From contig NZ_CP108088.1 of NCBI RefSeq assembly GCF_036192275.1, positions 5,767,501 to 5,831,500 of the forward strand: a stretch of 64,000 bases of DNA, given 5' to 3'. Position 1 is the stretch's first letter. The number at the start of each line of letters is the position of its first letter. Shown here piece by piece: positions 1-64,000 of the stretch. Made by a program: the position numbers and the translations under genes. The DNA comes from Streptomyces sp. NBC_00250. Its GTDB lineage: Bacteria; Actinomycetota; Actinomycetes; Streptomycetales; Streptomycetaceae. The notes below the pieces were generated by a model. The model searched no databases. It had not been told where the DNA came from and was given only the letters and a program-made list of their open reading frames with translations.

Positions 1-594
1 GTAGCCCTGGAGGATCTCCTCCTTGCTCTTCTCGCGGCCGAGCTTGATCGCGATGAAGAACTCCTTCGCCTTGCGGGTGAGGGTCTGCTCCTGGCCCAGG
101 TAGTAGTTCTTGACGTACTGCTGGGTGATGGTGGAGCCGGACTGGCGGCCCTTGCCGGTGACGGTGTTCCAGGCGGCGCGGACCATCGCCTTGGGGTCGA
201 CGGCGCGCGAGCTGTGGAAGTCGCGGTCCTCGGCGGCGAGGACGGCCTGCCGGACGGTGAGGGGGACGCGGTCGAGACGTACGTTCTCGCGGTTGACCTC
301 GCCGTCGCGGGCGAGGGGGCTGCCGTCCCGGTAGAGGTAGACGTTGGACTGGGCGAGGGCGGCGGCGTTGGCGGGCGGGATCTCCACCAGGAGGTAGCCG
401 GCGGCGAAGGCGCCGGCGAGGAGCAGGGTGCCGAGGAGCAGGAGTCCGAAGAGGGTGCGCAGGACGCGGCGGGGACGGCGGCGTTTGGGCGCGGGGGGTG
501 GGGGCGTTCCGAGGGTAGGGTCCCTCGGTTCCCAGCCCGGCGTGCGGGCCGGCCGGGGGGCGTCGGAGTCGCTCGTACCGGAGGAAGGGGGCAT
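1..594 (-). CDS. Penicillin-binding protein, transglycosylase N-terminal part (partial)
   Basis: Bifunctional class A PBP fragment that polymerises lipid II glycan strands outside the membrane. Reading starts at ATG 594 and leaves the window at base 1 without a stop, so 198 codons are visible. Residues 1-43 are a Pro/Arg-rich cytoplasmic tail, 44-67 a single membrane anchor, and from about residue 80 the GT51 domain begins. The catalytic-Glu motif EDRDF is at 122-126 and SGSTITQQ at 152-159, followed by NYYLGQEQTLTRKAKE, all diagnostic of GT51. The transpeptidase part lies beyond the left edge. The gene diverges from the ABC exporter at 797. Confidence 0.9.
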   Translation of the reverse strand, partial: MPPSSGTSDSDAPRPARTPGWEPRDPTLGTPPPPAPKRRRPRRVLRTLFGLLLLGTLLLAGAFAAGYLLVEIPPANAAALAQSNVYLYRDGSPLARDGEVNRENVRLDRVPLTVRQAVLAAEDRDFHSSRAVDPKAMVRAAWNTVTGKGRQSGSTITQQYVKNYYLGQEQTLTRKAKEFFIAIKLGREKSKEEILQGY

Positions 595-714
595 GGCAAC
601 TCATATTGCCCCCAAGGTGACGAAACTCCCGAATGCGACCCGAAGGTGACGGGAAATCCGGTCGCGGGTGGCGGGCCCACCTCGCTAGGGTCGTGCGCTT
701 CGGCATTTTTCAGT

Positions 715-778
715 TCTTTACGGATCGCGCACGTCACGGATTGCTCATGTCACGGACTGTGCTTGTCGCGGACTGTGC
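715..778. repeat. Four 16-bp imperfect tandem repeats in a promoter region
   Basis: Four consecutive 16-base units end 18 bases before the ATG at 797. The last two are ATGTCACGGACTGTGC (747-762) and TTGTCGCGGACTGTGC (763-778). The third from the end (731-746) and a weaker first unit (715-730) keep the ACGGA...GC core. Regular phasing at 16 bp directly upstream of an exporter start suggests a promoter or operator element, but the sequence alone cannot separate that from a chance duplication. Confidence 0.5.
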
Positions 779-796
779 GTACGGGGAAGGAGCGGC

Positions 797-1600
797 ATGC
801 TGCGGCTGTACGCGACGGTGGCCGCGGGCGGCTTCCGGCGTCATGCCACCTATCGGGTGGCGACGGCGGCGGGTGTGTTCACGAACACCGTCTTCGGCTT
901 CATCCTGTCGTACACGTACATCGCCCTCTGGGACGAGAGGCCGCAGCTCGGCGGCTACTCCATGGACGACGCGCTCGCCTACGTATGGATCGGGCAGGCG
1001 CTGATCACGGTCTGCGGGATGATGGGCGGCGGCTTCGAGGACGAGCTGATCGAGCGGATCAGGACCGGGGACATCGCGGTCGACCTGTACCGCCCCGCCG
1101 ACCTCCAGGCCTGGTGGTTCTCGGCCAACCTGGGCCGGGCCGCCTTCCAGTTGCTCGGCAGGGGAGTCGTCCCGATGGCGGTCGGCTGGCTGGCCTTCCG
1201 TTTCACGCTGCCGGCCGGGCCGGGCTCCTGGCTCGCCTTCCTGGTGGCCGTGGCGCTGGGCTCCACGGTCAGTTTCGCGATCTGGTACGTGGTGGCGATG
1301 AGCGCGTTCTGGCTGATGGACGGTCAGGGAGCGGTCCAGGTGGCCTGGCTGGGCGGCCTGTTCTTCTCGGGGATGCTGCTCCCGCTGAACGTCTTCCCGG
1401 GCGCACTCGGCGAGGTCGCGCGGGTGCTGCCGTGGGCGTCACTGCTCCAGGTGCCGGCCGATGTGTACCTGGGGAAGTACGAGGGCTGGGGCCTTGCGGG
1501 GGCGTACGCCTTCCAGTGCTGCTGGGCACTGGTGCTGTTCGGCGCGGGACGGGCGGTGCAGGCGGCGGCGACGCGGAAGGTGGTGGTGCAGGGTGGCTGA
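797..1600 (+). CDS. ABC-2 family transporter permease, first subunit
   Basis: Membrane subunit of an ABC-2 type exporter, 267 residues with about six hydrophobic segments. The N-terminus has the FRRHATYRVATAAG pattern and a later IRTGDIAVDLYRP stretch, both usual in this permease family. The ATG at 797 follows an AAGGAG ribosome site at 6-base spacing. The stop overlaps the next permease start (GTG 1593) by 8 bases, and the ATPase follows, so the three genes form one operon. Substrate unknown; such actinobacterial exporters are often linked to drug or lipid export, but nothing here shows which. Confidence 0.85.
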   Translation: MLRLYATVAAGGFRRHATYRVATAAGVFTNTVFGFILSYTYIALWDERPQLGGYSMDDALAYVWIGQALITVCGMMGGGFEDELIERIRTGDIAVDLYRPADLQAWWFSANLGRAAFQLLGRGVVPMAVGWLAFRFTLPAGPGSWLAFLVAVALGSTVSFAIWYVVAMSAFWLMDGQGAVQVAWLGGLFFSGMLLPLNVFPGALGEVARVLPWASLLQVPADVYLGKYEGWGLAGAYAFQCCWALVLFGAGRAVQAAATRKVVVQGG

Positions 1601-2555
1601 GGTGACGCGCACCAGCGTGGGATCCGAGGGGGGATCGGGGGGCGGGTCCGAGGTTGGATCCAACCCGGGATCCAACCCCGGATTGGATCCTGGATCCAAC
1701 CCGGGATTGAACCCTGGATCCAATTCAGGATTCAGGATTGGATCCAACATCCTGGGCGACTCCTGGCGGACGTACCGCATGGTCGCGGGCATGTGGATCC
1801 GATCCACGATGACGTACCGCGCGTCCTTCGCGCTCACGCTGGTCACCAGCTTCTGCGTCACCTTCTTCGACTTCGTCGTCATCCTCCTGATGTTCGGTCA
1901 GGTGGAGGGCCTGGGCGGCTTCGCGTTCGCGGAGGTCGCGCTCCTGTACGGGACCGCGGGGACGGCGTTCGGGATCGCGGATCTGACGATGGGATCGCTG
2001 CAGCGGATGGGGAAGCGGGTCAGGGACGGCTCGCTGGACACCTTCCTGATGCGCCCGGCGCCGCTGCTCGCGCAGGTGGCGGCGGACAAGTTCGCGCTCC
2101 GGCGGTTCGGCCGGGTCCTCCAGGGCCTCTTCGTCCTGATCTGGGGCCTGGTCCTGCTGGATGTGGAGTGGACGCCGGTGAAGGTGCTGCTGCTGCCGGT
2201 GACGGTGGTCTGCGGGGCGGTGATCTTCGCGGCGGTGATGGTGCTCGGGGCGTCGGCGCTGTTCTGGATGCAGGACGCGGCGGAGGTGACGAGCTCGTTC
2301 ACGTACGGCGGGAACACGCTCCTCGGGTACCCGCCGACGATCTTCGCGCAGGACCTGGTGCGGGGTGTCGTGTACGTCGTACCGCTGGCGTTCGTGAACT
2401 GGCTGCCCGCGCTGTACGTACTGGGCAGGCCGGCTCCGGAGGGGGTGCCGGAGTGGGCGGCGTTCGCGTCGCCGCTGGTGGCGGCGGTGTGCTGTGGGGT
2501 GGCGGGGCTGGCGTGGCGGGCCGGAATCCGCTCGTACCGATCGACGGGAAGTTGA
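1593..2555 (+). CDS. ABC-2 family transporter permease, second subunit
   Basis: Second membrane subunit, 320 residues from GTG 1593, which overlaps the preceding gene by 8 bases. The core begins at GDSWRTYRMVAGMWIRS and has about six membrane segments. It shares with its partner the motif VRDGSLDTFLMRPAPLL, matching RTGDIAVDLYRPADL. The oddity is the first 50 residues: a low-complexity Gly/Ser/Asn/Pro tail encoded by GGATCC-rich repeats (1655-1748) that is not a family trait. The true start could be further downstream, for example the ATG at 1779, but that would cut into the conserved region, so the overlap start is preferred. Confidence 0.82.
   Translation: MAEVTRTSVGSEGGSGGGSEVGSNPGSNPGLDPGSNPGLNPGSNSGFRIGSNILGDSWRTYRMVAGMWIRSTMTYRASFALTLVTSFCVTFFDFVVILLMFGQVEGLGGFAFAEVALLYGTAGTAFGIADLTMGSLQRMGKRVRDGSLDTFLMRPAPLLAQVAADKFALRRFGRVLQGLFVLIWGLVLLDVEWTPVKVLLLPVTVVCGAVIFAAVMVLGASALFWMQDAAEVTSSFTYGGNTLLGYPPTIFAQDLVRGVVYVVPLAFVNWLPALYVLGRPAPEGVPEWAAFASPLVAAVCCGVAGLAWRAGIRSYRSTGS
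1655..1748. repeat. GGATCC-rich imperfect repeat tract within a coding region
   Basis: About 94 bases built from repeats of TTGGATCCAACCCGGGATCC and decayed versions of it. They are read in-frame as a GSNPGSNPGLDPGSNPG-type peptide near the N-terminus of the second permease. Many GGATCC palindromes lie 8-16 bases apart. No purpose is evident; slippage expansion is the simplest explanation. Confidence 0.7.
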
Positions 2556-2569
2556 GGGCGGAGGCGGCC

Positions 2570-3589
2570 ATGGAACCGTTCATCGAGCTGGAGAAACTGG
2601 AGAAGGTCTTCACGGTCCGCCGGAGAGCGGGCCTCCTCCGCCGCGAGAAGCGAGAGGTCCGGGCGGTCGACGGCATCAGCTTCACCGTCGGGCGCGGGGA
2701 GATGGTCGGCTACATCGGCCCGAACGGCGCGGGGAAGTCGACGACGATCAAGATGCTCACCGGCATCCTCACCCCCACCGGCGGCCGGCTGCGGGTCGCC
2801 GGCATCGACCCTTCCCCAAGCTCTCGGCTTCGCTCGAGCAGGGGAGGCCCCAATCGCGAGCGCACCCGTCTGGCGCAACGGATAGGGGTGGTCTTCGGCC
2901 AGCGGACGACGCTCTGGTGGGACCTGCCGCTGAAGGACTCGTACCGGCTGATGCACCGGATGTACCGGATCCCCGACGCCCGCTTCCGGGAGAACCTGGA
3001 CCGCTGTGTGGAGCTCCTGGAACTGGGGAAGCTGCTCGACGTGCCGGTACGGCAGCTGTCGCTGGGCCAGCGGATGCGCGGGGACATCGCGGCGGCGCTG
3101 CTGCACGACCCGGAGGTGCTGTACCTCGACGAGCCGACGATCGGCCTGGACGTGGTGTCGAAGGCGAGGGTGAGGGAGTTCCTGCGCGACCTCAACACCA
3201 CACGGGGCACAACCGTCCTCCTGACCACCCACGACCTCACGGACATCGAACAGCTCTGCTCGCGGGTGATGGTGATCGACCACGGACGCCTGATGTACGA
3301 CGGGGAGCTGGCCGGCCTGCACGCGGTCGGCGAGAGCGAACGGCTCCTGGTGGTGGACCTGGAGCGGGAGCTGCCGCCGATCGACGTCGCGGGCGCCCGC
3401 TTCGTACGGTCGGAAGGCCCCCGCCAGTGGCTGGCCTTCCCGGCCACGGCGTCGGCGGCTCCGCTGGTGGCGGCGGTGGCCGGGGCGTATCCCCTGATCG
3501 ACCTGTCGGTGCGGGAACCCGACATCGAGACGGTGATCGCGAAGATGTACGGGGGAACTCGGGAGGACCGCCGGGAGTCCCTGAGGTAG
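2570..3589 (+). CDS. ABC transporter ATP-binding protein of the ABC-2 exporter
   Basis: Nucleotide-binding subunit, 339 residues, energising the two permeases upstream. Walker A GPNGAGKST lies near residues 50-58, the signature LSLGQRMRGD near 164 (the common SGGQ replaced by SLGQ, usual in this subfamily), and Walker B LYLDEPTIGLD near 183, with a LLTTHDL switch region. ATG 2570 lies 14 bases after the second permease's stop. Between Walker A and the Q-loop a stretch of about 14 residues (SPSSRLRSSRGGPN) is encoded by an inserted hairpin repeat (2811-2851). Homologues normally run straight from the D-loop-proximal strand into RIGVVFGQ, so this is an in-frame insertion that probably sits in a surface loop. 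Confidence 0.9.
   Translation: MEPFIELEKLEKVFTVRRRAGLLRREKREVRAVDGISFTVGRGEMVGYIGPNGAGKSTTIKMLTGILTPTGGRLRVAGIDPSPSSRLRSSRGGPNRERTRLAQRIGVVFGQRTTLWWDLPLKDSYRLMHRMYRIPDARFRENLDRCVELLELGKLLDVPVRQLSLGQRMRGDIAAALLHDPEVLYLDEPTIGLDVVSKARVREFLRDLNTTRGTTVLLTTHDLTDIEQLCSRVMVIDHGRLMYDGELAGLHAVGESERLLVVDLERELPPIDVAGARFVRSEGPRQWLAFPATASAAPLVAAVAGAYPLIDLSVREPDIETVIAKMYGGTREDRRESLR
2811..2851. repeat. In-frame hairpin micro-repeat (REP-like) in ABC ATPase gene
   Basis: Short palindromic element with arms CCCC-AA-GCTC and GAGC-A-GGGG around a TCGGCTTCGCTC centre. The flanking CTTCC and GGAGGCCCC extend the pyrimidine/purine symmetry. It is read in-frame inside the ATPase. Two related hairpins with CCCCC...GGGGG arms occur in the window (41717-41740 and 55475-55498), also inside coding sequence. 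Elements of this look are dispersed in many Streptomyces genomes. Confidence 0.65.
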
Positions 3590-3600
3590 GAGGTCGGGAC

Positions 3601-4869
3601 ATGGTGAGTTTTTCGTACACGGCGGCGGACGAGGAGAAGAGCAGAGGCGTCCGCCGCATGAAGGCGCTGGCGACGGCGCTGCTGCTCGCCGTGGCCGTGG
3701 TCTACGCCCTGGCGACCTGGGCGCGGAACGCGGGCTGGGGGCCGTGGACGGGCTATGTCGCGGCGGCGGCGGAGGCGGGCATGGTCGGCGCGCTGGCGGA
3801 CTGGTTCGCGGTGACGGCCCTGTTCCGGCGCCCGCTCGGCCTGCCGATCCCGCACACCGCGATCATCCCGACGAAGAAGGACCAGCTGGGTGCGTCGCTG
3901 GGCCAGTTCGTAGGCGAGAACTTCCTCTCGGCGGACGTCGTACGGGGCAGACTGGCGGCCCTGGGCATCGGCAGCCGCCTGGGCGGGTGGCTGGCGGACC
4001 CGGCGCACGCGGACCGGGTGACGGCGGAACTCTCCACGGCGCTACGGGGCGCGCTCACCGTCCTCCGCGACTCCGACGTGCAGGCGGTCGTGGGGGAGGC
4101 GATCACCCGGCGGGCCGAGGCGGCGGAGATCGCGCCGGGCCTCGGCAAGACCCTGGAGAAGATCGTCGCCGACGGGGCCCACCACCGGGCGGTCGACCTG
4201 GTCTGCACCCGCGCCCACGACTGGCTGGTCACCCACGGCGAGTCGGTGATGGACGCGGTGCAGGGCGGCGCGCCGGGCTGGACCCCTCGCTTCGTGGACA
4301 AGCGCATCGGCGAACGGGTCTACAAGGAGCTCCTCCGCTTCGTGACGGAGATGCGGGACATGCCGGGCCACCCGGCGCGCGGCGCGATCGACCGCTTCCT
4401 AACCGACTTCGCGGCCGACCTCCAGGCGGACACGGACACCCGCGCCCGCATCGAACGCCTCAAGTCGGACCTCCTGGCCCGCCCCGAGGTCCAGGACATC
4501 ATCGCCTCCGCCTGGTCCTCGGTCCGCAACCTGATCATCGCGGCGGCCGAGGACGACCGCAGCCAACTCCGCCTCCGCGCCCGCGCCTCCCTGATCTCCC
4601 TGGGCAAGCGCCTGTCGACCGACGCCCGCCTCCAGTCGAAGGTCGAGGGCTGGGCGGAAGACGCGGCGGCCTACGTCGTCACGACGTACCGCACGGAGAT
4701 CACGTCCCTGATCACGGACACGGTCGCAGGCTGGGACGCCACCCAGACCTCGAAGAAGATCGAGGCGAACATCGGCCGAGACCTCCAGTTCATCCGCATC
4801 AACGGCACGGTGGTGGGAGCACTGGCGGGGCTGCTGATCTACACGATCAGCCACGCGGCGGGAGGCTGA
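3601..4869 (+). CDS. DUF445 family membrane protein
   Basis: 422 residues from ATG 3601, preceded by an AGGAGG-type ribosome site and lying 11 bases after the exporter ATPase, so probably in the same transcript. One N-terminal membrane segment (residues 22-37) is followed by the family's conserved EAGMVGALADWFAVTALFRR and HTAIIPTKKD stretches. A long helical, charged middle and a C-terminal membrane anchor (VGALAGLLIYTISHA) follow. The biochemical role of DUF445 proteins is not established; topology suggests a membrane-tethered helical domain. Confidence 0.85.
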   Translation: MVSFSYTAADEEKSRGVRRMKALATALLLAVAVVYALATWARNAGWGPWTGYVAAAAEAGMVGALADWFAVTALFRRPLGLPIPHTAIIPTKKDQLGASLGQFVGENFLSADVVRGRLAALGIGSRLGGWLADPAHADRVTAELSTALRGALTVLRDSDVQAVVGEAITRRAEAAEIAPGLGKTLEKIVADGAHHRAVDLVCTRAHDWLVTHGESVMDAVQGGAPGWTPRFVDKRIGERVYKELLRFVTEMRDMPGHPARGAIDRFLTDFAADLQADTDTRARIERLKSDLLARPEVQDIIASAWSSVRNLIIAAAEDDRSQLRLRARASLISLGKRLSTDARLQSKVEGWAEDAAAYVVTTYRTEITSLITDTVAGWDATQTSKKIEANIGRDLQFIRINGTVVGALAGLLIYTISHAAGG

Positions 4870-4925
4870 GGGACGGGCCGGAGGGGCCGGGGGCGGGCGC
4901 GCCAGGGGCCGGCGTGCCGGGGGCC

Positions 4926-5225
4926 CTACTTCCCGCGGGTGACGGCCCAGGAGGCGGCGGCCATGCCCCCGGCGACGGAGAACACGGCGGGCCAGGCGCC
5001 GATCTTCTTGGCGAGCGGGTGGGACCCGGCGAACGCGGCGACGTAGGCGGTGCTCAGCCCCACGGAGGCCTTGACCCCACCCACCTGCTGCCACTCCCGA
5101 GCGGCAACGGCCCCGGCGCCGGCGAGCACGACCCCACCGAGGGGCCGCTTCTTGGTCCAACGCGCAACGGCGTAACCACCGACGAGCCCGGCGGCGGCGA
5201 TGACGGGGGTGGGGATGCGGGGCAT
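4926..5225 (-). CDS. Small hydrophobic conserved hypothetical protein
   Basis: 99 residues from ATG 5225 with an AAAGG ribosome site. Ala/Gly/Val-rich, with two or three short hydrophobic stretches (PTPVIAAAGLVGGYAV, GGVVLAGAGAVAA, AVFSVAGGMAAASWAV) separated by a basic WTKKRPLGG loop, which suggests a small membrane protein. No catalytic motif is seen. It converges with the DUF445 gene, with a 56-base gap. Confidence 0.65.
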   Translation of the reverse strand: MPRIPTPVIAAAGLVGGYAVARWTKKRPLGGVVLAGAGAVAAREWQQVGGVKASVGLSTAYVAAFAGSHPLAKKIGAWPAVFSVAGGMAAASWAVTRGK

Positions 5226-5263
5226 GGCGGGGGCCTTTCGGTTCGACGGGTCGTCCTTCGAGC

Positions 5264-6232
5264 CTACGAGGGGGCGTGGACGTGCTCCCCGCCGGGCACC
5301 GACATCGGCTCGTTCGCGGTGGACGTGGCGCATTCGGCGCACAGAGTCTCGTCGGCGAGGGGCCGGAACAGCATGGGCTGGATGTGGCTGCCGGTGCACT
5401 CGCGTGCGCCTTCGAGTCGGACGGAGAGCCGGGTGCGGGTGGGGGCCGGTGCGGGCGGGGTCGGCAGGATGCGGGGCGGTACGTCACGGAGGAGGTAGCG
5501 GACGAGCCCACCGGGTCGGTGTACGGGCGTCCCGGTGCCGGGCAGGCCGCGAAGGATGTGTTGGTGGACGTCGGCGGAGGTGTGTCCGGCGTCGAGCCAG
5601 CGGGCGGCGAGGCGGCTGAGTTCGCCGCGCATGCCGGGCGGGATGTGGCGGAGGGCGGGGGAGAGGAGGGGAAGGACACCGATGAGGGCGCGGGCGTCTT
5701 CGAGGTGGGGGCTGGTGGGTGTGGCGACGGCGGTCTCGGTCTCGTCGGCGGTCTCGGCGGCGGCCGGAAGGTTGGAGGTGTCTTCCTTCAGGTCTTTGTC
5801 TGGATGACCGTCGGTCGACGGGGTGGTCGGCCGACCGGCGGCCGGTTTCCGGGGACTCGGTGCGACCTGCGGGGATACGGGGTCGGTGCAGGTGAGGTCA
5901 GGTGTCCGTGCGAGGAGTTTGGCGGCCTGGTCGGAAGTCAACGGGGTGCTGGAGACGAGCTGTTGGGTCACCCAGCGTCCCCCGGGCCCCTGGATTCGCC
6001 GCTCGTGCACGAACCCTTCCTCCTTGAGCTGCCGCTTGGCCCGGGTGAACGCGCATCCCCCGATCCGGGCACGTTCGGCGGTAGCGGAGAGCGACTCGCG
6101 CGCGCCCTGGGGAAGGGAGAGCTGCCAGGTCAGAAGCCGAACGGCGTCGGAACTGAGCCGAGGATGCCGGATGAGCTCGTGCGAGAACTGGGTGAAGGCA
6201 CGGGAGGGCGCGTTAAAGTGCCGGTAGATCAC
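5264..6232 (-). CDS. Helix-turn-helix domain protein of the mobile-region type
   Basis: 322 residues from GTG 6232 (AGGA upstream). Residues 1-105 form a winged-helix-like module beginning IYRHFNAPSRAFTQFSHEL, with ARIGGCAFTRAKRQLKEEGF as a plausible recognition helix. A long disordered Pro/Thr/Asp linker (105-190) and a C-terminal helical region follow, ending in two Cys (LCAECATS) that may bind metal. Proteins of this layout are common in Streptomyces accessory regions, where they resemble replication or regulatory proteins of integrative elements. Function unproven. It marks the left side of the accessory segment. Confidence 0.6.
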   Translation of the reverse strand: MIYRHFNAPSRAFTQFSHELIRHPRLSSDAVRLLTWQLSLPQGARESLSATAERARIGGCAFTRAKRQLKEEGFVHERRIQGPGGRWVTQQLVSSTPLTSDQAAKLLARTPDLTCTDPVSPQVAPSPRKPAAGRPTTPSTDGHPDKDLKEDTSNLPAAAETADETETAVATPTSPHLEDARALIGVLPLLSPALRHIPPGMRGELSRLAARWLDAGHTSADVHQHILRGLPGTGTPVHRPGGLVRYLLRDVPPRILPTPPAPAPTRTRLSVRLEGARECTGSHIQPMLFRPLADETLCAECATSTANEPMSVPGGEHVHAPS

Positions 6233-6261
6233 GGTGGAGTCCTGATTCCACTAGTGGTTCA

Positions 6262-6298
6262 GGCCCTCGCCGATGGGTGCGAACCATCGACGGGGGCC
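6262..6298 (+). terminator. Strong hairpin with T-run upstream of the HTH gene
   Basis: Outer stem GGCCC (6262-6266) with GGGCC (6294-6298), inner stem CGATGG (6271-6276) with CCATCG (6284-6289) around loop GTGCGAA, then CGTTTTGCG. It has the shape of an intrinsic terminator read on the plus strand, although no plus-strand gene precedes it. On the other strand it would lie in the HTH leader. Could also be a remnant of a deleted gene or an attenuator. Confidence 0.4.
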
Positions 6299-6558
6299 GT
6301 TTTGCGTGACCGTAACGCACTCGATGCGTCCGGACGGGCACGGTGAGTGAAGACCGCTCGTGTGGGTGACCTTCGGGTGCGTGCTTCAGTGGCCTTTCGG
6401 TGAACGATCACCAGGGTGGGTGGAGGCTCCACTGACTCCAAGCGAGGCTTATGTGCGACGGCCTGTCATCCTCAACTCCTTATGCAGAAGCATCCGGTGG
6501 CGAAATGCGATGCCGCTCGGAGTCTCTGAGTCTCGGAGTCGATGTGAGGGGCGTGGCG

Positions 6559-7287
6559 ATGAAGACGATCGGGCTGATCGGTGGGATGAGTTGGGAGTCG
6601 ACAGCCGAGTACTACCGGTTGCTGAACGAGTTGACGCGTGACCGCCTCGGTGGACTCCATTCGGCGCGGTGCGTGCTCTACTCGGTGGACTTCGCGGAGA
6701 TCGAGGAGCTGCAGGTCCAGGGCAGTTGGACGAAGGCAGGCGAGATCCTCGCTGCGGCGGCTCAGGCTCTTGAAGCAGCCGGCGCAGACATGGTGCTGAT
6801 CTGCACCAACACCATGCACAAGGTCGCCGACCAGGTCGAGGCGGCGGTCTCCATCCCCTTGCTGCACCTGGCCGACGTCACCGCAGAGGCCGTACGGGCG
6901 TCGGGCGTGCGCCGAGTCGGCCTGCTGGGCACTGCGTTCACCATGGAGCAGGACTTCTACCGAGGCCGCCTGGAAGCCGGCGGACTGGATGTACGCGTCC
7001 CGGACGCTGAAGGGCGCGAGCTCGTCCACCGCGTGATCTACGAGGAACTCTGCCTGGGCATCGTGCGGGAAGAGTCACGCGACGCCTACCAGCAGGTCAT
7101 CAGGGACCTGGTCGCCGGTGGCGCGGAAGGCATCATCCTGGGCTGCACCGAAATCGAGCTCCTCATCGGCTCAGAGGACAGCCCCGTCCCGCTCTTCCCC
7201 ACGACACGCCTCCACGCCGAGGCTGCAGTGAACGCAGCGCTGCCCGACACCCAGAACGAAGGCCCGACCAAACTCGCATCCCACTGA
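6559..7287 (+). CDS. Aspartate/glutamate racemase family protein
   Basis: 242 residues from ATG 6559, with GAGGGG seven bases upstream. Begins MKTIGLIGGMSWEST, the signature of the YgeA/aspartate racemase family. The two catalytic cysteines are present at C82 (LICTNTMHK) and C196 (LGCTEIELL). The family interconverts L and D amino acids without cofactor by two-base proton transfer in the cytoplasm; substrate cannot be told from sequence. A GTG two codons upstream is an alternative start. It stands alone between accessory genes and an IS remnant. Confidence 0.88.
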   Translation: MKTIGLIGGMSWESTAEYYRLLNELTRDRLGGLHSARCVLYSVDFAEIEELQVQGSWTKAGEILAAAAQALEAAGADMVLICTNTMHKVADQVEAAVSIPLLHLADVTAEAVRASGVRRVGLLGTAFTMEQDFYRGRLEAGGLDVRVPDAEGRELVHRVIYEELCLGIVREESRDAYQQVIRDLVAGGAEGIILGCTEIELLIGSEDSPVPLFPTTRLHAEAAVNAALPDTQNEGPTKLASH

Positions 7288-8097
7288 CAGCCGACTGGCC
7301 CCGCAGACTGCAGCTTGGCGGAGCTTCCTGAGGGCACACCCGCCGGTGAGCCCGGCTAGGGACGGGGCACCTCGTCCGGCGAGGTGCCGACGCCGCGAGC
7401 GCAAACGGCGGCTGCTCGGGTTGCGGGACAGGTCTACCTCGGGTGCGGCGGCCCTCTTCCCGAGTGTGGCGGCCTCCACCACCGCGTCAAGGGCGCCTCC
7501 GGCGTCGCTTCGTGATGGGCTGCGCCCACCCTTGCAAGAAGATCGCCCAGGGCAAGCACTACACCCAGGCCCTGCTCTGCCTCGCCAGACGCAGGGCCGA
7601 CGTCCTGTTCGCAATGCTCCGTGACGGGACCTTCTGCGAACCGTAGCCGTCGGCCTCAGTCGCCTGATCTGCGGGTCTGCGAGGAGGGCGACTCGATCGA
7701 CCTCGACGTCGAAGCCGAGCACCGGATGGCCGTAGTCGCTTTCCGGGTCCATCAGCACGGGCTTGCCCAGCCGCCGCCCGATCTCCCGAAGGAAGCCGCA
7801 GAACACATCAAGTCGATCCTGGCCCTGCAACTCCCGCAGGTCGACGTCGAAGTCGACCTCATCGTCGGCATGGAAACGGAAGATCGCCAACACGTCGGCA
7901 GCCGGCCAGACCCGCAGGTCCGGGCACTCGGCATCCGCCCGGGGCACCGGAAGCACCGTCCCTCCCTCGGAGTACTGGCACTTCCAGCCCTTCTCCGCGA
8001 CAAGATCGAGGAACGCCTGCCAGTCCTCCACCGAGGCATTCGGGACACGCGTGTCCGGCAACGATCCGATCAAGTCCAGGTCAAAGAAGGAACTCAC
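7171..8097 (-). CDS. Hypothetical protein, C-terminal half probably read-through
   Basis: From GTG 8097 the first 145 residues look like a genuine acidic protein (SSFFDLDLIGSLPDTRVP ... DVDLRELQGQDRLDVFCGFL ... GFDVEVDRVALLAD). After about residue 148 the composition turns Arg/Gly-rich. The frame then runs antisense through an IS110 remnant and into the 3' end of the racemase gene before it meets a stop at 7171. The natural stop therefore seems to have been lost, probably when the insertion sequence or a deletion reached its 3' end. No family recognised. The acidic first half resembles small proteins of immunity-type gene pairs, but that is only an impression. Confidence 0.45.
   Translation of the reverse strand: MSSFFDLDLIGSLPDTRVPNASVEDWQAFLDLVAEKGWKCQYSEGGTVLPVPRADAECPDLRVWPAADVLAIFRFHADDEVDFDVDLRELQGQDRLDVFCGFLREIGRRLGKPVLMDPESDYGHPVLGFDVEVDRVALLADPQIRRLRPTATVRRRSRHGALRTGRRPCVWRGRAGPGCSACPGRSSCKGGRSPSRSDAGGALDAVVEAATLGKRAAAPEVDLSRNPSSRRLRSRRRHLAGRGAPSLAGLTGGCALRKLRQAAVCGASRLSVGCEFGRAFVLGVGQRCVHCSLGVEACRGEERDGAVL
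7536..7646 (+). pseudogene. IS110-family transposase, C-terminal remnant
   Basis: The last 36 codons before TAG 7646 read KKIAQGKHYTQALLCLARR then RADVLFAMLRDGTFCEP. This is the hallmark end of IS110/IS116/IS902 transposases (K-x-H-x-x-ALLxLARRRxDVLxAMLRDGT). Nothing upstream in the same frame resembles the DEDD catalytic domain, so only the tail survives. It indicates past insertion-sequence activity at the edge of the accessory locus and explains the damaged end of the opposing gene. Confidence 0.7.
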
Positions 8098-8184
8098 GTC
8101 GGCCGCCCCGCCATGCTGCCCGGCTCGCCGACCCAACGCACCCCCCGTTTCCCGTGACCAAAGGCATAGGGCGGACCCCCAGTC

Positions 8185-9099
8185 CTATGTGGGCTCGCCC
8201 CCGCGCCCGGTGCCCGTGCCGCGGTCTCGTAGAGGGGCCTCGGAGCTGAACTTTTCGAACATCATCGCGAGACGGTCCAGCGAAGACCGGCTCGTGGTCC
8301 CGTCGTCGGGTCCGTCGGGCAGGCGGTCCCATGGAACGGCGGGAGCGGAGTCGGCCTCTTCGATCCATTGGACCAAGGCGTCGTGGTCGGGAGCGTCGAA
8401 CGGTGCTATCACGTCGTACATCAGCGTGCTTGCCGCGGAGTTCACCGCTGTGCACAACGCGTTGACCCGGTCACCCAGGCGGGTGGCCCCCGAGTCGGCC
8501 AGTACCGTCAGAACCCGGACCATCGCCAGGGCGGTGGCCTTGTGGTCGATGATGTCCAGCCGCAGGGTCGTGTTGATCATGTCCTGGCTGCCGCACGCGA
8601 TCTCGACAGGGCGGTAGTCGTGCCCGTCGCGGAACATTTCGGCGGCCCACCACAACCGGGCGAAGGCCTGGGTGTAGTGGGGCCCCGAGAACCGTGCGGT
8701 GCTGACCTTCTTCGTCGTCTCGTCCGTCGACTCGCCCGACGCGAGGTGTCGCCACAGGACGTAGTCCGGTGCGACGGCCATGGCGAGGAAGTTCCACGGG
8801 TCGGGGCGCGCGGCCTCGGAGCGCGTCATGCGTAGCGTGGCATGCAACCGGGGTGCCAACCACGCGTCCGCGGCGGCACGCGAACCGGCGAAGCGGTACA
8901 TCGCCTCGTCGAGGAGTTCTCGTATCGGAGCTGTGTTCCAGCGGGCTGAGCCGTCCAGGATCGGCGTGCTCGCGCGCAGCACGGCAACGTGTGGCAGGCG
9001 TTCCTGTCCTGCGCGCACGCCGTTGGTCAGAAAGGTGGAAGTGGCTGAGGAGCTCAGCGCCGCCATCCTCTCGGGGGCGTTTCCTTCGGACCGCGTCAT
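8185..9099 (-). CDS. Unknown protein, third gene of the ATPase operon (DUF6339-like)
   Basis: 304 residues from ATG 9099, which overlaps the upstream gene's stop by four bases (ATGA), so translation is coupled. Mostly helical. Distinctive stretches are LPHVAVLRASTPILDGS, ELLDEAMYRFAGSRAAADAW, LAPRLHATLRMTR and SGPHYTQAFARLWWAAEMF. They remind me of the actinobacterial DUF6339 family, found beside GHKL ATPases, methyltransferases and Vsr nucleases; this is from memory and unverified. No catalytic motif is visible. It is the last gene of a three-gene unit. Confidence 0.7.
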   Translation of the reverse strand: MTRSEGNAPERMAALSSSATSTFLTNGVRAGQERLPHVAVLRASTPILDGSARWNTAPIRELLDEAMYRFAGSRAAADAWLAPRLHATLRMTRSEAARPDPWNFLAMAVAPDYVLWRHLASGESTDETTKKVSTARFSGPHYTQAFARLWWAAEMFRDGHDYRPVEIACGSQDMINTTLRLDIIDHKATALAMVRVLTVLADSGATRLGDRVNALCTAVNSAASTLMYDVIAPFDAPDHDALVQWIEEADSAPAVPWDRLPDGPDDGTTSRSSLDRLAMMFEKFSSEAPLRDRGTGTGRGGEPT

Positions 9100-10073
9100 C
9101 GGGTCGCCCCTTCCTGGGCACGTGAGACGGATCGGGTCGCGGACGTGAGGTTCTTGGGGATCTGAGCCCGTCGCGATGCGGCGAACTGGATTCGGGGCTG
9201 GAGTTCCGCCCAGCCGTGGCCCTCCTTGCGACGGCTGCAGGCCTCGGCCAGCGCGTCCGCGATCGGAAGTCCGGGGAGAACGTCCGGAAGCATCAGGCGG
9301 AGGACGGATTCCCTCCATCCGCCCGGTAGCTGCGGCGTTCCGTCCTCGTTCTGTTCGAGTTCACCCAGCGCGGAGTGGAACATCGTCGACCAGGCCTCAG
9401 TGGCGATCTGGGCGGCCACGAGCCCCGCTGTGGCCTTCTCGAGCGGTCCCCGAGCGCCCTTGAGCAGCCCGGTGAGGCCTTCGAAGGAGGTGTTCAGCAG
9501 CACGGTGGGCATGTCACCGGTGGCGTCGATCAACCACGGTGCGTCCTTGAACGGACGAAGCCATTCCTGTGGGCCGTCGCGGAAGTCCGCCTCCACTATC
9601 TCCATCTCGCTCTGGCGCGTCGTCGTCCGTGCCAGGAAGTCCACGACCCAGGGTGTGTCACAGACACCGATGATTCGGCCGTCGACGCCCCCGTGGCTAC
9701 CCACGAAGCTGACGTTGAGAACGGCTCGGGCCAGGTGCTCGGAGCGCCGGATGCGCACCTCGCCGTGCCAGCGCTTGTCGTTCCGACCTCGTTGGAGTCG
9801 CGTGACCACGCGGGTGTTCGTCGCGCCCTCCGTCAGAACGGCGACGCACACGACTCCGGCCCAGGGGCCATCGGCCAATTCGTCGGTGGGGGCGGAGACT
9901 TCGATCTCCAGGAAGCCCTCCACCCAGTCGTCGCGTTCCACTTGGTGGAACGCGACGACGCGGTCCTGCTGGGAGATGAGGGACAGGTGCAGGGGTTTCC
10001 CGTCGATGCCCGCCTGCCGGACGGCGACGTCGATCTTTCCGATGAGCGTGGGGTAGGGGTAGACGGTGCTCAT
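9096..10073 (-). CDS. Unknown protein, second gene of the ATPase operon
   Basis: 325 residues from ATG 10073, overlapping the XRE-ATPase stop by four bases at its start and the next gene by four at its end. The N-terminal half looks beta-rich (TLIGKIDVAVRQAGIDG, GFLEIEVSAPTDE, VVCVAVLTEGATNTRVVTRL). The C-terminal half is helical, including a TVLLNTSFEGLTGLLKG segment and a basic end. No known motif. The tight coupling to a GHKL ATPase implies that the three proteins act together. Confidence 0.7.
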   Translation of the reverse strand: MSTVYPYPTLIGKIDVAVRQAGIDGKPLHLSLISQQDRVVAFHQVERDDWVEGFLEIEVSAPTDELADGPWAGVVCVAVLTEGATNTRVVTRLQRGRNDKRWHGEVRIRRSEHLARAVLNVSFVGSHGGVDGRIIGVCDTPWVVDFLARTTTRQSEMEIVEADFRDGPQEWLRPFKDAPWLIDATGDMPTVLLNTSFEGLTGLLKGARGPLEKATAGLVAAQIATEAWSTMFHSALGELEQNEDGTPQLPGGWRESVLRLMLPDVLPGLPIADALAEACSRRKEGHGWAELQPRIQFAASRRAQIPKNLTSATRSVSRAQEGATR

Positions 10074-12157
10074 GCGGTGGCCTCCCGAGCCTGCTGAATG
10101 TCCACGACCAGGCCGGCCATCGTGGCGGCCACGGGATGGCTGGCGACGGAGGTGATCCCGCCGAATCGAACCGTGCGCACGTCGGGTGACACGACGAGCT
10201 TGTCGTCGACGACGGTGCAGTTCTCCTTGGCCGTCAGTTCGGCCCACTCGAGGGCGGGCCGCCCGCCGGATCGCACGTCGAACTTGACGACGGGAACGAG
10301 GTGCCAGGGGTCTTCGCGCTGCGGGACAGTCAAGGTCACGTCCAGAGTCCACGCCCCGTCGGCGCCGACCCGCCCGTTCACCCGCTCGACGACCGGGTGT
10401 CCCTGGCCGCGTCGCCCTGTTCCCCCGACCGGAAGGTCGAGTCGCAGCAGGTTGCGGAGCACCTCGGGTCCGGTGCCGTCCTCCTGGGTGGTCCGGCGTC
10501 CCACGACTCCGCGGAGCGCGGCATCCATGCCGGCGTTGAACTCGGTAAGCCTTCGTGGCGCGTTGGGGTAGAGGGCGGAGAGCTCCTCCGTAGTGCCCCA
10601 TCGGTCGTGTTCCGGCGGCTCGGCGGCACGGAGGAAGGCTTCGGCGGCGTGGGCCTCCTCACCGCTGTCACCTGTGGCGAAGCCGGCGAGCAGAACGGCC
10701 TGGAACGGGTCGACGCCCAGGCCCAGACCCCGTGGGCGGCGAGTCGTGATGGTCATGCGGGTGCCGCGCATGCAGACGATGCGGCTGTGTTCCTGGTCCG
10801 TGTCCGTGGCGGGCGTGACCAGGAGGACCGCTCGGTGGGTACGGGGTACGGCCCTGCGCCCCTCGGACCTGAGTGGAGGCACGTCGAGGCGCACGTCGGC
10901 CGCGGCGACCTGGTCCGGAGTGGTGAGCTCGGCGACGGTTTCGCCGTCGAGATAGGCCCGGAAGGCACGGGCGAGTGCGGGGTGGCGCTCGTGCGGGTCG
11001 ACCCGGCGCTCGGGGACGACGGTCTCGTCATTGCGGAGGGCGCGGACGGAGGCCTCCAGCATCGCTGGGGTCGAGCGGCCCGAAGTCATGGCGGCCCAGA
11101 AGTTGTCGGCGATGGCGGCGATCAACGCCTCCTGCATCTCCTCCAGCGTGTTGCCGACGCCGGAGGCGTCGTGAGCGCCGACGACAAGAAAGGACGTTCC
11201 GGGGTCGTCGCTGTCGCGGTCCAGCCTCAGGTCCGCGGTCTCCTGCTCGGTGGCCCACCACGATCGGGAGACGCTCTCGTGCTCCTTCTCCGTGTCCGGT
11301 TCCCCGAGCCACGCCGGTCCGGCATATGCGACGCCCTCGACCTCCCGCCAAGGGAGGTCGAGCCGTCCGACGACACGGCGTGCGGTGCGGCCTTCGTGGC
11401 TCTCCGACAGGGTGCTGTTCATCAGCACCAGGCCGAGCCGACTCGTCGCCCACAGGGTGGCCTTGCCCAACCCGAACGATCCGCCTGCACGGTCGTTCCG
11501 CTTGTGGCTGTCGAGCTGCCGGCGGACCACCGCGGCGAATCGGCCGTCACCGTACTCGGGACCGGTGAGCCCGGCCGCGTTGTAGTCGTCCACGCGAAGG
11601 AGCAGCAGCGACGACTCCTCGCGCATTGCACGCAGACCCTCGTCCAGGACACGGCCGACCTTCTGCCGGGACAGCGCCGCCGCCGCGTAGTGGGATTCCA
11701 GCTCGTTCCACTTGAGTGCGGTGAGGAACGTGTGGAGGGTCTCGCCGGTCAACTCGTGCAAGGTGAAGCGCACCCGGACGGGGCTGGTGTGGTCCAGCCG
11801 CTCGTCCAGCGAGTTCTGCACCGTCTCCCGGGCGAGCACGGCGAGGCCCGCGTCGAAGGCGAAGGCAGCGGCGTTGCCGTACTCGCGTCCGCCGTCACGG
11901 TGTGCGAGGCGGTGGTGCCAGCCGATCGGCTGGCCGGAACCGGCGTCGGTGTGCCTGATCACCACGGTGGCGACGTCGGTGCCGAGCATCTCCGCGATTC
12001 TGGGCATCAGTTCGGCACGAGGGCGCGCTCTACCGGTCACCCAGGCGGACACGGCCGCACGTGTCAGGCCGAGCTGCTCGGCGAACTCGGCCTGGGTCAG
12101 AGCGCTCCGTCGAAGCTGGCGTCCGAGCCAGGTGCCGAACTCCTCGCTGTCGTCCAT
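10070..12157 (-). CDS. XRE-type HTH fused to a GHKL (MutL/Hsp90-like) ATPase
   Basis: 695 residues from ATG 12157. Residues 1-60 are a Cro/C1-type helix-turn-helix (LTQAEFAEQLGLTRAAVSAW). A GHKL ATPase follows: N-box LARETVQNSLDE near residue 110, a G1-like box VDDYNAAGLTG near 193, and glycine-rich lid GGSFGLGKATLW near 225. The remaining 450 residues are not recognised. The protein is likely both autoregulator and ATP-driven switch: the divergent promoter contains three TTTGAC half-sites suited to an XRE dimer. First gene of a three-gene operon, transcribed away from the helicase operon; it forms part of the defence locus. Confidence 0.75.
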   Translation of the reverse strand: MDDSEEFGTWLGRQLRRSALTQAEFAEQLGLTRAAVSAWVTGRARPRAELMPRIAEMLGTDVATVVIRHTDAGSGQPIGWHHRLAHRDGGREYGNAAAFAFDAGLAVLARETVQNSLDERLDHTSPVRVRFTLHELTGETLHTFLTALKWNELESHYAAAALSRQKVGRVLDEGLRAMREESSLLLLRVDDYNAAGLTGPEYGDGRFAAVVRRQLDSHKRNDRAGGSFGLGKATLWATSRLGLVLMNSTLSESHEGRTARRVVGRLDLPWREVEGVAYAGPAWLGEPDTEKEHESVSRSWWATEQETADLRLDRDSDDPGTSFLVVGAHDASGVGNTLEEMQEALIAAIADNFWAAMTSGRSTPAMLEASVRALRNDETVVPERRVDPHERHPALARAFRAYLDGETVAELTTPDQVAAADVRLDVPPLRSEGRRAVPRTHRAVLLVTPATDTDQEHSRIVCMRGTRMTITTRRPRGLGLGVDPFQAVLLAGFATGDSGEEAHAAEAFLRAAEPPEHDRWGTTEELSALYPNAPRRLTEFNAGMDAALRGVVGRRTTQEDGTGPEVLRNLLRLDLPVGGTGRRGQGHPVVERVNGRVGADGAWTLDVTLTVPQREDPWHLVPVVKFDVRSGGRPALEWAELTAKENCTVVDDKLVVSPDVRTVRFGGITSVASHPVAATMAGLVVDIQQAREATA

Positions 12158-12501
12158 CGCCCCTCATTCCGTACGGTCCCGTTGGTCGAACACAAGACTA
12201 CCAGCGGGCGTTTGACGCTCACGATCCTGTCAAACAAAATTTGACGCGACCCGAGGTTGATGCGCCAGCGAGGAGGTTGAAGTTTTCCAAACGGACTTCC
12301 CTGGATGAATCGCCCCGTGGCGGCGACTGCGGTCGTAGGTCTGGACGTGACCATGATCCACAAGTAGTGTCTTTTTCAACTCGCCCCAGTGGAGCGGGAT
12401 TAGGGGCGGAGATCCTCTCGATGGCGGAGCCATGCCCTGAGTCAGGTACGTGCACCAAACCTTGCGCTATGCGGCATTTCAATCACGTCGAGGGGGAACG
12501 C
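12158..12501. promoter_or_regulatory. Divergent intergenic promoter region with TTTGAC operator half-sites
   Basis: This 344-base gap separates the XRE-ATPase operon from the helicase operon. Half-sites GTTTGAC (12210-12216), its reverse complement GTCAAAC (12229-12235) and TTTGAC (12240-12245) make two overlapping inverted repeats. One is GTCAAA-CAAAA-TTTGAC with perfect arms; the other has a 12-base centre. They sit 53-88 bases upstream of the XRE start, and TTGACA/TTGACG within them could serve as -35 elements in each direction. The rest of the gap is AT-richer than its surroundings and holds no convincing gene. Confidence 0.55.
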
Positions 12502-12846
12502 ATGCCCGTACGAGAAGACACCCAGTTCATCAGGCGGTACGACGCCCTGCCCCAGGAGTTCCGTGGCGCGTTCCGGCGCGCCTACGCCGACTCCCAGGGC
12601 ATCCGTATCCGCATCCGGGACCTCGAACCCATGCGGCGTGCGGCGGACCGGCCGGTCCGGACCACCGCACCGATGGCGCTGGACAAGGAGCGCGCGAACC
12701 GACGTCGCATCCGCTCCTCCCGCCGCCCCTCCGCCCCCCGGCGCGGAATCCGTCCCGGCACGCATGCGCTCCGGCGGACGTTCGCCAGGGCGAGCACCGA
12801 CGGCGGTCTCGTCGTCACCATCACCATCGTGATCAAGAGGGGCTGA
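12502..12846 (+). CDS. Small basic unknown protein at the head of the helicase operon
   Basis: 114 residues from ATG 12502 with a strong GAGGGGGA ribosome site; an in-frame ATG at 12469 lacks one. The N-terminal third is amphipathic (DTQFIRRYDALPQEFRGAF). The middle is Arg-rich and probably nucleic-acid binding (ERANRRRIRSSRRPSAPRR). The end is hydrophobic (GGLVVTITIVIKRG). It lies 87 bases before the 1598-residue helicase on the same strand, so it may be the first gene of that operon. No family recognised. Confidence 0.55.
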   Translation: MPVREDTQFIRRYDALPQEFRGAFRRAYADSQGIRIRIRDLEPMRRAADRPVRTTAPMALDKERANRRRIRSSRRPSAPRRGIRPGTHALRRTFARASTDGGLVVTITIVIKRG

Positions 12847-12933
12847 CCCACACAGCCACTCTGGGGGTCGGCACACGCCGGCCCCCGTCCCCCCACACGT
12901 CATCGAACCGGATCTCCTCAAGACAGGTACTCC

Positions 12934-15900
12934 ATGACTGACCGGCAGTTCGCCGACCCTGCCCACTCCGCCGTGATCGCCACCGTGCTGCGCCAGTCCT
13001 CGGTCGTGCTGCAGACGTACAAGGTCGATCCGGGGCTAGTGCAGGAACACGCGAACGGCGAGCGCCGTATCACCCAGGGCGGTTACGGCGAGCGTCAGCT
13101 CTTCGAGCTCGTCCAGAACGCAGCCGACGAGATCGCTGCCGCGCCTGGCGGCAAGCTGCACGTCGTCCTCACGGACCGCTATCTGTACTGCGCCAACGAG
13201 GGCTCGCCGGTCACGCCCGAAGGTGCCGAGACCATCCTGCGCATGAGTGTCTCCCGTAAGCGCGGTGGTCAGATCGGCCGCTTCGGTGTCGGCGTCAAGT
13301 CAGTGCTCTCGGTGAGTGACACCCCGCAGTTCTTCAGCAGCAGCGGCAGCTTCGGCTTCGACCGTGACTGGTCCGCCGGCGAGATCGCCCACGCCATCGG
13401 AGCAGAGGGCGAGGTCGATATGGACACCCCTGTGCTGCGCATGGCCCGTCCCCTCGACGTCGAGCAGGAGCGTGCCGACGACGCCGATCTGGACCGACTC
13501 CTGCAGTGGGCGACGACCGTGGTCCGACTGCCGCTGCTGCCCGGCGCCGCGGACCGGCTCGCGCGCGACATCAACGGCCACAGGGCCCGCGACGGGCGGG
13601 AGACGGAGGCCTTCCCGTCGCACTTCCAGCTCTTCTCCTCGCACGTCGGCGAGCTTCACCTCCATGACGCTCGGAAGATGCCGCCGGTCCGCCGTGAGAT
13701 CTCGGTCAAGCCCAACGGCGTCTACCGCACCCTGAGGGAGGCGACACGAGGCGAGAAGCAGACCGTCGAGGAGTGGAAGGTCTTCTCCGTCGCGCATGCC
13801 CCGACGTCCGAGGTCGAGGCCAGCGCCGGTGAGTTGCACAACCGACCGGAACTCGACATCTCGTGGGCCGTGCCCGAATACACCGTCCGGAACGGCCTGT
13901 ACACGGTCCCTGTCGGCAAGGGTGCCTTCTGGGCGTTCTTCCCCACCAAGTACGAGGTGTCGCTCAGTGGCATCCTCAACGCCCCTTGGAAGACGAATGA
14001 GGACCGTCAGCACCTGCTCGACGGTACCCCGTTCAACCTGGAACTGCTGCGCGTAGCGGCCCGACTGGTCGTCGACACCCTTCCCGACCTCGTGCCCGCC
14101 GAGGACCCCGCCGCCTACCTTCCGCTGCTTCCCGGCCGTACGAAGGAGAAGCTGAACTGGGCGGACGACTACTTCCTGCGACAGGTGTGGGCCATCGCGG
14201 CCGAGCAGCCCTCCCTACCGGACCAGGACGGCAGGCTGCAGCGCCCCAAGGAACTCTTCATCACGCCCCCGCAGCTCGAGAAGGAATGGCTGCGCATCTG
14301 GTCGGAGTATGAGGGGCGTCCGGCGGGGTGGCTCCATCCCTCGGTCGACTATGCGGAGGGTCCTGTACGCCGGGGCAAGGTGAACCACATCCTCGACGCC
14401 GCCGGGAAGAAGCCCGAGAGCGTCAAGGACTGGCTGGAGGCCCTGGTTGCCGACGGCACCCCCGAAGCGTCCTGTCACGCCATCGAGATCCTCTCCTCGA
14501 TGGTGATCAAGGATGGGGCTGCCAGCCGCTTGAGGGGTGACTCGGAGCTCACGGCCGAGGCCCGCCTGGCCAAGATCGTGCTGACCGAGAAGAACGGGAT
14601 GATGGCCCCCGTCGCAGGTGAGATCTTCCACCGGACCGCGGCAGACTCCCTGCGTGACGACATGGACTACGTCGACACGCGCATCTCCGAGCGCCCTGAA
14701 ATGGCGCGGCACCTGCACAACATCGGCATCCGCGTCGCCGACGCGCAGGGCCGTTTCGAAGGCGTGCTGGACCAGGGGTTCGCCCACTACGACAACGAGG
14801 CGTGGTCCAACTTCTGGCTCCTGCTGCGCAGCGCCGGCGGCAACGTCCAGGTCGACCGCATCCGGTCGAAGGTGCCGAAGTACTCGGAGATCCTTCGTGT
14901 GCGCACTGTCGACGGGCGGTACCGACCGATGCGCGACTGCCTGCTGCCCGGACCGGTTGTGCCCGGCGACGGCAGCCGTGACGCGTCGATAGCGGTCGAC
15001 CTCGGCTTCCACGAGGGAGACCGTCCGGTCTTCCGTGAACTCGGTCTCGGTGACCGCCCGTCGCCCGGTCACCGGCCGGGCGACGAATGGTGGTTCGAGG
15101 AGTACAGGGAAGCTGTCCACGCGAGCCATCTGCGGTCCCTGCCGTCGAGCTCTCCGCGGCCGAGCATCTCCCGGCTGACCGTGGAGGGTGCGTCGACCGC
15201 GGGGCCCCTGCATCTCCTCCCCAAGCTTTCGGATGAAGGCCGAGCGTCCTTCATCGCCGCTCTTCCCGAGCCGGGCGTCGTGCAGAACTGGAACAGGCAG
15301 TACGGCACGAGTGCCGCGTCCCGTCAGGCGACCGTCTCCCCGCTGCGCTGGATGATCTCCAAGTACGGCCTGGTCAGGACGTCCGTCGGCCTCGTCAAGG
15401 TCGCCGAGGCCGTCGGCCCGCAGCTCAAGGAGTACGGGGCGATCCTCCCCGTCGCGGAGATCGATCCGGAGGTCGCCAAGAAGCTGAAGATGCCGACGAC
15501 GCCGGAGGAAGTGCCCAGCGCCCGCTGGGGCAAGCTGCTCGACCGGGTCCTGGAGAGCGAGGACGACGCCTTCATCGGGCGCGCCTACGCGCTGCTGTTG
15601 CGCGTCGGGTTCGAGTTCCCCGAAGGCGTCGCCACTCGCTGTCGGATGGGACACGTGTGGGAGGAGCGTCCCGACTCGGACATTGCCGTGGCGACCAACA
15701 CGACCGACTTCAACGAGCTCGTCCGCGAAGGGCTGCCCGCCCTGCTGGTCGCCGACAAGACGGACGCCGCGAGCGCCAAGGCCATGGTCGACGAATGGGG
15801 CATGCTCAAGGTCTCGGACGTGATCGCCAAGGAGATCCGCCACGTCAAGGCCGGCCCGGCGGTGCCGCTCTTTGACGAGTTCACCACGGTTCGTACGCGC

Positions 15901-17730
15901 ATCGGGAATGCCGGAAGCAGCCTCAAGATCCAGCGATGCTCGGAGCTCGAGCAGATCGTGCGCACCCCCATGGGGGTGAAGCCCAATCCGCTCAAGTCGG
16001 CACGTAAGGGGCAGACGCTCTATGTGCTGGAGTCCCTGGACCGCCTGCAGGTGCTCCGTGCCGCCGACGACGAGTTCAAGTGGGGCTTCGGTCCCAAGAG
16101 CTGCGAGCAGGCACTCGCTCTTCAGGATCGACAGGCGCAGGACAAGGAGCTCCAGGCCCGGCTGCGTGCGGTGCGAGAGAGCGAGAGCGTCATCGACAAG
16201 ATCGCACTGCTGATCGGCGAGGAGGCGCTGCGCGGCGAGCTTCCGCCGGGGCTCATGGAGAGCGAGCTGAACGAGCACGGGGCTGAGCCCGGCACACGGC
16301 GGGTCGCGGAGATGGCGTTCAACGCCCATGGCGAGTCGATCCTGCGTGTGCACACGCGGGATCTCGCCCTTGAGTTCCCGACGCGTGCTCCGAGTTCCTT
16401 CACCGGAAGCGACAAGGCGCTCAGGTTTGTCACCGACCTGGGGTTCCCGGACTCCTTCGCGGGGTCGCGAGTGCCCGCGCTCGACCCCCGGTTGGAGGTC
16501 GATGGCCCATCAGAGTTCCCCGCTCTGCACCCGTACCAGGAGCAGCTGGCGCAGGCTCTGCTCGGACTGTTGGCGAACCCGATGCCGCAGCGCGGCATGC
16601 TCAGTCTTCCCACCGGCAGTGGTAAGACCCGAGTGACGGCGGAAGGTGTGATCCGTTGGATGCGTGACCGGGCCGACCTGCCCGGGCCCGTTCTCTGGAT
16701 CGCCCAGACCGAGGAGCTGTGCGAGCAGGCGGTACAGAGCTGGAAGTTCGTCTGGTCCAAGGTGGGCCCCGAACTTCCCCTCGTCATCAACCGGTTGTGG
16801 ACGACCAACGAGGCGACGCCCGTCGACGGTCGGCCGCATCTCGTCGTCGCCACCGACGCCAAGCTCGAACACTGCCTGGGCACGGACGACTACGCGTGGC
16901 TGAGGGACACGGCCTCCCTGGTCATCGTGGACGAGGCGCACACCGCGATGTCCCCGCGCTACACCGAACTGCTCGCACACCTCGACCTGACCCACCACAG
17001 GACGAGCCGGCACCTGGTCGGGCTCACCGCGACCCCGTACCGCAATAACACCGAGCTGACCCGATTGCTTGTGCAGCGTTTCGGAAACCGACTCGACACC
17101 GGTGTGTTCGACGGCGACCTCGCCGACGCGATCCGGCAGCTTCAGGACATCGGTGTGCTGGCGCAGGTCAAGCACCGGGAGCTGCATGGTGGAGAGATCT
17201 CTCTGACGGCGGACGAGCTCAAGCGCTCGGAGCGGTTCGCCACGCTGCCGAAGGGTGCTGAGCAGCGGCTCGCGGACGACCACGATCGCAATCAGCGCAT
17301 CGTCGACGAGATCGCCAGCATGCCCGCCGACTGGCCCGTCCTGGTGTTCGCCACTTCGGTCGCACACGCCAAGTTCCTGGCCGCGAAGCTCGGTGACCGG
17401 GACATCAAGGCCGCCGCGATCGACTCGGCCACCCCCACGGCCGAGCGGCGCAAGCGGATCGACGACTTCCGAAAGGGGCGTATCCAGGTGCTCACGAACT
17501 ACGGCGTGCTCACCCAGGGCTTCGACGCGCCGGCCACTCGCGTCGTCGTCGTCGCCCGGCCGACGTACAGCCCGAACGTGTACCAGCAGATGATCGGTCG
17601 TGGCCTGCGCGGGCCGAAGAACGGTGGCAAGCCGATCTGCCTGATCCTCAACGTGCGCGACAACATCACCAACTTCGGCGAGGACCTGGCCTTCACCGAG
17701 TTCGAGTACCTGTGGAACGAGAACCGATGA
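12934..17730 (+). CDS. Sacsin-like HATPase fused to SF2 DEAH helicase
   Basis: 1598 residues from ATG 12934. The N-terminus has a sacsin/Hsp90-type ATPase: N-box QLFELVQNAADE near residue 55, NEGSPVT near 88, and GRFGVGVKSVLSVSD near 115. About 1000 residues of unrecognised middle follow. The C-terminus is a complete SF2 helicase: Walker A LPTGSGKTRVT near 1225, DEAH box VIVDEAHT near 1332, GLTATPYR near 1365, and motif VI QMIGRGLRG near 1551. Such proteins remodel or translocate on DNA in phage-defence loci. It overlaps the UvrD-like gene by four bases and is followed by DrmA and DrmB genes, so it is presumably the sensor or motor of a multi-helicase complex. Two separate ATPase modules in one chain are notable. 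Confidence 0.85.
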   Translation: MTDRQFADPAHSAVIATVLRQSSVVLQTYKVDPGLVQEHANGERRITQGGYGERQLFELVQNAADEIAAAPGGKLHVVLTDRYLYCANEGSPVTPEGAETILRMSVSRKRGGQIGRFGVGVKSVLSVSDTPQFFSSSGSFGFDRDWSAGEIAHAIGAEGEVDMDTPVLRMARPLDVEQERADDADLDRLLQWATTVVRLPLLPGAADRLARDINGHRARDGRETEAFPSHFQLFSSHVGELHLHDARKMPPVRREISVKPNGVYRTLREATRGEKQTVEEWKVFSVAHAPTSEVEASAGELHNRPELDISWAVPEYTVRNGLYTVPVGKGAFWAFFPTKYEVSLSGILNAPWKTNEDRQHLLDGTPFNLELLRVAARLVVDTLPDLVPAEDPAAYLPLLPGRTKEKLNWADDYFLRQVWAIAAEQPSLPDQDGRLQRPKELFITPPQLEKEWLRIWSEYEGRPAGWLHPSVDYAEGPVRRGKVNHILDAAGKKPESVKDWLEALVADGTPEASCHAIEILSSMVIKDGAASRLRGDSELTAEARLAKIVLTEKNGMMAPVAGEIFHRTAADSLRDDMDYVDTRISERPEMARHLHNIGIRVADAQGRFEGVLDQGFAHYDNEAWSNFWLLLRSAGGNVQVDRIRSKVPKYSEILRVRTVDGRYRPMRDCLLPGPVVPGDGSRDASIAVDLGFHEGDRPVFRELGLGDRPSPGHRPGDEWWFEEYREAVHASHLRSLPSSSPRPSISRLTVEGASTAGPLHLLPKLSDEGRASFIAALPEPGVVQNWNRQYGTSAASRQATVSPLRWMISKYGLVRTSVGLVKVAEAVGPQLKEYGAILPVAEIDPEVAKKLKMPTTPEEVPSARWGKLLDRVLESEDDAFIGRAYALLLRVGFEFPEGVATRCRMGHVWEERPDSDIAVATNTTDFNELVREGLPALLVADKTDAASAKAMVDEWGMLKVSDVIAKEIRHVKAGPAVPLFDEFTTVRTRIGNAGSSLKIQRCSELEQIVRTPMGVKPNPLKSARKGQTLYVLESLDRLQVLRAADDEFKWGFGPKSCEQALALQDRQAQDKELQARLRAVRESESVIDKIALLIGEEALRGELPPGLMESELNEHGAEPGTRRVAEMAFNAHGESILRVHTRDLALEFPTRAPSSFTGSDKALRFVTDLGFPDSFAGSRVPALDPRLEVDGPSEFPALHPYQEQLAQALLGLLANPMPQRGMLSLPTGSGKTRVTAEGVIRWMRDRADLPGPVLWIAQTEELCEQAVQSWKFVWSKVGPELPLVINRLWTTNEATPVDGRPHLVVATDAKLEHCLGTDDYAWLRDTASLVIVDEAHTAMSPRYTELLAHLDLTHHRTSRHLVGLTATPYRNNTELTRLLVQRFGNRLDTGVFDGDLADAIRQLQDIGVLAQVKHRELHGGEISLTADELKRSERFATLPKGAEQRLADDHDRNQRIVDEIASMPADWPVLVFATSVAHAKFLAAKLGDRDIKAAAIDSATPTAERRKRIDDFRKGRIQVLTNYGVLTQGFDAPATRVVVVARPTYSPNVYQQMIGRGLRGPKNGGKPICLILNVRDNITNFGEDLAFTEFEYLWNENR

Positions 17731-19661
17731 CATCGTCGGCTCTGGCGGAACACCGTCTCACCGCCGAGCAGCAGGCCGTCGTCGACCAGCCCTGGGACGC
17801 CCGCGTGCTGGTCACGGCCGGCGCGGGCGCGGGCAAGACTCACACGCTCGTGCGGCGGCTCGACGCGCTGGTCGAGCGGGAGGAACTGGAGGCCGGGGAG
17901 ATCCTAGTGCTCAGCTTCTCCCGGGCCGCTGTGCGCGAGCTGACCGAGCGGATAGAGCGCCATGCCTCCGCGGCGCAGCGAGTGCGTGCCCAGACGTTCG
18001 ACGCCTGGGCATCGGCGCTGCTGGCACGTGGCTACCCCGACACCGATTGGCGGGCGTACACCTTCGATGAGCGGATCGTGTCGGCCACCGAGGCCATCGA
18101 TCGCGGTGCCGTCGAGGTCGGTGAGCAGGGCGTGCCCGCCCATGTGGTGATCGACGAGGTCCAGGACCTCGTAGGCGTCCGACGGGAAATGGTCGAGTCG
18201 CTGCTCGACCGCTTTCAGGAGAACAGCGGTTTCACCGTCGTGGGTGACTCTGCCCAGGCCGTGTACGGCTTTCAGGTCTCGGACCCGGGCCTGCGTGCCG
18301 AGGAAACGGACCGCTTTCTGGACTGGATCCGGGCCACGTTCGGCGAGGACCTGATCGAGCTGCACCTGGGGGACAACTTCCGCGCGCGCACGGAAGAGGC
18401 TCGGGTGGCGTTGCCGTTCGGTGCCCAGTTGCAGCGGGTACCCCGCGATCCGGCCGAGGCTGCGAGGGAGGCGGAGCGCATCCACGGCGATCTGCGCGCG
18501 CTCCTGCTGGAGGCGCCGAACTTCGGCAGTCTGGAGGACGAGTACGTACGGGCCGCCCTTCGTGACTACCCGGACACCACCGCCATACTGTGTCGGGACA
18601 ACGGTCAGGCGTTGACCATCTCCGGAATGCTGGCCGACGCCGACGTCCCGCACAGCCTGCAACGATCCGCGCGCGAGCGCTCGGCACCGGAGTGGATCGC
18701 GGGCCTGTTGGCCGCGACCGATGCCTCGATGCTGCGCCACGAGCGCTTTCTCGAGCTGCTGACGGGTCTCGCGGTGCCGGTGGACAGCACCCCGGATGCC
18801 CTGTGGCGCTCGATCCGCAAGGTCGCCCGAGGTGCACGCGGCACGGTCGATGTCTCGGCCCTTCATCGGGCGGTCGCCGAAGGGAGACTGCCGGACGAGC
18901 TCACGGCGGCACAGTCCTCGTCGTTGGTTGTCTCCACCGTGCACCGAGCGAAGGGCCTGGAGTTCGACCGGGTCCTGATCGTCGAACCCCGGGTACTGAA
19001 GGAGCCGGGACGGGTTGAGAAGAAGCGGTACGACTACGACCCAGCGGCCGAGGCCCGGCTCCTCTACGTGGCCATGACCAGAGCCCGGGACGATCTCTAC
19101 CTGCTCGATCCGCCCAACTCGTGGCTCGTACGCAAGGACAAGCGCCTCGATCGCTGGTACCTCGGAGGGCGCAGCACTTGGGCCCGCAACGGCATCGAGC
19201 TGCTCGCCCAGGACGTGTCCCACGAGCATCCACCCGGTGTGGAGGACCTCGGCGCGAACCCCGCGGAACTGTTGGAGCACCTCCGCGACGCCGTCGAGCC
19301 CGGTATGCCGGCGGAATTGGTCCTGCTGCATGGCATTCCCGCCGGGGCCGACCAGTCCCCGCCCTACGCGGTGACGGTCGGGGGCCGGCTGGTGGCGGTC
19401 GTGTCGGAGCGATTCCGTACGGATCTGCACCGCATGCTGCGACGCACGGCTCACACCGAGGTGGACCGATGGCCGCCCCGGATCTCGGGGCTGCGCGTCG
19501 ACGGCGTGGAGAGCGTGGCGGGCAGCCCCGCGGCGACGGAACGGGCTGGCCTCGGATCCCACGGTGTCTGGCTGGCACCCCGCCTGTGCGGAATGGGTCG
19601 ATTCCACTGGTACGACGACGAAACACCCGAGTCCGACGGAACCAAAGGGGACGCAGCATGA
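17727..19661 (+). CDS. UvrD/Rep-like SF1 helicase of the defence operon
   Basis: 644 residues. ATG 17727 overlaps the preceding stop (ATGA); a GTG at 17712 is an alternative. SF1A motifs: Walker A AGAGAGKTHTL near residue 31, motif II IDEVQDL near 141, motif III VVGDSAQAVYGFQ near 173, motif V STVHRAKGLEFD near 402, motif VI YVAMTRARDDLYLL near 447. The family's Q-motif LTAEQQAVVD is at the N-terminus. All motifs are intact, so it should be an active 3'-5' translocase. The last 150 residues (beyond 490) match nothing I know and could hold a partner-binding domain. Coupled to the upstream ATPase-helicase and the downstream DrmA gene. Confidence 0.85.
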   Translation: MTSSALAEHRLTAEQQAVVDQPWDARVLVTAGAGAGKTHTLVRRLDALVEREELEAGEILVLSFSRAAVRELTERIERHASAAQRVRAQTFDAWASALLARGYPDTDWRAYTFDERIVSATEAIDRGAVEVGEQGVPAHVVIDEVQDLVGVRREMVESLLDRFQENSGFTVVGDSAQAVYGFQVSDPGLRAEETDRFLDWIRATFGEDLIELHLGDNFRARTEEARVALPFGAQLQRVPRDPAEAAREAERIHGDLRALLLEAPNFGSLEDEYVRAALRDYPDTTAILCRDNGQALTISGMLADADVPHSLQRSARERSAPEWIAGLLAATDASMLRHERFLELLTGLAVPVDSTPDALWRSIRKVARGARGTVDVSALHRAVAEGRLPDELTAAQSSSLVVSTVHRAKGLEFDRVLIVEPRVLKEPGRVEKKRYDYDPAAEARLLYVAMTRARDDLYLLDPPNSWLVRKDKRLDRWYLGGRSTWARNGIELLAQDVSHEHPPGVEDLGANPAELLEHLRDAVEPGMPAELVLLHGIPAGADQSPPYAVTVGGRLVAVVSERFRTDLHRMLRRTAHTEVDRWPPRISGLRVDGVESVAGSPAATERAGLGSHGVWLAPRLCGMGRFHWYDDETPESDGTKGDAA

Positions 19662-22600
19662 CGGAGTCCGTTCACCAGGCGCATTACGAGGTGTGCGACT
19701 CGCTGCTGGAATCCCTGCGGGGAGACCTGCTGGGACCCGTGGGTGGTGAGGACGAGGTCCTTGAGGATGACGCGCCGATCACCATGTACCCCATGGGTGT
19801 GCTGTTCCCGCGCTCGAAGACGCAGGACGTGCGGTCCGAACCGGGCGAGTTGGAGTCGGCGCGCGACGGTCTGGACTCTCTGTCGGAACCGTCCCGCGGA
19901 AACCGAGAGGAGGAGGCCCACGACCTGGGAGTCTCCCTTGCCCATGTCCGAATGCCGTCGTCGATCGGACTGACCTTCGCGGTCGATCCCACGGTCTCCT
20001 CCCGGATCCGCTTCACGGTCCGGGCCGCCGTCTACCTTCCGGAAGACGCGGACGGAAATCCGGTCGCGGCGAAGCGAACCGAGGCACGCAGTACCCGGGC
20101 CCAGCGCGAACGTTGGCGCCGCGTAGCCCTGCACCTGGAACCCGAGGTCGTGGATGTGTCGACTCCGGGACTGCGCGAGCCCATCATCCTTCACAAGCCG
20201 GGGCTGGAGCTGCGGGTGCTGGTCCGTCCGGCGGACGCCTCGGGTGGACCGGTGTCCGTGACGGCCACGGTCGTCAACAGCCTCGAAGTCGGCAAGTTCG
20301 ACCTTCGCGACGCACACTGCTTCTACCAGCCGGAGCTGGAGGTCACCGCCGAGGACGGTGGCAGCGAGGTGTTCGTCGTACGTCCCACGGCCTTCGAATC
20401 GGTCGACCTGGAGCAGGCGCTCAGCCGGTTGTTGCACCGACACGCGCCGAGCTTCGCGACAGGGCACGGCTGTGCCGCTCGTTGGGACTGGACGCCTCCC
20501 CCCATCGGCGGTGTCCGTTCGCGTCGTCCGGCCGTCGCCGCCGTGCGTACAGAGTTCGTACCGTCTCACGAGGTGCTTCTGACGGACTCCAATCCGCGCA
20601 TCGATGATCGTGCCTTGACCATGTACAGGCTGGGCACCGAATCGGCCGAGAACGTGGTGACTGCACTGCGGCGGCTGCTGACCGACTACGAGGAATGGAT
20701 CGAGACCCAGGCGGAGCAGACGTCCCTGTTGGTGGGCACGGAACACGAATCGGTAGCCCGAGAACAGGTGAAGCTCTGTCGCCGGGCACTCGAGCGCATG
20801 CGCGACGGAGTCGATCTTCTCGCGGACCGCGATCGTCCGGAGATTCTGCGGGCTTTCCAGCTCGCCAACGTCGCGATGGCCGACCAGCGTGCCCGTACGT
20901 CCTGGGTCAAGAGTGGCAGGCAGGGCACCCCCGATGTGCGGGTCGGCAAGTGGCGACCGTTCCAGGTCTCCTTCGTCCTGCTGTGCCTTCGTGGGATCGT
21001 CGAACCCGGTCACCAGGACCGTGACGTGGCGGATCTGCTCTGGTTTCCCACTGGTGGCGGCAAGACCGAGGCGTACCTCGGGTTGATCGCGTTCACGACC
21101 TTCCTCCGCCGCCTGCGCGACAAGCAGGACGGCGCAGGGGTGACCGTGCTCATGCGTTACACCCTGCGACTGCTGACCCTGCAGCAGTTCGAGCGTGCGG
21201 CGGCGCTGATCTGTGCCATGGAAAGGCTACGGGCAGCCGACGCGGCAGCCCTTGGTCGCGAGGAGATCTCCATCGGGATGTGGGTGGGCCGATCGGCGAC
21301 ACCGAACACCCTGGCTGTCGCCGCGCAGAAGCTGGGCGAACTCCGTGCGAACCCGCTGAAGCCGATGCAGACGGAGAACCCTGTCCAGCTGCGCAATTGC
21401 CCCTGGTGTGGCGAGTCCCTGTCGCCGGACGACTACTCCGTCGACGAGGAGGCCGAGCGGATGGTGATCCGCTGCCCGGCGGACTCATGCGACTTCCACA
21501 CGGGTCTTCCTGTCCATCTCATCGACGAGGCCGTCTACCGGGCCCGCCCCACACTGGTCATCGCCACCGTCGACAAGTTCGCTTCCATGCCGTGGCGGCC
21601 GGCGACGGCGGCCCTCTTCAACCGTGACCGGAACGACGGCACCCGCCCCCCGGAACTGATCGTCCAGGACGAGCTCCACCTGATCTCCGGCCCACTCGGC
21701 ACGCTGACGGGCCTCTACGAGACAGCTGTGGACGCCCTCGCCAAGCGCCCGAAGGTCATCGCCTCCACCGCAACCATCCGTCGCGCGGACGAACAGGGCA
21801 CCCGGCTCTTCGCCCGTACGGTTCACCAGTTCCCACCGGCAGGGCTCGACTCGCGCGACTCGTGGTTCGCCGTAGAGACCCCTCGGGAGCGGAAGGCCGC
21901 ACGTCGCTATGTCGGCCTGTTGACGTCGAGCACCAGTCAGTCCACGCTCCTGATCCGTGTGTACGCGGCTCTGCTCCACCGTACGATGACCAGCGAGGCC
22001 CCGCCGGAGGTGAAGGACGCGTATTGGACGCTGGTCGGGTACTTCAACAGCCTGCGTCTGCTGTCCTCGGCAGAACTCCAGGTCCTCGATGACGTGCAGG
22101 ACCGTCTCGAGCACCTCGCCACCCGCGACGGGACCAAGTCCCGCTCCGTGGACGGCCTCACAGAGCTGAGCAGTCGCGCCAACGCCAGCGACATCTCCAG
22201 GCGGCTCAAGGAGGTCGAACGGCACCTCCCGATGTCGGACGTCCTGGATGTCCTCCTCGCCACCAACATGATCTCCGTGGGCGTTGACGTGGACCGACTC
22301 GGACTGATGGCGGTCATGGGCCAGCCGCAGACGACCGCCGAGTACATCCAGGCGACGAGCCGCGTCGGTCGCAGACACCCGGGACTGATCGCCGTCATGC
22401 TCAACTCCAGTCGCTCCCGTGACCGATCCCACTACGAGGACTTCCAGCACTTTCATTCGGCCCTGTACCGGGAGGTGGAGTCCACCAGCGTCACCCCGTT
22501 CTCGGTGCGTGCCCGTGACAGGGGCCTGCACGCCGTAGTCGTGGCATTGGCCAGACTGCTGCTGCCGGCCGCCCGCCCCAACGACGCCGCCGGACGCATC

Positions 22601-22891
22601 GAGGACTTCGTCGATGATCTGAAGGCGAAGGTCCGGCCGATTTTGCTGAATCGGGTCGGTGCGGTGGAGCGATCGGAGTCCGATGCCACTGCTCGGGCCT
22701 TCGACGACTTCGTCGCGTGGTGGCGTGAGGAGGCCGAGGTGCGACCGAATCTCGTCTACGAAGCCAGGCGAACGAGCCGGGTCCCTGCCTTGCTGGGCGG
22801 CTACGACGACGAGACGGACGACGCAGGCCTGCCGACACTGTGGAGTCTGCGTGACGTGGATGCTTCGTCCACCTTCTTCGAGGAGCGCTGA
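19658..22891 (+). CDS. drmA: DISARM-type helicase DrmA
   Basis: 1077 residues; ATG 19658 overlaps the UvrD-like stop by four bases. The N-terminal 400 residues are a beta-rich domain. The helicase core has Walker A FPTGGGKTEAY at 463-473, the unusual Walker B VQDELHLI (QDELH at 670-674) that marks DrmA-type helicases, STATI, and NMISVGVDVDRLG with QATSRVGRR as motifs V and VI. A likely zinc finger is inserted between motifs I and II (C581-C584, C606-C611). In DISARM, DrmA with DrmB loads on incoming DNA and restricts phage. DrmB follows three bases downstream. The identification rests on these motifs and on the pairing with DrmB. Confidence 0.85.
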   Translation: MTESVHQAHYEVCDSLLESLRGDLLGPVGGEDEVLEDDAPITMYPMGVLFPRSKTQDVRSEPGELESARDGLDSLSEPSRGNREEEAHDLGVSLAHVRMPSSIGLTFAVDPTVSSRIRFTVRAAVYLPEDADGNPVAAKRTEARSTRAQRERWRRVALHLEPEVVDVSTPGLREPIILHKPGLELRVLVRPADASGGPVSVTATVVNSLEVGKFDLRDAHCFYQPELEVTAEDGGSEVFVVRPTAFESVDLEQALSRLLHRHAPSFATGHGCAARWDWTPPPIGGVRSRRPAVAAVRTEFVPSHEVLLTDSNPRIDDRALTMYRLGTESAENVVTALRRLLTDYEEWIETQAEQTSLLVGTEHESVAREQVKLCRRALERMRDGVDLLADRDRPEILRAFQLANVAMADQRARTSWVKSGRQGTPDVRVGKWRPFQVSFVLLCLRGIVEPGHQDRDVADLLWFPTGGGKTEAYLGLIAFTTFLRRLRDKQDGAGVTVLMRYTLRLLTLQQFERAAALICAMERLRAADAAALGREEISIGMWVGRSATPNTLAVAAQKLGELRANPLKPMQTENPVQLRNCPWCGESLSPDDYSVDEEAERMVIRCPADSCDFHTGLPVHLIDEAVYRARPTLVIATVDKFASMPWRPATAALFNRDRNDGTRPPELIVQDELHLISGPLGTLTGLYETAVDALAKRPKVIASTATIRRADEQGTRLFARTVHQFPPAGLDSRDSWFAVETPRERKAARRYVGLLTSSTSQSTLLIRVYAALLHRTMTSEAPPEVKDAYWTLVGYFNSLRLLSSAELQVLDDVQDRLEHLATRDGTKSRSVDGLTELSSRANASDISRRLKEVERHLPMSDVLDVLLATNMISVGVDVDRLGLMAVMGQPQTTAEYIQATSRVGRRHPGLIAVMLNSSRSRDRSHYEDFQHFHSALYREVESTSVTPFSVRARDRGLHAVVVALARLLLPAARPNDAAGRIEDFVDDLKAKVRPILLNRVGAVERSESDATARAFDDFVAWWREEAEVRPNLVYEARRTSRVPALLGGYDDETDDAGLPTLWSLRDVDASSTFFEER

Positions 22892-22894
22892 ATC

Positions 22895-24760
22895 ATGAGC
22901 CCCGCACCCCCCCGCACCCGTCGCCGCGGCCTTCCCGCCACCCCCGTCCGCTCGGCCCGCCGTCTCGGCGAGGTCCGACGCGCACAGCTCATCACCACCT
23001 ATGGCGTGGGCGCGATGATCGCGGTGGAGAACGAGTCCTTCCTCGTGCGCGGTATCGATTCGTGGGACATCTCGGAGGCTCCGCTGGTCCTGGAGCCGAG
23101 GTTGGCCCGGAGGCTGGGTGTCAGGGCCTTCCGCCTGCCTCCCGCGCCGGATCCCGACAAGGCGACCGACGGTGTCCGGGCCGTGCGTTTTCCGGTGATG
23201 TACTCCTGCCCCGAGTGCCGGCTTCTGCAGCCCTTCCGCAGGTTCAACTCGCCTGCGGGCAGGGCGGAGTGCTCGACCTGTCAGGAGAGTCTCGTCCCGT
23301 CCCGCTTCGTGATGGCATGCACCCGAGGTCATCTCGAGGACTTCCCCTTCTGGAAGTGGGTACATCGGGGCACCCAGCGCACGGAAGCCGGCGGCTGTGG
23401 AGGCGAACTCAGGTTCCACGCGGATGGATCGACGGCCTCACTGCGTGCTGTACGGATCAGTTGCAGCTGCGGCGCGGAGGAGGTGTCGATGGAGGGGGCG
23501 TTTCGGCGCCAAGCGCTCAAGGACCTCGGTATCCGGTGCGGCGGCCGTCGTCCGTGGCTCAAGGACGCACCGGCCGAGAGCTGCGAGGAGCCGCCCCGCA
23601 CGCTTCAGCGCGGTTCCTCCTCGGTCTGGTTCCCCGTCATGCACTCCGCCCTGTCGATCCCGCCCTGGAGCGAAGGGATCGACAAGATCACCGCGCGCGT
23701 GTACGACAAGCTCAAGGACGAGGACGCCGCGTTCATCCGGCGGTACGTCCAGGTCGAGAACGTCCTCAAGCACCACCCCCAGTACACGCCCGACGAAGTC
23801 GTCGCCTGCATCGAGCGCTGGCGTACGCAGGAGGCGGTGTCACGCGACGAGACGGCAGTGCTCGGGGAGACGGGAGCGTGTGAGGAGGATGCCCGTGCCG
23901 AGCTGTACCGGGGCGAGTACGACAGTCTGTGCAAGCCGCACCCGGAGCGCACGGACGCCGGTGAGCAGGACTTCGTCTGTGAGGCTCCCGATGCCCCGAT
24001 CGACCTGCTCAGGGAAGCGCACGGCCTGGAGCAGGTCATGCTGCTCAAGCGGCTGCGCGAGGTCCGCGCGCTGCAGTCGTTCCGACGGGTGGAGGAACCG
24101 AGCCCGGCGGACGGCCCGTACCGCCGCGCGCCGATCTCCCTGGCAAAGCCTGAATGGTTCCCCGCGTTCGAAGTGAGCGGCGAAGGCGTGTTCCTGCGAC
24201 TCGACAACGACCGCCTCCGCGCCTGGGAGGAGCAGCCGGGCCCCCTCGCTCGGGGGCGAAGGATCCGAAACAACCACGAAGCATTGTTGCGCGAGCGCAA
24301 TGCTTCATCCGACAAGCCCGTCCCCGAATCCCGGGCCACCCCCCGGTTCGTGCTTCTTCACACCCTCGCGCACATTCTGATCAACGAATGGAGTCTGGAC
24401 GGTGGCTACCCGGCCGCCGCGCTCCGCGAGAGGCTCTACGCGGAGGAGGACATGGCGGGCATCCTCATCTACACCGCCACGAGCGACTCGGCTGGCAGCC
24501 TCGGTGGCATCGTGGCCCAGGGTGACCCCCGCCGGCTCGACGCCACTCTGCGCTCGGCCCTGCACCGAGCGCGTTGGTGCTCCAACGATCCCCTGTGCAT
24601 GGAATCCGAGGCGAGTGGTGCGGACGGCCTCAACCTGGCCGCGTGCCATGCGTGCGTCCTGCTCCCGGAGACCAGCTGCGAGAACAACAACATCCTCCTC
24701 GACCGAGCCACCCTCATCGGTACGCCGGACCTGTCTGCCCTGGGATTCTTCAGTAGGTGA
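22895..24760 (+). CDS. drmB: DISARM-type DrmB, DUF1998 protein
   Basis: 621 residues from ATG 22895, three bases after drmA. It begins with a basic tail and RAQLITTYGVGAMIAVENES, typical of DrmB. Cysteine pairs CPEC near residue 107 and CSTCQES near 128 with TRGHLEDFPFWKW form a zinc-binding region. The C-terminal DUF1998 region includes LLHTLAHILINEWSLDGGY near 487, TATSDSAGSLGG, and Cys clusters CSNDPLCMES and AACHACVLLPETSC. DrmB is the obligate DrmA partner. No DrmC follows; the next gene converges from the other strand. Confidence 0.85.
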   Translation: MSPAPPRTRRRGLPATPVRSARRLGEVRRAQLITTYGVGAMIAVENESFLVRGIDSWDISEAPLVLEPRLARRLGVRAFRLPPAPDPDKATDGVRAVRFPVMYSCPECRLLQPFRRFNSPAGRAECSTCQESLVPSRFVMACTRGHLEDFPFWKWVHRGTQRTEAGGCGGELRFHADGSTASLRAVRISCSCGAEEVSMEGAFRRQALKDLGIRCGGRRPWLKDAPAESCEEPPRTLQRGSSSVWFPVMHSALSIPPWSEGIDKITARVYDKLKDEDAAFIRRYVQVENVLKHHPQYTPDEVVACIERWRTQEAVSRDETAVLGETGACEEDARAELYRGEYDSLCKPHPERTDAGEQDFVCEAPDAPIDLLREAHGLEQVMLLKRLREVRALQSFRRVEEPSPADGPYRRAPISLAKPEWFPAFEVSGEGVFLRLDNDRLRAWEEQPGPLARGRRIRNNHEALLRERNASSDKPVPESRATPRFVLLHTLAHILINEWSLDGGYPAAALRERLYAEEDMAGILIYTATSDSAGSLGGIVAQGDPRRLDATLRSALHRARWCSNDPLCMESEASGADGLNLAACHACVLLPETSCENNNILLDRATLIGTPDLSALGFFSR

Positions 24761-24775
24761 GAGCCGGGCTCGGCA

Positions 24776-24796
24776 CCCCCTCGCGAGGCGGGGGGG
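24776..24796. terminator. GC-rich bidirectional terminator between drmB and the methyltransferase
   Basis: CCCCCTCGC (24776-24784), loop GAG, then GCGGGGGGG (24788-24796) gives a nine-pair stem with one T-G wobble, midway between two convergent stops (24760 and 24829). No T-run follows, as is common for actinobacterial terminators. A palindromic CAGGGCCCTG lies immediately after. Confidence 0.55.
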
Positions 24797-24828
24797 CAGG
24801 GCCCTGCTTCGCTGGGCTGAGCGGAGGG

Positions 24829-26400
24829 TCACCTGCCGGTGAGCGGGTGGCCCTTCAGGCCACGGTGCCCGAGGGGTTCCACCGTTCGCTCCGGCTTCCA
24901 GGCCACCAGGTCCTTGACGCCCTGGTCCAGCCTGGCCGCGACCTCGTCCTCGTCCAGCTCGGGATCGAGCACGTGTCGCAGTACGTGCAGGGCGAGCCGG
25001 GGGGGTACGGCATTGCCGATCTGCTGTGACACGTCGTTGCCGTCCCAGGGGTAGGCGGCGGGGAACGTCTGCAGCACTCCTGCCTCGGCACCGTTGAAAC
25101 GGGCGAGGTCGTCATCGAGGTCCTTGTCGGTGCCCTTGTGGACCACGCGGTTCCGCGACACCTTTCCGGTGATCGTGGCGGAAGGGGTGTCGTGGTCACG
25201 CCGGCCGCGAGCCTCCGGCACGCCGCCGGTGCCGTAGTTGGAGACGACGGTGAACGGGGGACGGGGGCGGACCTTGTCCGAGAACGGCCGCGCGGCCTTC
25301 AGCGCGGTCTCCATGGAGACCCACTTCTCGGGCTTCCTCCGGGTCCCGCCGTTCTCGATCTCGGAGCTCTCCAGAGGGAGGGTGTCGGTGTGGCCCGCCT
25401 TCGACGGCCCGCTGCGGGAAACGCCGCGGTGGTACGGCTCGTGGGTCTCCCTCACCTGCGGCAGAGGATCACGGCCTGCCCTGCCGAGCCGGGCGATCAG
25501 CACGGCGCGCCGTCGGGTCTGGGGAACGCCGAAGGCCTCGGTGTGCAGGAACTGCGTCGCGGTCCGGTATTCGAGGGTGTCGAGCACCGCGGCATACTCC
25601 TCCCACACCCGCATCACCGCCGGCACCTGTTCCAGGACGACGGCCTCGTAGGCCGTCGCGCCTGGCCGCCTGCTCCGCTCGATGATCCACCACAGGGGCT
25701 GCAGGACGAGTCCGGTCCGCTCGTCGCCGAGCTCCTCGAGTCTGGCCTTCAGCTTTTCGAGCACGCCGTCCAGGTCGCCGAATTCCTTGAGCAGACAGGT
25801 GAGCCCGGCATCCGGGAATTCGAGGGTCTGAGGCGCTTTGAGCTCCTTCAGGAACCGCTTCGCCTCCTCCGCCGAGTTCCCCAGTTCCTCGAGCCTCTTC
25901 CGTATGGCCTTGCGCTTCTCGGTCCTGGACTGCTCCACCGCGCGCTTCTCGGCCTTGAGAGCCCGGGCCTCGACCTCCTTGCGCCTGAGTTCCTCGTGGA
26001 TCTGCCGCCAGGTACGGAAGACATGCATCCAGGCCGATAGCGGGTCAGGGGCATCAGCAGTGTTGCGCACTGCCCTGTGCAGACGATCGATGTACCGGAG
26101 CACGTCGTCCAGCGCCCTGCGGCCCGCGCCGTGCCCTGCGACGGTAAAGGTCTGGCAGGGCGGACCACCGGTCAGCACCTGGGCATGCGGAAAGAAGGCG
26201 GCACGGTACTGCCGGACGTCGCCCTGGAAGGTGTCCATGCCTGCCTTGGCGCGGGTCGCACATGCTCCGGCGTCCCACTCGATGCCGGTCACCTCGTGCC
26301 CGAGCACATGCGCAGCCACATCGAGCCCACCGGGGCCGGCGAAGAGGTCCAGGATGCGGAACTTCGCTGGTGAGGAGCGTTCCATTTCGATGTGACTCAT
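24829..26400 (-). CDS. DNA (cytosine-5-)-methyltransferase with coiled-coil insertion
   Basis: 523 residues from ATG 26400. C5-methyltransferase motifs: I LDLFAGPGGLD (18-28), IV GGPPCQTF (78-85, catalytic Cys82), VI-like EQVP (257-260, in place of ENV), VIII QTRRRAVL (294-301) and X QQIGNAVPP near 465. Between motifs IV and VI there is an extra segment of roughly 105 residues (130-235), very rich in Lys/Glu/Arg and Leu and predicted by eye to be a coiled coil (EARALKAEKRAVEQSRTEKR). It should methylate host DNA to mark self. It converges on drmB and shares its strand with vsr. By analogy with class 2 DISARM, where the methylase is DrmMII, it is probably the modification arm. Confidence 0.88.
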   Translation of the reverse strand: MSHIEMERSSPAKFRILDLFAGPGGLDVAAHVLGHEVTGIEWDAGACATRAKAGMDTFQGDVRQYRAAFFPHAQVLTGGPPCQTFTVAGHGAGRRALDDVLRYIDRLHRAVRNTADAPDPLSAWMHVFRTWRQIHEELRRKEVEARALKAEKRAVEQSRTEKRKAIRKRLEELGNSAEEAKRFLKELKAPQTLEFPDAGLTCLLKEFGDLDGVLEKLKARLEELGDERTGLVLQPLWWIIERSRRPGATAYEAVVLEQVPAVMRVWEEYAAVLDTLEYRTATQFLHTEAFGVPQTRRRAVLIARLGRAGRDPLPQVRETHEPYHRGVSRSGPSKAGHTDTLPLESSEIENGGTRRKPEKWVSMETALKAARPFSDKVRPRPPFTVVSNYGTGGVPEARGRRDHDTPSATITGKVSRNRVVHKGTDKDLDDDLARFNGAEAGVLQTFPAAYPWDGNDVSQQIGNAVPPRLALHVLRHVLDPELDEDEVAARLDQGVKDLVAWKPERTVEPLGHRGLKGHPLTGR

Positions 26401-26942
26401 GGGCCTGAATTCTAGCCGGCCGGCCGAGGTGCGTAGTACGCCTTGTCTACGCCCTGTGGACAGAGGGTAGAGCGGTCGCTATGGCCACACCGAGTTCCCT
26501 GCCCACCGGGCGGGGAGTGGCGTGACCGATCTACCGGTACGGGGCCGTCTTCCGCCCCGTGACCTGCCATTCCGGCAGAGACGACTGCAGGAGGGCTGCC
26601 TGGTTTACCGTGATCTTCACCATCTGCGCGAGGTCGTCCGAGCGCAGCCACAGCACACGTACTCCTCCGCCCCCGGTACCTCGTCCGCCCTCGTGACGGC
26701 GCTCTCCCATGCGTGTCCAGGGCCGCTTCGTACCGGACGGGCCGAAGTCCGCACCGTCACGATTCCTCGAGCCCTCCGACCAGCATCGGTGCCACAGACG
26801 GGCTCGTCCACCGTCGACTTTGGTGGGGTGAAGGCGCCGGACCACGGTTTCTCGAGCGCCACGAGAATGCCGAGAGGCCCGCGCTCTCCGGTTCCGACGT
26901 CAACTCGCCACCGCCAGTTTGCCGCCGACGAAGCGAAGTTGA
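26401..26942. other. 540-base gap between methyltransferase and vsr; possible decayed ORF
   Basis: No convincing gene. On the minus strand an open frame (26531-26845) ends in a plausible peptide (WLRSDDLAQMVKITVNQAAL). A second, shifted frame (26617-26946) begins with protein-like NWRWRVDVGTGERGPLGILV. Together they could be one short gene broken by a frameshift, but neither has a good start site or a known motif. The 5' part should also hold the methyltransferase promoter. Confidence 0.3.
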
Positions 26943-27413
26943 TCACTTATCCGTAGCCTGACCGTTCCCTTGGAGGCGCTTCGGGGCGGTGCGCCTCAGT
27001 CGCTCCCGGTCCACCGTCGCGTGTACTGCCGCCGCGACCTCGTCCGCCGGCATGTGCTCCCAGAAGCGCAGGACCACCCATCCCTGAGCCTTGAGATGTT
27101 CGGTCGTCTCCTCGTCGCGAGCCATGTTGCGGTCCAGCTTCTGCCTCCACCACTCGGCATTCGCCTTCGGCTGCGTGGCGTGCTCGGGGCAGCCGTGCCA
27201 GAAGCAGCCGTCGATCAGCACGGCCACCTTGACGGAAGTGAAGGCGACGTCGATCCGCCGTCGGGCCATGCCAGGCACCGGAAGCTCGACGCGGTAGCGC
27301 AGGCCGGCCGCATGGAGCAGGCGACGAACCGAGAGCTCGGCGGCGGTGTTCTTGCTGGCCTGCCTGCTCATGCGGGCCGAGACGGCGGGGGAGGACGGAA
27401 CGGCTTCGGACAC
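26943..27413 (-). CDS. vsr: Very short patch repair endonuclease (Vsr family)
   Basis: 156 residues from GTG 27413, or 142 from the ATG at 27371 where homology begins (MSRQASKNTAAELSVRR). Family hallmarks: RYRVELPVPGMARRRIDVAF with the catalytic Asp, VAVLIDGCFWHGCPEH, and a C-terminal VLRFWEHM. Vsr nicks T:G mismatches left by deamination of 5-methylcytosine and so accompanies C5-methyltransferases; here it lies 542 bases upstream of one on the same strand. In defence islands Vsr-like nucleases may instead act as the cutting component. The catalytic residues look intact. Confidence 0.88.
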   Translation of the reverse strand: MSEAVPSSPAVSARMSRQASKNTAAELSVRRLLHAAGLRYRVELPVPGMARRRIDVAFTSVKVAVLIDGCFWHGCPEHATQPKANAEWWRQKLDRNMARDEETTEHLKAQGWVVLRFWEHMPADEVAAAVHATVDRERLRRTAPKRLQGNGQATDK

Positions 27414-27440
27414 ACCTGCATTGTGCCGGAGGTTCGCTGA

Positions 27441-28439
27441 TCACTCCGCCCCGTGGCACTCCCCGTAACCGCGCGACGACCCGCACCAGCACTCCTCCCC
27501 CCGCGCCGGCGGCCACCCCACCGCGCGCCCTCGGGCCGCCAACGTCGTTGCGTACTGCGGGAGCAGGTCCGCGTTCGACGGACGGGTGGATTCTGAGGCG
27601 GCGAAGGCTTCGTAGGAGGGGACTGTGGCGCGGACGGTGCCTAGGTTGGGGGTGCCTGCCTGGGAGAGTTCGCGGAGGGACGCTTCGATGTCTGTCAGGT
27701 GTGCCCGGTACGTGGGGTACTCCGCCTCTAGTTCCGGGTACGCGGCCAGCAGTTCGTCCAGTTCCGGTTCCGGCCAGTGCAGGACCGCCACAGGGAACGG
27801 GCGGGACAGGGCCGTGCGGTATGTGCCCAGTTCTGAGCGGAGCCTCGCGATTTCCGCCTGGAGTTCCGCCGGGTCCTCCGAGCCCAGCGCCCACAGGCGC
27901 TTCGGGTCGTGGAGTTCGTCCAGGGGGACGGCGCCCGTGTGCAGCCGGTCCGCGAGTACGTCCTCGTCGTCGTGCGGCAGCGCCAGCATCCTGCGGATCC
28001 GGTGGCGGGTGATCACCAGCGACTGGGTCGCATGGGGGAGGTCCTCCGACTCCGCCACCAGGAGTGCCGCCGCCTCCGTCAGCATCGACTCCGCCGCCTC
28101 CAGCTCGTCGTGCGCCTCCAGCGTCTCCGCCGTGATCTCCCACGGGGCCGCCTCCGCCGGCCGCGCCCTCCGGACGCCGTCGATGATCGCCCGGGCCTCG
28201 GCCTCGTGGCCGTACTCCCACAGGTTCGCCGCCTTCAGCGCCCTGATCAGGTGCGGGTTCGCCGGCGCGGGGGACAGCAGAGAGTCGTAGAGGGCCGTGG
28301 CCGCCGGGCGGTCGCCCGCCAGTTCAAGGTGGGCCGCGGCCTGGAGGAGCAGCGGCTCCCGATCCTCCGGGTACTGCGCGGCGGTGCGCAGCAGGCGCTC
28401 GGCTTCGGTGGCGTGGGCGGAAGGCGTGTCGGGGCGCAT
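27441..28439 (-). CDS. Tetratricopeptide-like protein with C-terminal SEC-C zinc motif
   Basis: 332 residues. ATG 28439 is chosen because GGTGGAG lies just upstream; a GTG at 28448 is possible. Residues 10-165 are helical repeats (LLLQAAAHLELAGDRPAATALYDSL). The middle is acidic. The end carries a SEC-C metal-binding motif, GEECWCGSSRGYGECHG, with the expected C-x-C-x8-C-H spacing. SEC-C modules bind zinc and appear in SecA and in many proteins of unknown role. It marks the return to ordinary chromosomal genes right of the defence locus and diverges from the sortase gene. Confidence 0.8.
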   Translation of the reverse strand: MRPDTPSAHATEAERLLRTAAQYPEDREPLLLQAAAHLELAGDRPAATALYDSLLSPAPANPHLIRALKAANLWEYGHEAEARAIIDGVRRARPAEAAPWEITAETLEAHDELEAAESMLTEAAALLVAESEDLPHATQSLVITRHRIRRMLALPHDDEDVLADRLHTGAVPLDELHDPKRLWALGSEDPAELQAEIARLRSELGTYRTALSRPFPVAVLHWPEPELDELLAAYPELEAEYPTYRAHLTDIEASLRELSQAGTPNLGTVRATVPSYEAFAASESTRPSNADLLPQYATTLAARGRAVGWPPARGEECWCGSSRGYGECHGAE

Positions 28440-28526
28440 ACGCTCCACCGTACTGCTGTACGTGCCTGGAGAGTTGGCGCCTCAGCGCTTATCGTGCCCC
28501 GCGTGCGGGCCAGAGCAGGGGAGCGG

Positions 28527-29331
28527 GTGCCGGTCGTCGTCCAGTCGCGAGGACGGCGCCGTACGGGTGCCCGGATGCTGTGGATGTGCGCCGAGACCGT
28601 CGTCACCTGTGGCGTTGTCCTTCTGCTCCTCGTCGTCCACCAGCTCTGGTGGACCAACCAGGAGGCCCGCGCCCAGGCCCGCGAGCAAGTGCGTGTGCTT
28701 GAGCGGGAGTGGGACATCTCTCCCCCCGTTGATTCGCCCGTGGATTCCCCTGCCGGTGCATCCGCCAGTCTCCCTGTCCCTCCCTCCGTCGAGCCTTCCC
28801 TCGATGGTTCTGCGGGGGTCGGTGGGGTTCCTGGCGGTGACACCTCTCGTGCGCCGAGCCAAACCCGGCCCCCCCGCCCCCTCCTCCTCGGACGCTTTCG
28901 CCGTTCTCCGTATCCCCCGTCTCGGCCTCACCGCCCCCGTCGCCCACGGCGTCTCCAAGCGGTCCGTCCTCGACAAGGGGTACGTCGGGCACTACCCCGG
29001 CACCGCCACCCCCGGCCGGGCAGGGAACTTCGCGCTCGCCGGGCACCGGAACACCCACGGCGAGCCCTTCCGGTACCTCAACCGGCTGGCGAAGGGCGAC
29101 GAGATCTCCGTACGGACCCGGGACGCCACGTACACCTACCGCGTCGACCAGATCCTGCCCCGCACCGCTCCCCGTGACGTGGGGGTCATCCGGGCCGTGC
29201 CCCGGTCGCTCGTCAAGCCCTCGTACGGGTACGAGGCTCCCGGCGCCTATCTCACCCTCACCACCTGCACCCCCGAATTCAGCAGCGCCTATCGGCTTGT
29301 GGTGTGGGCGAAGTTGGTCTCTGCGGGGTGA
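28527..29331 (+). pseudogene. Class E sortase with a one-base frameshift in a C7 run
   Basis: The 5' part reads from GTG 28527 (GGGGAG four bases upstream): a basic tail, membrane anchor VVTCGVVLLLLVVHQLWW and stalk VRVLEREWD. The catalytic part lies in the +1 frame: VLRIPRLGLTAPV, NFALAGHRNTHGEPF with the catalytic His, and LTLTTCTPEFSSAYR with the catalytic Cys and Arg. The two join if one C is removed from the C7 run at 28869-28875, giving SQTRPPAPSSSDAFAVL. Class E sortases attach LAxTG surface proteins to peptidoglycan. Either this copy is inactivated, or the run is a sequencing error or phase-variable switch. A possible substrate is encoded at 36874. Confidence 0.8.
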
Positions 29332-29354
29332 TCTGACGCCCGTCCGCCGTCGTC

Positions 29355-30953
29355 TTAGTGCTGCTGGGCGGGGCTTCGTCGGTGTCGTCGTGCCAGTGCG
29401 AGGGTGAGTGCGGCGCCCGTGAGGGCCAGGGCCGCCGACACCAGGACCGCGGTGTCCGGGCCCGTTCCCGTCGTCGCGAGGGCCAGCATCAGGGCCACGC
29501 CCGCCGAGGAACCGATGTAGCGCGCCGTGTTGTTGGCGCCCGAGCCCATCGCCGCCCGCTCCGGCGGCACGGAGTCGACCGCGAGGCGCGGCAGGGCGGC
29601 GTTCAGGAGGCCGCTTCCCGCGCCCGCGACCAGGAGGCCCGACAGGAGGCGGGGCCAGGAGTCCGCCGGGCCTGCCAGCCCGCCGAGCAGGGCCAGGACC
29701 CCCGCCGCCGACAGGGCGAAACCCAGGGCCAGTTGGTACGGGGCCGAGAGCCGGCCCGCGAGCCGGCGGGCCTGCAGGGCCACCACGAACGCCGTGCCCG
29801 ACCAGAGCACGAACAGCCACGCCGCGCCCAGCGGCGACATCCCGCCCCCGGCCTGGAGCAGCGCCGGCACGACGCTGAACAGGCCGATCACCGCAAGGCC
29901 CGTGAACAGCGCCCCCAGCGTCGATGCCAGGAACGCGGGCCGCCGCAGCAGCGCCAGGTCCACCATGGGCGTACGGCTCCGGTGCTCGACCGCCACGAAC
30001 AGTGCCGTCAGTGCGAGGGAGGCGAGCAGGAGCAGGCCCACGTGCGGGCGCAGCCAGCCGTCCCGGCCGAGGGTGAGTGCCGTGAGCAGGGCCGCCAGGG
30101 CCAGACCGAGGGCTGTCGCGCCCGCGATGTCCGGACGCGGACGCGGCCGACGGCGGGAGCCCGACCCCGACCCCGACCCCGACCCCGAGCCCGACTCCGA
30201 GCCCGACTCCGAGCCCGACTCCGAGCCCGACCCCGAGCCCGACCCCGACCCCGACTCCGAGCCCGACTCCGAGCCCGACCCCGAGCCCGACCCCGAGCCC
30301 GACGCCGACCCCGACTCCGAGCCCGACCCCGACCGCTCCGGTGCCGCTTCGTCAGTCCTCAGCAGTCGCGACCCCGCCGCCGCGATCACGAGGGCCGCAG
30401 CGCCCAGCACCTCGTAGGCGAGGCGCCAGTCCACCAGACTCAGCACTCCCGCGAGCAGCGGGCCCAGCGCGATGCCGGCGCTGACGGACGCGCCCCAGAC
30501 GCCGGTCGCCCTGATCCGGTCCCGGCCCGCCGGGTACGCGTGGGCCAGCAGGCCGAGGCTGCCTGCGAGGACCGCCGCGCTCGCCGCGCCCTGCGCGATC
30601 CGGGCCGCGGTGAAGCCGGCCGTGGAGCCCGCGAACGCGCCGAGCGCGGTGGTGACGCCGAGAGCGAGGGTGCCGAGCAGGAAGACCCGGCGGCGCCCGT
30701 GCGCGTCGGCGAGGCTGCCGGCCACCAGGAGGAGGACGGCGAGGCCGAGCGGGGTGCCGTTGAGCAGCCAGGCCTGGGCCGAGGCCGGGGTCCCGAACGC
30801 GGTGGCCATGTCGGGGAGGGTGAGCATCGGGGCCGTGTAGTTCATCAGCGCGACGGCGGTGGCCGCGGCGGTGACGGCGAGCGCGGCCCGGGGGCGGGTG
30901 CCGTGGGGCGGGGCTGAGGCGTCGGCGTCGGTGGTGGACGCGAGCTGGGGCAT
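29355..30953 (-). CDS. MFS multidrug-type exporter with Ser/Gly/Glu repeat loop
   Basis: 532 residues from ATG 30953 (GGAGG eight bases upstream). Major-facilitator exporter of the 14-helix drug-proton antiporter type: first-loop motif [16 protein letters not shown] and motif-C-like [22 protein letters not shown] run of about 60 residues made only of Ser, Gly, Glu and one Ala sits in the large cytoplasmic loop after the sixth helix (DNA 30157-30336). The rest of the protein is normal. It diverges from an HxlR regulator with two inverted repeats between them, which suggests inducible efflux. Confidence 0.88.
30157..30336. repeat. Hexanucleotide microsatellite in the MFS gene
   Basis: About 180 bases of CCCGAC / CCCGAG / TCCGAG hexamers on the plus strand, roughly 30 units, read on the minus strand as alternating Gly-Ser and Glu-Ser pairs. 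Length changes in multiples of six would keep the frame. Such a long perfect-frame tract in a transporter loop is unusual and likely variable between strains. Confidence 0.85.
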
Positions 30954-30974
30954 GGCAGGGACCTCCACCCGTCG

Positions 30975-31035
30975 GTTCGGTGAACGAACTCTTCAGTGAA
31001 GACTCAACGTACCAGGAAGGTTCGGTCAATGAACC
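30975..31035. promoter_or_regulatory. Two inverted-repeat operators between MFS and HxlR genes
   Basis: Site 1 GTTCGGTGAACGAAC (30975-30989) has arms GTTCG/CGAAC. Site 2 GGTTCGGTCAATGAACC (31019-31035) has arms GGTTC/GAACC. They share GTTCGGT-AA-GAAC, lie 44 bases apart centre to centre (about four helical turns), and fill the 103-base divergent gap. They are the natural binding sites for the HxlR-type protein encoded at 31057. Confidence 0.6.
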
Positions 31036-31056
31036 TGGGTTGGGTACGATGGCCCC

Positions 31057-31587
31057 ATGGCTCTCGGCAAGGACTACGCCCACCAGCAGTGCTCCATCGC
31101 CCGCGCCCTCGAAGTCATCGGTGAGCGCTGGACCCTTCTCGTCGTCCGCGACGCCTTCTACGGCGTCCGCCGCTACAACGACTTCCTCGTCCATCTCGGC
31201 GCCCCCCGCGCCGTCCTCGCCGCCCGCCTCCAGGCCCTCGTCGAGGCCGGCGTCCTCGACCGGCGGCGCTACCAGGAGTCGCCCCCGCGGGACGAGTACG
31301 TGCTCACCGAACGCGGGCTCGCCCTCTGGCCCGTCCTGCGGTCGCTCGGCGCCTGGGGCCGGGCCGAGGTCCCCGGAGCCGTACCGGTACGCCACTTCCA
31401 CCACGCCGACTGCGGCACCGAACTCGGTCCGTACGGCGAATGCCCGGCCTGCCGCGTCCCCGTACCGCCCGCCGACGTCGAGATGCGGCCCGGCGCCGGG
31501 CTCGACCGGGACCCCGCCGACCCGGTCAGCCGCGCCCTCCTCGGCCCCCGCCGCCTCCTCGTCGCCCTGGACCACGCGAAATTCTGA
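31057..31587 (+). CDS. HxlR-family transcriptional regulator
   Basis: 176 residues from ATG 31057. Winged-helix of the HxlR type: CSIARALEVIGERWTLLVVRDAFYG, with the family's N-terminal Cys, then RRYNDFLVHLGAPRAVLAARL as recognition region and YVLTERGLALWPVL as wing. The C-terminal part has four Cys (CGTELGPYGECPAC) that could bind zinc, a feature of longer HxlR proteins. It probably controls the divergent MFS exporter and itself via the two GTTCGGT sites. Confidence 0.88.
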   Translation: MALGKDYAHQQCSIARALEVIGERWTLLVVRDAFYGVRRYNDFLVHLGAPRAVLAARLQALVEAGVLDRRRYQESPPRDEYVLTERGLALWPVLRSLGAWGRAEVPGAVPVRHFHHADCGTELGPYGECPACRVPVPPADVEMRPGAGLDRDPADPVSRALLGPRRLLVALDHAKF

Positions 31588-31674
31588 ACACGGCCCGAGT
31601 GCGGGAACTCCTGAGCCGCTCCGTACGTCCTCTCGATGAGAAACCGCGTGACACGGGAGAGAGGAGGTGGCCGA

Positions 31675-31971
31675 ATGACGACCAGCAGCCTTGCTCTGCG
31701 CGTCCTCGCGCCGCTGTTCTTCCTCCTCGCCCTCGCCGACCTCCTCCTCTCCGACGGCGGTGGCGTCTCCGCCGCCGTCGCGCTCGCCGCGACCACCGTC
31801 GTCTGCGCCCTGTTCGGAGCCCGTACGGCCCCGGCCGTGCCCCGCACCGCCGTCCGTACCGCCATCCGCGACCGTGAGCGGCGCACCGCCTTCCTGCCCC
31901 AGCGCGACCCCGACGCCGCAGGGCGTCGCAGACCCCGCGCTCCCGGCCGTCCCCTCCTGACGGCCGCGTAG
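31675..31971 (+). CDS. Small membrane protein, DUF6412-like
   Basis: 98 residues from ATG 31675 with an excellent GAGGAGGTGG ribosome site. Two hydrophobic segments (LRVLAPLFFLLALADLLL; AAVALAATTVVCALFGA), then a basic RDRERRTAFLPQRDPDA tail. In Streptomyces this protein commonly precedes a YidC paralogue, as here; I recall the family as DUF6412. Function unknown, possibly linked to membrane-protein insertion. Confidence 0.7.
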   Translation: MTTSSLALRVLAPLFFLLALADLLLSDGGGVSAAVALAATTVVCALFGARTAPAVPRTAVRTAIRDRERRTAFLPQRDPDAAGRRRPRAPGRPLLTAA

Positions 31972-32084
31972 GGAGCCCCCGCACCACCTCACCCCGGACA
32001 CGCTCACCGGGCATCCCCGCGCGGATCCGTCATGCCGAGACCCGACATCTCCCCGGCACGACGAGACCCCACGGAGGGCTCCCC

Positions 32085-32825
32085 TTGTCCGTCATCCTTT
32101 CCGCCTTCGGCTCCCTGGTCGAGCGGCTCGCCGACCTGCTCCAGCCGCTCTTCGCCACCACCGCCACGGCCGCCGCGATCGTCCTCTTCACGATGCTCGT
32201 ACGGCTCGCGATCCATCCGCTGTCCCGGGCCTCGGCCCGTGGCCAGAAGGCGCGCACCCGGATCGCGCCGGAGCTCGCCGCGCTCCGCAAGAAGCACGCG
32301 AAGAACCCCGAGCGGCTGCGGAAGGCGGTGACGGAGCTGCACGCGCGGGAGAAGGTCTCGCCGTTCGCCGGGATCCTGCCCAGCCTGCTCCAGGCGCCCG
32401 CGTTCCTGCTCATGTACCACCTGTTCGCCGGCGACCGGATGGCCGGGCACACCCTCCTCGCCGCCCCGCTCGGCGACCACTGGGCCGACGCCCTCTCGCA
32501 CGGCGGTGTCCTCGGCCCGGCCGGACGGGTCTACCTCGTCCTCTTCGCGCTCGTCGCCGCCGTCGCCACGTTCACGTACCGGCGCACGAAGGCGCAGCTC
32601 GCCGCCCAGCCCCTCGACCTGGGGCAGCCCACACCGGGTGCGGGTGCCATCGCCAAGGTGATGCCGCTGCTCTCCTTCGCCACCCTGATCACGGTCGCCG
32701 TCGTCCCCCTCGCCGCCGCCCTCTACGTCGTCACCAGCACCACCTGGACCGCCGTCGAACGGGCCCTTCTCTTCCGGGAGCGGGGCGAGAAGGAGCGGTC
32801 CGCGCCCGTTGCTACTCGCGCGTAA
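32085..32825 (+). CDS. YidC/Oxa1-family membrane protein insertase paralogue (TTG start)
   Basis: 246 residues from a rare TTG at 32085, preceded by GGAGGG. Oxa1/YidC core: IVLFTMLVRLAIHPLSRASARGQ with the family Arg in the first core helix, ELHAREKVSPFAGILPSLLQ, MPLLSFATLITVAVVPLAAALY, and a basic tail. Shorter than a primary YidC and lacking the large periplasmic domain, so it is a paralogue. The SD and start codon can pair with GGGAGCCC at the end of the preceding gene (31971-31978), hinting at translational control. Confidence 0.85.
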   Translation: MSVILSAFGSLVERLADLLQPLFATTATAAAIVLFTMLVRLAIHPLSRASARGQKARTRIAPELAALRKKHAKNPERLRKAVTELHAREKVSPFAGILPSLLQAPAFLLMYHLFAGDRMAGHTLLAAPLGDHWADALSHGGVLGPAGRVYLVLFALVAAVATFTYRRTKAQLAAQPLDLGQPTPGAGAIAKVMPLLSFATLITVAVVPLAAALYVVTSTTWTAVERALLFRERGEKERSAPVATRA

Positions 32826-32963
32826 GGGTCCAGTGGCTGAACGGGGTCTTGCAGAGTGACCCGTTCTCTTGGAGGATCGACCAATCCTCCGATGGCCGCA
32901 CTCCATCGGCCGGGGTACCTCAGGGCCCTTTCCCGGGCCCGCCTCGACCACAGGGAGAAGTCC

Positions 32964-33821
32964 ATGAAGCTGCTGCGTGTCGGCCCGCCGGGAGCCGAGC
33001 GTCCCGCCCTGCTCGACCGGGACGGGACGCTTCGCGACCTGTCCGCGCTGGTCGACGACATCGACGGCAGTCTGCTCGCCGACGCCTCCGCCCTCGACCG
33101 GGTACGGGCGGCCGCCGGTGCCGGTGTGCTGCCCGCGCTCGACGCGACCGGGCTGCGCGTCGGCCCGCCCGTCGCCCGGATCGGCAAGGTCGTGTGCATC
33201 GGGCTGAACTACCACGGGCACGCCGCCGAGACCGGCCAGGCCACCCCCGCCGAGCCCGTCGTCTTCCTCAAGGCCGCCGACACCGTCGTCGGCCCGGACG
33301 ACACCGTGCTCGTGCCGCGCGGCTCGGTGAAGACCGACTGGGAGGTGGAGCTCGCCATCGTCATCGGCCGCACCGCCCGCTACCTGGAGACCGACGAGGA
33401 GGCCCTCGCGCACGTCGCCGGGTACGCCGTCGCCCACGACGTCTCCGAGCGCGAGTTCCAGATCGAGCGCGGCGGCACCTGGGACAAGGGCAAGAACTGC
33501 GAGACCTTCAACCCCCTCGGCCCCTGGCTGGTCACCGCCGACGAAGTGCCCGACCCGCAGGCGCTCGGCCTCCGGCTCTGGGTCAACGGCGAGCTCAAGC
33601 AGGACGGGCACACCTCGGACCAGATCTTCCCGGTCGCCGAGGTCGTCCGGTACGTCAGCCGGTTCATGACCCTCTACCCGGGCGACATCATCAACACCGG
33701 CACGCCCGCGGGCGTCGCCATGGGGCAGCCGGAGCCCAAGCCGTACCTGCGCCCCGGTGACGTCGTCGAGCTGGAGGTCGACGGGCTCGGCCGGCAGCGC
33801 CAGGAGCTCAAGGGCGCCTGA
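32964..33821 (+). CDS. Fumarylacetoacetate hydrolase family protein
   Basis: 285 residues from ATG 32964 (GGGAGAAG upstream). FAH fold: IGKVVCIGLNYHGHAAETGQ, PVVFLKAADTVVGPDD, TDWEVELAIVIGRTARYL with the metal-binding acids, and IINTGTPAGVAMG. Members cleave C-C bonds of diketo acids or hydrate/decarboxylate catechol-pathway intermediates with Mg or Mn in the cytoplasm. The substrate cannot be told. It stands alone, with a promoter-sized gap upstream. Confidence 0.88.
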   Translation: MKLLRVGPPGAERPALLDRDGTLRDLSALVDDIDGSLLADASALDRVRAAAGAGVLPALDATGLRVGPPVARIGKVVCIGLNYHGHAAETGQATPAEPVVFLKAADTVVGPDDTVLVPRGSVKTDWEVELAIVIGRTARYLETDEEALAHVAGYAVAHDVSEREFQIERGGTWDKGKNCETFNPLGPWLVTADEVPDPQALGLRLWVNGELKQDGHTSDQIFPVAEVVRYVSRFMTLYPGDIINTGTPAGVAMGQPEPKPYLRPGDVVELEVDGLGRQRQELKGA

Positions 33822-33933
33822 TCCCCGATCGGCCCTTTCCCTCGTCGACCGGTGGCTGGTCGACCGGTGGGGCAGATCGTCATGGGCGCCACCGCCGTCG
33901 GTCTCGCCCTCGGCGGCGGCGCGCTCGTGATCG

Positions 33934-34419
33934 TCAGCCGGCGTCGGCGGCGCCGGACGAACCGAGCAGGCGCTCCAGCGCCTCGACGACCATGGCGTGG
34001 TCCTCGGCCTGCGGCAGCCCCGAGACCGTGACCGAGCCGATCACGCCCACGCCGTCGACCGCGACCGGGAACGCGCCGCCGTGCGCAGCGAACCGGTCGG
34101 GGTCGAGGCGCGAGGACGCCTCGAAGGTCGTCCCCTTGGCGCGGAACCGGGCGCCGACCAGGAACGAGCTCACGCCGTACCGCTCGACGACCCGTCGCTT
34201 GCGGTCGATCCAGGCGTCGTTGTCCGCGCTCGACCCCGGCAGCGCGCAGTGGAAGAGCTGCTGCGGCCCGCGCCGGATGTCGATCGCCACCGGGGCCTCC
34301 CGCTCGCGCGCCATGCCGACGAGCAGGGTGCCGAGCGTCCAGGCGTCCTCGTACGTGAACCGGGGGAGGACCAGCCGTGCTTCCTGGGCCTCCAGTTCGC
34401 TCACCTCCCGGTCGTTCAC
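33934..34419 (-). CDS. Heme-degrading domain protein (HbpS/GlcG-like, UPF0303)
   Basis: 161 residues from GTG 34419, overlapping the oxidoreductase stop by four bases. LVLPRFTYEDAWTLGTLLV starts the domain; IDIRRGPQQLFHCALPGSS, WIDRKRRVVERYGVSSFLVG and HGGAFPVAVDGVGVIGSVTVSGLPQ complete it. Relatives bind or degrade heme or act as small-molecule sensors. Co-transcribed with the Gfo/Idh-type dehydrogenase, so here it may serve that pathway instead. Confidence 0.85.
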   Translation of the reverse strand: MNDREVSELEAQEARLVLPRFTYEDAWTLGTLLVGMAREREAPVAIDIRRGPQQLFHCALPGSSADNDAWIDRKRRVVERYGVSSFLVGARFRAKGTTFEASSRLDPDRFAAHGGAFPVAVDGVGVIGSVTVSGLPQAEDHAMVVEALERLLGSSGAADAG

Positions 34420-35552
34420 AGCGCCACCGTGATTCCCTCGCGGGCGGACTTCCTCGCCGCCTCCAGGACGTCGAGCGCGGCCGCGGCCTCGTGCGCCGTC
34501 ACCGGGTTCTCGCCGGTGCCGCGCAGGGCGGCGGCGACGGCCGCGTAGTACGCCGGGTAGTCGCCCGGCAGTGATTCGACCGGGGTTCCGCCGCCGGTCA
34601 GCGGCGACTCGCCGGCGCCGAGCCGGCCCGACAGCTCCTTCGGTTCCACGCCCCACACCGCGCCCGGCACGGGCCGCAGCCCCTCGCGCAGGTCGGCCTC
34701 CTGCGGGTCGAGGCCGTACTTCACGAAGCCCGCGCGCTGCCCGAGCACCCGGAAGCGGGGGCCCAACTGGGCGGTGGTGGCGCTGACGTACAGGTGCGAG
34801 CGGACGCCGTTCGCGTGGGTGAGCGCGAGGAAGGTGTCGTCGTCGGCCTCGGCGCCCGGCCGGCGCACGTCCGACTCGGCGTACACCGAGACCACCGGGC
34901 CGAAGAGGACGAGTGCCTGGTCGACGACGTGACTGCCGAGGTCGTAGAGCAGCCCGCCGATCTCCGTGGGCGCGCCGGACTCGCGCCAGCCGCCCTTGGG
35001 CAGCGGACGCCAGCGCTCGAAGCGGGACTCGAAGCGCTGGACCTCGCCGAGCTCGTTCTCGTCGAGGAGTCGGCGGAGGGTGCGGAAGTCGTTGTCCCAG
35101 CGGCGGTTCTGGAAGACGGAGAGCAGCAGGCCCCGCTCCTCCGCGAGGGCGGCGAGAGCGCGGGCCTCGGCGGCGGTGCCGGCCAGCGGCTTGTCGACGA
35201 CGACCGGGAGGCCGGCCTCCAGGGCGGCCGTGGCGATCGCGACGTGCGTCTTGTTGGGGGAGGCGACGACGATCAGGTCGAGCTCGTCCGCCGCCCCGTC
35301 CTCCCACAGCTCCTCGGGGGTGGCGACGATCCGGACGCCGGGGTGGGCGGCGCGGGCCTCGGCGGCCCGCTCGGGGTTGCCGGTGGTGACCGCGGCGAGG
35401 ACGAGGTCCTCGGAGGCGGCGATCAGCGGGGCGTGGAAGACGGAGCCCGCGAGGCCGTAGCCGACGAGTCCGACGCGGAGGGGGGTGCGGGGGGAGGTGC
35501 CCGTCGGGCCGGGGCCGGTGACGCCCGTGCCGGTCATGTCGGTGCCAGTCAT
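34416..35552 (-). CDS. Gfo/Idh/MocA family NAD(P)-dependent oxidoreductase
   Basis: 378 residues from ATG 35552; the flexible start includes Thr/Gly-rich MTGTDMTGTGVTGPG, so a later start is possible. Rossmann motif VGLVGYGLAGSVFHAPL, ATPEELWED, IVVASPNKTHVAIATAALEAG, and the catalytic VVVDKPLAG Lys; later GGLLYDLGSHVVDQAL. These enzymes oxidise sugars, inositols or their phosphates. It is divergent from a ROK regulator across a GCAACGGTGTTGC palindrome, consistent with sugar-responsive control, and forms an operon with the UPF0303 gene. Confidence 0.88.
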   Translation of the reverse strand: MTGTDMTGTGVTGPGPTGTSPRTPLRVGLVGYGLAGSVFHAPLIAASEDLVLAAVTTGNPERAAEARAAHPGVRIVATPEELWEDGAADELDLIVVASPNKTHVAIATAALEAGLPVVVDKPLAGTAAEARALAALAEERGLLLSVFQNRRWDNDFRTLRRLLDENELGEVQRFESRFERWRPLPKGGWRESGAPTEIGGLLYDLGSHVVDQALVLFGPVVSVYAESDVRRPGAEADDDTFLALTHANGVRSHLYVSATTAQLGPRFRVLGQRAGFVKYGLDPQEADLREGLRPVPGAVWGVEPKELSGRLGAGESPLTGGGTPVESLPGDYPAYYAAVAAALRGTGENPVTAHEAAAALDVLEAARKSAREGITVAL

Positions 35553-35565
35553 GCATCTCACTTAA

Positions 35566-35578
35566 GCAACGGTGTTGC
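35566..35578. promoter_or_regulatory. GCAAC-GGT-GTTGC palindrome between oxidoreductase and ROK genes
   Basis: A perfect 5-bp inverted repeat with a three-base centre, 13 bases before the oxidoreductase start and 31 before the ROK start. Its position in a 56-base divergent gap makes it a likely operator for the ROK protein, blocking both promoters. Confidence 0.6.
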
Positions 35579-35608
35579 CAAAGTGCAAGCGACAGCGACA
35601 ATGGGCAG

Positions 35609-36670
35609 GTGAAGACGGACCTGGGTGGAGTGAACGTGCCGGCGCTGCGCAGCCACAACGCGGCGCTCGTGCTCGATCTGCTGCGCACGGCGGGCGAGAC
35701 CGGCATCAGCCGTCTGGAGCTCGCCGAGCGGACCGGGCTCACCCCGCAGGCCGTCAGCAAGATCACCGCACGGCTCCGGACCGAGGGCCTCGCGACGGAG
35801 GCCGGCCACCGCGCCTCCACCGGCGGCAAGCCGCGCACGGTCCTGCGGCTCGTCCCCACCGCCGGGTACGCGGTCGGCGTCCACCTCGACCGCGACGAGC
35901 TGACCACCCTCCTCACCGACCTCGCGGGCACCGCCGTCGCCCTGCGCCGGCGCGCCCTGGACCTGGGGGCGGGGGCGGGGCCGGTCATGGACACGGTCGC
36001 GGAGGAGGTCCGGGACCTCGTGGCCGAGGCGCCCGGCGCGGTCCTCGGCGCCGGGCTCGCGATGCCCGGACCGCTCGACCACCGCGCGGGCGTGCCGGGC
36101 CGGGTGACGGGCTTCCCCGAGTGGGACGGCCATCCCGTCCGGGCGGAGCTGACCCGGCGCCTCGGACTGCCCGTCGTCCTCGACAAGGACACCAACGCCG
36201 CCGCCCTCGGCCTCGCCGTCCGCCCCACCGCCCCCGGTTCCTTCGCGTACGTCCACCTCGGTACGGGTCTGGGCGCGGGGCTGGTCCTCGGCGGGGCGCC
36301 GCTCCGGGGCGACAGGACGGGCGCGGGCGAACTCGGCCACCAGACCGTCCAGCTCGACGGGCCCCCGTGCGAGTGCGGCGGGCGCGGCTGCCTGGAGGTC
36401 CTGTGTCTGGCGGCGGTCGCTCGCGGCGACCTGGCCGAGGCGGCGCGCATCCTCGGCGCGGGCGCGGCCAACCTCGTGCGCCTCCTGGACATCGACCAGG
36501 TCCTGCTCGGCGGCCGGGTGGTGCTCGCCGCGCCGGAGGTGTTCGCGACAGGGGTACGGGAGGTCCTGGCCGGGCTCGGTCTGACGGCCCCGGTGGGGGT
36601 GGCGGGGGAGCGGGACGCGGTGGCGGAAGGGGCCGCGTGGCTGATCCTCGCCCCGATCTTCGGGAAGTAG
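35609..36670 (+). CDS. ROK-family transcriptional repressor
   Basis: 353 residues from GTG 35609; a second GTG at 35630 has a better ribosome site (GGTGGA). N-terminal winged helix: LLRTAGETGISRLELAERTG and LTPQAVSKITARLRTEG. The ROK sugar-kinase-like domain follows with GAGLAMPGPLDHRAG, LDKDTNAAALGLA, and ELGHQTVQLDGPPCECGGRGCLE, which includes the ROK zinc Cys cluster. It should bind a sugar or sugar phosphate and repress the divergent oxidoreductase. The 3' end runs into a 24-bp tandem repeat whose first unit contains its stop codon. Confidence 0.88.
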   Translation: MKTDLGGVNVPALRSHNAALVLDLLRTAGETGISRLELAERTGLTPQAVSKITARLRTEGLATEAGHRASTGGKPRTVLRLVPTAGYAVGVHLDRDELTTLLTDLAGTAVALRRRALDLGAGAGPVMDTVAEEVRDLVAEAPGAVLGAGLAMPGPLDHRAGVPGRVTGFPEWDGHPVRAELTRRLGLPVVLDKDTNAAALGLAVRPTAPGSFAYVHLGTGLGAGLVLGGAPLRGDRTGAGELGHQTVQLDGPPCECGGRGCLEVLCLAAVARGDLAEAARILGAGAANLVRLLDIDQVLLGGRVVLAAPEVFATGVREVLAGLGLTAPVGVAGERDAVAEGAAWLILAPIFGK

Positions 36671-36733
36671 GCGGAGAGGTAAAGCGGGAAGTAGGCGGAG
36701 AGGTAAAGCCGGAAGTAGGCAGAGAGGTAGAGC
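36662..36733. repeat. Three 24-bp tandem repeats spanning the ROK stop codon
   Basis: Units at 36662-36685 and 36686-36709 are identical (GGGAAGTAGGCGGAGAGG then TAAAGC). The third (36710-36733) has three changes. The TAG stop of the ROK gene is inside unit 1, so the duplication arose from the gene's own end. Downstream lies a GATCGGGCGGATCGGCC-type GC-rich stretch that may fold as a terminator. Confidence 0.8.
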
Positions 36734-36873
36734 GGTACGTACGACAGTAGGCCGATCGGGCGGATCGGCCGGGCCGTCCGGGGGCGGACACGGTGTCGCT
36801 GCCCGGCCGTCACCCCTGCGGCATGGCAGCGTCGCGGCCGATCCGTACGTCCGCGAGAGCAAAGGCCCGGCCC

Positions 36874-37806
36874 ATGGCATCCGCCCCCCTGCGACCGCGC
36901 AGCGCCCGCGCCCTGACCACGGCGGCCGCGCTGGCGGCCACCGCGACGGCCCACCTGGCCCTGGCGTCCCCCGCCCTGACCGCACAGGCCCCCTCGGCGC
37001 CCTCCACGACGGCCCCCGCCCCGGCGCAGGCCGCTCCCGACATTCCCGCCCCCGATCCCCCCGCGCCCGCCTGCGGCAGCCCCTCCGGCTCCGCGTTCCC
37101 CCTCGACACCCGGATCCACGGCGGGCCCGTCGACTACCCCGCCGGCGGGCCCCTCCAGGAGTGGAAGCTCGATCTCACCAACACCACCGACGCCATCTGC
37201 TCCGGCATTCACCCCGTGCTCGTCCTCACCGACGAGCAGCGGGTGCTGCGGCCCGAGCAGATCCGGTTCGAGTTCTACGACGACGGGGCCGCGCGCTGGC
37301 GGCCCGTGGCCTTCGAGGCGACCGAACAGGCGGAGAACGTGGGCGCGTTCACCGGCTTCGACGGCTTCGTGGTGCCCGCGGGCAGGACCCTGACCGTCCC
37401 CGTACGCCTCGCCTTCCGTCCGGAGACCGCCCCCGACGAGGTCGTCGTGAACGCGGCGGTCGTGCAGCGCCGGGGCACCGACGGCGACTGGGTCGGTGAG
37501 TCCGGCGACTACCGCCTGACCGTCGGACCGGCGCACCCCGAAGCCTCCGGAGATCCCGTACCTGACACATCCGGCAGACCCGACGCGGCCACCCCCTCCC
37601 GGCCCCCGGGGACCACGCCGCGCCCGCCGGGCTCCACCACCGAGGACCCCGGAGACCGCGTACCCGCCGGTCCGAACGGCGAACTCGCCAGTACGGGGCG
37701 GGAGTCGGAGGGGTACGTCAAGCTCCTCGCCCCGTTCGCCGCCGCGCTCGTCCTCCTCGGTGCCGTCGTCGTCCGGGCCGGCCGCCGCCGTCTCCGGCAC
37801 CGCTGA
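36874..37806 (+). CDS. LAxTG-anchored cell-surface protein
   Basis: 310 residues from ATG 36874 (AAAGG upstream; earlier in-frame starts exist at 36793 and 36823). Signal peptide around LTTAAALAATATAHLALASP, an Ala/Pro-rich spacer, and a beta-sandwich-like domain (residues 70-215: WKLDLTNTTDAICSGIHPVL, RFEFYDDGAARWRPVAF). A Pro/Thr linker follows, then the sorting signal LASTG at 271-275, a membrane helix and an RRRLRHR tail. LAxTG motifs are the substrates of Streptomyces class E sortases, which would tether it to peptidoglycan. The class E sortase in this window is frameshifted. Confidence 0.8.
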   Translation: MASAPLRPRSARALTTAAALAATATAHLALASPALTAQAPSAPSTTAPAPAQAAPDIPAPDPPAPACGSPSGSAFPLDTRIHGGPVDYPAGGPLQEWKLDLTNTTDAICSGIHPVLVLTDEQRVLRPEQIRFEFYDDGAARWRPVAFEATEQAENVGAFTGFDGFVVPAGRTLTVPVRLAFRPETAPDEVVVNAAVVQRRGTDGDWVGESGDYRLTVGPAHPEASGDPVPDTSGRPDAATPSRPPGTTPRPPGSTTEDPGDRVPAGPNGELASTGRESEGYVKLLAPFAAALVLLGAVVVRAGRRRLRHR

Positions 37807-37856
37807 GCCATGGTGCGTACACCTTCCCGTTCATCCCCGTCTGCGACCATCCCCCG

Positions 37857-38624
37857 GTGAACTACCAGAACGCCCCCGGCACCCCCGGCGCCCCCGTCAA
37901 CTCCGGCATCCCGGAGCACGGCCGCGTGCCCAAGTACTACGCCGTCAAGGCGAAACTCGCCCTGATGGTCGACGAGTTGGGAGAGGGTGGGCTGCTGCCC
38001 ACCGAGCGCGACCTCGCCGTCCGGTACGAGGTGTCCCGCGAGACGGTCCGGCAGGCGCTGCGCGAACTCCTCCTGGAGGGGCGGCTGCGCCGGCAGGGCC
38101 GGGGCACGGTCGTCGCGGGCCCCAAGCTGGAACAGCCGCTCTCGCTCGCGAGCTACACGGAGGGCGTCCGCCGGCAGGGCCTCCGCCCCGGCCGCAGCCT
38201 CATCTCGCTCGACCGGTTCCCCTGCCCGGAGGCGCTCGCCCCCGAGGTCGGCACCGAACGCGGCGAGCCCGTCTGGCACATGGAACGCGTGCTGCTCGCC
38301 GACGACGAGCGGGTCGGCCTGGAGAGCACGTACGTGTCCGAGGCCCGCGCCCCGCACCTGGACACCGAGTTCGACCCGGACTCCTCCTTCTACTCCTACC
38401 TCCACGACCGCCTCGGCATCTCCTTCGGCGACGCCGACGAGCGCATCGAGACGGTGCTCGCGACCCCCCGCGAGGCCCTCCTCATCGGCACCCCGCCGGC
38501 GCTGCCGATGCTGCTGCTCCACCGCGTGTCCCGGGACACCGCCGGGCGGCCCCTGGAGCGGGTCCGCACCCTCTACCGCGGCGACCGCTTCAGCTTCACC
38601 GCCCACCTGGGGCAGCGGGGCTGA
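37857..38624 (+). CDS. GntR-family regulator with UTRA ligand domain
   Basis: 255 residues from GTG 37857. GntR winged helix: YYAVKAKLALMVDELGEGG then LPTERDLAVRYEVSRETVRQ, followed by QALRELLLEG and RRQGRGTVV. The UTRA (HutC/PhnF-type) domain spans residues 95-245 (VWHMERVLLADDERVGLES). It sits directly upstream of the phosphonate operon in the same direction and is its probable regulator, PhnF-like in role. Candidate sites are described at 38691 and 44537. DasR, which recognises the chitin-related operators in this window, belongs to the same subfamily, but this protein's location argues for phosphonate control. Confidence 0.85.
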   Translation: MNYQNAPGTPGAPVNSGIPEHGRVPKYYAVKAKLALMVDELGEGGLLPTERDLAVRYEVSRETVRQALRELLLEGRLRRQGRGTVVAGPKLEQPLSLASYTEGVRRQGLRPGRSLISLDRFPCPEALAPEVGTERGEPVWHMERVLLADDERVGLESTYVSEARAPHLDTEFDPDSSFYSYLHDRLGISFGDADERIETVLATPREALLIGTPPALPMLLLHRVSRDTAGRPLERVRTLYRGDRFSFTAHLGQRG

Positions 38625-38690
38625 TCGGGGGCCGAGCGGCGGGCCGAACGCGGAGAACCATCACGACCCACCCGCCATCTGGATCACGAG

Positions 38691-38730
38691 AAGGTAACGG
38701 GTCTGGTCCAAGCTTGTCGGTCCGTTCACC
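38691..38730 (+). promoter_or_regulatory. Candidate GntR and PHO-box sites before the phosphonate operon
   Basis: AAGGTAACGGGTCTGGTCC (38691-38709) matches 15 of 19 bases of an element at 44577-44595 upstream of the secreted phosphatase gene. GTTCACC (38724-38730), followed by CGTCGCC eleven bases on, resembles the 11-base direct repeats bound by PhoP. The pair suggests joint control by the GntR protein and by phosphate starvation. ATG 38786 follows 56 bases later. Confidence 0.45.
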
Positions 38731-38785
38731 GTCCCGTCGCCCGTCGGCCCCGTCCGGGACACCCGCCCCCACGACCGTCGACGGC

Positions 38786-39922
38786 ATGAAGGTGATCGTC
38801 GTAGGAGCCGGCGTGGTGGGAACCATGCACGCCTGGCACGCAGTGGAACGCGGCCATGAGGTCGTACACATCGAGCGCGAGGCCGAGGCGCGCGGAGCAT
38901 CCCTCCGCAACTTCGGCCAGATCTGGGTGAGCGGACGGGCAGGTGGAGAGGAGCTCGACACCGCCCTGCGCGCCCGGGAACTCTGGGAGGGCATCGGAGC
39001 CCGGGTCCCCGGCCTCGGCTTCCGGGCCATCGGCTCCCTCACCCCCGTACGGAACGAGCTGGAACTCGCCGTCGCCGAGGCCGCCGTGGCCCGACCCGAC
39101 GCCGCCGCCCGCGGCTACAAGCTGCTGACTGCCGCCGAGGCCCTCGCGGTCAACCCCGCCCTGCGCGGCGCGTTCGAAAAGGGAGGGGCCGAGGCGGCCC
39201 TCTGGTGCGAGCGGGACGCGGCCGTCGAGCCCCGCCTCGCGCAACTCGCCCTCCGCGAAGCCCTCCTGGCCACCGGGAAGTACACCTTCCTGCCGAACCG
39301 CGAGGTCAGGGACGTCGCAGGAGAGAACTCGGTCCGCGACGACCGCGGCGACATCCACAGCGGCGACGCCGTCGTCCTGTGCACCGGCGCCGCGCTCTCC
39401 GGCCTCGTCCGCGAGGTCGCCGGCGAGATACCCGTCCGCCGCGTCCGCCTCCAGATGATGCAGACCGAGCCCCTCGGCGAGCCGCTCACCACCTCCGTCG
39501 CCGACGCCGACTCCTTCCGCTACTACCCGGCCTACGCCTCCGACGCCCTGGACGCCCTCCAGGCCGGTCAGCCGCAGGACCCGACCGCCGCGGCCCACAA
39601 GATGCAGCTGCTGATGGTGCAGCGCCTCGACGGCGGGCTGACCATCGGCGACACCCACGAGTACGAGCACCCCTTCGCCTTCGACACCCTCGAAGACCCC
39701 TACGAGCACCTCACCCGCGTCGTCGAGTCCTTCCTCGGCCGCCCGCTGCCGAAGATCAAGCGCCGCTGGGCCGGGGTGTACGCGCAGTGCGTCGACACCA
39801 GCCGGGTCGTCCACCGCCAGCGGGTCCGCGACGGCGTGTGGCTGGTGACCGGGCCCGGCGGCCGCGGCATGACCTGCTCGCCCGCCATCGCCGAGACCAC
39901 CGCGAACGAACTGGGCTGGTGA
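38786..39922 (+). CDS. FAD-dependent oxidoreductase of phosphonate loci (TIGR03364 type)
   Basis: 378 residues from ATG 38786. FAD-binding MKVIVVGAGVVGTMHAWHAV at the N-terminus, SLRNFGQIWVSG, and a C-terminal GPGGRGMTCSPAIAE flavin-contact motif, in the glycine-oxidase-like DAO family. This clade is consistently encoded beside phosphonatase-like hydrolases and aminophosphonate transporters and is thought to oxidise an aminoalkylphosphonate. First gene of the operon; its stop overlaps the next start (GTGA). Confidence 0.85.
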   Translation: MKVIVVGAGVVGTMHAWHAVERGHEVVHIEREAEARGASLRNFGQIWVSGRAGGEELDTALRARELWEGIGARVPGLGFRAIGSLTPVRNELELAVAEAAVARPDAAARGYKLLTAAEALAVNPALRGAFEKGGAEAALWCERDAAVEPRLAQLALREALLATGKYTFLPNREVRDVAGENSVRDDRGDIHSGDAVVLCTGAALSGLVREVAGEIPVRRVRLQMMQTEPLGEPLTTSVADADSFRYYPAYASDALDALQAGQPQDPTAAAHKMQLLMVQRLDGGLTIGDTHEYEHPFAFDTLEDPYEHLTRVVESFLGRPLPKIKRRWAGVYAQCVDTSRVVHRQRVRDGVWLVTGPGGRGMTCSPAIAETTANELGW

Positions 39923-40614
39923 ACACCGTGACAGAGAACCCCAAGCACCACCTCGTCGTCCTGGACATGGCCGGCACCACCGTCGCCGACGGCGGCCTCG
40001 TCGAGCAGGCCTTCACCGCCGCCGCCGAGCGCCTCGGCGAAGACCCGGCCACGATGATCGACTACGTCCGCGCCACCATGGGCGAGTCCAAGATCTCCGT
40101 CTTCCGCCACCTCTTCGGCGGCGACGAGACCCGCGCCCAGCAGGCCAACCTCGCCTTCGAGGCGGCGTACGGAGAGCTGGTCTCCGGCGGCCGGATCGCC
40201 CCGATCCCCGGCGCGGCCGAGGCGATCGCCGAGCTGAAGGCCCAGGGCCGGACGGTGGTCCTCACCACCGGATTCGCCAGGGTCACCCAGGACGCCATCC
40301 TCGACGCGCTCGGCTGGCGGGACCTGGTCGAGCTGACCCTCTGCCCGGCGGACGCCGGCGGCCGGGGGCGCCCGTACCCGGACATGGTCCTCGCGGCCCT
40401 CCTCCGTACGGGAGCCGTGGACGACGTGCGACAGCTCGTGGTCGCGGGCGACACCTCGTACGACATGCTCAGCGGGGTCCGCTCGGGCGCCGGGATCGTC
40501 GCGGGCGTCCTGACGGGCGCGCACGACGAGGCGGCGCTCAAGGAGCACGGCGCGACACACGTCCTCGCCTCGATCGCCGAACTCCCCGCGCTGATCGGGG
40601 AGTCGGACGCATGA
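39919..40614 (+). CDS. Phosphonatase-like HAD hydrolase (PhnX-like)
   Basis: 231 residues from GTG 39919 (GTGA overlap). HAD motif I VVLDMAGTTVADGG carries the phosphonatase-type DMAGTT, motif II VVLTTGFARVTQ, motif III Arg/Lys near GRGRPYPDM, motif IV VVAGDTSYDMLSG. It presumably cleaves the C-P bond of phosphonoacetaldehyde or a close analogue produced from 2-aminoethylphosphonate. No aminotransferase (PhnW) gene is in the window; the upstream oxidoreductase may replace it. Translationally coupled on both sides. Confidence 0.85.
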   Translation: MNTVTENPKHHLVVLDMAGTTVADGGLVEQAFTAAAERLGEDPATMIDYVRATMGESKISVFRHLFGGDETRAQQANLAFEAAYGELVSGGRIAPIPGAAEAIAELKAQGRTVVLTTGFARVTQDAILDALGWRDLVELTLCPADAGGRGRPYPDMVLAALLRTGAVDDVRQLVVAGDTSYDMLSGVRSGAGIVAGVLTGAHDEAALKEHGATHVLASIAELPALIGESDA

Positions 40615-41663
40615 CCAGCGGCATCCGCTTCGACGCCGTGTCCGTCGCGTACGGCGGCACCACCGTCCTCGACCGGCTCGACCTCACCGTCGAGCCCGGC
40701 GAGGTCATGGCCCTCCTCGGGCCCTCCGGCTCCGGCAAGACCACCGCGCTGCGGGCCGTCGCCGGGTTCGTGCGGCCGGCCTCCGGGCGGGTGCTCATCG
40801 GCGACCGTGACGTCACCGGCCTCCCGCCGTACAAGCGGGGGATCGGGATGGTCGTCCAGCAGTACGCCCTCTTCCCGCACCTGCGGGTCGAGGCCAACGT
40901 CGCCTTCGGCCTCAAGGCCCGGAAGGCGCCGAAGAGCGAGATCCCCGGCCGGGTCGCCGAGGCCCTGGAGATGACCGGCATGGCGGCCTACGCCCACCGG
41001 TACCCCCGGGAGCTCTCCGGCGGCCAGCAGCAGCGCGTCGCCATCGCCCGCGCGCTCGCGATCCGGCCCAAGGTCCTCCTCCTCGACGAGCCGCTCTCCG
41101 CGCTCGACGCCCAGCTACGCTCCGGGATGCTGGCCGAACTGGCCCGCCTCCACCGCGAATTGCCGGACGTGTCGATCCTGTACGTCACCCACGACCAGGT
41201 CGAGGCACTGACCCTCGCGGACCGGATCGCCGTCATGGACAAGGCCCGGCTCCAGGACTGCGGCACCCCGCAGGACCTGTACCGCAGGCCCCGCACGGAG
41301 TTCACGGCCTCGTTCGTCGGCAACGCGAACCTGCTGCCGGTGACGGTCGGCACGGACGGCGTCGTCCTCGACGGGACCGAGCTGAAGGTCGCGGTCTCCG
41401 GGGCGGCCCGGGGGTCGGGCGCCACCCTCTGCGTCCGGCCGCACCTGGTCGGCCTCGGCGACGGCCCGAACGCGCTGCGGGGCCGTATCGCCGAGGTCCA
41501 GTGGCGGGGCTCCACTCACCGGCTGTACGTGGAGGTGGGCGGGCACCGGGTGAAGGCGGACGTACGGGAGCTGCGGGAGACGCCGCTTCTCGGGGCCGAG
41601 GTCACGCTTCACTTCGCGCCCGAGGACGCGGTGCTGCTCGGGGCGGGGGTGTCCGATGGGTAG
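40611..41663 (+). CDS. Phosphonate-type ABC transporter ATP-binding protein
   Basis: 350 residues; ATG 40611 overlaps the upstream stop. Walker A LLGPSGSGKTTALRA, signature RELSGGQQQRVAIARALA, Walker B VLLLDEPLSALDAQLR, H-loop YVTHDQVEAL, and a C-terminal TOBE/OB domain (residues 240-345). It belongs to the spermidine/iron/AEP-importer group (PhnT-like). It powers the permeases that follow. Confidence 0.9.
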   Translation: MTSGIRFDAVSVAYGGTTVLDRLDLTVEPGEVMALLGPSGSGKTTALRAVAGFVRPASGRVLIGDRDVTGLPPYKRGIGMVVQQYALFPHLRVEANVAFGLKARKAPKSEIPGRVAEALEMTGMAAYAHRYPRELSGGQQQRVAIARALAIRPKVLLLDEPLSALDAQLRSGMLAELARLHRELPDVSILYVTHDQVEALTLADRIAVMDKARLQDCGTPQDLYRRPRTEFTASFVGNANLLPVTVGTDGVVLDGTELKVAVSGAARGSGATLCVRPHLVGLGDGPNALRGRIAEVQWRGSTHRLYVEVGGHRVKADVRELRETPLLGAEVTLHFAPEDAVLLGAGVSDG

Positions 41664-42576
41664 CCCCGGGAGCGGGTTCAAGGAACGGCACCCCGCACCG
41701 GGTGTCGTGCCCACCCTCCCCCAGACTTCGTCCGGGGGGACTCTCACCGCCCCTGCGGAACGTATGCCCACAACGGTGGCGATCCCTCGTTGGGTCTGGG
41801 CGCTTCCGCCCCTCGCCGTGCTCGCCGTCGTCTTCCTCTATCCGCTCGCGCTCGTCGTCCAGGAGTCCCTGGCCCCCGGCGCCTACGGTGACGTCTTCGC
41901 CTCCGCGTCCTTCCGGGACGCCCTCGTCACCACCGTGTGGCTCGCCGTCGCCGCCACCGTCGGATGTCTGGTCCTCGGCTTCGTGCTCGCGGTCGTGATC
42001 GCGTTCGTGCCGTTCCCCGGCGGGAAGGCGGTGTCGAAGTTCATCGACGTCTTCCTCTCCTTCCCGTCCTTCCTGATCACCCTCGCCCTGCTGTTCCTCT
42101 ACGGCACGGTCGGCATGGCCAACGGCGTCTGGACGGACGTCACCGGGGACCCCTCCGGCCCCTTCCGGTTCCTCACCACCCCGTGGGGCGTCCTCCTCGC
42201 CGAGATCACGTACTTCACCCCGTTCGTGATGCGGCCGCTGCTCGCCGCCTTCTCGCAGATGGAGACGGCCCAGCTGGAGGTGGCCTCCTCGCTCGGCGCC
42301 CGGCCGCTGCGGATCGTCCGGCAGGTGATCCTGCCCGAGGCGCTGCCCGCGCTGGCCGCCGGCGGAAGCCTCGTCCTCGTCATGTGCCTCAACGAGTTCG
42401 GGATCGTCCTCTTCACCGGCGCCAAGGGCGTCACGACCCTCCCGATGCTCGTCTACAGCAAGGCGATCCTCGAATCCGACTACGCCGCCGCCTGCGTCGT
42501 CGCCGTCGTCAACGTCGCGCTCTCCGTGGGCCTCTACGTCCTCTACCGGGGGGTGAGCCGCCGTGCTGGTGCATAG
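41656..42576 (+). CDS. Phosphonate-type ABC transporter permease (PhnU-like)
   Basis: 306 residues from ATG 41656, overlapping the ATPase by eight bases. Six membrane helices, with the BPD signature EVASSLGARPLRIVRQVILPEA (split here as EVASSLGARPLRIVRQ and VILPEALPAL). The first 37 residues are not membrane-like and are partly encoded by a hairpin repeat (41717-41740); a start at ATG 41764 (MPTTVAIPRWVW) would remove them and may be the original one. Confidence 0.87.
   Translation: MGSPGSGFKERHPAPGVVPTLPQTSSGGTLTAPAERMPTTVAIPRWVWALPPLAVLAVVFLYPLALVVQESLAPGAYGDVFASASFRDALVTTVWLAVAATVGCLVLGFVLAVVIAFVPFPGGKAVSKFIDVFLSFPSFLITLALLFLYGTVGMANGVWTDVTGDPSGPFRFLTTPWGVLLAEITYFTPFVMRPLLAAFSQMETAQLEVASSLGARPLRIVRQVILPEALPALAAGGSLVLVMCLNEFGIVLFTGAKGVTTLPMLVYSKAILESDYAAACVVAVVNVALSVGLYVLYRGVSRRAGA
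41711..41745. repeat. Hairpin micro-repeat at the 5' end of the permease gene
   Basis: TCCCCC-A-GAC-TTC-GTC-C-GGGGGGA (41717-41740): nested arms CCCCC/GGGGG and GAC/GTC around a TTC loop, flanked by CCACCC and CTCTCACC. Same architecture as the element at 55475-55498 and related to that at 2811-2851. Confidence 0.65.
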
Positions 42577-43360
42577 CCGTACGGGCAGGTGGACGGCCTG
42601 GGTCACGTTCGCCGTCCTCTTCGTCCCGCTCTTCGCCCTCCCCCTCCTCGTCATCGTCGCCGCCTCGTTCGCCACGAACTGGTCCGGCGCCTTCCCCTCC
42701 GGGCCGACCACCGAGCACTACGCGGCGGCCGTCCGCGGCGAGTCCCTCCAGGCCCTCACCACCAGCCTGGTCACCGCCGTCACCGCGAGCCTGATCGCCC
42801 TGACCGTCGGCACCTGGGCCGCGCTCGCCGGGGCCGCCCTCGGCAAGAAGGGCAAGAGGATCCTCGACGCCCTGTTCATGCTGCCGGTCGCCGTGCCGTC
42901 CGTGGTCGTCGGCCTCGCCGTCCTCGTCGCGTTCTCGCAGCCGCCGGTACTCCTCAACGGCACCCGCTGGATCGTGATCCTCGCGCACACCGTGCTCGTC
43001 ACGGCGTTCGCCCACCAGTCGGTCTCGGCCGCGATCCAGCGGCTCGACCCGATGTACGAGCAGGCGGCGGCCAGCCTCGGCGCCCGCCCCGCGTACGTGC
43101 TCCTACGAGTGAGGCTGCCGCTCCTGCTGCCGTCCCTGAACGCGGCCGCCGGGCTCTGCTTCGCCCTGTCCATGGGTGAGCTGAGCGCCACGATGATGCT
43201 CTACCCGCCGGACTGGCTGCCGCTTCCGGTGCTCATCTTCACGGCCACCGACCGCGGCTCCCTCTTCACCGGCTCGGCGCTCGCCGTCGTCCTCATGGCC
43301 ACGACGCTGCTCGCCCTGCTCGCCGTCTCCCGCATCCGTACCAAGGCTTCCTACCGCTAG
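42563..43360 (+). CDS. Phosphonate-type ABC transporter permease (PhnV-like)
   Basis: 265 residues from GTG 42563, overlapping the first permease by 14 bases. Six membrane segments and the BPD signature AAASLGARPAYVLLRVRLPL. Hydrophobic core includes LFVPLFALPLLVIVAASFAT. Forms the membrane channel with the preceding permease. Followed by a 94-base pyrimidine-rich spacer before the binding-protein gene. Confidence 0.87.
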   Translation: MLVHSRTGRWTAWVTFAVLFVPLFALPLLVIVAASFATNWSGAFPSGPTTEHYAAAVRGESLQALTTSLVTAVTASLIALTVGTWAALAGAALGKKGKRILDALFMLPVAVPSVVVGLAVLVAFSQPPVLLNGTRWIVILAHTVLVTAFAHQSVSAAIQRLDPMYEQAAASLGARPAYVLLRVRLPLLLPSLNAAAGLCFALSMGELSATMMLYPPDWLPLPVLIFTATDRGSLFTGSALAVVLMATTLLALLAVSRIRTKASYR

Positions 43361-43454
43361 ATCCGCCCTCCCCCGACCTTCCTCCCCGACCCTCCCCTCC
43401 GGCCTTCCTCCCCGAGCTTCCTTCCGCTCAAGATCTTCAGGAGAAAACGACGTT
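43361..43454 (+). other. Pyrimidine-rich spacer between permease and binding-protein genes
   Basis: Roughly 70 bases (43361-43430) are almost only C and T on the plus strand, built from repeats such as CCTTCCTCCCCGA. An AGGAG site and ATG 43455 follow. Could be a processing or stability element that lets the binding protein be made in excess, as often happens in ABC operons; no stable hairpin is visible. Confidence 0.4.
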
Positions 43455-44513
43455 ATGCGTACGTACGCCAAGCCGATCGCCGCCGTCACCGGCTCCCTCG
43501 TCCTCGCCGCGGGCCTCACCGCCTGCGGTGGTTCCTCCGCCGCCTCCGACGAGAAGATCGTCACCGTCTACAGCGCCGACGGCCTCAAGGGCGAGGCGGG
43601 CGACGGCTGGTACGACAAGGTCTTCGCCGACTTCGAGAAGAAGACCGGCATCAAGGTCAAGTACGTCGAGGGCGGCTCCGGGGAGATGGTGCAGCGCGCC
43701 CTCCGCGAGAAGAGCAACACCCAGGCGGACGTCATCGTGACCCTGCCGCCCTTCATCCAGCAGGCCGGCTCCAAGGGCCTGCTCCAGGCCTACACCCCGC
43801 AGGGAGCCGACCAGGTCGACGGCGGCGACAAGGCGAGCGACGGCACCTGGACCTCCGTCGTCAACAACTACTTCGGCTTCATCCACAACAAGAAGGAGCT
43901 GCCGGCCGCCCCGAAGACCTGGGAGGAGCTGCTGGACGGCAAGTTCAAGGACAAGCTCCAGTACTCCACCCCCGGTGTCGCGGGCGACGGCACCGCCGTC
44001 CTCATCAAGGCGATGCACGACTTCGGCGGCCAGGAGCCGGCCCTGGAGTACCTGAAAAAGCTCCAGGCCAACAACGTCGGCCCGTCCTCCTCCACCTCCA
44101 AGCTCGCCCCCAAGGTGGACAAGGGCGAACTCCTCGTCGCCAACGGCGATGTGCAGATGAACTTCGCCCAGTCCAAGTCCATGCCGAACCTCGGCATCTG
44201 GTTCCCGGCCCAGGGCGCCGGCAAGCCCACCACCTTCGCCCTGCCCTACGCGGCGGGCCTGGTGAACAAGGCCCCGCACACCGAGAACGGGAAGAAGCTC
44301 CTCGACTTCATGCTGAGCGAGGGCGCCCAGCGCGAGGTCAGCGCGATCGGCGGCGGCTTCCCGGCCCGCAAGGACGTCAAGGCCACCGACGCCAACGCCA
44401 TCGAACTGGCCAAGCTGATGGAAGGCGTCGAGATCTTCGAGCCGGACTGGGCCGACGTCGACAAGAACCTCAAGACGTACGTCGACGCATGGAAGTCGGC
44501 GACCGGTAGCTGA
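43455..44513 (+). CDS. 2-aminoethylphosphonate-type ABC transporter substrate-binding lipoprotein
   Basis: 352 residues from ATG 43455. Lipoprotein signal with lipobox LTAC at Cys24 (VLAAGLTACGGSS). The mature part is a type II periplasmic-binding fold: VTVYSADGLKGEAGDGWYDK, ADVIVTLPPFIQQA, GDVQMNFAQSKSMPNLG. It resembles PhnS-type AEP-binding proteins. It captures substrate outside the membrane for the ATPase and permeases upstream. Last gene of the operon; a hairpin terminator lies 84 bases downstream. Confidence 0.87.
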   Translation: MRTYAKPIAAVTGSLVLAAGLTACGGSSAASDEKIVTVYSADGLKGEAGDGWYDKVFADFEKKTGIKVKYVEGGSGEMVQRALREKSNTQADVIVTLPPFIQQAGSKGLLQAYTPQGADQVDGGDKASDGTWTSVVNNYFGFIHNKKELPAAPKTWEELLDGKFKDKLQYSTPGVAGDGTAVLIKAMHDFGGQEPALEYLKKLQANNVGPSSSTSKLAPKVDKGELLVANGDVQMNFAQSKSMPNLGIWFPAQGAGKPTTFALPYAAGLVNKAPHTENGKKLLDFMLSEGAQREVSAIGGGFPARKDVKATDANAIELAKLMEGVEIFEPDWADVDKNLKTYVDAWKSATGS

Positions 44514-44536
44514 CACGTCGCCTCTGCGCACCAAGA

Positions 44537-44595
44537 GTTCACCGTACGACCCTGGAAGGCCTCCGCTGATAGCGGAAAGATAACGGGTACGGACC
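44537..44595 (+). promoter_or_regulatory. Candidate PHO-box and GntR-type site before the secreted phosphatase
   Basis: GTTCACCGTACG (44537-44548) resembles a PhoP half-repeat and matches GTTCACCGT at 38724. AAGATAACGGGTACGGACC (44577-44595) matches the element at 38691. An inverted repeat TCCGCT-GAT-AGCGGA lies at 44562-44576. The gene at 44667 thus shares promoter features with the phosphonate operon. Confidence 0.4.
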
Positions 44596-44596
44596 A

Positions 44597-44620
44597 ACGC
44601 CCCTGAGAAATCAGGGGCGT
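44597..44620 (+). terminator. Perfect 10-bp hairpin with GAAA tetraloop
   Basis: ACGCCCCTGA-GAAA-TCAGGGGCGT. It follows the phosphonate operon but lies inside the leader of the next gene, so it may be a terminator or a leader attenuator. It has no T-run. Confidence 0.7.
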
Positions 44621-44666
44621 TGCCATGCCCAGACACCTTCCACGGACTTCCACGGAGGACTCCGAC

Positions 44667-46202
44667 ATGCCGATCTCCGGCATCTCCCGCCGCACCGTGC
44701 TCGCCGCCGCCGGTGCCACCGCGGCCGTCGCCGCCACCGGACTCGCCACCGCCCCCGCCGCCCGGGCGGCCTCGCCCGCGCTTCCCGACGGCACCAGCAA
44801 GGACAAGGTGCTCGTCGTCGGCATGGACGGCCTGCGCTACGACCGGATCGACGCCGCCAAGGCCCCGAACCTCAAGTCCCTGATGGCGAACGGCACCTTC
44901 GGGCGCTCCCTGCTCTACGCCAACCCGATGGCCGCGACCTCCTCCGGCCCCGGCTGGTCCACCATCTCCACCGGCGTCTGGCCCGACAAGCACGGCGTCA
45001 AGGACAACACCTTCACCGGCAAGAACTACGGCCAGTACCCCGGCTTCCTGGCCCGACTGCACCAGGTCCGCCCCGAGCTCTCGCTCTTCGCCGCCGTCGA
45101 CTGGCCCGAGCTCGACACCCACGGCACCGTCACCCCCGGCGCCGACGCCAAGCTCGTCTACAACAACGACTACGCCGTCAACGACCTCGTGATCACCGAC
45201 ATCACCGAGGACGTCCTCCGCAACCAGAACCCCGACGTCCTCTTCGTCTACTTCGGCGAGACCGACGAGATCGGCCACAACCACGGCGCCGCCAGCCCCA
45301 AGTACACCGACGCCATCGACGTCCAGGACGGCTACCTCGGCCGGCTGCTCACCGCGATCAAGGCCCGCCCCGCGTACGCCACCGAGCGCTGGACGGTCAT
45401 CGTCACCACCGACCACGGCCACACCGACGGCGGCGGCCACGGCGGCTCCTCCATCGAGGAGCGGCGCACCTTCGTCCTCGCCCAGGGCCCCGGCATCGCC
45501 GCCGGCGCCCGCCCCATCGACACCCGGCTCGTCGACGTCGCCGCCACCGTCTTCCACCAGCTCGGCATCACCCCCGCCGCGTCCTGGGGCCTCGACGGCA
45601 AGCCGATCCAGCAGCGCTCCACCGACCCCTTCGACAGCCTCTACGGGTCGCTGACGGGCCGCGTCGACGAGACCGGCATCCCCGCCGGGGTCCTCGGCTT
45701 CACCCACAGCGCGCCCAGCGGCTGGTCCGTCATCAACAACGCCATGGGCACCGGCGGCATGGCCGAGTGGCGCGGCTGGTCCTTCGCCACCGACGAGTTC
45801 TGGTCCCGCTCCCAGCGCGACCAGTCCCGCGAGCTCAACGTCCGCGCCCGGGGCGTCTTCGCCGTCGCCGACTCCGACGAGTGGGCGGACAAGGCGTTCT
45901 CGGGGACGTACGACTCGACACTGGTCACCCCGGCGTACAGCGTCTCGGGCACGACCCGGGTCACCCTGGACTACACGACCTTCTACCGCCAGGAGGGTGG
46001 CCAGACCGCGCAGGTCCAGGCCGTCTTCAACGGCGGCACCCCGACCGTCGTGAAGAGCCACACCGCCGACGTGATCTCCCAGCCCCAGTCCCTCACGGTC
46101 GCCGTCCCGGCCGGCGCGTCCAGCGTGAGCTTCCGCTTCCGCTACACCGGTTCCAACAACTGGTACTGGGTGATCGACGGGGTCAAGGTCACGGCTTCCT
46201 GA
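44667..46202 (+). CDS. Tat-secreted alkaline-phosphatase-superfamily phosphodiesterase
   Basis: 511 residues from ATG 44667 (ACGGAGGA upstream). Twin-arginine signal SRRTVLAAAGATAAVAAT. Nucleotide-pyrophosphatase-like metal sites: VVGMDGLRYD, nucleophile region ATSSGPGWSTISTG, ETDEIGHNHG and TTDHGHTDGGGHGG. Family members release phosphate from phosphodiesters or cleave phosphonoacetate. Residues 370-511 form a beta-rich C-terminal domain of unclear role. Adjacent to phosphonate genes with shared promoter motifs, so it may supply substrate outside the cell. Its 3' end is duplicated at 46209-46234. Confidence 0.85.
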   Translation: MPISGISRRTVLAAAGATAAVAATGLATAPAARAASPALPDGTSKDKVLVVGMDGLRYDRIDAAKAPNLKSLMANGTFGRSLLYANPMAATSSGPGWSTISTGVWPDKHGVKDNTFTGKNYGQYPGFLARLHQVRPELSLFAAVDWPELDTHGTVTPGADAKLVYNNDYAVNDLVITDITEDVLRNQNPDVLFVYFGETDEIGHNHGAASPKYTDAIDVQDGYLGRLLTAIKARPAYATERWTVIVTTDHGHTDGGGHGGSSIEERRTFVLAQGPGIAAGARPIDTRLVDVAATVFHQLGITPAASWGLDGKPIQQRSTDPFDSLYGSLTGRVDETGIPAGVLGFTHSAPSGWSVINNAMGTGGMAEWRGWSFATDEFWSRSQRDQSRELNVRARGVFAVADSDEWADKAFSGTYDSTLVTPAYSVSGTTRVTLDYTTFYRQEGGQTAQVQAVFNGGTPTVVKSHTADVISQPQSLTVAVPAGASSVSFRFRYTGSNNWYWVIDGVKVTAS

Positions 46203-46234
46203 TATCGGCGGGGTCGAGATCACGGCTTCCTGAT
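46178..46234. repeat. Tandem 31-bp-period duplication of a gene's 3' end
   Basis: 26 bases ending the phosphodiesterase gene (46178-46203) recur at 46209-46234 with two mismatches, including the TGA stop context CACGGCTTCCTGAT. The second copy is noncoding. Confidence 0.8.
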
Positions 46235-46312
46235 TAGGCTGGGGGCGTCGCCACAGCGCTGTCGCGGCGCCCCCAGCACACCGCACGTTTGTACGGCAGG
46301 AGTCCCGCACCC

Positions 46313-47092
46313 ATGGCAGAGCGCAAGCCGATCGAATCCTGGCTGACCGACATGGACGGCGTCCTCATCCACGAGGGCGTGCCGATCCCCGGCGCCGACG
46401 CGTTCATCAGGAAGCTGCGGGAGACCGGGAAGCCCTTCCTGGTCCTCACCAACAACTCGATCTACACGGCTCGCGACCTGCACGCCCGCCTCGCCCGGAT
46501 GGGCCTCGAAGTCCCCGTCGAGAACATCTGGACCTCGGCCCTCGCCACCGCCAAGTTCCTCGACGACCAGCGCCCCGGCGGCACCGCGTACGTCATCGGC
46601 GAGGCCGGCCTGACCACCGCGCTGCACGACATCGGCTACGTCCTCACCGACCACGACCCGGACTACGTGGTGCTCGGCGAGACCCGTACGTACTCCTTCG
46701 AGGCGATGACCAAGGCCGTACGCCTCATCAACGCCGGCGCCCGCTTCATCTGCACCAACCCCGACGAGACCGGCCCCTCCCTCGAAGGCCCGCTCCCGGC
46801 CACCGGCTCCGTCGCCGCGCTCATCACGAAGGCCACCGGCAAGGACCCGTACTTCGCCGGGAAGCCGAACCCGCTCATGATGCGCACCGGCCTGAACGCC
46901 ATCGGCGCCCACTCCGAGACGAGCGCCATGATCGGCGACCGGATGGACACGGACATCCTGGCGGGCCTGGAGGCGGGCATGCAGACCTTCCTGGTGCTGA
47001 CCGGACTGACGTCGGAGGCGGAGATCGACCGCTTCCCGTTCCGCCCGTCCAAGATCGTCAAGTCGATCGCGGACATCGTCGACCGCGTGTAG
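46313..47092 (+). CDS. HAD-IIA family sugar-phosphatase-like hydrolase (NagD type)
   Basis: 259 residues from ATG 46313. Motif I SWLTDMDGVLIHEG, motif II FLVLTNNS, motif III Lys in FAGKPNPLMM, motif IV MIGDRMDTDILAGLEAG. The C2B cap places it with NagD/PGP phosphatases that dephosphorylate nucleotides or sugars in the cytoplasm. It appears to be a single-gene unit. Confidence 0.9.
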   Translation: MAERKPIESWLTDMDGVLIHEGVPIPGADAFIRKLRETGKPFLVLTNNSIYTARDLHARLARMGLEVPVENIWTSALATAKFLDDQRPGGTAYVIGEAGLTTALHDIGYVLTDHDPDYVVLGETRTYSFEAMTKAVRLINAGARFICTNPDETGPSLEGPLPATGSVAALITKATGKDPYFAGKPNPLMMRTGLNAIGAHSETSAMIGDRMDTDILAGLEAGMQTFLVLTGLTSEAEIDRFPFRPSKIVKSIADIVDRV

Positions 47093-47165
47093 GGGCGCCG
47101 TTCGCCGCCCCTGCGGATGCGGAAAGCCCCGATCCGGGTGACCCTGCCAGTATCAGGAGGTCACG

Positions 47166-47804
47166 ATGCGTTCAGGTTCCATTGCTCTCCGTGCCGCAGG
47201 GGCGGCCCTGGCACTCGTACTGGCACCCGCGGCCGGTAGTGCTTACGCCGACGACGGGGTGAAGGTCACCGTCACCCCGTCCACCGCCTCGCCCGGCGCC
47301 GACGTCGACGTCCGCGTCCAGGGCTGCAAGGGCACGAGGGGTACCGCGAAGTCCGAGGCGTTCGTCGCCGACGCGGAACTCACCGGCCGGGACGGCGGGG
47401 GCGCCCCGCTGTTCGGCGACACCACGATCAAGACCCGTCTCGACAACGGCACGTACAAGGTCAGCGTGACCTGCGACGGCCACGACCACCGGGGCGTCGG
47501 CACCGTGCACGTCCAGCGCCAGAAGCCGACGCACAAGCCGACGCACGAGCCGACCCATAAGCCGACGCACGAGCCGACCCACCACCCGAGCCCGATCGCG
47601 CCGGTCCGCGCCGGCGGTGGCGGCACCGCCGCCTTCGCCGCCCCGGCCGCCCCCGGCGTCGCCCAGACCACCAGTGAGAGCGGCCTCGGCACCCCGTACA
47701 CCCTGCTCGGCCTCGGCCTGGCGGCCATCGCAGCCGTCGCGGTCGCCTTCCGCAGCTCCCGCCGCCGCGGTACGGACACGGGCGCGGGGTCGGGTACGGA
47801 ATGA
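47166..47804 (+). CDS. Secreted, membrane-anchored protein with Lys-Pro-Thr-His repeats
   Basis: 212 residues from ATG 47166 (AGGAGG nine bases upstream). Signal peptide (ALALVLAPAAGSAYA), one beta domain (residues 30-120, VKVTVTPSTASPGADVDVRV), then a KPTHEPTH-type repeat linker, a Gly/Ala stretch, a C-terminal membrane helix (YTLLGLGLAAIAAVAVAF) and a basic SSRRRG tail. No LPxTG-like motif is seen. It overlaps the class F sortase start by four bases, a pairing usual in Streptomyces, and is presumably its functional partner. The His-rich linker could bind metal. Confidence 0.82.
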   Translation: MRSGSIALRAAGAALALVLAPAAGSAYADDGVKVTVTPSTASPGADVDVRVQGCKGTRGTAKSEAFVADAELTGRDGGGAPLFGDTTIKTRLDNGTYKVSVTCDGHDHRGVGTVHVQRQKPTHKPTHEPTHKPTHEPTHHPSPIAPVRAGGGGTAAFAAPAAPGVAQTTSESGLGTPYTLLGLGLAAIAAVAVAFRSSRRRGTDTGAGSGTE

Positions 47805-48475
47805 CGGCGCCGTCCGGCTCCCGCCCGGCGGGCACCGGGCGACTCGTCACCGGTGTGGCCTGGGCGCTGCTGCTGCTCGGGCTCTGGCTCTGGGGCCGCG
47901 AGGTCACCGAGGGCCCCGGCGGCAGCTCGGCGCCGACCACCGGCGACATCGCCGCGGTCGGCCGCCCGCTCGGTGTCGCGCTGCCCCCGGCCAGGGACCC
48001 GCTCGCACCCGTCGAACCCCGACGGGTGGAGATCCCCTCCCTCGGCATCACCGCCCCCGTGGTGGCACGCGGCCTGGACGGCACGGGCGCGATCGACCCG
48101 CCGCCCTACGAGATGCCCCACACGGTCGGCTGGTTCGGCTCCGGCACCCGACCGGGCGCCGCGGGCCCGGCCCTGCTCGTCGGCCACGTCGACACCGACA
48201 CCCGCCCGGCGGTCTTCTACGGCCTGAGCGCGGCCCGCCCCGGCGCCAAGGTCCGCGTCACCCGTACGGACGGATCGGTCGCCGAGTTCACGGTCGACGA
48301 CGTCCAGGTCTACCCCCGGGAAGACTTCGACGCGCGCAAGGTCTACGGCGCGAGGGATCCCCACCGGGCGGAACTCCGCCTGATCACCTGCGGCGGCACG
48401 TTCGACCGCACGTCCAACGCCTACACGGCCAACGTGGTCGTCTCGGCCTACCTGACAGCAGCAACCGGCTCCTAG
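47801..48475 (+). CDS. Class F sortase
   Basis: 224 residues; ATG 47801 overlaps the upstream stop (ATGA). One N-terminal membrane anchor (GVAWALLLLGLWLWG), then the sortase fold: RVEIPSLGITAPVV, VGWFGSGTRPG, LLVGHVDTD with catalytic His129, LRLITCGGTFDRTSNAY with catalytic Cys197 and Arg. All catalytic residues are intact. Class F enzymes are membrane-bound transpeptidases or hydrolases with poorly known substrates. Confidence 0.9.
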   Translation: MTAPSGSRPAGTGRLVTGVAWALLLLGLWLWGREVTEGPGGSSAPTTGDIAAVGRPLGVALPPARDPLAPVEPRRVEIPSLGITAPVVARGLDGTGAIDPPPYEMPHTVGWFGSGTRPGAAGPALLVGHVDTDTRPAVFYGLSAARPGAKVRVTRTDGSVAEFTVDDVQVYPREDFDARKVYGARDPHRAELRLITCGGTFDRTSNAYTANVVVSAYLTAATGS

Positions 48476-49159
48476 CACCCCCGCCGCATTCGGCCGCCCC
48501 GACGTTTGCCCGGTCACGGTCACGGCCGACCCGGCGGGCGCCCCGTCTCCCACCCCCACCCGCGGCGGTGGGGGCGAGGGCCGGTGGGCGTGCCCACACA
48601 GCGGGCGGGCGCGGGCGCGGCCCGCGCGGAGGGCGTGGCGGACCTGGCCCCGGTCGGCGGTGCGCGTCCCGCGGTCGCCGCCGACCGGGCCGGTCCTCGA
48701 CCGCGGGGCGCGCAGGCGCGGGAGGGGCCCGGTGCCACCGCGGGAGGTCGAGGTTCCGGACACTGTGGAGGTCCTGCCGCGCCCGGCCCAGAGGGCGACC
48801 GCCCCGCACATGCCCGAGAGGCTCGCACGCCCCCACGTCCGACCACGTCCGACCACGTCCGACGAGGTCCGACGACGTGCGGAGCCGGGTTCAAGCCCCC
48901 GGCCGTCGCCTTCCTGATCCTCGAAGAACGCCTCCGACTTCCGGACGGCCGAGGCGGGCACCGCGCACGGCACACCCGCCCGGCGATCCGTCGACCGAGC
49001 CGCCGACCCGACCCAGCCGCCGACCCGGTCGCGCCGGGGACCCGTTGGCGGCGGCGTGCAGGGGCGGCCCGAGGTCGGGGGAGCGGTTCGACCCGTACGC
49101 TCGGGAACTCGGCCGCGACGCAGGGTAGTTCACGCGCCGAAGCCGGTCGGAGAACGACC
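48476..49159. other. 680-base intergenic region with a 10-bp tandem repeat
   Basis: No gene could be supported: the open frames here lack start sites and known motifs. Five tandem 10-bp units lie at 48833-48882: three perfect CCACGTCCGA, then CGAGGTCCGA and CGACGTGCGG. The right end lies beyond the 3' end of the tRNA-Lys gene, which is transcribed leftward. Confidence 0.6.
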
Positions 49160-49190
49160 AAGACCCCCTCACCATCGGTGAGGGGGTCTT
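49160..49190 (-). terminator. 14-bp hairpin downstream of tRNA-Lys
   Basis: AAGACCCCCTCACC-ATC-GGTGAGGGGGTCTT: a perfect stem beginning ten bases past the tRNA's 3' end on the minus strand. Good tRNA terminator, possibly active both ways. Confidence 0.8.
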
Positions 49191-49199
49191 GACTCTGCG

Positions 49200-49273
49200 T
49201 GCGCCGCCAGGGACTCGAACCCCGGACCCGCTGATTAAGAGTCAGCTGCTCTAACCAACTGAGCTAGCGGCGC
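49200..49273 (-). tRNA. tRNA-Lys (anticodon CTT), copy 1
   Basis: 74 nt. Acceptor stem GCGCCGC/GCGGCGC with discriminator A, D arm GCTCAGTTGGTTAGAGC, anticodon arm CTGACTCTTAATCAG giving CTT, T arm with GGTTCGAGTCC. CCA is not encoded. Identical to the copy at 58119-58192. Confidence 0.96.
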
Positions 49274-49457
49274 CTGCTGACAGAGAGAACTCTACCCGAC
49301 GTGCGGGTGTGCTCCTGACCAATAACGGTCGCCTCCGGCCTGTCGGATGGTCGTATCAGGCCTTCGATCCGTCAAAATGCGATTTGTCCAGACAGTTGAG
49401 ACACTGACGCCCGAAACCAAGGCTCAAAAGATCTTGACGAGTGTGGAGGGGAATCGC

Positions 49458-50828
49458 ATGAGCGTGCCGGTCTTCGAGGAGTTCGAACCCGCGGCCGACT
49501 GCGGCTGCCCGGGGTGCGCCCGGCAGCGGCGTGACCTCGCGCTTGGCCTGCCGGTCCGGGCGGGCGGCCATCCGGCGGCGCACGGTGCCCGCCGCGCCCT
49601 GGTCCTGGTGACGGCGGCGGGCGTCGTCCTGGGCGGCAGCGGGGGAGCGGTGGCGACGACCCTGCCCCCGCCGACGGTCCCGTTCACGCCGGCGGACCCG
49701 GCGGAGTCCGCGCGAGCCTCCGACCCCGGCCCCGACACCCCGCAGGGCGGGCGCGAGCCGTTGCACGGCGCGCCGGGCCCCGGGTCGCAGCCGGCTCCTG
49801 ACTCGACTCCGACGACCAGTCAGATCTCGACCGGCACCCTGCGGCAGACGACCCGGGCCGAGATCATCAACCGCGCCAAGCTGTGGGTGGCCGCCCAGGT
49901 CCCGTACTCCATGGAGAAGTACTGGTCGGACGGCTACCGCCAGGACTGCTCCGGTTACATCTCGATGGCCTGGAACCTCCGCAGCAACGAGTGGACGGGC
50001 AGCCTCGACCGCTTCGCCGAGCGCGTCGACCGCACCGAGCTGCAGCCCGGCGACATCCTGCTCTTCCACAACCCGGCCAACCCGACGCGCGGCTCGCACG
50101 TCACGATCTTCGGCGGCTGGACCGACTACACCCACACCTCCTACGTCGCGTACGAGCAGACCAAGCCGCGCACGCGGAAGCAGCAGACGCCGTTGGCGTA
50201 CTGGGAGAACTCCGACCAGTACGTGGCGTACCGCTACAAGGGCGTGGTCAGCGGTGAAGGCACCACCGGCGGGACCACCGGTGGGGCGACGCCCACGGCG
50301 ACGCCGTACCCGGGCGTGGCGATGTTCGGCCCCGGCGCGAACAACGCGTACGTCACCCAGCTCGGCCGGCTCCTCGTCGACCGCGGCGGCAAGAAGTACT
50401 ACAGCAAGGGACCCGGCCCCAAGTGGGGTGAAGCGGACCGGCGCGCGACCCAGGCCTTCCAGCTCGCGCAGGGCTGGAAGGGCAAGGAGGCGGACGGCCT
50501 GCCCGGGCCGGACACGTGGAAGCTCCTCGTCTCCGGCAAGGGCAGGGACATCGGCGGTTCGAGTGGTTCGAGCGGGTCGAGTTCGAATGCGACGGGGTTT
50601 CCCGGGCGTGGCTCCTTCCGTCCGGGCCAATCCAACGCATATGTGGAGAAGCTGGGCAAACAACTGGTGAAGCGGGGCTTCGGCAAGCACTACCTGTCGG
50701 GACCCGGTCCGCGCTGGACGGAGGCGGACCGCCGCAACGTCGAGGCGTTCCAGCGGGCACAGGGCTGGCGCGGCGCAGAGGCCGACGGCTACCCGGGCCC
50801 GGAGACCTGGCGGCGCTTGTTCCGATGA
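49458..50828 (+). CDS. NlpC/P60-like cell-wall protein with two peptidoglycan-binding-like repeats
   Basis: 456 residues from ATG 49458 (GGAGGGGA upstream). A Cys pair (CGCPGC) and Arg-rich start precede a membrane helix (ALVLVTAAGVVLGG). A Pro-rich linker leads to a papain-like domain with Cys164 (QDCSGYISMAW), GDILLFHN and His in SHVTIFGGW. Two 70-residue repeats follow (each ending EADGLPGPDTWKLL or EADGYPGPETWRRL), as in Streptomyces peptidoglycan-binding modules. Likely a secreted or anchored peptidoglycan amidase or endopeptidase. An SPFH-protein gene follows 25 bases on. Confidence 0.8.
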   Translation: MSVPVFEEFEPAADCGCPGCARQRRDLALGLPVRAGGHPAAHGARRALVLVTAAGVVLGGSGGAVATTLPPPTVPFTPADPAESARASDPGPDTPQGGREPLHGAPGPGSQPAPDSTPTTSQISTGTLRQTTRAEIINRAKLWVAAQVPYSMEKYWSDGYRQDCSGYISMAWNLRSNEWTGSLDRFAERVDRTELQPGDILLFHNPANPTRGSHVTIFGGWTDYTHTSYVAYEQTKPRTRKQQTPLAYWENSDQYVAYRYKGVVSGEGTTGGTTGGATPTATPYPGVAMFGPGANNAYVTQLGRLLVDRGGKKYYSKGPGPKWGEADRRATQAFQLAQGWKGKEADGLPGPDTWKLLVSGKGRDIGGSSGSSGSSSNATGFPGRGSFRPGQSNAYVEKLGKQLVKRGFGKHYLSGPGPRWTEADRRNVEAFQRAQGWRGAEADGYPGPETWRRLFR

Positions 50829-50853
50829 CCCCGAGAGCATGAGGTGGACCCGA

Positions 50854-53502
50854 ATGACGGCATCGACCCCGAACCCCGCGGACTCCGGCGCGGCGGCCTC
50901 ACGTGACGCGGCCCGCACGGCGAGACGCCTGACGGACGGCAGCCTCCCCCGTACACCCCCTCCCCAGACCGCACCCCCGGGCACTCCGCCGACCCGGCAG
51001 GACGTGACGGCGGAGCCCGCTGCGGACGGTGCGGCGGCGGACGCGGCGGTGGGTGCGGTCGCGACCGTCGGTGCCGTGCCGCCGACACCGACCGCGGGTG
51101 ACACGCCGACAACCGCCCCGGACGGGGTGCCCGTACCCGCGGACGTCACGTCGGGCGGAGCGCCCGGCGCGGCGGCCCCCGCGCCGGAACCCCCCGCGGC
51201 GGGTGAGCGGACGGCGGCCTCGAACGACGCGGCGGCGTCCCCGGGGACGCCGCCGCGCCGGGTCCCGGTGTGGCCTGAGCCGGGCGCGCGAGGCGGCGGC
51301 GCGGCGGAGGCGGCGGCGCGGCCGGACGGCCCGACGGCGGCCGCCGACATGTCACCGGGCCAGTCGGGTCGGCCCGGACCGTCGGCCACGCCGGTCGTGG
51401 GTACGACGACGGGGGCGCCCGTCTCCTCGGGGCCCGCCCCGACGGACGAGGGCCGGACCCCGGCCGCGCACACCGGCCTCACGTCGCCCGGGCCGTCCGG
51501 GGACTCCGCCGGTCCGGTGCCAGCGGGCGGGTCGACTTCCGTCCCCGGCGGGTCGACTTCCGTGCAAAGCGGGTCGACTTCCGTCCCCGGCGGGTCGACC
51601 TCCGTCCCCGGCGGTCCGCAGACGGGTGCCCCGGCGAGGCATCCCGGCGCGTTGCCGGTCCGCCCGGTCGGGTCCGCTGCCGGTACGGCGACGGGTGCCC
51701 CGGCCCGTTCGGGTACCGCCCCGGTGGTCACCCGAGTCCAACCCGTCGTGCCCGCCTACCCCGGTACGCAGTCGGCACAGCCGACACAGCCGACACAGCT
51801 GTCACAGCCGACACAGTCAGCAGAGCCGGGCGACCCGGCGAGGCCTTCCGGGACGTCGGGCACCTCGGGAACCACCCCGGCCGTTCGGCCGGAGGCGGCA
51901 GGCGGCACCTCGCCCTCGCCCTCCGGTGCGGCCACGGCCACGGGCAAGCACGCCCGCCCCGCCGCCTCCTCCACCATCCCCCTCAAGGCCGCCGCCGTCA
52001 CCGTGCGGTCCGGTGGTCCTGCGCCGGTCCCCGTGGCGGTCACCGTGCCGACCACGACGCCCGGCGCCGAGCGCGGCGCCACGCCCGACTTCGGGCGGAT
52101 CGCCGGTGCCGGCGTCGGAGCCGTCGCCGTGCCCGTCGCCGCCGTCGTGCGGGTCGCGCGGCGGAGGAACGTGATCGGAGCCGAGACCACCGGCTCCATC
52201 CCGGTCCATCTGCTCTTCCGCGACGAGCCGGGGACCGCGGCGCCCCGCGCGGCGAGCGACGACGACGGCGGTCCCGACACCGTCGCCATGGCCGCGCCCA
52301 CACTGTCCAGGCCGAGCAAGGGTTCCGCGATCCCGGGCCCGTCGAAGATCCAGTCCCCGCCCCAGACCCAGTCCCAGTCCCAGACCCAGGTTCAGCCCGG
52401 GGCCGGCACCAAGCCCGGGAGCAAGGCCAAGTCCAGGCCGAAGCCCAAGCCCGCGCCGACGTCGCAGGACAAGGCGCTGCTGGGCAAGCCGCAGGGCAAG
52501 GCTCTGGACAGGGTGCATGACAAGGTGCATGACAAGGACCGGCCCAGGGCGCAGGACAAGGCCGCTGCCGCCGCCTCCCGGCCCGCGCCCAGCGCCGACC
52601 CCGCGCTCGTCGAGCGGCCGGGGCCGGTGCTGCCCGGCTGGGTGGGGGTGGTCGGCGGGGCCCTCGCGCTCGCCGGCTGCGCGGCGGTCGTGTGGTGGGC
52701 CGGGGCCGTGCCCGGAGAGGCGGCCAGGATGCTGCGGCTCCCGGAACGCCCGTACAACGGCATTCATCTCGGCCAGTGGGCGCTCCTCGCGCTCGGCGTC
52801 GTCCTCACCCTCTTCACGCTCGGCGGGCTCGGCCGCGGCCGGGTCGGCTACGCCTGGGTGCTGACCCTGTTCGGCGACTACCGGGGCACGGTCCGCCGCA
52901 CCGGACTGGTCTGGGTCAGTCCGCTCCTGCTGCGCCGCCGGGTCGACGTACGGCTCCGGCACTGGCGCAGTGAGCCGCTGTCGGCCGTCGACGCCAAGGG
53001 CACCGCGCTCGACGTCGTCGTGCTCGTGGTGTGGCGGGTGCGGGACACGGTCCGGGCGGCGCTCGGGGTCGACGGGCACGAGGACTACCTGCGGGAGCAG
53101 GTGGAGGCGGCGATGGCCCGGGTGCTGTCGCAGCTGCCTGCGGACGCCTTCCACGAGGACGCGCCGACGCTCCGGGACGCGGAGGCGGTCGGCGAGGCCC
53201 TGACGCGGATGCTGTCGGCGGAGTGCGCTCCGGTCGGTGTGGACGTGTTCTCGGCGCAGCCGACGCGGATCGAGTACGCCCCGGAGGTCGCGGCGGCGAT
53301 GACGCGGCGCCGGATCGCGGCGATCGACGCGAAGCACCGGGACAGTGTGCTGACGTCGGTGGTGGACGCGGTGGACGACGTGGTCCACCGGCTGACCAGT
53401 CGTGGTCTGGTGGAGCTCGACGACTACGAGCGCAAGGCGCTGGTCAAGGACCTGACGGTGGCGTTCTACACGGGTCGGACGGGTCCTGTAGAGGGGGCGT
53501 GA
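50854..53502 (+). CDS. SPFH/band-7 membrane protein with a 590-residue disordered N-terminus
   Basis: 882 residues from ATG 50854, chosen for its GAGGTGG site. Residues 1-590 are low-complexity Pro/Thr/Ala/Gly/Ser with several internal repeats. Two membrane helices follow (WVGVVGGALALAGCAAVVWW near 597; WALLALGVVLTLFTLGGLG near 640), then an SPFH domain: YRGTVRRTGLVWVSPLLLRR, LDVVVLVVWRVRDTVRAALG, EDYLREQVEAAMARVLSQ. SPFH proteins form membrane-associated rings. The enormous disordered cytoplasmic part is the odd feature. Probably co-transcribed with the preceding wall hydrolase. Confidence 0.8.
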   Translation: MTASTPNPADSGAAASRDAARTARRLTDGSLPRTPPPQTAPPGTPPTRQDVTAEPAADGAAADAAVGAVATVGAVPPTPTAGDTPTTAPDGVPVPADVTSGGAPGAAAPAPEPPAAGERTAASNDAAASPGTPPRRVPVWPEPGARGGGAAEAAARPDGPTAAADMSPGQSGRPGPSATPVVGTTTGAPVSSGPAPTDEGRTPAAHTGLTSPGPSGDSAGPVPAGGSTSVPGGSTSVQSGSTSVPGGSTSVPGGPQTGAPARHPGALPVRPVGSAAGTATGAPARSGTAPVVTRVQPVVPAYPGTQSAQPTQPTQLSQPTQSAEPGDPARPSGTSGTSGTTPAVRPEAAGGTSPSPSGAATATGKHARPAASSTIPLKAAAVTVRSGGPAPVPVAVTVPTTTPGAERGATPDFGRIAGAGVGAVAVPVAAVVRVARRRNVIGAETTGSIPVHLLFRDEPGTAAPRAASDDDGGPDTVAMAAPTLSRPSKGSAIPGPSKIQSPPQTQSQSQTQVQPGAGTKPGSKAKSRPKPKPAPTSQDKALLGKPQGKALDRVHDKVHDKDRPRAQDKAAAAASRPAPSADPALVERPGPVLPGWVGVVGGALALAGCAAVVWWAGAVPGEAARMLRLPERPYNGIHLGQWALLALGVVLTLFTLGGLGRGRVGYAWVLTLFGDYRGTVRRTGLVWVSPLLLRRRVDVRLRHWRSEPLSAVDAKGTALDVVVLVVWRVRDTVRAALGVDGHEDYLREQVEAAMARVLSQLPADAFHEDAPTLRDAEAVGEALTRMLSAECAPVGVDVFSAQPTRIEYAPEVAAAMTRRRIAAIDAKHRDSVLTSVVDAVDDVVHRLTSRGLVELDDYERKALVKDLTVAFYTGRTGPVEGA
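51529..51612. repeat. Four 21-bp tandem repeats in the SPFH gene
   Basis: Four units based on GGGTCGACTTCCGTCCCCGG plus C; the second is changed at its end and the fourth has one change. They encode GSTSVPG heptads. A second short tract (about 51778-51825) encodes QPTQPTQLSQPTQ. Confidence 0.85.
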
Positions 53503-53541
53503 AGGGATGGACATGTTCAACTTCCGTCCATACCTTGGTAC

Positions 53542-53555
53542 TTGGTCCAGACCAA
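53542..53555. promoter_or_regulatory. DasR-type operator upstream of the AA10 monooxygenase
   Basis: TTGGTC-CA-GACCAA is a perfect palindrome matching the DasR responsive element (core TGGTCTAGACCA), 77 bases before the gene's ATG. DasR represses chitin genes in streptomycetes and is released by glucosamine-6-phosphate. Confidence 0.8.
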
Positions 53556-53631
53556 AATCGGTACGTCGTAAGACCGCACGCGTGCGCGCACGGCCCAACG
53601 GAACTCCCCCACGTTCTCCTGGAGCGACAGC

Positions 53632-54225
53632 ATGCGCAAAAAGTCAGTCGGGTCGGCGGTGGTGGCGCTCGGCGTCGCCGGCGTCACCCTCTTCGCCACC
53701 GGTAGCGCCGGCAGCCACGGCTACACCGACTCGCCGATCAGCCGTCAGAAGCTCTGCGCCAACGGCACCGTGACCAACTGCGGCTCCATACAGTGGGAGC
53801 CCCAGTCGGTCGAGGGCCCCAAGGGCTTCCCCGCCGCCGGTCCCGCCGACGGCAAGATCTGTTCCGCCGGGCTCACGCAGTTCGCCGAGCTCGACGACCC
53901 CCGGGGCGGCGCGTGGCCCGCGACCCAGCTCTCGGCGGGGCAGAGCTACAGCTTCCGCTGGCAGTTCACGGCCCGGCACCGCACCACCGACTTCAAGTAC
54001 TACATCACCAAGAACGGCTGGAACCCGAGTCAGAAGCTGACCCGGGCCATGCTGGACCCCCAGCCGTTCCTGACCGTCCCCTACAACAACCAGCAGCCGC
54101 CGGCGACCCTCTCGCACTCCGGGACGATCCCGGCGGGCAAGACGGGCCGCCACCTGATCCTGGCGGTGTGGACGATCGCGGACACCGCGAACGCGTTCTA
54201 CGCGTGCTCGGACGTCAAGTTCTGA
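53632..54225 (+). CDS. AA10 lytic polysaccharide monooxygenase (chitin-active)
   Basis: 197 residues from ATG 53632. Signal peptide cleaves before His29 (GSAGS|HGYTDSPISRQ), giving the obligatory N-terminal His of the copper histidine brace. The second brace His is His116 (FTARHRTTDFKYY). The AA10 domain fills the whole mature protein, ending TANAFYACSDVKF, with Cys pairs. No carbohydrate-binding module. It oxidatively cleaves crystalline chitin (or cellulose) outside the cell. With the DasR-type site and the GH18 chitinase at 60878 it fits a chitin regulon. Confidence 0.93.
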   Translation: MRKKSVGSAVVALGVAGVTLFATGSAGSHGYTDSPISRQKLCANGTVTNCGSIQWEPQSVEGPKGFPAAGPADGKICSAGLTQFAELDDPRGGAWPATQLSAGQSYSFRWQFTARHRTTDFKYYITKNGWNPSQKLTRAMLDPQPFLTVPYNNQQPPATLSHSGTIPAGKTGRHLILAVWTIADTANAFYACSDVKF

Positions 54226-54262
54226 GGAGAGTCCTGACGCCCGGGTGACCCGGTGACCGTTC

Positions 54263-54291
54263 CTGACGGTTCATTTCTGATGAGTCGTCAG
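54263..54291. promoter_or_regulatory. Inverted repeat in the acyl-CoA ligase promoter
   Basis: CTGATGA-G-TCGTCAG (54277-54291) is a near-perfect palindrome 14 bases before the ATG, with another CTGACG at 54263-54268 forming a wider repeat with CGTCAG. Suited to a TetR-type repressor. Confidence 0.5.
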
Positions 54292-54305
54292 TTACAGTCC
54301 GGCCC

Positions 54306-56003
54306 ATGAGGGGTGCGGACACCGTCGCGGAACTCGTACGACGCCAATGGGGCGACCACCGGATCGGCCTGAGGGACGAGCACCACACCCTCACCCACCA
54401 CCAGGTCGCCGCGGGCGCCGCCGCGCGGGCCGCACTGCTCGTGGACCTGATGCCACCCCTGCCGGGGGGCGAGCCGCACCTCGGCATCCTGCTCGACAAC
54501 ACGCCGGAGTACCCGCTCTGGCTCAGCGCGGCGGCCCTCGCGGGGGCCGCCGTCGCCGGGATCAACCCCACCCGGCGCGGCGCCGAACTCGCCCGGGACA
54601 TCCGGCACACCGCATGCCGGATCCTGGTCACCCAGCGCGCCCACCTGCCGCTCCTCGACGGCCTGCCGCTGCCGGGGGTGCGCATCCTGGTCACGGACAC
54701 CGACGCCTACCGGGACCTCCTCGCCCCCTACGGGACCGCCCGCCCGGGCGACGCGCGCCTCGGCCCCGTACGGCCCGACAGCCGCTTCCTGCTCTCCTTC
54801 ACCTCCGGCTCGACGGGCGCGCCCAAAGCCGCGCTCTGCAGCCAGGGCCGGCTGGCCGCCGCGGGCGCCTCCCTCGTCTCCCACTTCGGCGTGGGGCGGG
54901 ACGACGTCCACTATGTCTGCATGCCGATGTTCCACGGCAACGCGGTGATCGCCGACTGGGCGCCCGCGCTCGCCGCCGGCGCCGGAGTGGCGCTACGGGC
55001 CCGCTTCTCGGCCTCCCGCTTCCTGCCGGACGTACGCCGGTTCGGTGCCACCTACTTCACCTACGTCGGCCGGGCGGTGCAGTACCTCCTGGCCACCCCG
55101 CCCGCCCCGGACGACCGGACGCACTCGCTGCGGCTCGGCTTCGGCACCGAGGCGGGGGCGGTGGACGCGGCCCGCTTCCGCGAACGCTTCGGAGTGCCGC
55201 TCATCGAGGGGTACGGCTCCTCCGAGGGAGGCGCGTCGATCCAGCGGACCCCGGACACGCCGACGGGCGCGATAGGCCGGGCCGCCGCGGGCGACGACCT
55301 GGCGGTGGTGGACGCGGAGACGGGCCGCGAGTGCGAGGCGGCCCGCTTCTCACCCACCGGCCGGCTCCTCAACGCCTCCGAGGCGGTCGGCGAACTCGTC
55401 AACCGGGGCCGCAGCCCCTTCGAGGGCTACTGGCGCAACCCGGAGGCGGAGGCGGCCCGGCTGCGCTCGGGGCACCCCCAGGCCGAAGGCTCTGGGGGAC
55501 GCTGGTACTGGACCGGCGACCTCTTCTACCGGGACGCGGACGGCTACCTCTACTTCGCGGGCCGTACGGACGACCGGCTGCGGGTCGACAGCGAGAACCT
55601 GGCGGCGGCCATGATCGAACACATCCTGGCCCGCTGGGACCGGGCCGCGGGGGTCGCGGTCTACGCGATACCGGACCCGGTGGCGGGGGACCAGGTCATG
55701 GCCGCGATCGCCCTGCGCGAGGGCGCGGTCTTCGAACCGGCGGAGTTCGCGACGTTCCTCGCCGCCCAGCAGGACCTGGGCACGAAGATGCCGCCGCGGT
55801 TCGTCCGGGTGATGCCCGAGCTCCCCCTCACGGCCACGAACAAGATCCACCGAGTGGCCCTGCGCCGCGCCTCCTTCCTCTGCGAGGACCCCGTCTGGTG
55901 GCGCCCGACCCCGACGTCCCCGTACGAACGGCTGACCGGCCCGACGACCGAAGCCCTCCGAGCGCAGTACACCCAGCAGGCCCGCGAACCCCACGCCCCC
56001 TGA
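54306..56003 (+). CDS. AMP-dependent acyl-CoA synthetase/ligase
   Basis: 565 residues from ATG 54306. ANL-superfamily motifs: P-loop LLSFTSGSTGAPKAALCSQG, VCMPMFHGNAV, LIEGYGSSEGG, WYWTGDLFYRDADGYLYFAG, then the C-terminal hinge and catalytic Lys in PLTATNKIHRVAL. Activates a carboxylic acid, probably a fatty or aromatic acid, as acyl-AMP then acyl-CoA. About six residues (HPQAEGSGG region) before the A8 motif are encoded by a hairpin repeat (55475-55498), normally absent in the family. Nothing else of the pathway is nearby. Confidence 0.88.
   Translation: MRGADTVAELVRRQWGDHRIGLRDEHHTLTHHQVAAGAAARAALLVDLMPPLPGGEPHLGILLDNTPEYPLWLSAAALAGAAVAGINPTRRGAELARDIRHTACRILVTQRAHLPLLDGLPLPGVRILVTDTDAYRDLLAPYGTARPGDARLGPVRPDSRFLLSFTSGSTGAPKAALCSQGRLAAAGASLVSHFGVGRDDVHYVCMPMFHGNAVIADWAPALAAGAGVALRARFSASRFLPDVRRFGATYFTYVGRAVQYLLATPPAPDDRTHSLRLGFGTEAGAVDAARFRERFGVPLIEGYGSSEGGASIQRTPDTPTGAIGRAAAGDDLAVVDAETGRECEAARFSPTGRLLNASEAVGELVNRGRSPFEGYWRNPEAEAARLRSGHPQAEGSGGRWYWTGDLFYRDADGYLYFAGRTDDRLRVDSENLAAAMIEHILARWDRAAGVAVYAIPDPVAGDQVMAAIALREGAVFEPAEFATFLAAQQDLGTKMPPRFVRVMPELPLTATNKIHRVALRRASFLCEDPVWWRPTPTSPYERLTGPTTEALRAQYTQQAREPHAP
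55475..55498. repeat. In-frame hairpin micro-repeat in the acyl-CoA ligase gene
   Basis: CCCCCAG-GCC-GAA-GGC-T-CTGGGGG: 7-bp arms, an inner 3-bp stem and a GAA loop. Same design as the element at 41717. Confidence 0.7.
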
Positions 56004-56167
56004 CGCCCATTCGCCCCCGTGGGGCCCGCGCCCCCGCCCCCGGGCGCGGCCGAGCGGGGCGCGGGACCACCACGGGGGCGGCGGGGCGGAGGTAGGGCCA
56101 GGGCTACCCCCGATGCACGGGGTCGGCCCATCGCCCGACGCGGCCCCCGGGCCTAACGTGGGGCCGC

Positions 56168-57472
56168 ATGGAACCCCGTACCCCCTGGCAGGCGCTCACC
56201 CGGCCCCGCTTCCCGCGCAGCTCCTGGCCCTGGCGGGCCGTCGCCTACCTGGTCAGCGGCGGGCTCGTCGGGGCCGCGGCCTGTGCCGTGTTCCTGCTCC
56301 TCGGGCTGTTCTCCGTGCTGCTCGTCGGGCTGCCCCTGCTCCTGCTCTCCGGCCTCGCCCTCGGCGGCATCGAGCGCCGTCGCCTCGGCCTCGTCGACCT
56401 CGATCCCGCCCCCGACCCGCACCGCGTCCCCACCGCACCCGGCCTCGCCGCCTGGCTCCGGCTGCGGGCGGGGGAGCAGGCGACCTGGCGGGAGTTCGCG
56501 TACGCCCTGCTCCTCGCCACCGTCCTGTGGCCGCTCGACGTCGTCGCGGTCGCCGTCGGCATCGGCCTGCCAGTCCTGCTCATCGGCGCTCCCGTCCAGC
56601 TGGCGATGGACGGCCAGGAGGCCAAGGTCGTCAAGGCGTACCTGGTGACCTCCTACCCCGAGGCCTTCGCCGCCGCCCTCCTCGGCGCGGTCCTCCTCGT
56701 CGCCCTCGCCTATCCGCTCGCCGCCGTCGCCGGGGCCCGCGCCGCCCTCGCCCGCGCCCTGATCACGCCCCGCGAGAGCGAACAGCGCGGCGCGATCGGT
56801 GAGGTCATCGCCTCCCGCGCCCGGCTCGTCGACGCCTTCGAGGCCGAGCGGCGCCGGATCGAGCGCGATCTGCACGACGGCGCCCAGCAGCGCCTGGTCG
56901 CCCTCACCATGACCCTGGGTCTCGCCCGCCTCGACGCCCCGCCGGGCGGCCCGCTCGCCGACCAGCTGGCGAAGGCGCACGCAGAGGCCGGGCAGGTCCT
57001 GACCGAGCTGCGCGAGCTGATCCACGGCATCCATCCGCAGGTCCTCGCCGACTACGGGCTGGGCCCGGCCCTGGCCGACGCCGCCGACCGGTCCGCGGTC
57101 CCCGTCGCCACGGACGTCGAGCTGCCCCGGCTGCCGGAGTCCGTGGAGAGCGCGGGGTACTTCGCCGGCTGCGAGGCCCTCGCCAACATCGGCAAGCACA
57201 GCGGCGCGAGCCGGGCCCGGATCACCGCCCGGCACGCGGACGGTGTCCTGAGGATCGACGTCGAGGACGACGGACGCGGCGCCGCGGACCCGGCCGGGGG
57301 CAGCGGCCTCACCGGACTCGCCGACCGGCTCGCCGTCCTCGATGGCACACTGACGATCATGAGCCCGCCGGGCGGGCCGACCCTCCTCCGAGTGGAGATC
57401 CCGTGCCCCGCACTGACCGAAAGCTCCGTGTCGTCCTCGCCGAGGACAGCGTCCTCCTCCGGGAGGGACTGA
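56168..57472 (+). CDS. NarL-type sensor histidine kinase
   Basis: 434 residues from ATG 56168. Four membrane helices in two pairs (residues 25-65 and 115-205). HisKA_3 phosphoacceptor ERRRIERDLHDGAQQRLVAL, HATPase with CEALANIGKHSGAS, DVEDDGRGAAD and GSGLTGLADRLAVLDG. No extracytoplasmic sensor domain to speak of, so it probably senses the membrane state. Overlaps the response regulator by 70 bases in another frame. Confidence 0.92.
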   Translation: MEPRTPWQALTRPRFPRSSWPWRAVAYLVSGGLVGAAACAVFLLLGLFSVLLVGLPLLLLSGLALGGIERRRLGLVDLDPAPDPHRVPTAPGLAAWLRLRAGEQATWREFAYALLLATVLWPLDVVAVAVGIGLPVLLIGAPVQLAMDGQEAKVVKAYLVTSYPEAFAAALLGAVLLVALAYPLAAVAGARAALARALITPRESEQRGAIGEVIASRARLVDAFEAERRRIERDLHDGAQQRLVALTMTLGLARLDAPPGGPLADQLAKAHAEAGQVLTELRELIHGIHPQVLADYGLGPALADAADRSAVPVATDVELPRLPESVESAGYFAGCEALANIGKHSGASRARITARHADGVLRIDVEDDGRGAADPAGGSGLTGLADRLAVLDGTLTIMSPPGGPTLLRVEIPCPALTESSVSSSPRTASSSGRD

Positions 57473-58065
57473 TCGGGCTCCTGGCCCGCTTCGGCCACGA
57501 GGTCGTCGCCGCCGTCGGCGACGCCGACGCCCTGCGCGAGGCGGTGACCGCCCACGACCCGGACATCGTCGTCACCGACGTCCGGATGCCGCCCGGTTTC
57601 CAGGACGAGGGGCTGCGCGCCGCGGTCGCGCTCCGCGCCGAGCGGCCCGCGCTGCCGGTCCTCGTGCTCAGCCAGTACGTGCAGCGCAGCTACGCCGCCG
57701 ACCTCCTCGACGCGGGCGACGGCACCGGCGTCGGCTATCTGCTCAAGGACCGGGTCGGTCAGGTGGAGGAGTTCCTCGACGCGCTGACCCGGGTCGCGGA
57801 CGGCGGGACGGTCGTCGATCCCGAGGTCGTCCGGCAGCTGCTGCGCCGGCACCGCGATCCGCTGGAGGCCCTGACCCCGCGCGAGCGCGAGGTCCTCGGC
57901 CTGGTCGCGGAGGGGCATTCCAACGGGGCGATCGCCCGCCGCCTGGTCGTCACCGAGGCCGCCGTCGGCAAGCACATCGGCAACATCCTGGCGAAGCTGG
58001 ACCTGCCGCCGGCCGACGACACCCACCGCCGGGTCCTCGCCGTCCTGACCTACCTCCGGGCCTGA
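57403..58065 (+). CDS. LuxR/NarL-family response regulator
   Basis: 220 residues from GTG 57403, inside the kinase's 3' end. Receiver domain with acidic pocket AEDS, phosphoacceptor Asp in DIVVTDVRMPPG, and Lys in YLLKDRVG. Output domain LTPREREVLGLVAEGHSNGA with HTH AIARRLVVTEAAVGKHIGNI. Partner of the preceding kinase. A hairpin terminator follows at 58081. Confidence 0.93.
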   Translation: MPRTDRKLRVVLAEDSVLLREGLIGLLARFGHEVVAAVGDADALREAVTAHDPDIVVTDVRMPPGFQDEGLRAAVALRAERPALPVLVLSQYVQRSYAADLLDAGDGTGVGYLLKDRVGQVEEFLDALTRVADGGTVVDPEVVRQLLRRHRDPLEALTPREREVLGLVAEGHSNGAIARRLVVTEAAVGKHIGNILAKLDLPPADDTHRRVLAVLTYLRA

Positions 58066-58080
58066 CGGAGAAGGGCACGA

Positions 58081-58110
58081 AAAAGCCCCCCGCTTCCGCG
58101 AGGGGCTTCT
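58081..58110. terminator. Bidirectional terminator between response regulator and tRNA-Lys
   Basis: AAGCCCC (58083-58089) pairs with GGGGCTT (58102-58108), inner CGC/GCG, loop TTCC. Read on the minus strand it ends in TTTTT, serving tRNA-Lys copy 2; on the plus strand it serves the kinase/regulator pair. Confidence 0.85.
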
Positions 58111-58118
58111 TCCGTCTG

Positions 58119-58192
58119 TGCGCCGCCAGGGACTCGAACCCCGGACCCGCTGATTAAGAGTCAGCTGCTCTAACCAACTGAGCTAGCGGCGC
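58119..58192 (-). tRNA. tRNA-Lys (anticodon CTT), copy 2
   Basis: Identical in all 74 nt to the copy at 49200-49273, same orientation. Upstream bases CTGTCAGCAGGC are also shared, then the flanks diverge. Anticodon arm CTGACTCTTAATCAG. CCA is not encoded. Confidence 0.96.
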
Positions 58193-58303
58193 CTGCTGAC
58201 AGAGAAAATACTACCTGGTCCCGCGGGGTGCTCATGACCACCCCGCGCGACCGGGCCGTGAGGACCCTCGAATGGCTCGGCGGAACGCCCTCGGAGGCCC
58301 GCC

Positions 58304-59062
58304 TCAGATCGCCAGCGCCATGACCACCGGAGCGGCCCGCCGGTTCAGCGTGTCGGCCGCCGAGCGCAGCCGGTGGGCGTGCTCGATCGGCAGGGAGAGT
58401 GCGAGGCAGCCCACGGCGGAGCCCGCCGTCAGCGGTACGGCCGCGCAGACCGTGCCCACCGCGTACTCCTGGAGGTCGAGCACCGGGACGGTCGGCGGCT
58501 GGCTGTCCAGCTTGGAGAAGAGGATCCGCTCGCTGGTGATCGTCCGGGAGGTCAGCCGGGCGATCTTGTGCCGGGACAGGTGGTCCCGCCGTCCGTTCTG
58601 GTCGAGCTGGGTGAGCAGGCACTTGCCGACCGCGCTGGCGTGCGCGGCCGAGCGGAAGTCCACCCACTCGTTGACCTTGGGTGTGCGCGGACCGTCGGCG
58701 AACTGGGTGATCTTCACCTCGCCGTCGATGTACCGGCTGATGTAGACCGCGGCGCCGACGGAGTCGCGCAGCTCGGTCAGGGTCTCCTGGAGCTTCGCCT
58801 CCAGGGCCTCGCGGCGGGTCATGCCGGAGCCGAGGAGGACGAGGGAGTCCCCGATCACGTACGCGCCGTCGGCGACCTGCTCGACGTACCCCTCACGGCG
58901 GAGCATGAGGAGCAGCGAGGAGAGGTGGGCGACGGGCAGGCCCGCTTCGCGCGCGATCTGGACGTCCGTCACTCCGCCACCGTGCCGTGAGATCGTCTCG
59001 AGGACGCGCAAGGCGTATTGCACCGAGTGGAACGGCGCGGTGGGCTCGGGCTTCAGCGCCAC
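58304..59062 (-). CDS. IclR-family transcriptional regulator
   Basis: 252 residues from GTG 59062. N-terminal winged helix (VQYALRVLETISRHGGGVTD; ARE-AGLPVAHLSSLLLMLRR region). The ligand domain has GAAVYISRYIDGEVKITQFA, AAHASAVGKCLLTQL, and SVGCLALSLP-like AVGCLALSLP near the end. It senses an unknown small acid. Possible targets are itself or the LLM monooxygenase, which is divergent across a 400-base gap. Confidence 0.9.
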   Translation of the reverse strand: MALKPEPTAPFHSVQYALRVLETISRHGGGVTDVQIAREAGLPVAHLSSLLLMLRREGYVEQVADGAYVIGDSLVLLGSGMTRREALEAKLQETLTELRDSVGAAVYISRYIDGEVKITQFADGPRTPKVNEWVDFRSAAHASAVGKCLLTQLDQNGRRDHLSRHKIARLTSRTITSERILFSKLDSQPPTVPVLDLQEYAVGTVCAAVPLTAGSAVGCLALSLPIEHAHRLRSAADTLNRRAAPVVMALAI

Positions 59063-59465
59063 GGTTTCCCCCTACCAGGTTGTGACCGCAAGCTTTCGTA
59101 CCACGATAGCCGCCAAGCACCGTTTACGGGGCGGCTGTTGGCGAGAATGATGCGGAGCATCCGGCCTCTGGCCTTGGGCGCACCACTCTGGCATATGCCC
59201 TGGTCATGAGTGCTCCGCAGAGTGTCAGGTCAGGGCTGTGTGCGAGGGCGTTCGCGTAGGTGTTCGGCTCCTGGAGAACGGGAGATTTTTTACGGGGAAG
59301 CGGACGCGGTGACGGCACTTGCGGTGGCCGAGAAGCACCGGGCGGGGACCGGAATAAACGGAGACACCCTCCTGTTGTCAACGAGTCCAAGCCGATTCAC
59401 GGGTCCGTACGTGTGCCTCACGGGTCCGTGACGAGTCCGTACGTGTGCCGAGGAGGGTCCCGAAG
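59063..59465. promoter_or_regulatory. 403-base divergent intergenic region with a spaced direct repeat
   Basis: GTCCGTACGTGTGCC occurs at 59403-59417 and again, unchanged, at 59435-59449, 32 bases apart (three helical turns). A third GGGTCCGTG lies between. They end 17 bases before GTG 59466. A weak CTCC/GGAG hairpin followed by ATTTTTT is near 59268-59291. No gene is supported here. Confidence 0.5.
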
Positions 59466-60539
59466 GTGACCGACGCTATTCGAGGAGAGGCGCGGGGGTC
59501 CGCGCCCGTGCCGTTGTCCGTACTGGACCTGGTGACCGTCGGCAGCGGCAGGACCGCGACCCAGGCGCTCGCCACCAGCGTCGAGCTGAGCAGGCTCGCC
59601 GAGCGGCGCGGCTTCCACCGGCACTGGGTGGCCGAGCACCACTCCATGCCCGGTGTCGCCTCCTCGTCCCCGGCCGTGATCCTCGCGCACCTCGCCGCCC
59701 ACACCCGGCGCATCCGCCTCGGCTCGGGCGGCGTCATGCTGCCCAACCACGCGCCGCTCGTCGTCGCCGAGCAGTTCGGCACCCTGGAGGCCTTCGCCCC
59801 GGGCCGGATCGACCTCGGCCTCGGGCGCGCGCCCGGCACCGACGGGGCCACGGCGGCCGCCCTGCGGCGCGGCAACACCCTGAACGAGGGCGCGGACGAC
59901 TTCCCGGAGCAGCTCGCCGAGCTGACCCGGTTCCTGGACGACGACTTCCCGGACGGCCACCCGTACGCCCGGATCCACGCCGTGCCCGGCCCGGTGCAGG
60001 GCCCGAAGGGCCGCCCGCCGGTCTGGCTGCTCGGCTCCTCCGGCTTCAGCGCCCGGCTCGCCGGTCTGCTCGGGCTGCCCTTCGCCTTCGCCCACCACTT
60101 CTCGGCCAGGAACACGATCCCGGCGCTCGACCTCTACCGGGAGTCCTTCCGGCCCTCCGCGGTCCTCGACGCGCCGTACGCGATGATCGGCGTCTCGGCG
60201 TTCGCCGCCGACGAGGCGGCGCAGGCCCGCCGTCAGGTCCTCGCCGGAGCCCTGGCGATGCTGCGGCTGCGCACCGGCCGGCCGGGTCTCGTGCCGACGC
60301 CGGAGGAGGCGGAGGCGTACGGATTCGGCCCCGCCGAGAAGGAGTTCGTGAACGACTGGCTGGCGAACATCGTGTACGGCACCCCGGACGAGGTCCGCAC
60401 CGGCCTGGACGACCTCCGGAAGCGGACGGGCGCCGACGAACTGATGATCACGGCCAACGGGCACGGCGGGGAGGAGCGGGTGCGGAGCTACGAGCTCATC
60501 GCGGACGCGTACGAACTCCCGGTGCTGCCGGAGGAGTAG
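59466..60539 (+). CDS. LLM-class (luciferase-like) flavin-dependent monooxygenase
   Basis: 357 residues from GTG 59466 with GGAGGG seven bases upstream. Luciferase-like TIM barrel: PLSVLDLVTVGSGRTATQAL, HRHWVAEHHSMPGVASSSP, RIRLGSGGVMLPNHAPL, GRIDLGLGRAPGTD. It belongs to the LLM group of the MsnO8 kind, which uses reduced FMN. Substrate unknown. Preceded by the spaced direct repeats. Confidence 0.9.
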   Translation: MTDAIRGEARGSAPVPLSVLDLVTVGSGRTATQALATSVELSRLAERRGFHRHWVAEHHSMPGVASSSPAVILAHLAAHTRRIRLGSGGVMLPNHAPLVVAEQFGTLEAFAPGRIDLGLGRAPGTDGATAAALRRGNTLNEGADDFPEQLAELTRFLDDDFPDGHPYARIHAVPGPVQGPKGRPPVWLLGSSGFSARLAGLLGLPFAFAHHFSARNTIPALDLYRESFRPSAVLDAPYAMIGVSAFAADEAAQARRQVLAGALAMLRLRTGRPGLVPTPEEAEAYGFGPAEKEFVNDWLANIVYGTPDEVRTGLDDLRKRTGADELMITANGHGGEERVRSYELIADAYELPVLPEE

Positions 60540-60877
60540 GGCGCGAAGGGGGGCTTCGAGGCGCCGGCGGGGGTGGCGGCGAACCGGGGTGCCGCGTTCC
60601 GGGCCGGGGGCGGCCGGGTAAAAACCCTGGTCTCCGCGACCGGTTGGTTCCTGCACGGATCCGGCTCGGACCAACCGTAAGTGAACCTTAAACCGCTCGT
60701 CACCGATGGTGGCGGGCGGTTCCGTTTTGTGCTGCGGGGCGCTGACGAGGCCTTTCTCCCTCGAATTGGTCTAGTCCTCAATCTGGTTCAGACCATTGAC
60801 GCACTGTTCACGCGCCGGTTATCACTGCTCCAGCTCCTGTACGGCACTACCCCCGCACTCCCCGATGGAGGCCGCAC
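60540..60877 (+). promoter_or_regulatory. Chitinase promoter region with two DasR-type direct repeats
   Basis: TTGGTCTAGTCC (60766-60777) and CTGGTTCAGACC (60783-60794) are two DasR-like elements spaced 17 bases, the arrangement of paired 12-bp repeats known in Streptomyces chitinase promoters, about 85 bases before the GTG start. Upstream, an inverted repeat GGTTGGTTCC (60642-60651) / GGACCAACC (60668-60676) may be the terminator of the LLM gene or another site. Confidence 0.75.
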
Positions 60878-62578
<1,701 letters not shown>

Positions 62579-62666
62579 GTCCCCGACCGGCCCAGTCCCC
62601 CTGAGCGGCCGAACCCCTCATGAACCGCTGCCCCCGCCCGGAATGTCCCTCCGGCCGGGGGCAGTT

Positions 62667-62799
62667 CCATGCCCTCGTACGGCGGGTGCGGTCCCATGCC
62701 CTCGTACGGCGGGTGCGGTCCCATGCCCTCGTACGGCGGGTGCGGTTCCATGCCTTCGTCGGGCGGTGCGGTCCCAAGCCTTCGCGCGGCGGGTGCGCG
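62667..62799. repeat. 27-bp tandem repeats between convergent genes
   Basis: Three near-perfect 27-bp units (62667-62693, 62694-62720, 62721-62747; core CCATGCCCTCGTACGGCG), then two decayed copies up to the stop of the GGDEF-EAL gene. Minus-strand reading gives GPHPPYEGM nonapeptides, but beyond that gene's stop codon, so they may be a former C-terminal tail. Confidence 0.85.
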
Positions 62800-62803
62800 G
62801 GCC

Positions 62804-64000
62804 TCAGACCGGCAGCGGTTCCGTGCCGATCAGCTCCGCGATACGGTCCGGGGTCACCGCCCGCGAGTACAGCCAGCCCTGCCCGGTGTCGCAGCCGATC
62901 CTGCGCAGCCGGCTCGCCTGACCCGAGGTCTCGACGCACTCGGCGGTGACCGTCAGCCCCAGCCGGTGCGCCAGCTGCACCAGCGCCTCGACGATGAGCT
63001 CGTCCGCCGGGTTGGCGTGCTCCTCGTCCTGGAAGCCGCGGACGAAGGAGCCGTCCAGCTTCAGTACGGAGACCGGCAGCCGGCTGAGGTAGGCCAGGTT
63101 CGAGTAGCCGGTGCCGAAGTCGTCGATCGCGATCCGCACGCCCATGTCGCTCAGCGCCTGGAGCGCCTGGAGCGGCCGCCCGGCCGAGCCCATCACGGCG
63201 GACTCGGTGAGCTCCAGCTGGAGCAGGTGCGGGGCCAGGCCCGTCTCCGCGAGGATGCCGGCGACATCGGCGACCAGGTCGGAGTCCCAGACCTGCCGGA
63301 CCGCCACGTTGACGCTCACGAAGAGCGGGCGCTCGCGCGGATGGTCCTTCTGCCACTGCCGGGCCTGCCGGCAGGCCGTGCGGAGCACCCAGCGGCCCAG
63401 CTCCACGATGGAGCCGTCCTCCTCGGCGATCCCGATGAACCGATTCGGCGCGAGCTGGCCGAACTGCGGGTGGTTCCAGCGCACCAGCGCCTCCACCCCG
63501 CGCACCGCCCCGTCCGTCAGATCCACGAGCGGCTGGTACTCCAGGGCGAACTCCCCGCGCTCCACGGCCGGGCGCAGGGTGGAGGAGAGCGCCTGCCGGG
63601 TCATCCGGTGCGCGTTGCGCTCCGGGTCGAAGAGGGTCCAGCGGGCCTTGCCGTCCGCCTTCGCCCAGTACAGCGTGGTGTCCGCGTCCTGCATGAGGGC
63701 GGTCGCCGTCGTCCCGCATCCGGAGCGCTCGACCACGCCGATCGAGGCGGAGACCGAGAGCCGCTGACCGCCCAGGTCGAAGGGCTGCTGGAGCGCGCAC
63801 AGCACCGAGCGGGCCAGATCGGCGAGTTGCTCCGTACCGGTGGAGTCCTCGACCAGGATCGCGAACTCGTCCCCGCCGAGCCGCGCCACGAGGTGGCCGC
63901 CGCTGCGGGTGTAGCCGTCGCTGTCCGCACACTCCGTCAGCCGGGCGGCCACGGCGGCGAGAAGCCGGTCGCCGACACGGTGGCCGAGGGTGTCGTTGAC
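62804..64000 (-). CDS. GGDEF-EAL cyclic-di-GMP protein (partial, N-terminus off window)
   Basis: 399 codons visible; the start lies beyond 64000. The right-edge reading VNDTLGHRVGDRLLAAVAAR is the typical start of a GGDEF core, followed by RLGGDEFAIL (intact GGDEF) and ASIGVV. The EAL domain has LEYQPLVDL, GVEALVRWNHP, LELTESAVM, AIDDFGTGYSNLAYL and KLDGSFV, with the catalytic acids present. It makes or breaks cyclic di-GMP, which controls development in streptomycetes. It converges on the chitinase gene; a repeat tract lies between. Confidence 0.93.
   Translation of the reverse strand, partial: VNDTLGHRVGDRLLAAVAARLTECADSDGYTRSGGHLVARLGGDEFAILVEDSTGTEQLADLARSVLCALQQPFDLGGQRLSVSASIGVVERSGCGTTATALMQDADTTLYWAKADGKARWTLFDPERNAHRMTRQALSSTLRPAVERGEFALEYQPLVDLTDGAVRGVEALVRWNHPQFGQLAPNRFIGIAEEDGSIVELGRWVLRTACRQARQWQKDHPRERPLFVSVNVAVRQVWDSDLVADVAGILAETGLAPHLLQLELTESAVMGSAGRPLQALQALSDMGVRIAIDDFGTGYSNLAYLSRLPVSVLKLDGSFVRGFQDEEHANPADELIVEALVQLAHRLGLTVTAECVETSGQASRLRRIGCDTGQGWLYSRAVTPDRIAELIGTEPLPV

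What the first reader, a model, noticed from the sequence alone, without database searches (positions are those of the whole stretch)
8185..27413. Composite DISARM-related defence locus with divergent ATPase and helicase operons
Seen: within 19 kb, an XRE-GHKL ATPase with two coupled unknowns; a second operon of sacsin-like ATPase/SF2 helicase, UvrD-like helicase, DrmA and DrmB; a C5-methyltransferase and a Vsr nuclease. Known: DrmA/DrmB plus a methylase are the DISARM core, whereas GHKL ATPase with Vsr and Dcm-type enzymes is typical of other defence groups. Inference: three helicase motors and two GHKL-type ATPases act as one restriction system not matching class 1 or 2 DISARM, because DrmC, DrmD and DrmE are absent.
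Basis: partly seen in the sequence, partly recalled or inferred. Interest (0 to 1): 0.88.

Follow-up and report, generated by a model that had tools for sequence, protein, structure and literature searches.

The report
Sacsin-helicase class of DISARM-like defence
This Streptomyces locus carries a conserved gene cluster that probably builds an anti-virus machine around the known DISARM helicase pair plus two extra DNA motors and an Hsp90/sacsin-like ATPase, usually beside a DNA-methylating module; it matches neither described DISARM class and has not been tested in the laboratory.

Summary
A plus-strand operon (12934-24760) encodes a sacsin/RadD-like ATPase-helicase (SacHel), a UvrD/GajB-like helicase, DrmA and DrmB; a divergent operon (8185-12157) encodes an XRE-GHKL protein and two partners (M33ABC, PADLOC candidate PDC-M33); a C5-methyltransferase and Vsr lie beside them. 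Of 79 named SacHel loci, 75 keep UvrD-DrmA-DrmB in order behind SacHel, 2 run off their contigs, 2 do not. M33ABC is divergent in 67 of 77 with enough DNA. In 394 Actinomycetia genomes SacHel occurs in 17 of 64 with DrmA and 0 of 330 without. DrmAs of this cassette form one group apart from class 1 DISARM. A sister type pairs SacHel with a nuclease-fused (NERD) helicase and another DrmAB lineage; one locus appends SacHel to an ARMADA-like operon. M33 proteins co-vary with SacHel (r 0.88-0.93), the methyltransferase less (0.51). A same-species genome has a different methylase-Vsr-helicase island at this site. I read it as an undescribed DISARM-like class with an exchangeable methylation module. 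Phage defence, cleavage and the nuclease are not shown.

The parts
7535..27448 (.). variable island (hotspot cargo); flanks shared with a same-species genome that holds a different cargo
   Evidence: window 6755-7246, 7440-7534 (a repeated element) and 27449-28198 align at the two ends of the G711 stretch L264
8185..9102 (-). M33C, 305 aa, DUF6339
   Evidence: PF19866 43.8 bits, cut-off 23.2; PADLOC PDC-M33C 3.8e-6 on the longer ORF
9096..10073 (-). M33B, 325 aa, no family; predicted N-terminal beta-sandwich and C-terminal helical part
   Evidence: model, mean pLDDT 89.7; 76 ORFs including the window's located, 49 aligned
10070..12157 (-). M33A, 695 aa, XRE helix-turn-helix plus GHKL-like ATPase
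   Evidence: PDC-M33A 79.5 bits; HTH_3 36.1; motifs at 114 and 225
12211..12245 (-). conserved tripartite operator-like element GTCAAA-N5-TTTGACA-N10-TGTCAAA upstream of M33A
   Evidence: 72 of 78 M33A upstream regions score 15 or more of 20; 3 of 390 control windows; 2 of 74 upstream of SacHel
12934..17730 (+). SacHel, 1598 aa: sacsin/GHKL N-terminus, Hsp90-middle-like region (weak), RadD-like SF2 helicase C-terminus
   Evidence: 18 full-length places in 17 of 394 genomes
17712..19661 (+). UvrD/GajB-like SF1 helicase, 649 aa (overlaps the SacHel stop; a later start is possible)
   Evidence: PF00580 93 bits; GajB profile 95.8 bits
19658..22891 (+). DrmA, 1077 aa (short form; the match to Serratia DrmA begins at that chain's residue 143)
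   Evidence: NF038325 997 bits; 7s9v_A E 2.2e-168
22895..24760 (+). DrmB, 621 aa
   Evidence: NF038324 492 bits; 7s9v_B E 2.7e-78
24829..26400 (-). C5-cytosine DNA methyltransferase, 523 aa; here beyond DrmB because the seven-gene block is inverted relative to G261 at the same site
   Evidence: PF00145 86 bits; PPCQ motif at 80; orientations
26943..27413 (-). Vsr endonuclease, 156 aa
   Evidence: TIGR00632 109.8 bits, cut-off 97.85

Best explanation
The core SacHel-UvrD-DrmA-DrmB is an undescribed class of DISARM-like anti-phage/anti-plasmid system, usually licensed by a linked methylation module (M33ABC + C5-methyltransferase + Vsr). Proposed mechanism: the methyltransferase marks host DNA, and Vsr repairs the T:G mismatches that 5-methylcytosine causes. 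DrmAB, held off by an acidic linker that aligns with the trigger-loop region of Serratia DrmA, loads on single-stranded ends of unmarked invading DNA. SacHel, an Hsp90/sacsin-type ATP-driven clamp joined to a RadD-like motor, and the UvrD-like motor are recruited and unwind or strip the DNA, blocking replication. A nuclease finishes the DNA: supplied from elsewhere in this type, fused to the SF1 helicase in the sister type. M33A/B/C couples methylation state to the machine and controls its own dose through its XRE domain and a conserved operator. Shown here: gene content, order, co-occurrence, co-variation, DrmA grouping, operator pattern, hotspot. Inferred from families: every biochemical step, the defence role and the direction of signalling.
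For: 75 of 79 named loci keep UvrD-DrmA-DrmB behind SacHel, 2 more are cut by contig ends. In 394 genomes SacHel occurs in 17 of 64 DrmA genomes and 0 of 330 others. DrmAs of the cassette lie on one side of a branch, SH-aLRT 99.9 (95 in the wider tree). SacHel is paired with a second DrmA lineage in the NERD type; holding both types together is rejected, p-AU 0.0002. M33ABC also stands beside another DrmA lineage (L181, L182). Distance correlation of SacHel with M33A 0.93, M33B 0.90, M33C 0.88 against 0.97 within the operon and 0.51 for the methyltransferase, similar within 47 Streptomyces loci. Methyltransferase near 54 of 63 loci with M33 and 1 of 8 without. DUF6339 is fused to a C5-methyltransferase in L264. 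Same-site exchange of methylase-Vsr-helicase cargo. DrmAB of DISARM responds to ssDNA and methylation (PMC9142583, passages read).
Against: No phage, plasmid or biochemical data. No nuclease identified in the core; the C-terminal 180 residues of UvrD were not modelled. M33ABC is missing in 10 of 77 loci with enough upstream DNA and in 5 of 5 fetched NERD-type loci, so the core can stand without it. SacHel is not bound to DrmAB: in L036/L097 it follows an ARMADA-like operon while UvrD-DrmA-DrmB of this group stands without SacHel elsewhere in the same genome; L128 and L236 are SacHel copies without UvrD-DrmAB directly behind. The operator lies before M33A only, so no shared regulation is seen. 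Vertical inheritance can also raise the distance correlations. The sets of loci overlap and most are Streptomyces. The tree is a quick search without bootstrap.
Confidence: 0.6

Rival explanations
1. Two independent systems share a defence hotspot: a paraMORC/Mza-like restriction module (C5-methyltransferase, Vsr, M33ABC) and a DISARM-like helicase system; neither needs the other.
For: M33ABC occurs without DrmAB in L194 and L195; the core occurs without M33; the operator is before M33A only; hotspot with exchangeable cargo.
Against: Fixed divergent geometry in 67 of 77 loci; co-variation nearly as high as within the operon; M33ABC joined to DrmAB of two separate DrmA lineages.
Confidence: 0.3
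2. A decayed or incomplete class 2 DISARM with passenger genes; SacHel and UvrD do not take part.
For: DrmA/DrmB pass the curated DISARM models; a C5-methyltransferase is present, as in class 2.
Against: SacHel and UvrD are kept in order in 75 of 79 named loci and have intact motifs here; own DrmA group; no DrmE_C match in the genome.
Confidence: 0.05
3. A DNA-repair or DNA-processing machine (RadD-like, UvrD-like and YprA-type helicases) rather than defence.
For: RadD and UvrD are repair helicases by family; YprA/MrfA relatives repair mitomycin damage (PMC12458937, introduction read).
Against: Patchy presence (17 of 394 genomes), exchangeable hotspot cargo with methylase-Vsr genes in the same species, methylase linkage, one copy attached to an ARMADA-like operon.
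Confidence: 0.05

Closest known systems
DISARM class 1 and class 2 (DrmA/DrmB systems)
   Same: DrmA and DrmB by curated models, adjacent and in the same order; a DNA methyltransferase nearby
   Different: No DrmC, DrmD, DrmE or PglX-like DrmMI among the listed hits; SacHel and UvrD added; the DrmA match starts at residue 143 of Serratia DrmA; own DrmA group
PADLOC candidate PDC-M33
   Same: M33A and M33C match its profiles
   Different: Here linked to DrmAB; M33B hit no profile at E 0.01; the candidate's definition was not available to me
MORC/paraMORC restriction operons (Iyer 2008, PMC2292703) and Mza
   Same: GHKL ATPase with C5-methyltransferase, Vsr and superfamily II helicase
ARMADA, BRIGADE, TALON, Druantia, Dpd (YprA family, PMC12458937)
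   Same: YprA-type helicase core; ARMADA type II also has a GajB-like helicase; one SacHel relative (L036) directly follows an ARMADA-II-like operon
   Different: In the window DrmA and DrmB are separate genes and no BrxHII-like or PglX-like partner is seen; the word sacsin does not occur in that text
Gabija GajB
   Same: UvrD scores best with GajB profiles
   Different: No GajA among the listed hits of the proteins scanned; embedded in the DrmAB operon
PADLOC family TmtA
   Same: SacHel residues 44-513 match its N-terminal part (126.9 bits)
   Different: Only the N-terminal third; what TmtA is I could not find

Membership tests
DISARM (any) | DrmA helicase | tested here: met
   NF038325 997 bits over cut-off 950; 7s9v_A E 2.2e-168
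DISARM (any) | DrmB (DUF1998/MZB) as separate adjacent gene | tested here: met
   NF038324 492 over 240; PF09369 36.1 over 24.2
DISARM type I and II (PADLOC definition, PMC9252829) | DrmC present | tested here: not met
   No DrmC among listed hits of 9 locus and 10 flanking or intergenic proteins (best 25 families listed for three of them); four PLDc_2 matches in three ORFs elsewhere in the genome
DISARM type I | DrmD and DrmMI present | tested here: not met
   None among the listed hits of the same 19 proteins
DISARM type II | DrmE present | tested here: not met
   No DrmE among listed hits; DrmE_C absent from the whole genome, though in 14 control genomes it rang in 1 and over the cut-off in 0
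DISARM type II | DrmMII methyltransferase | tested here: inconclusive
   C5-methyltransferase hits DrmMII at 63.6 bits but MTase_II at 296.4
PDC-M33 | M33A and M33C proteins | tested here: met
   79.5 and 24.6 bits
PDC-M33 | M33B protein | tested here: inconclusive
   No PADLOC hit at E 0.01; definition not readable here
[quoted passage not shown]
   In the window DrmA/DrmB are split and no such partner is listed (only a 19.3-bit BrxH match of SacHel)
[not shown]
   No Mza among listed hits
Gabija | GajA nuclease beside GajB | tested here: not met
   No GajA among listed hits (33 further families of the UvrD protein not listed)
DISARM (any) | Anti-phage activity | not testable with these tools
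   Needs an experiment

The most novel reading that the evidence does not exclude
A third class of DISARM in Actinomycetota, in which an Hsp90/sacsin-type clamp fused to a translocase works with a UvrD motor and DrmAB, licensed by a GHKL-DUF6339-methyltransferase module that is exchangeable between helicase effectors. SacHel is a general partner of YprA-family plus UvrD-family motors: paired with DrmAB and a plain UvrD, with another DrmAB lineage and a nuclease-fused SF1 helicase, and once with an ARMADA-like set.
Probability: 0.5. Interest if true: 0.82.

Novelty: new variant of a known kind. Interest (0 to 1): 0.7.

Why it matters
DISARM's nuclease and the way methylation and helicase parts talk to each other are open questions (PMC9142583 says that how a nuclease is brought in has remained a mystery; passage read). 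A class with a sacsin-like ATPase, and a sister class whose SF1 helicase carries a NERD nuclease domain, offers natural experiments on which motor recruits which nuclease. A SacHel match (E 1e-80 or better) was found in 67 of 392 genomes of the window's genus, one of them broken in three frames (L244), so it may matter for phage resistance and DNA uptake in antibiotic producers. It also suggests that DrmAB is a shared engine combined with interchangeable GHKL-methylase modules.

Tried and rejected

Corrected on re-checking: I had taken L036/L097 for a contig-edge case. 2.5 kb lie behind its SacHel and hold no UvrD; it is a true exception, described in the report.

Capped or dropped: homologue lists show the best 120 of 1726 and of 458. 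score only two candidates a genome. DrmA extraction left out L097, L108, L131, L070, L128, L194, L195 and found none in L061; L084 (truncated) was dropped before the tree. That tree included one wrongly extracted row, L200; (48 rows) left out L200, L213-L215 and others. L046 was left out of alignments A1 and A3. G319 and G274 (distant M33A) were not examined. The genus is called Streptomyces because such contigs bear that name.

Literature: searches showed no description of SacHel with DrmAB; only openly licensed PMC papers were searched, so one may exist elsewhere. Seen: PMC12458937 abstract, introduction, results, conclusions and start of methods (parts 1-4 of 8); PMC2292703 passages and one section; PMC3710099, PMC9142583, PMC9252829, PMC13118837, PMC10740426 and PMC7159879 passages only; other papers as listings. 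A preprint on defences embedded in known systems is recalled, not seen.
Full report
What is there. The window lies at 5,767,501-5,831,500 of a 9.2-Mb contig. The plus-strand operon SacHel (12934-17730), UvrD-like (17712-19661), DrmA (19658-22891) and DrmB (22895-24760) has overlapping or nearly touching genes. The minus-strand operon M33A-M33B-M33C overlaps by four and seven bases once M33B and M33C are given their internal ATG starts (my reading). A C5-methyltransferase and a Vsr follow on the minus strand. GC in 2-kb windows is 66.5-70.4% from 7001 to 28000, 71-76% from there to about 42000, and 66.5-73% to the left, so composition alone marks no sharp island.

Families. DrmA and DrmB pass NCBI's DISARM models and match the solved Serratia DrmAB chains. 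The DrmA match starts at residue 143 of the Serratia chain, so the part where the YprA paper places an EVE-like domain has no counterpart. Residues 50-97 of this DrmA (11 acidic, 6 basic) align with the region that Bravo et al. call the trigger loop (176-232); whether it acts so is untested. SacHel has a sacsin N-terminus (NF047352) and a RadD-like C-terminus; its best PADLOC match is the N-terminal part of TmtA. Its 975-residue middle gives a confident model (pLDDT 89.1) whose best but weak matches are Hsp90-family middle domains. UvrD scores best with GajB profiles. The helicase, ATPase and methylase motifs that I looked for are present.

Core cassette. In 394 Actinomycetia genomes, 18 full-length SacHel places lie in 17 genomes. 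Of the 17 places outside the window, 15 have UvrD, DrmA and DrmB behind SacHel, one (L050) has a NERD-UvrD, DrmA and DrmB, and one (L036) has neither. DrmA occurs in 64 of the 394 and all 17 SacHel genomes are among them (Fisher p 5e-15, ignoring relatedness). In the named set of 79 loci, 75 have all three genes in order on the same strand; L061 and L084 run off their contigs after UvrD and within DrmA; L128, a second copy facing the cassette L118, and L097 (same contig as L036) lack them. In a further set of 20 regions, chosen by me from 67 matching genomes of 392 in the genus, 14 of 15 SacHel-UvrD-type regions are complete; L236 is an extra copy without UvrD-DrmAB directly behind it; L244's SacHel lies in three frames. 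One of 346 genomes of a phylum sample lies in another class and has the same order followed by a NERD-UvrD (L223); four of the 346 matched in all. These sets share some genomes.

Exception. In L036/L097 (Rhodococcoides corynebacterioides by the title of L097) SacHel follows, on the same strand, a 963-aa DrmD/BrxHII-like protein, a 1312-aa type IIG/DrmMI-like methyltransferase, a 2238-aa DruE-like helicase and an 885-aa GajB-like helicase. This resembles the ARMADA type II order given in PMC12458937. The same genome carries UvrD, DrmA and DrmB of the window's group about 29 kb away without SacHel beside them (L196, L216).

Sister type. Five of five fetched B-type loci read SacHel, NERD-UvrD, DrmA, DrmB, without M33ABC in the stretch examined. 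NERD is a nuclease-related domain (PF08378 over cut-off in L050). In the DrmA tree the SacHel-UvrD-type DrmAs (19 rows, plus L196) lie on one side of a branch (SH-aLRT 99.9), and holding both types together is rejected (p-AU 0.0002). In the earlier 70-row tree the same branch has 95. So SacHel was combined with DrmAB more than once, or DrmAB was replaced. Class 1 rows (labelled by me from the sizes of neighbouring genes, not by profile) lie in a separate group with some unlabelled rows among them. No confident class 2 reference was in the sample; L192 has a DrmE_C match below cut-off.

M33 module. M33ABC is divergent to SacHel in 67 of 77 loci with at least 6.5 kb upstream. M33A is in 14 of 394 genomes: 8 with the cassette, 2 beside DrmAB of another lineage without SacHel (L181, L182), 2 without DrmAB (L194, L195), 2 not examined. 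Pairwise distances of SacHel correlate 0.97 with UvrD, DrmA and DrmB, 0.93 with M33A, 0.90 with M33B, 0.88 with M33C, but 0.51 with the methyltransferase and 0.65 with Vsr (68, 55 and 52 loci); within loci titled Streptomyces (47, 45, 42) M33A has 0.93, the methyltransferase 0.57, Vsr 0.48. Shared descent contributes to all of these; the low values of the neighbours serve as a partial control. Among 71 loci with 9 kb on both sides, the methyltransferase is near 54 of 63 with M33ABC and 1 of 8 without (p 6e-5); Vsr 52 of 63 and 3 of 8. Where a plus-strand methyltransferase is present, it ends a median 155 bases from M33C (55 of 57 within 1 kb).

Operator. GTCAAA-N5-TTTGACA-N10-TGTCAAA precedes M33A in 72 of 78 regions (15 or more of 20 letters, spacers free within limits) against 3 of 390 random windows. 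It is not before SacHel (2 of 74), the methyltransferase (1 of 62), DrmA (1 of 74), UvrD (0 of 73), Vsr (0 of 56) or M33C (0 of 77). The pattern was read from 16 of these same regions, so the count is descriptive. It suggests self-control by the XRE domain, like a controller protein in restriction systems; this is inference.

Reading. DrmAB appears as a helicase engine joined, in different lineages, to SF1 helicases with or without nuclease domains, to SacHel, and to GHKL-methylase modules; SacHel itself can join another YprA-type set. The best reading of this locus is a DISARM-like system of a class not in the PADLOC definitions that I could read (a 2022 paper) nor in the papers found. Function, cleavage and the direction of methylation control remain untested.

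Noticed in passing
L036:2470-19983 and L196:790-3678 (G118; same contig as L097): SacHel directly behind an ARMADA-II-like set (DrmD/BrxHII-like, IIG/DrmMI-like methyltransferase, DruE-like helicase, GajB-like helicase) on one strand.
   Followed up: partly
[not shown]
   Followed up: partly
window 12211-12245 and relatives: Tripartite operator-like element before the XRE-GHKL gene, not before the other genes.
   Followed up: partly
L050, L228-L232: Sister cassette: SacHel, NERD-fused UvrD, DrmA, DrmB, with its own DrmA lineage.
   Followed up: partly
[not shown]
   Followed up: partly
L196:9421-12231: MzaC-like helicase (306 bits) close to the UvrD-DrmA-DrmB genes of G118.
   Followed up: no
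L118 and L128 (Actinoplanes xinjiangensis): Two SacHel genes on one contig facing each other, with a distant M33A-like gene (33%) and Vsr between them.
   Followed up: no
[not shown]
   Followed up: no
L244; L046 DrmB: SacHel split over three frames in one genome; DrmB in two overlapping pieces in L046: decayed or mis-assembled copies.
   Followed up: no
window 49199-49273 and 58118-58192: Two tRNA-Lys(CTT) genes 9 kb apart on the same strand.
   Followed up: no
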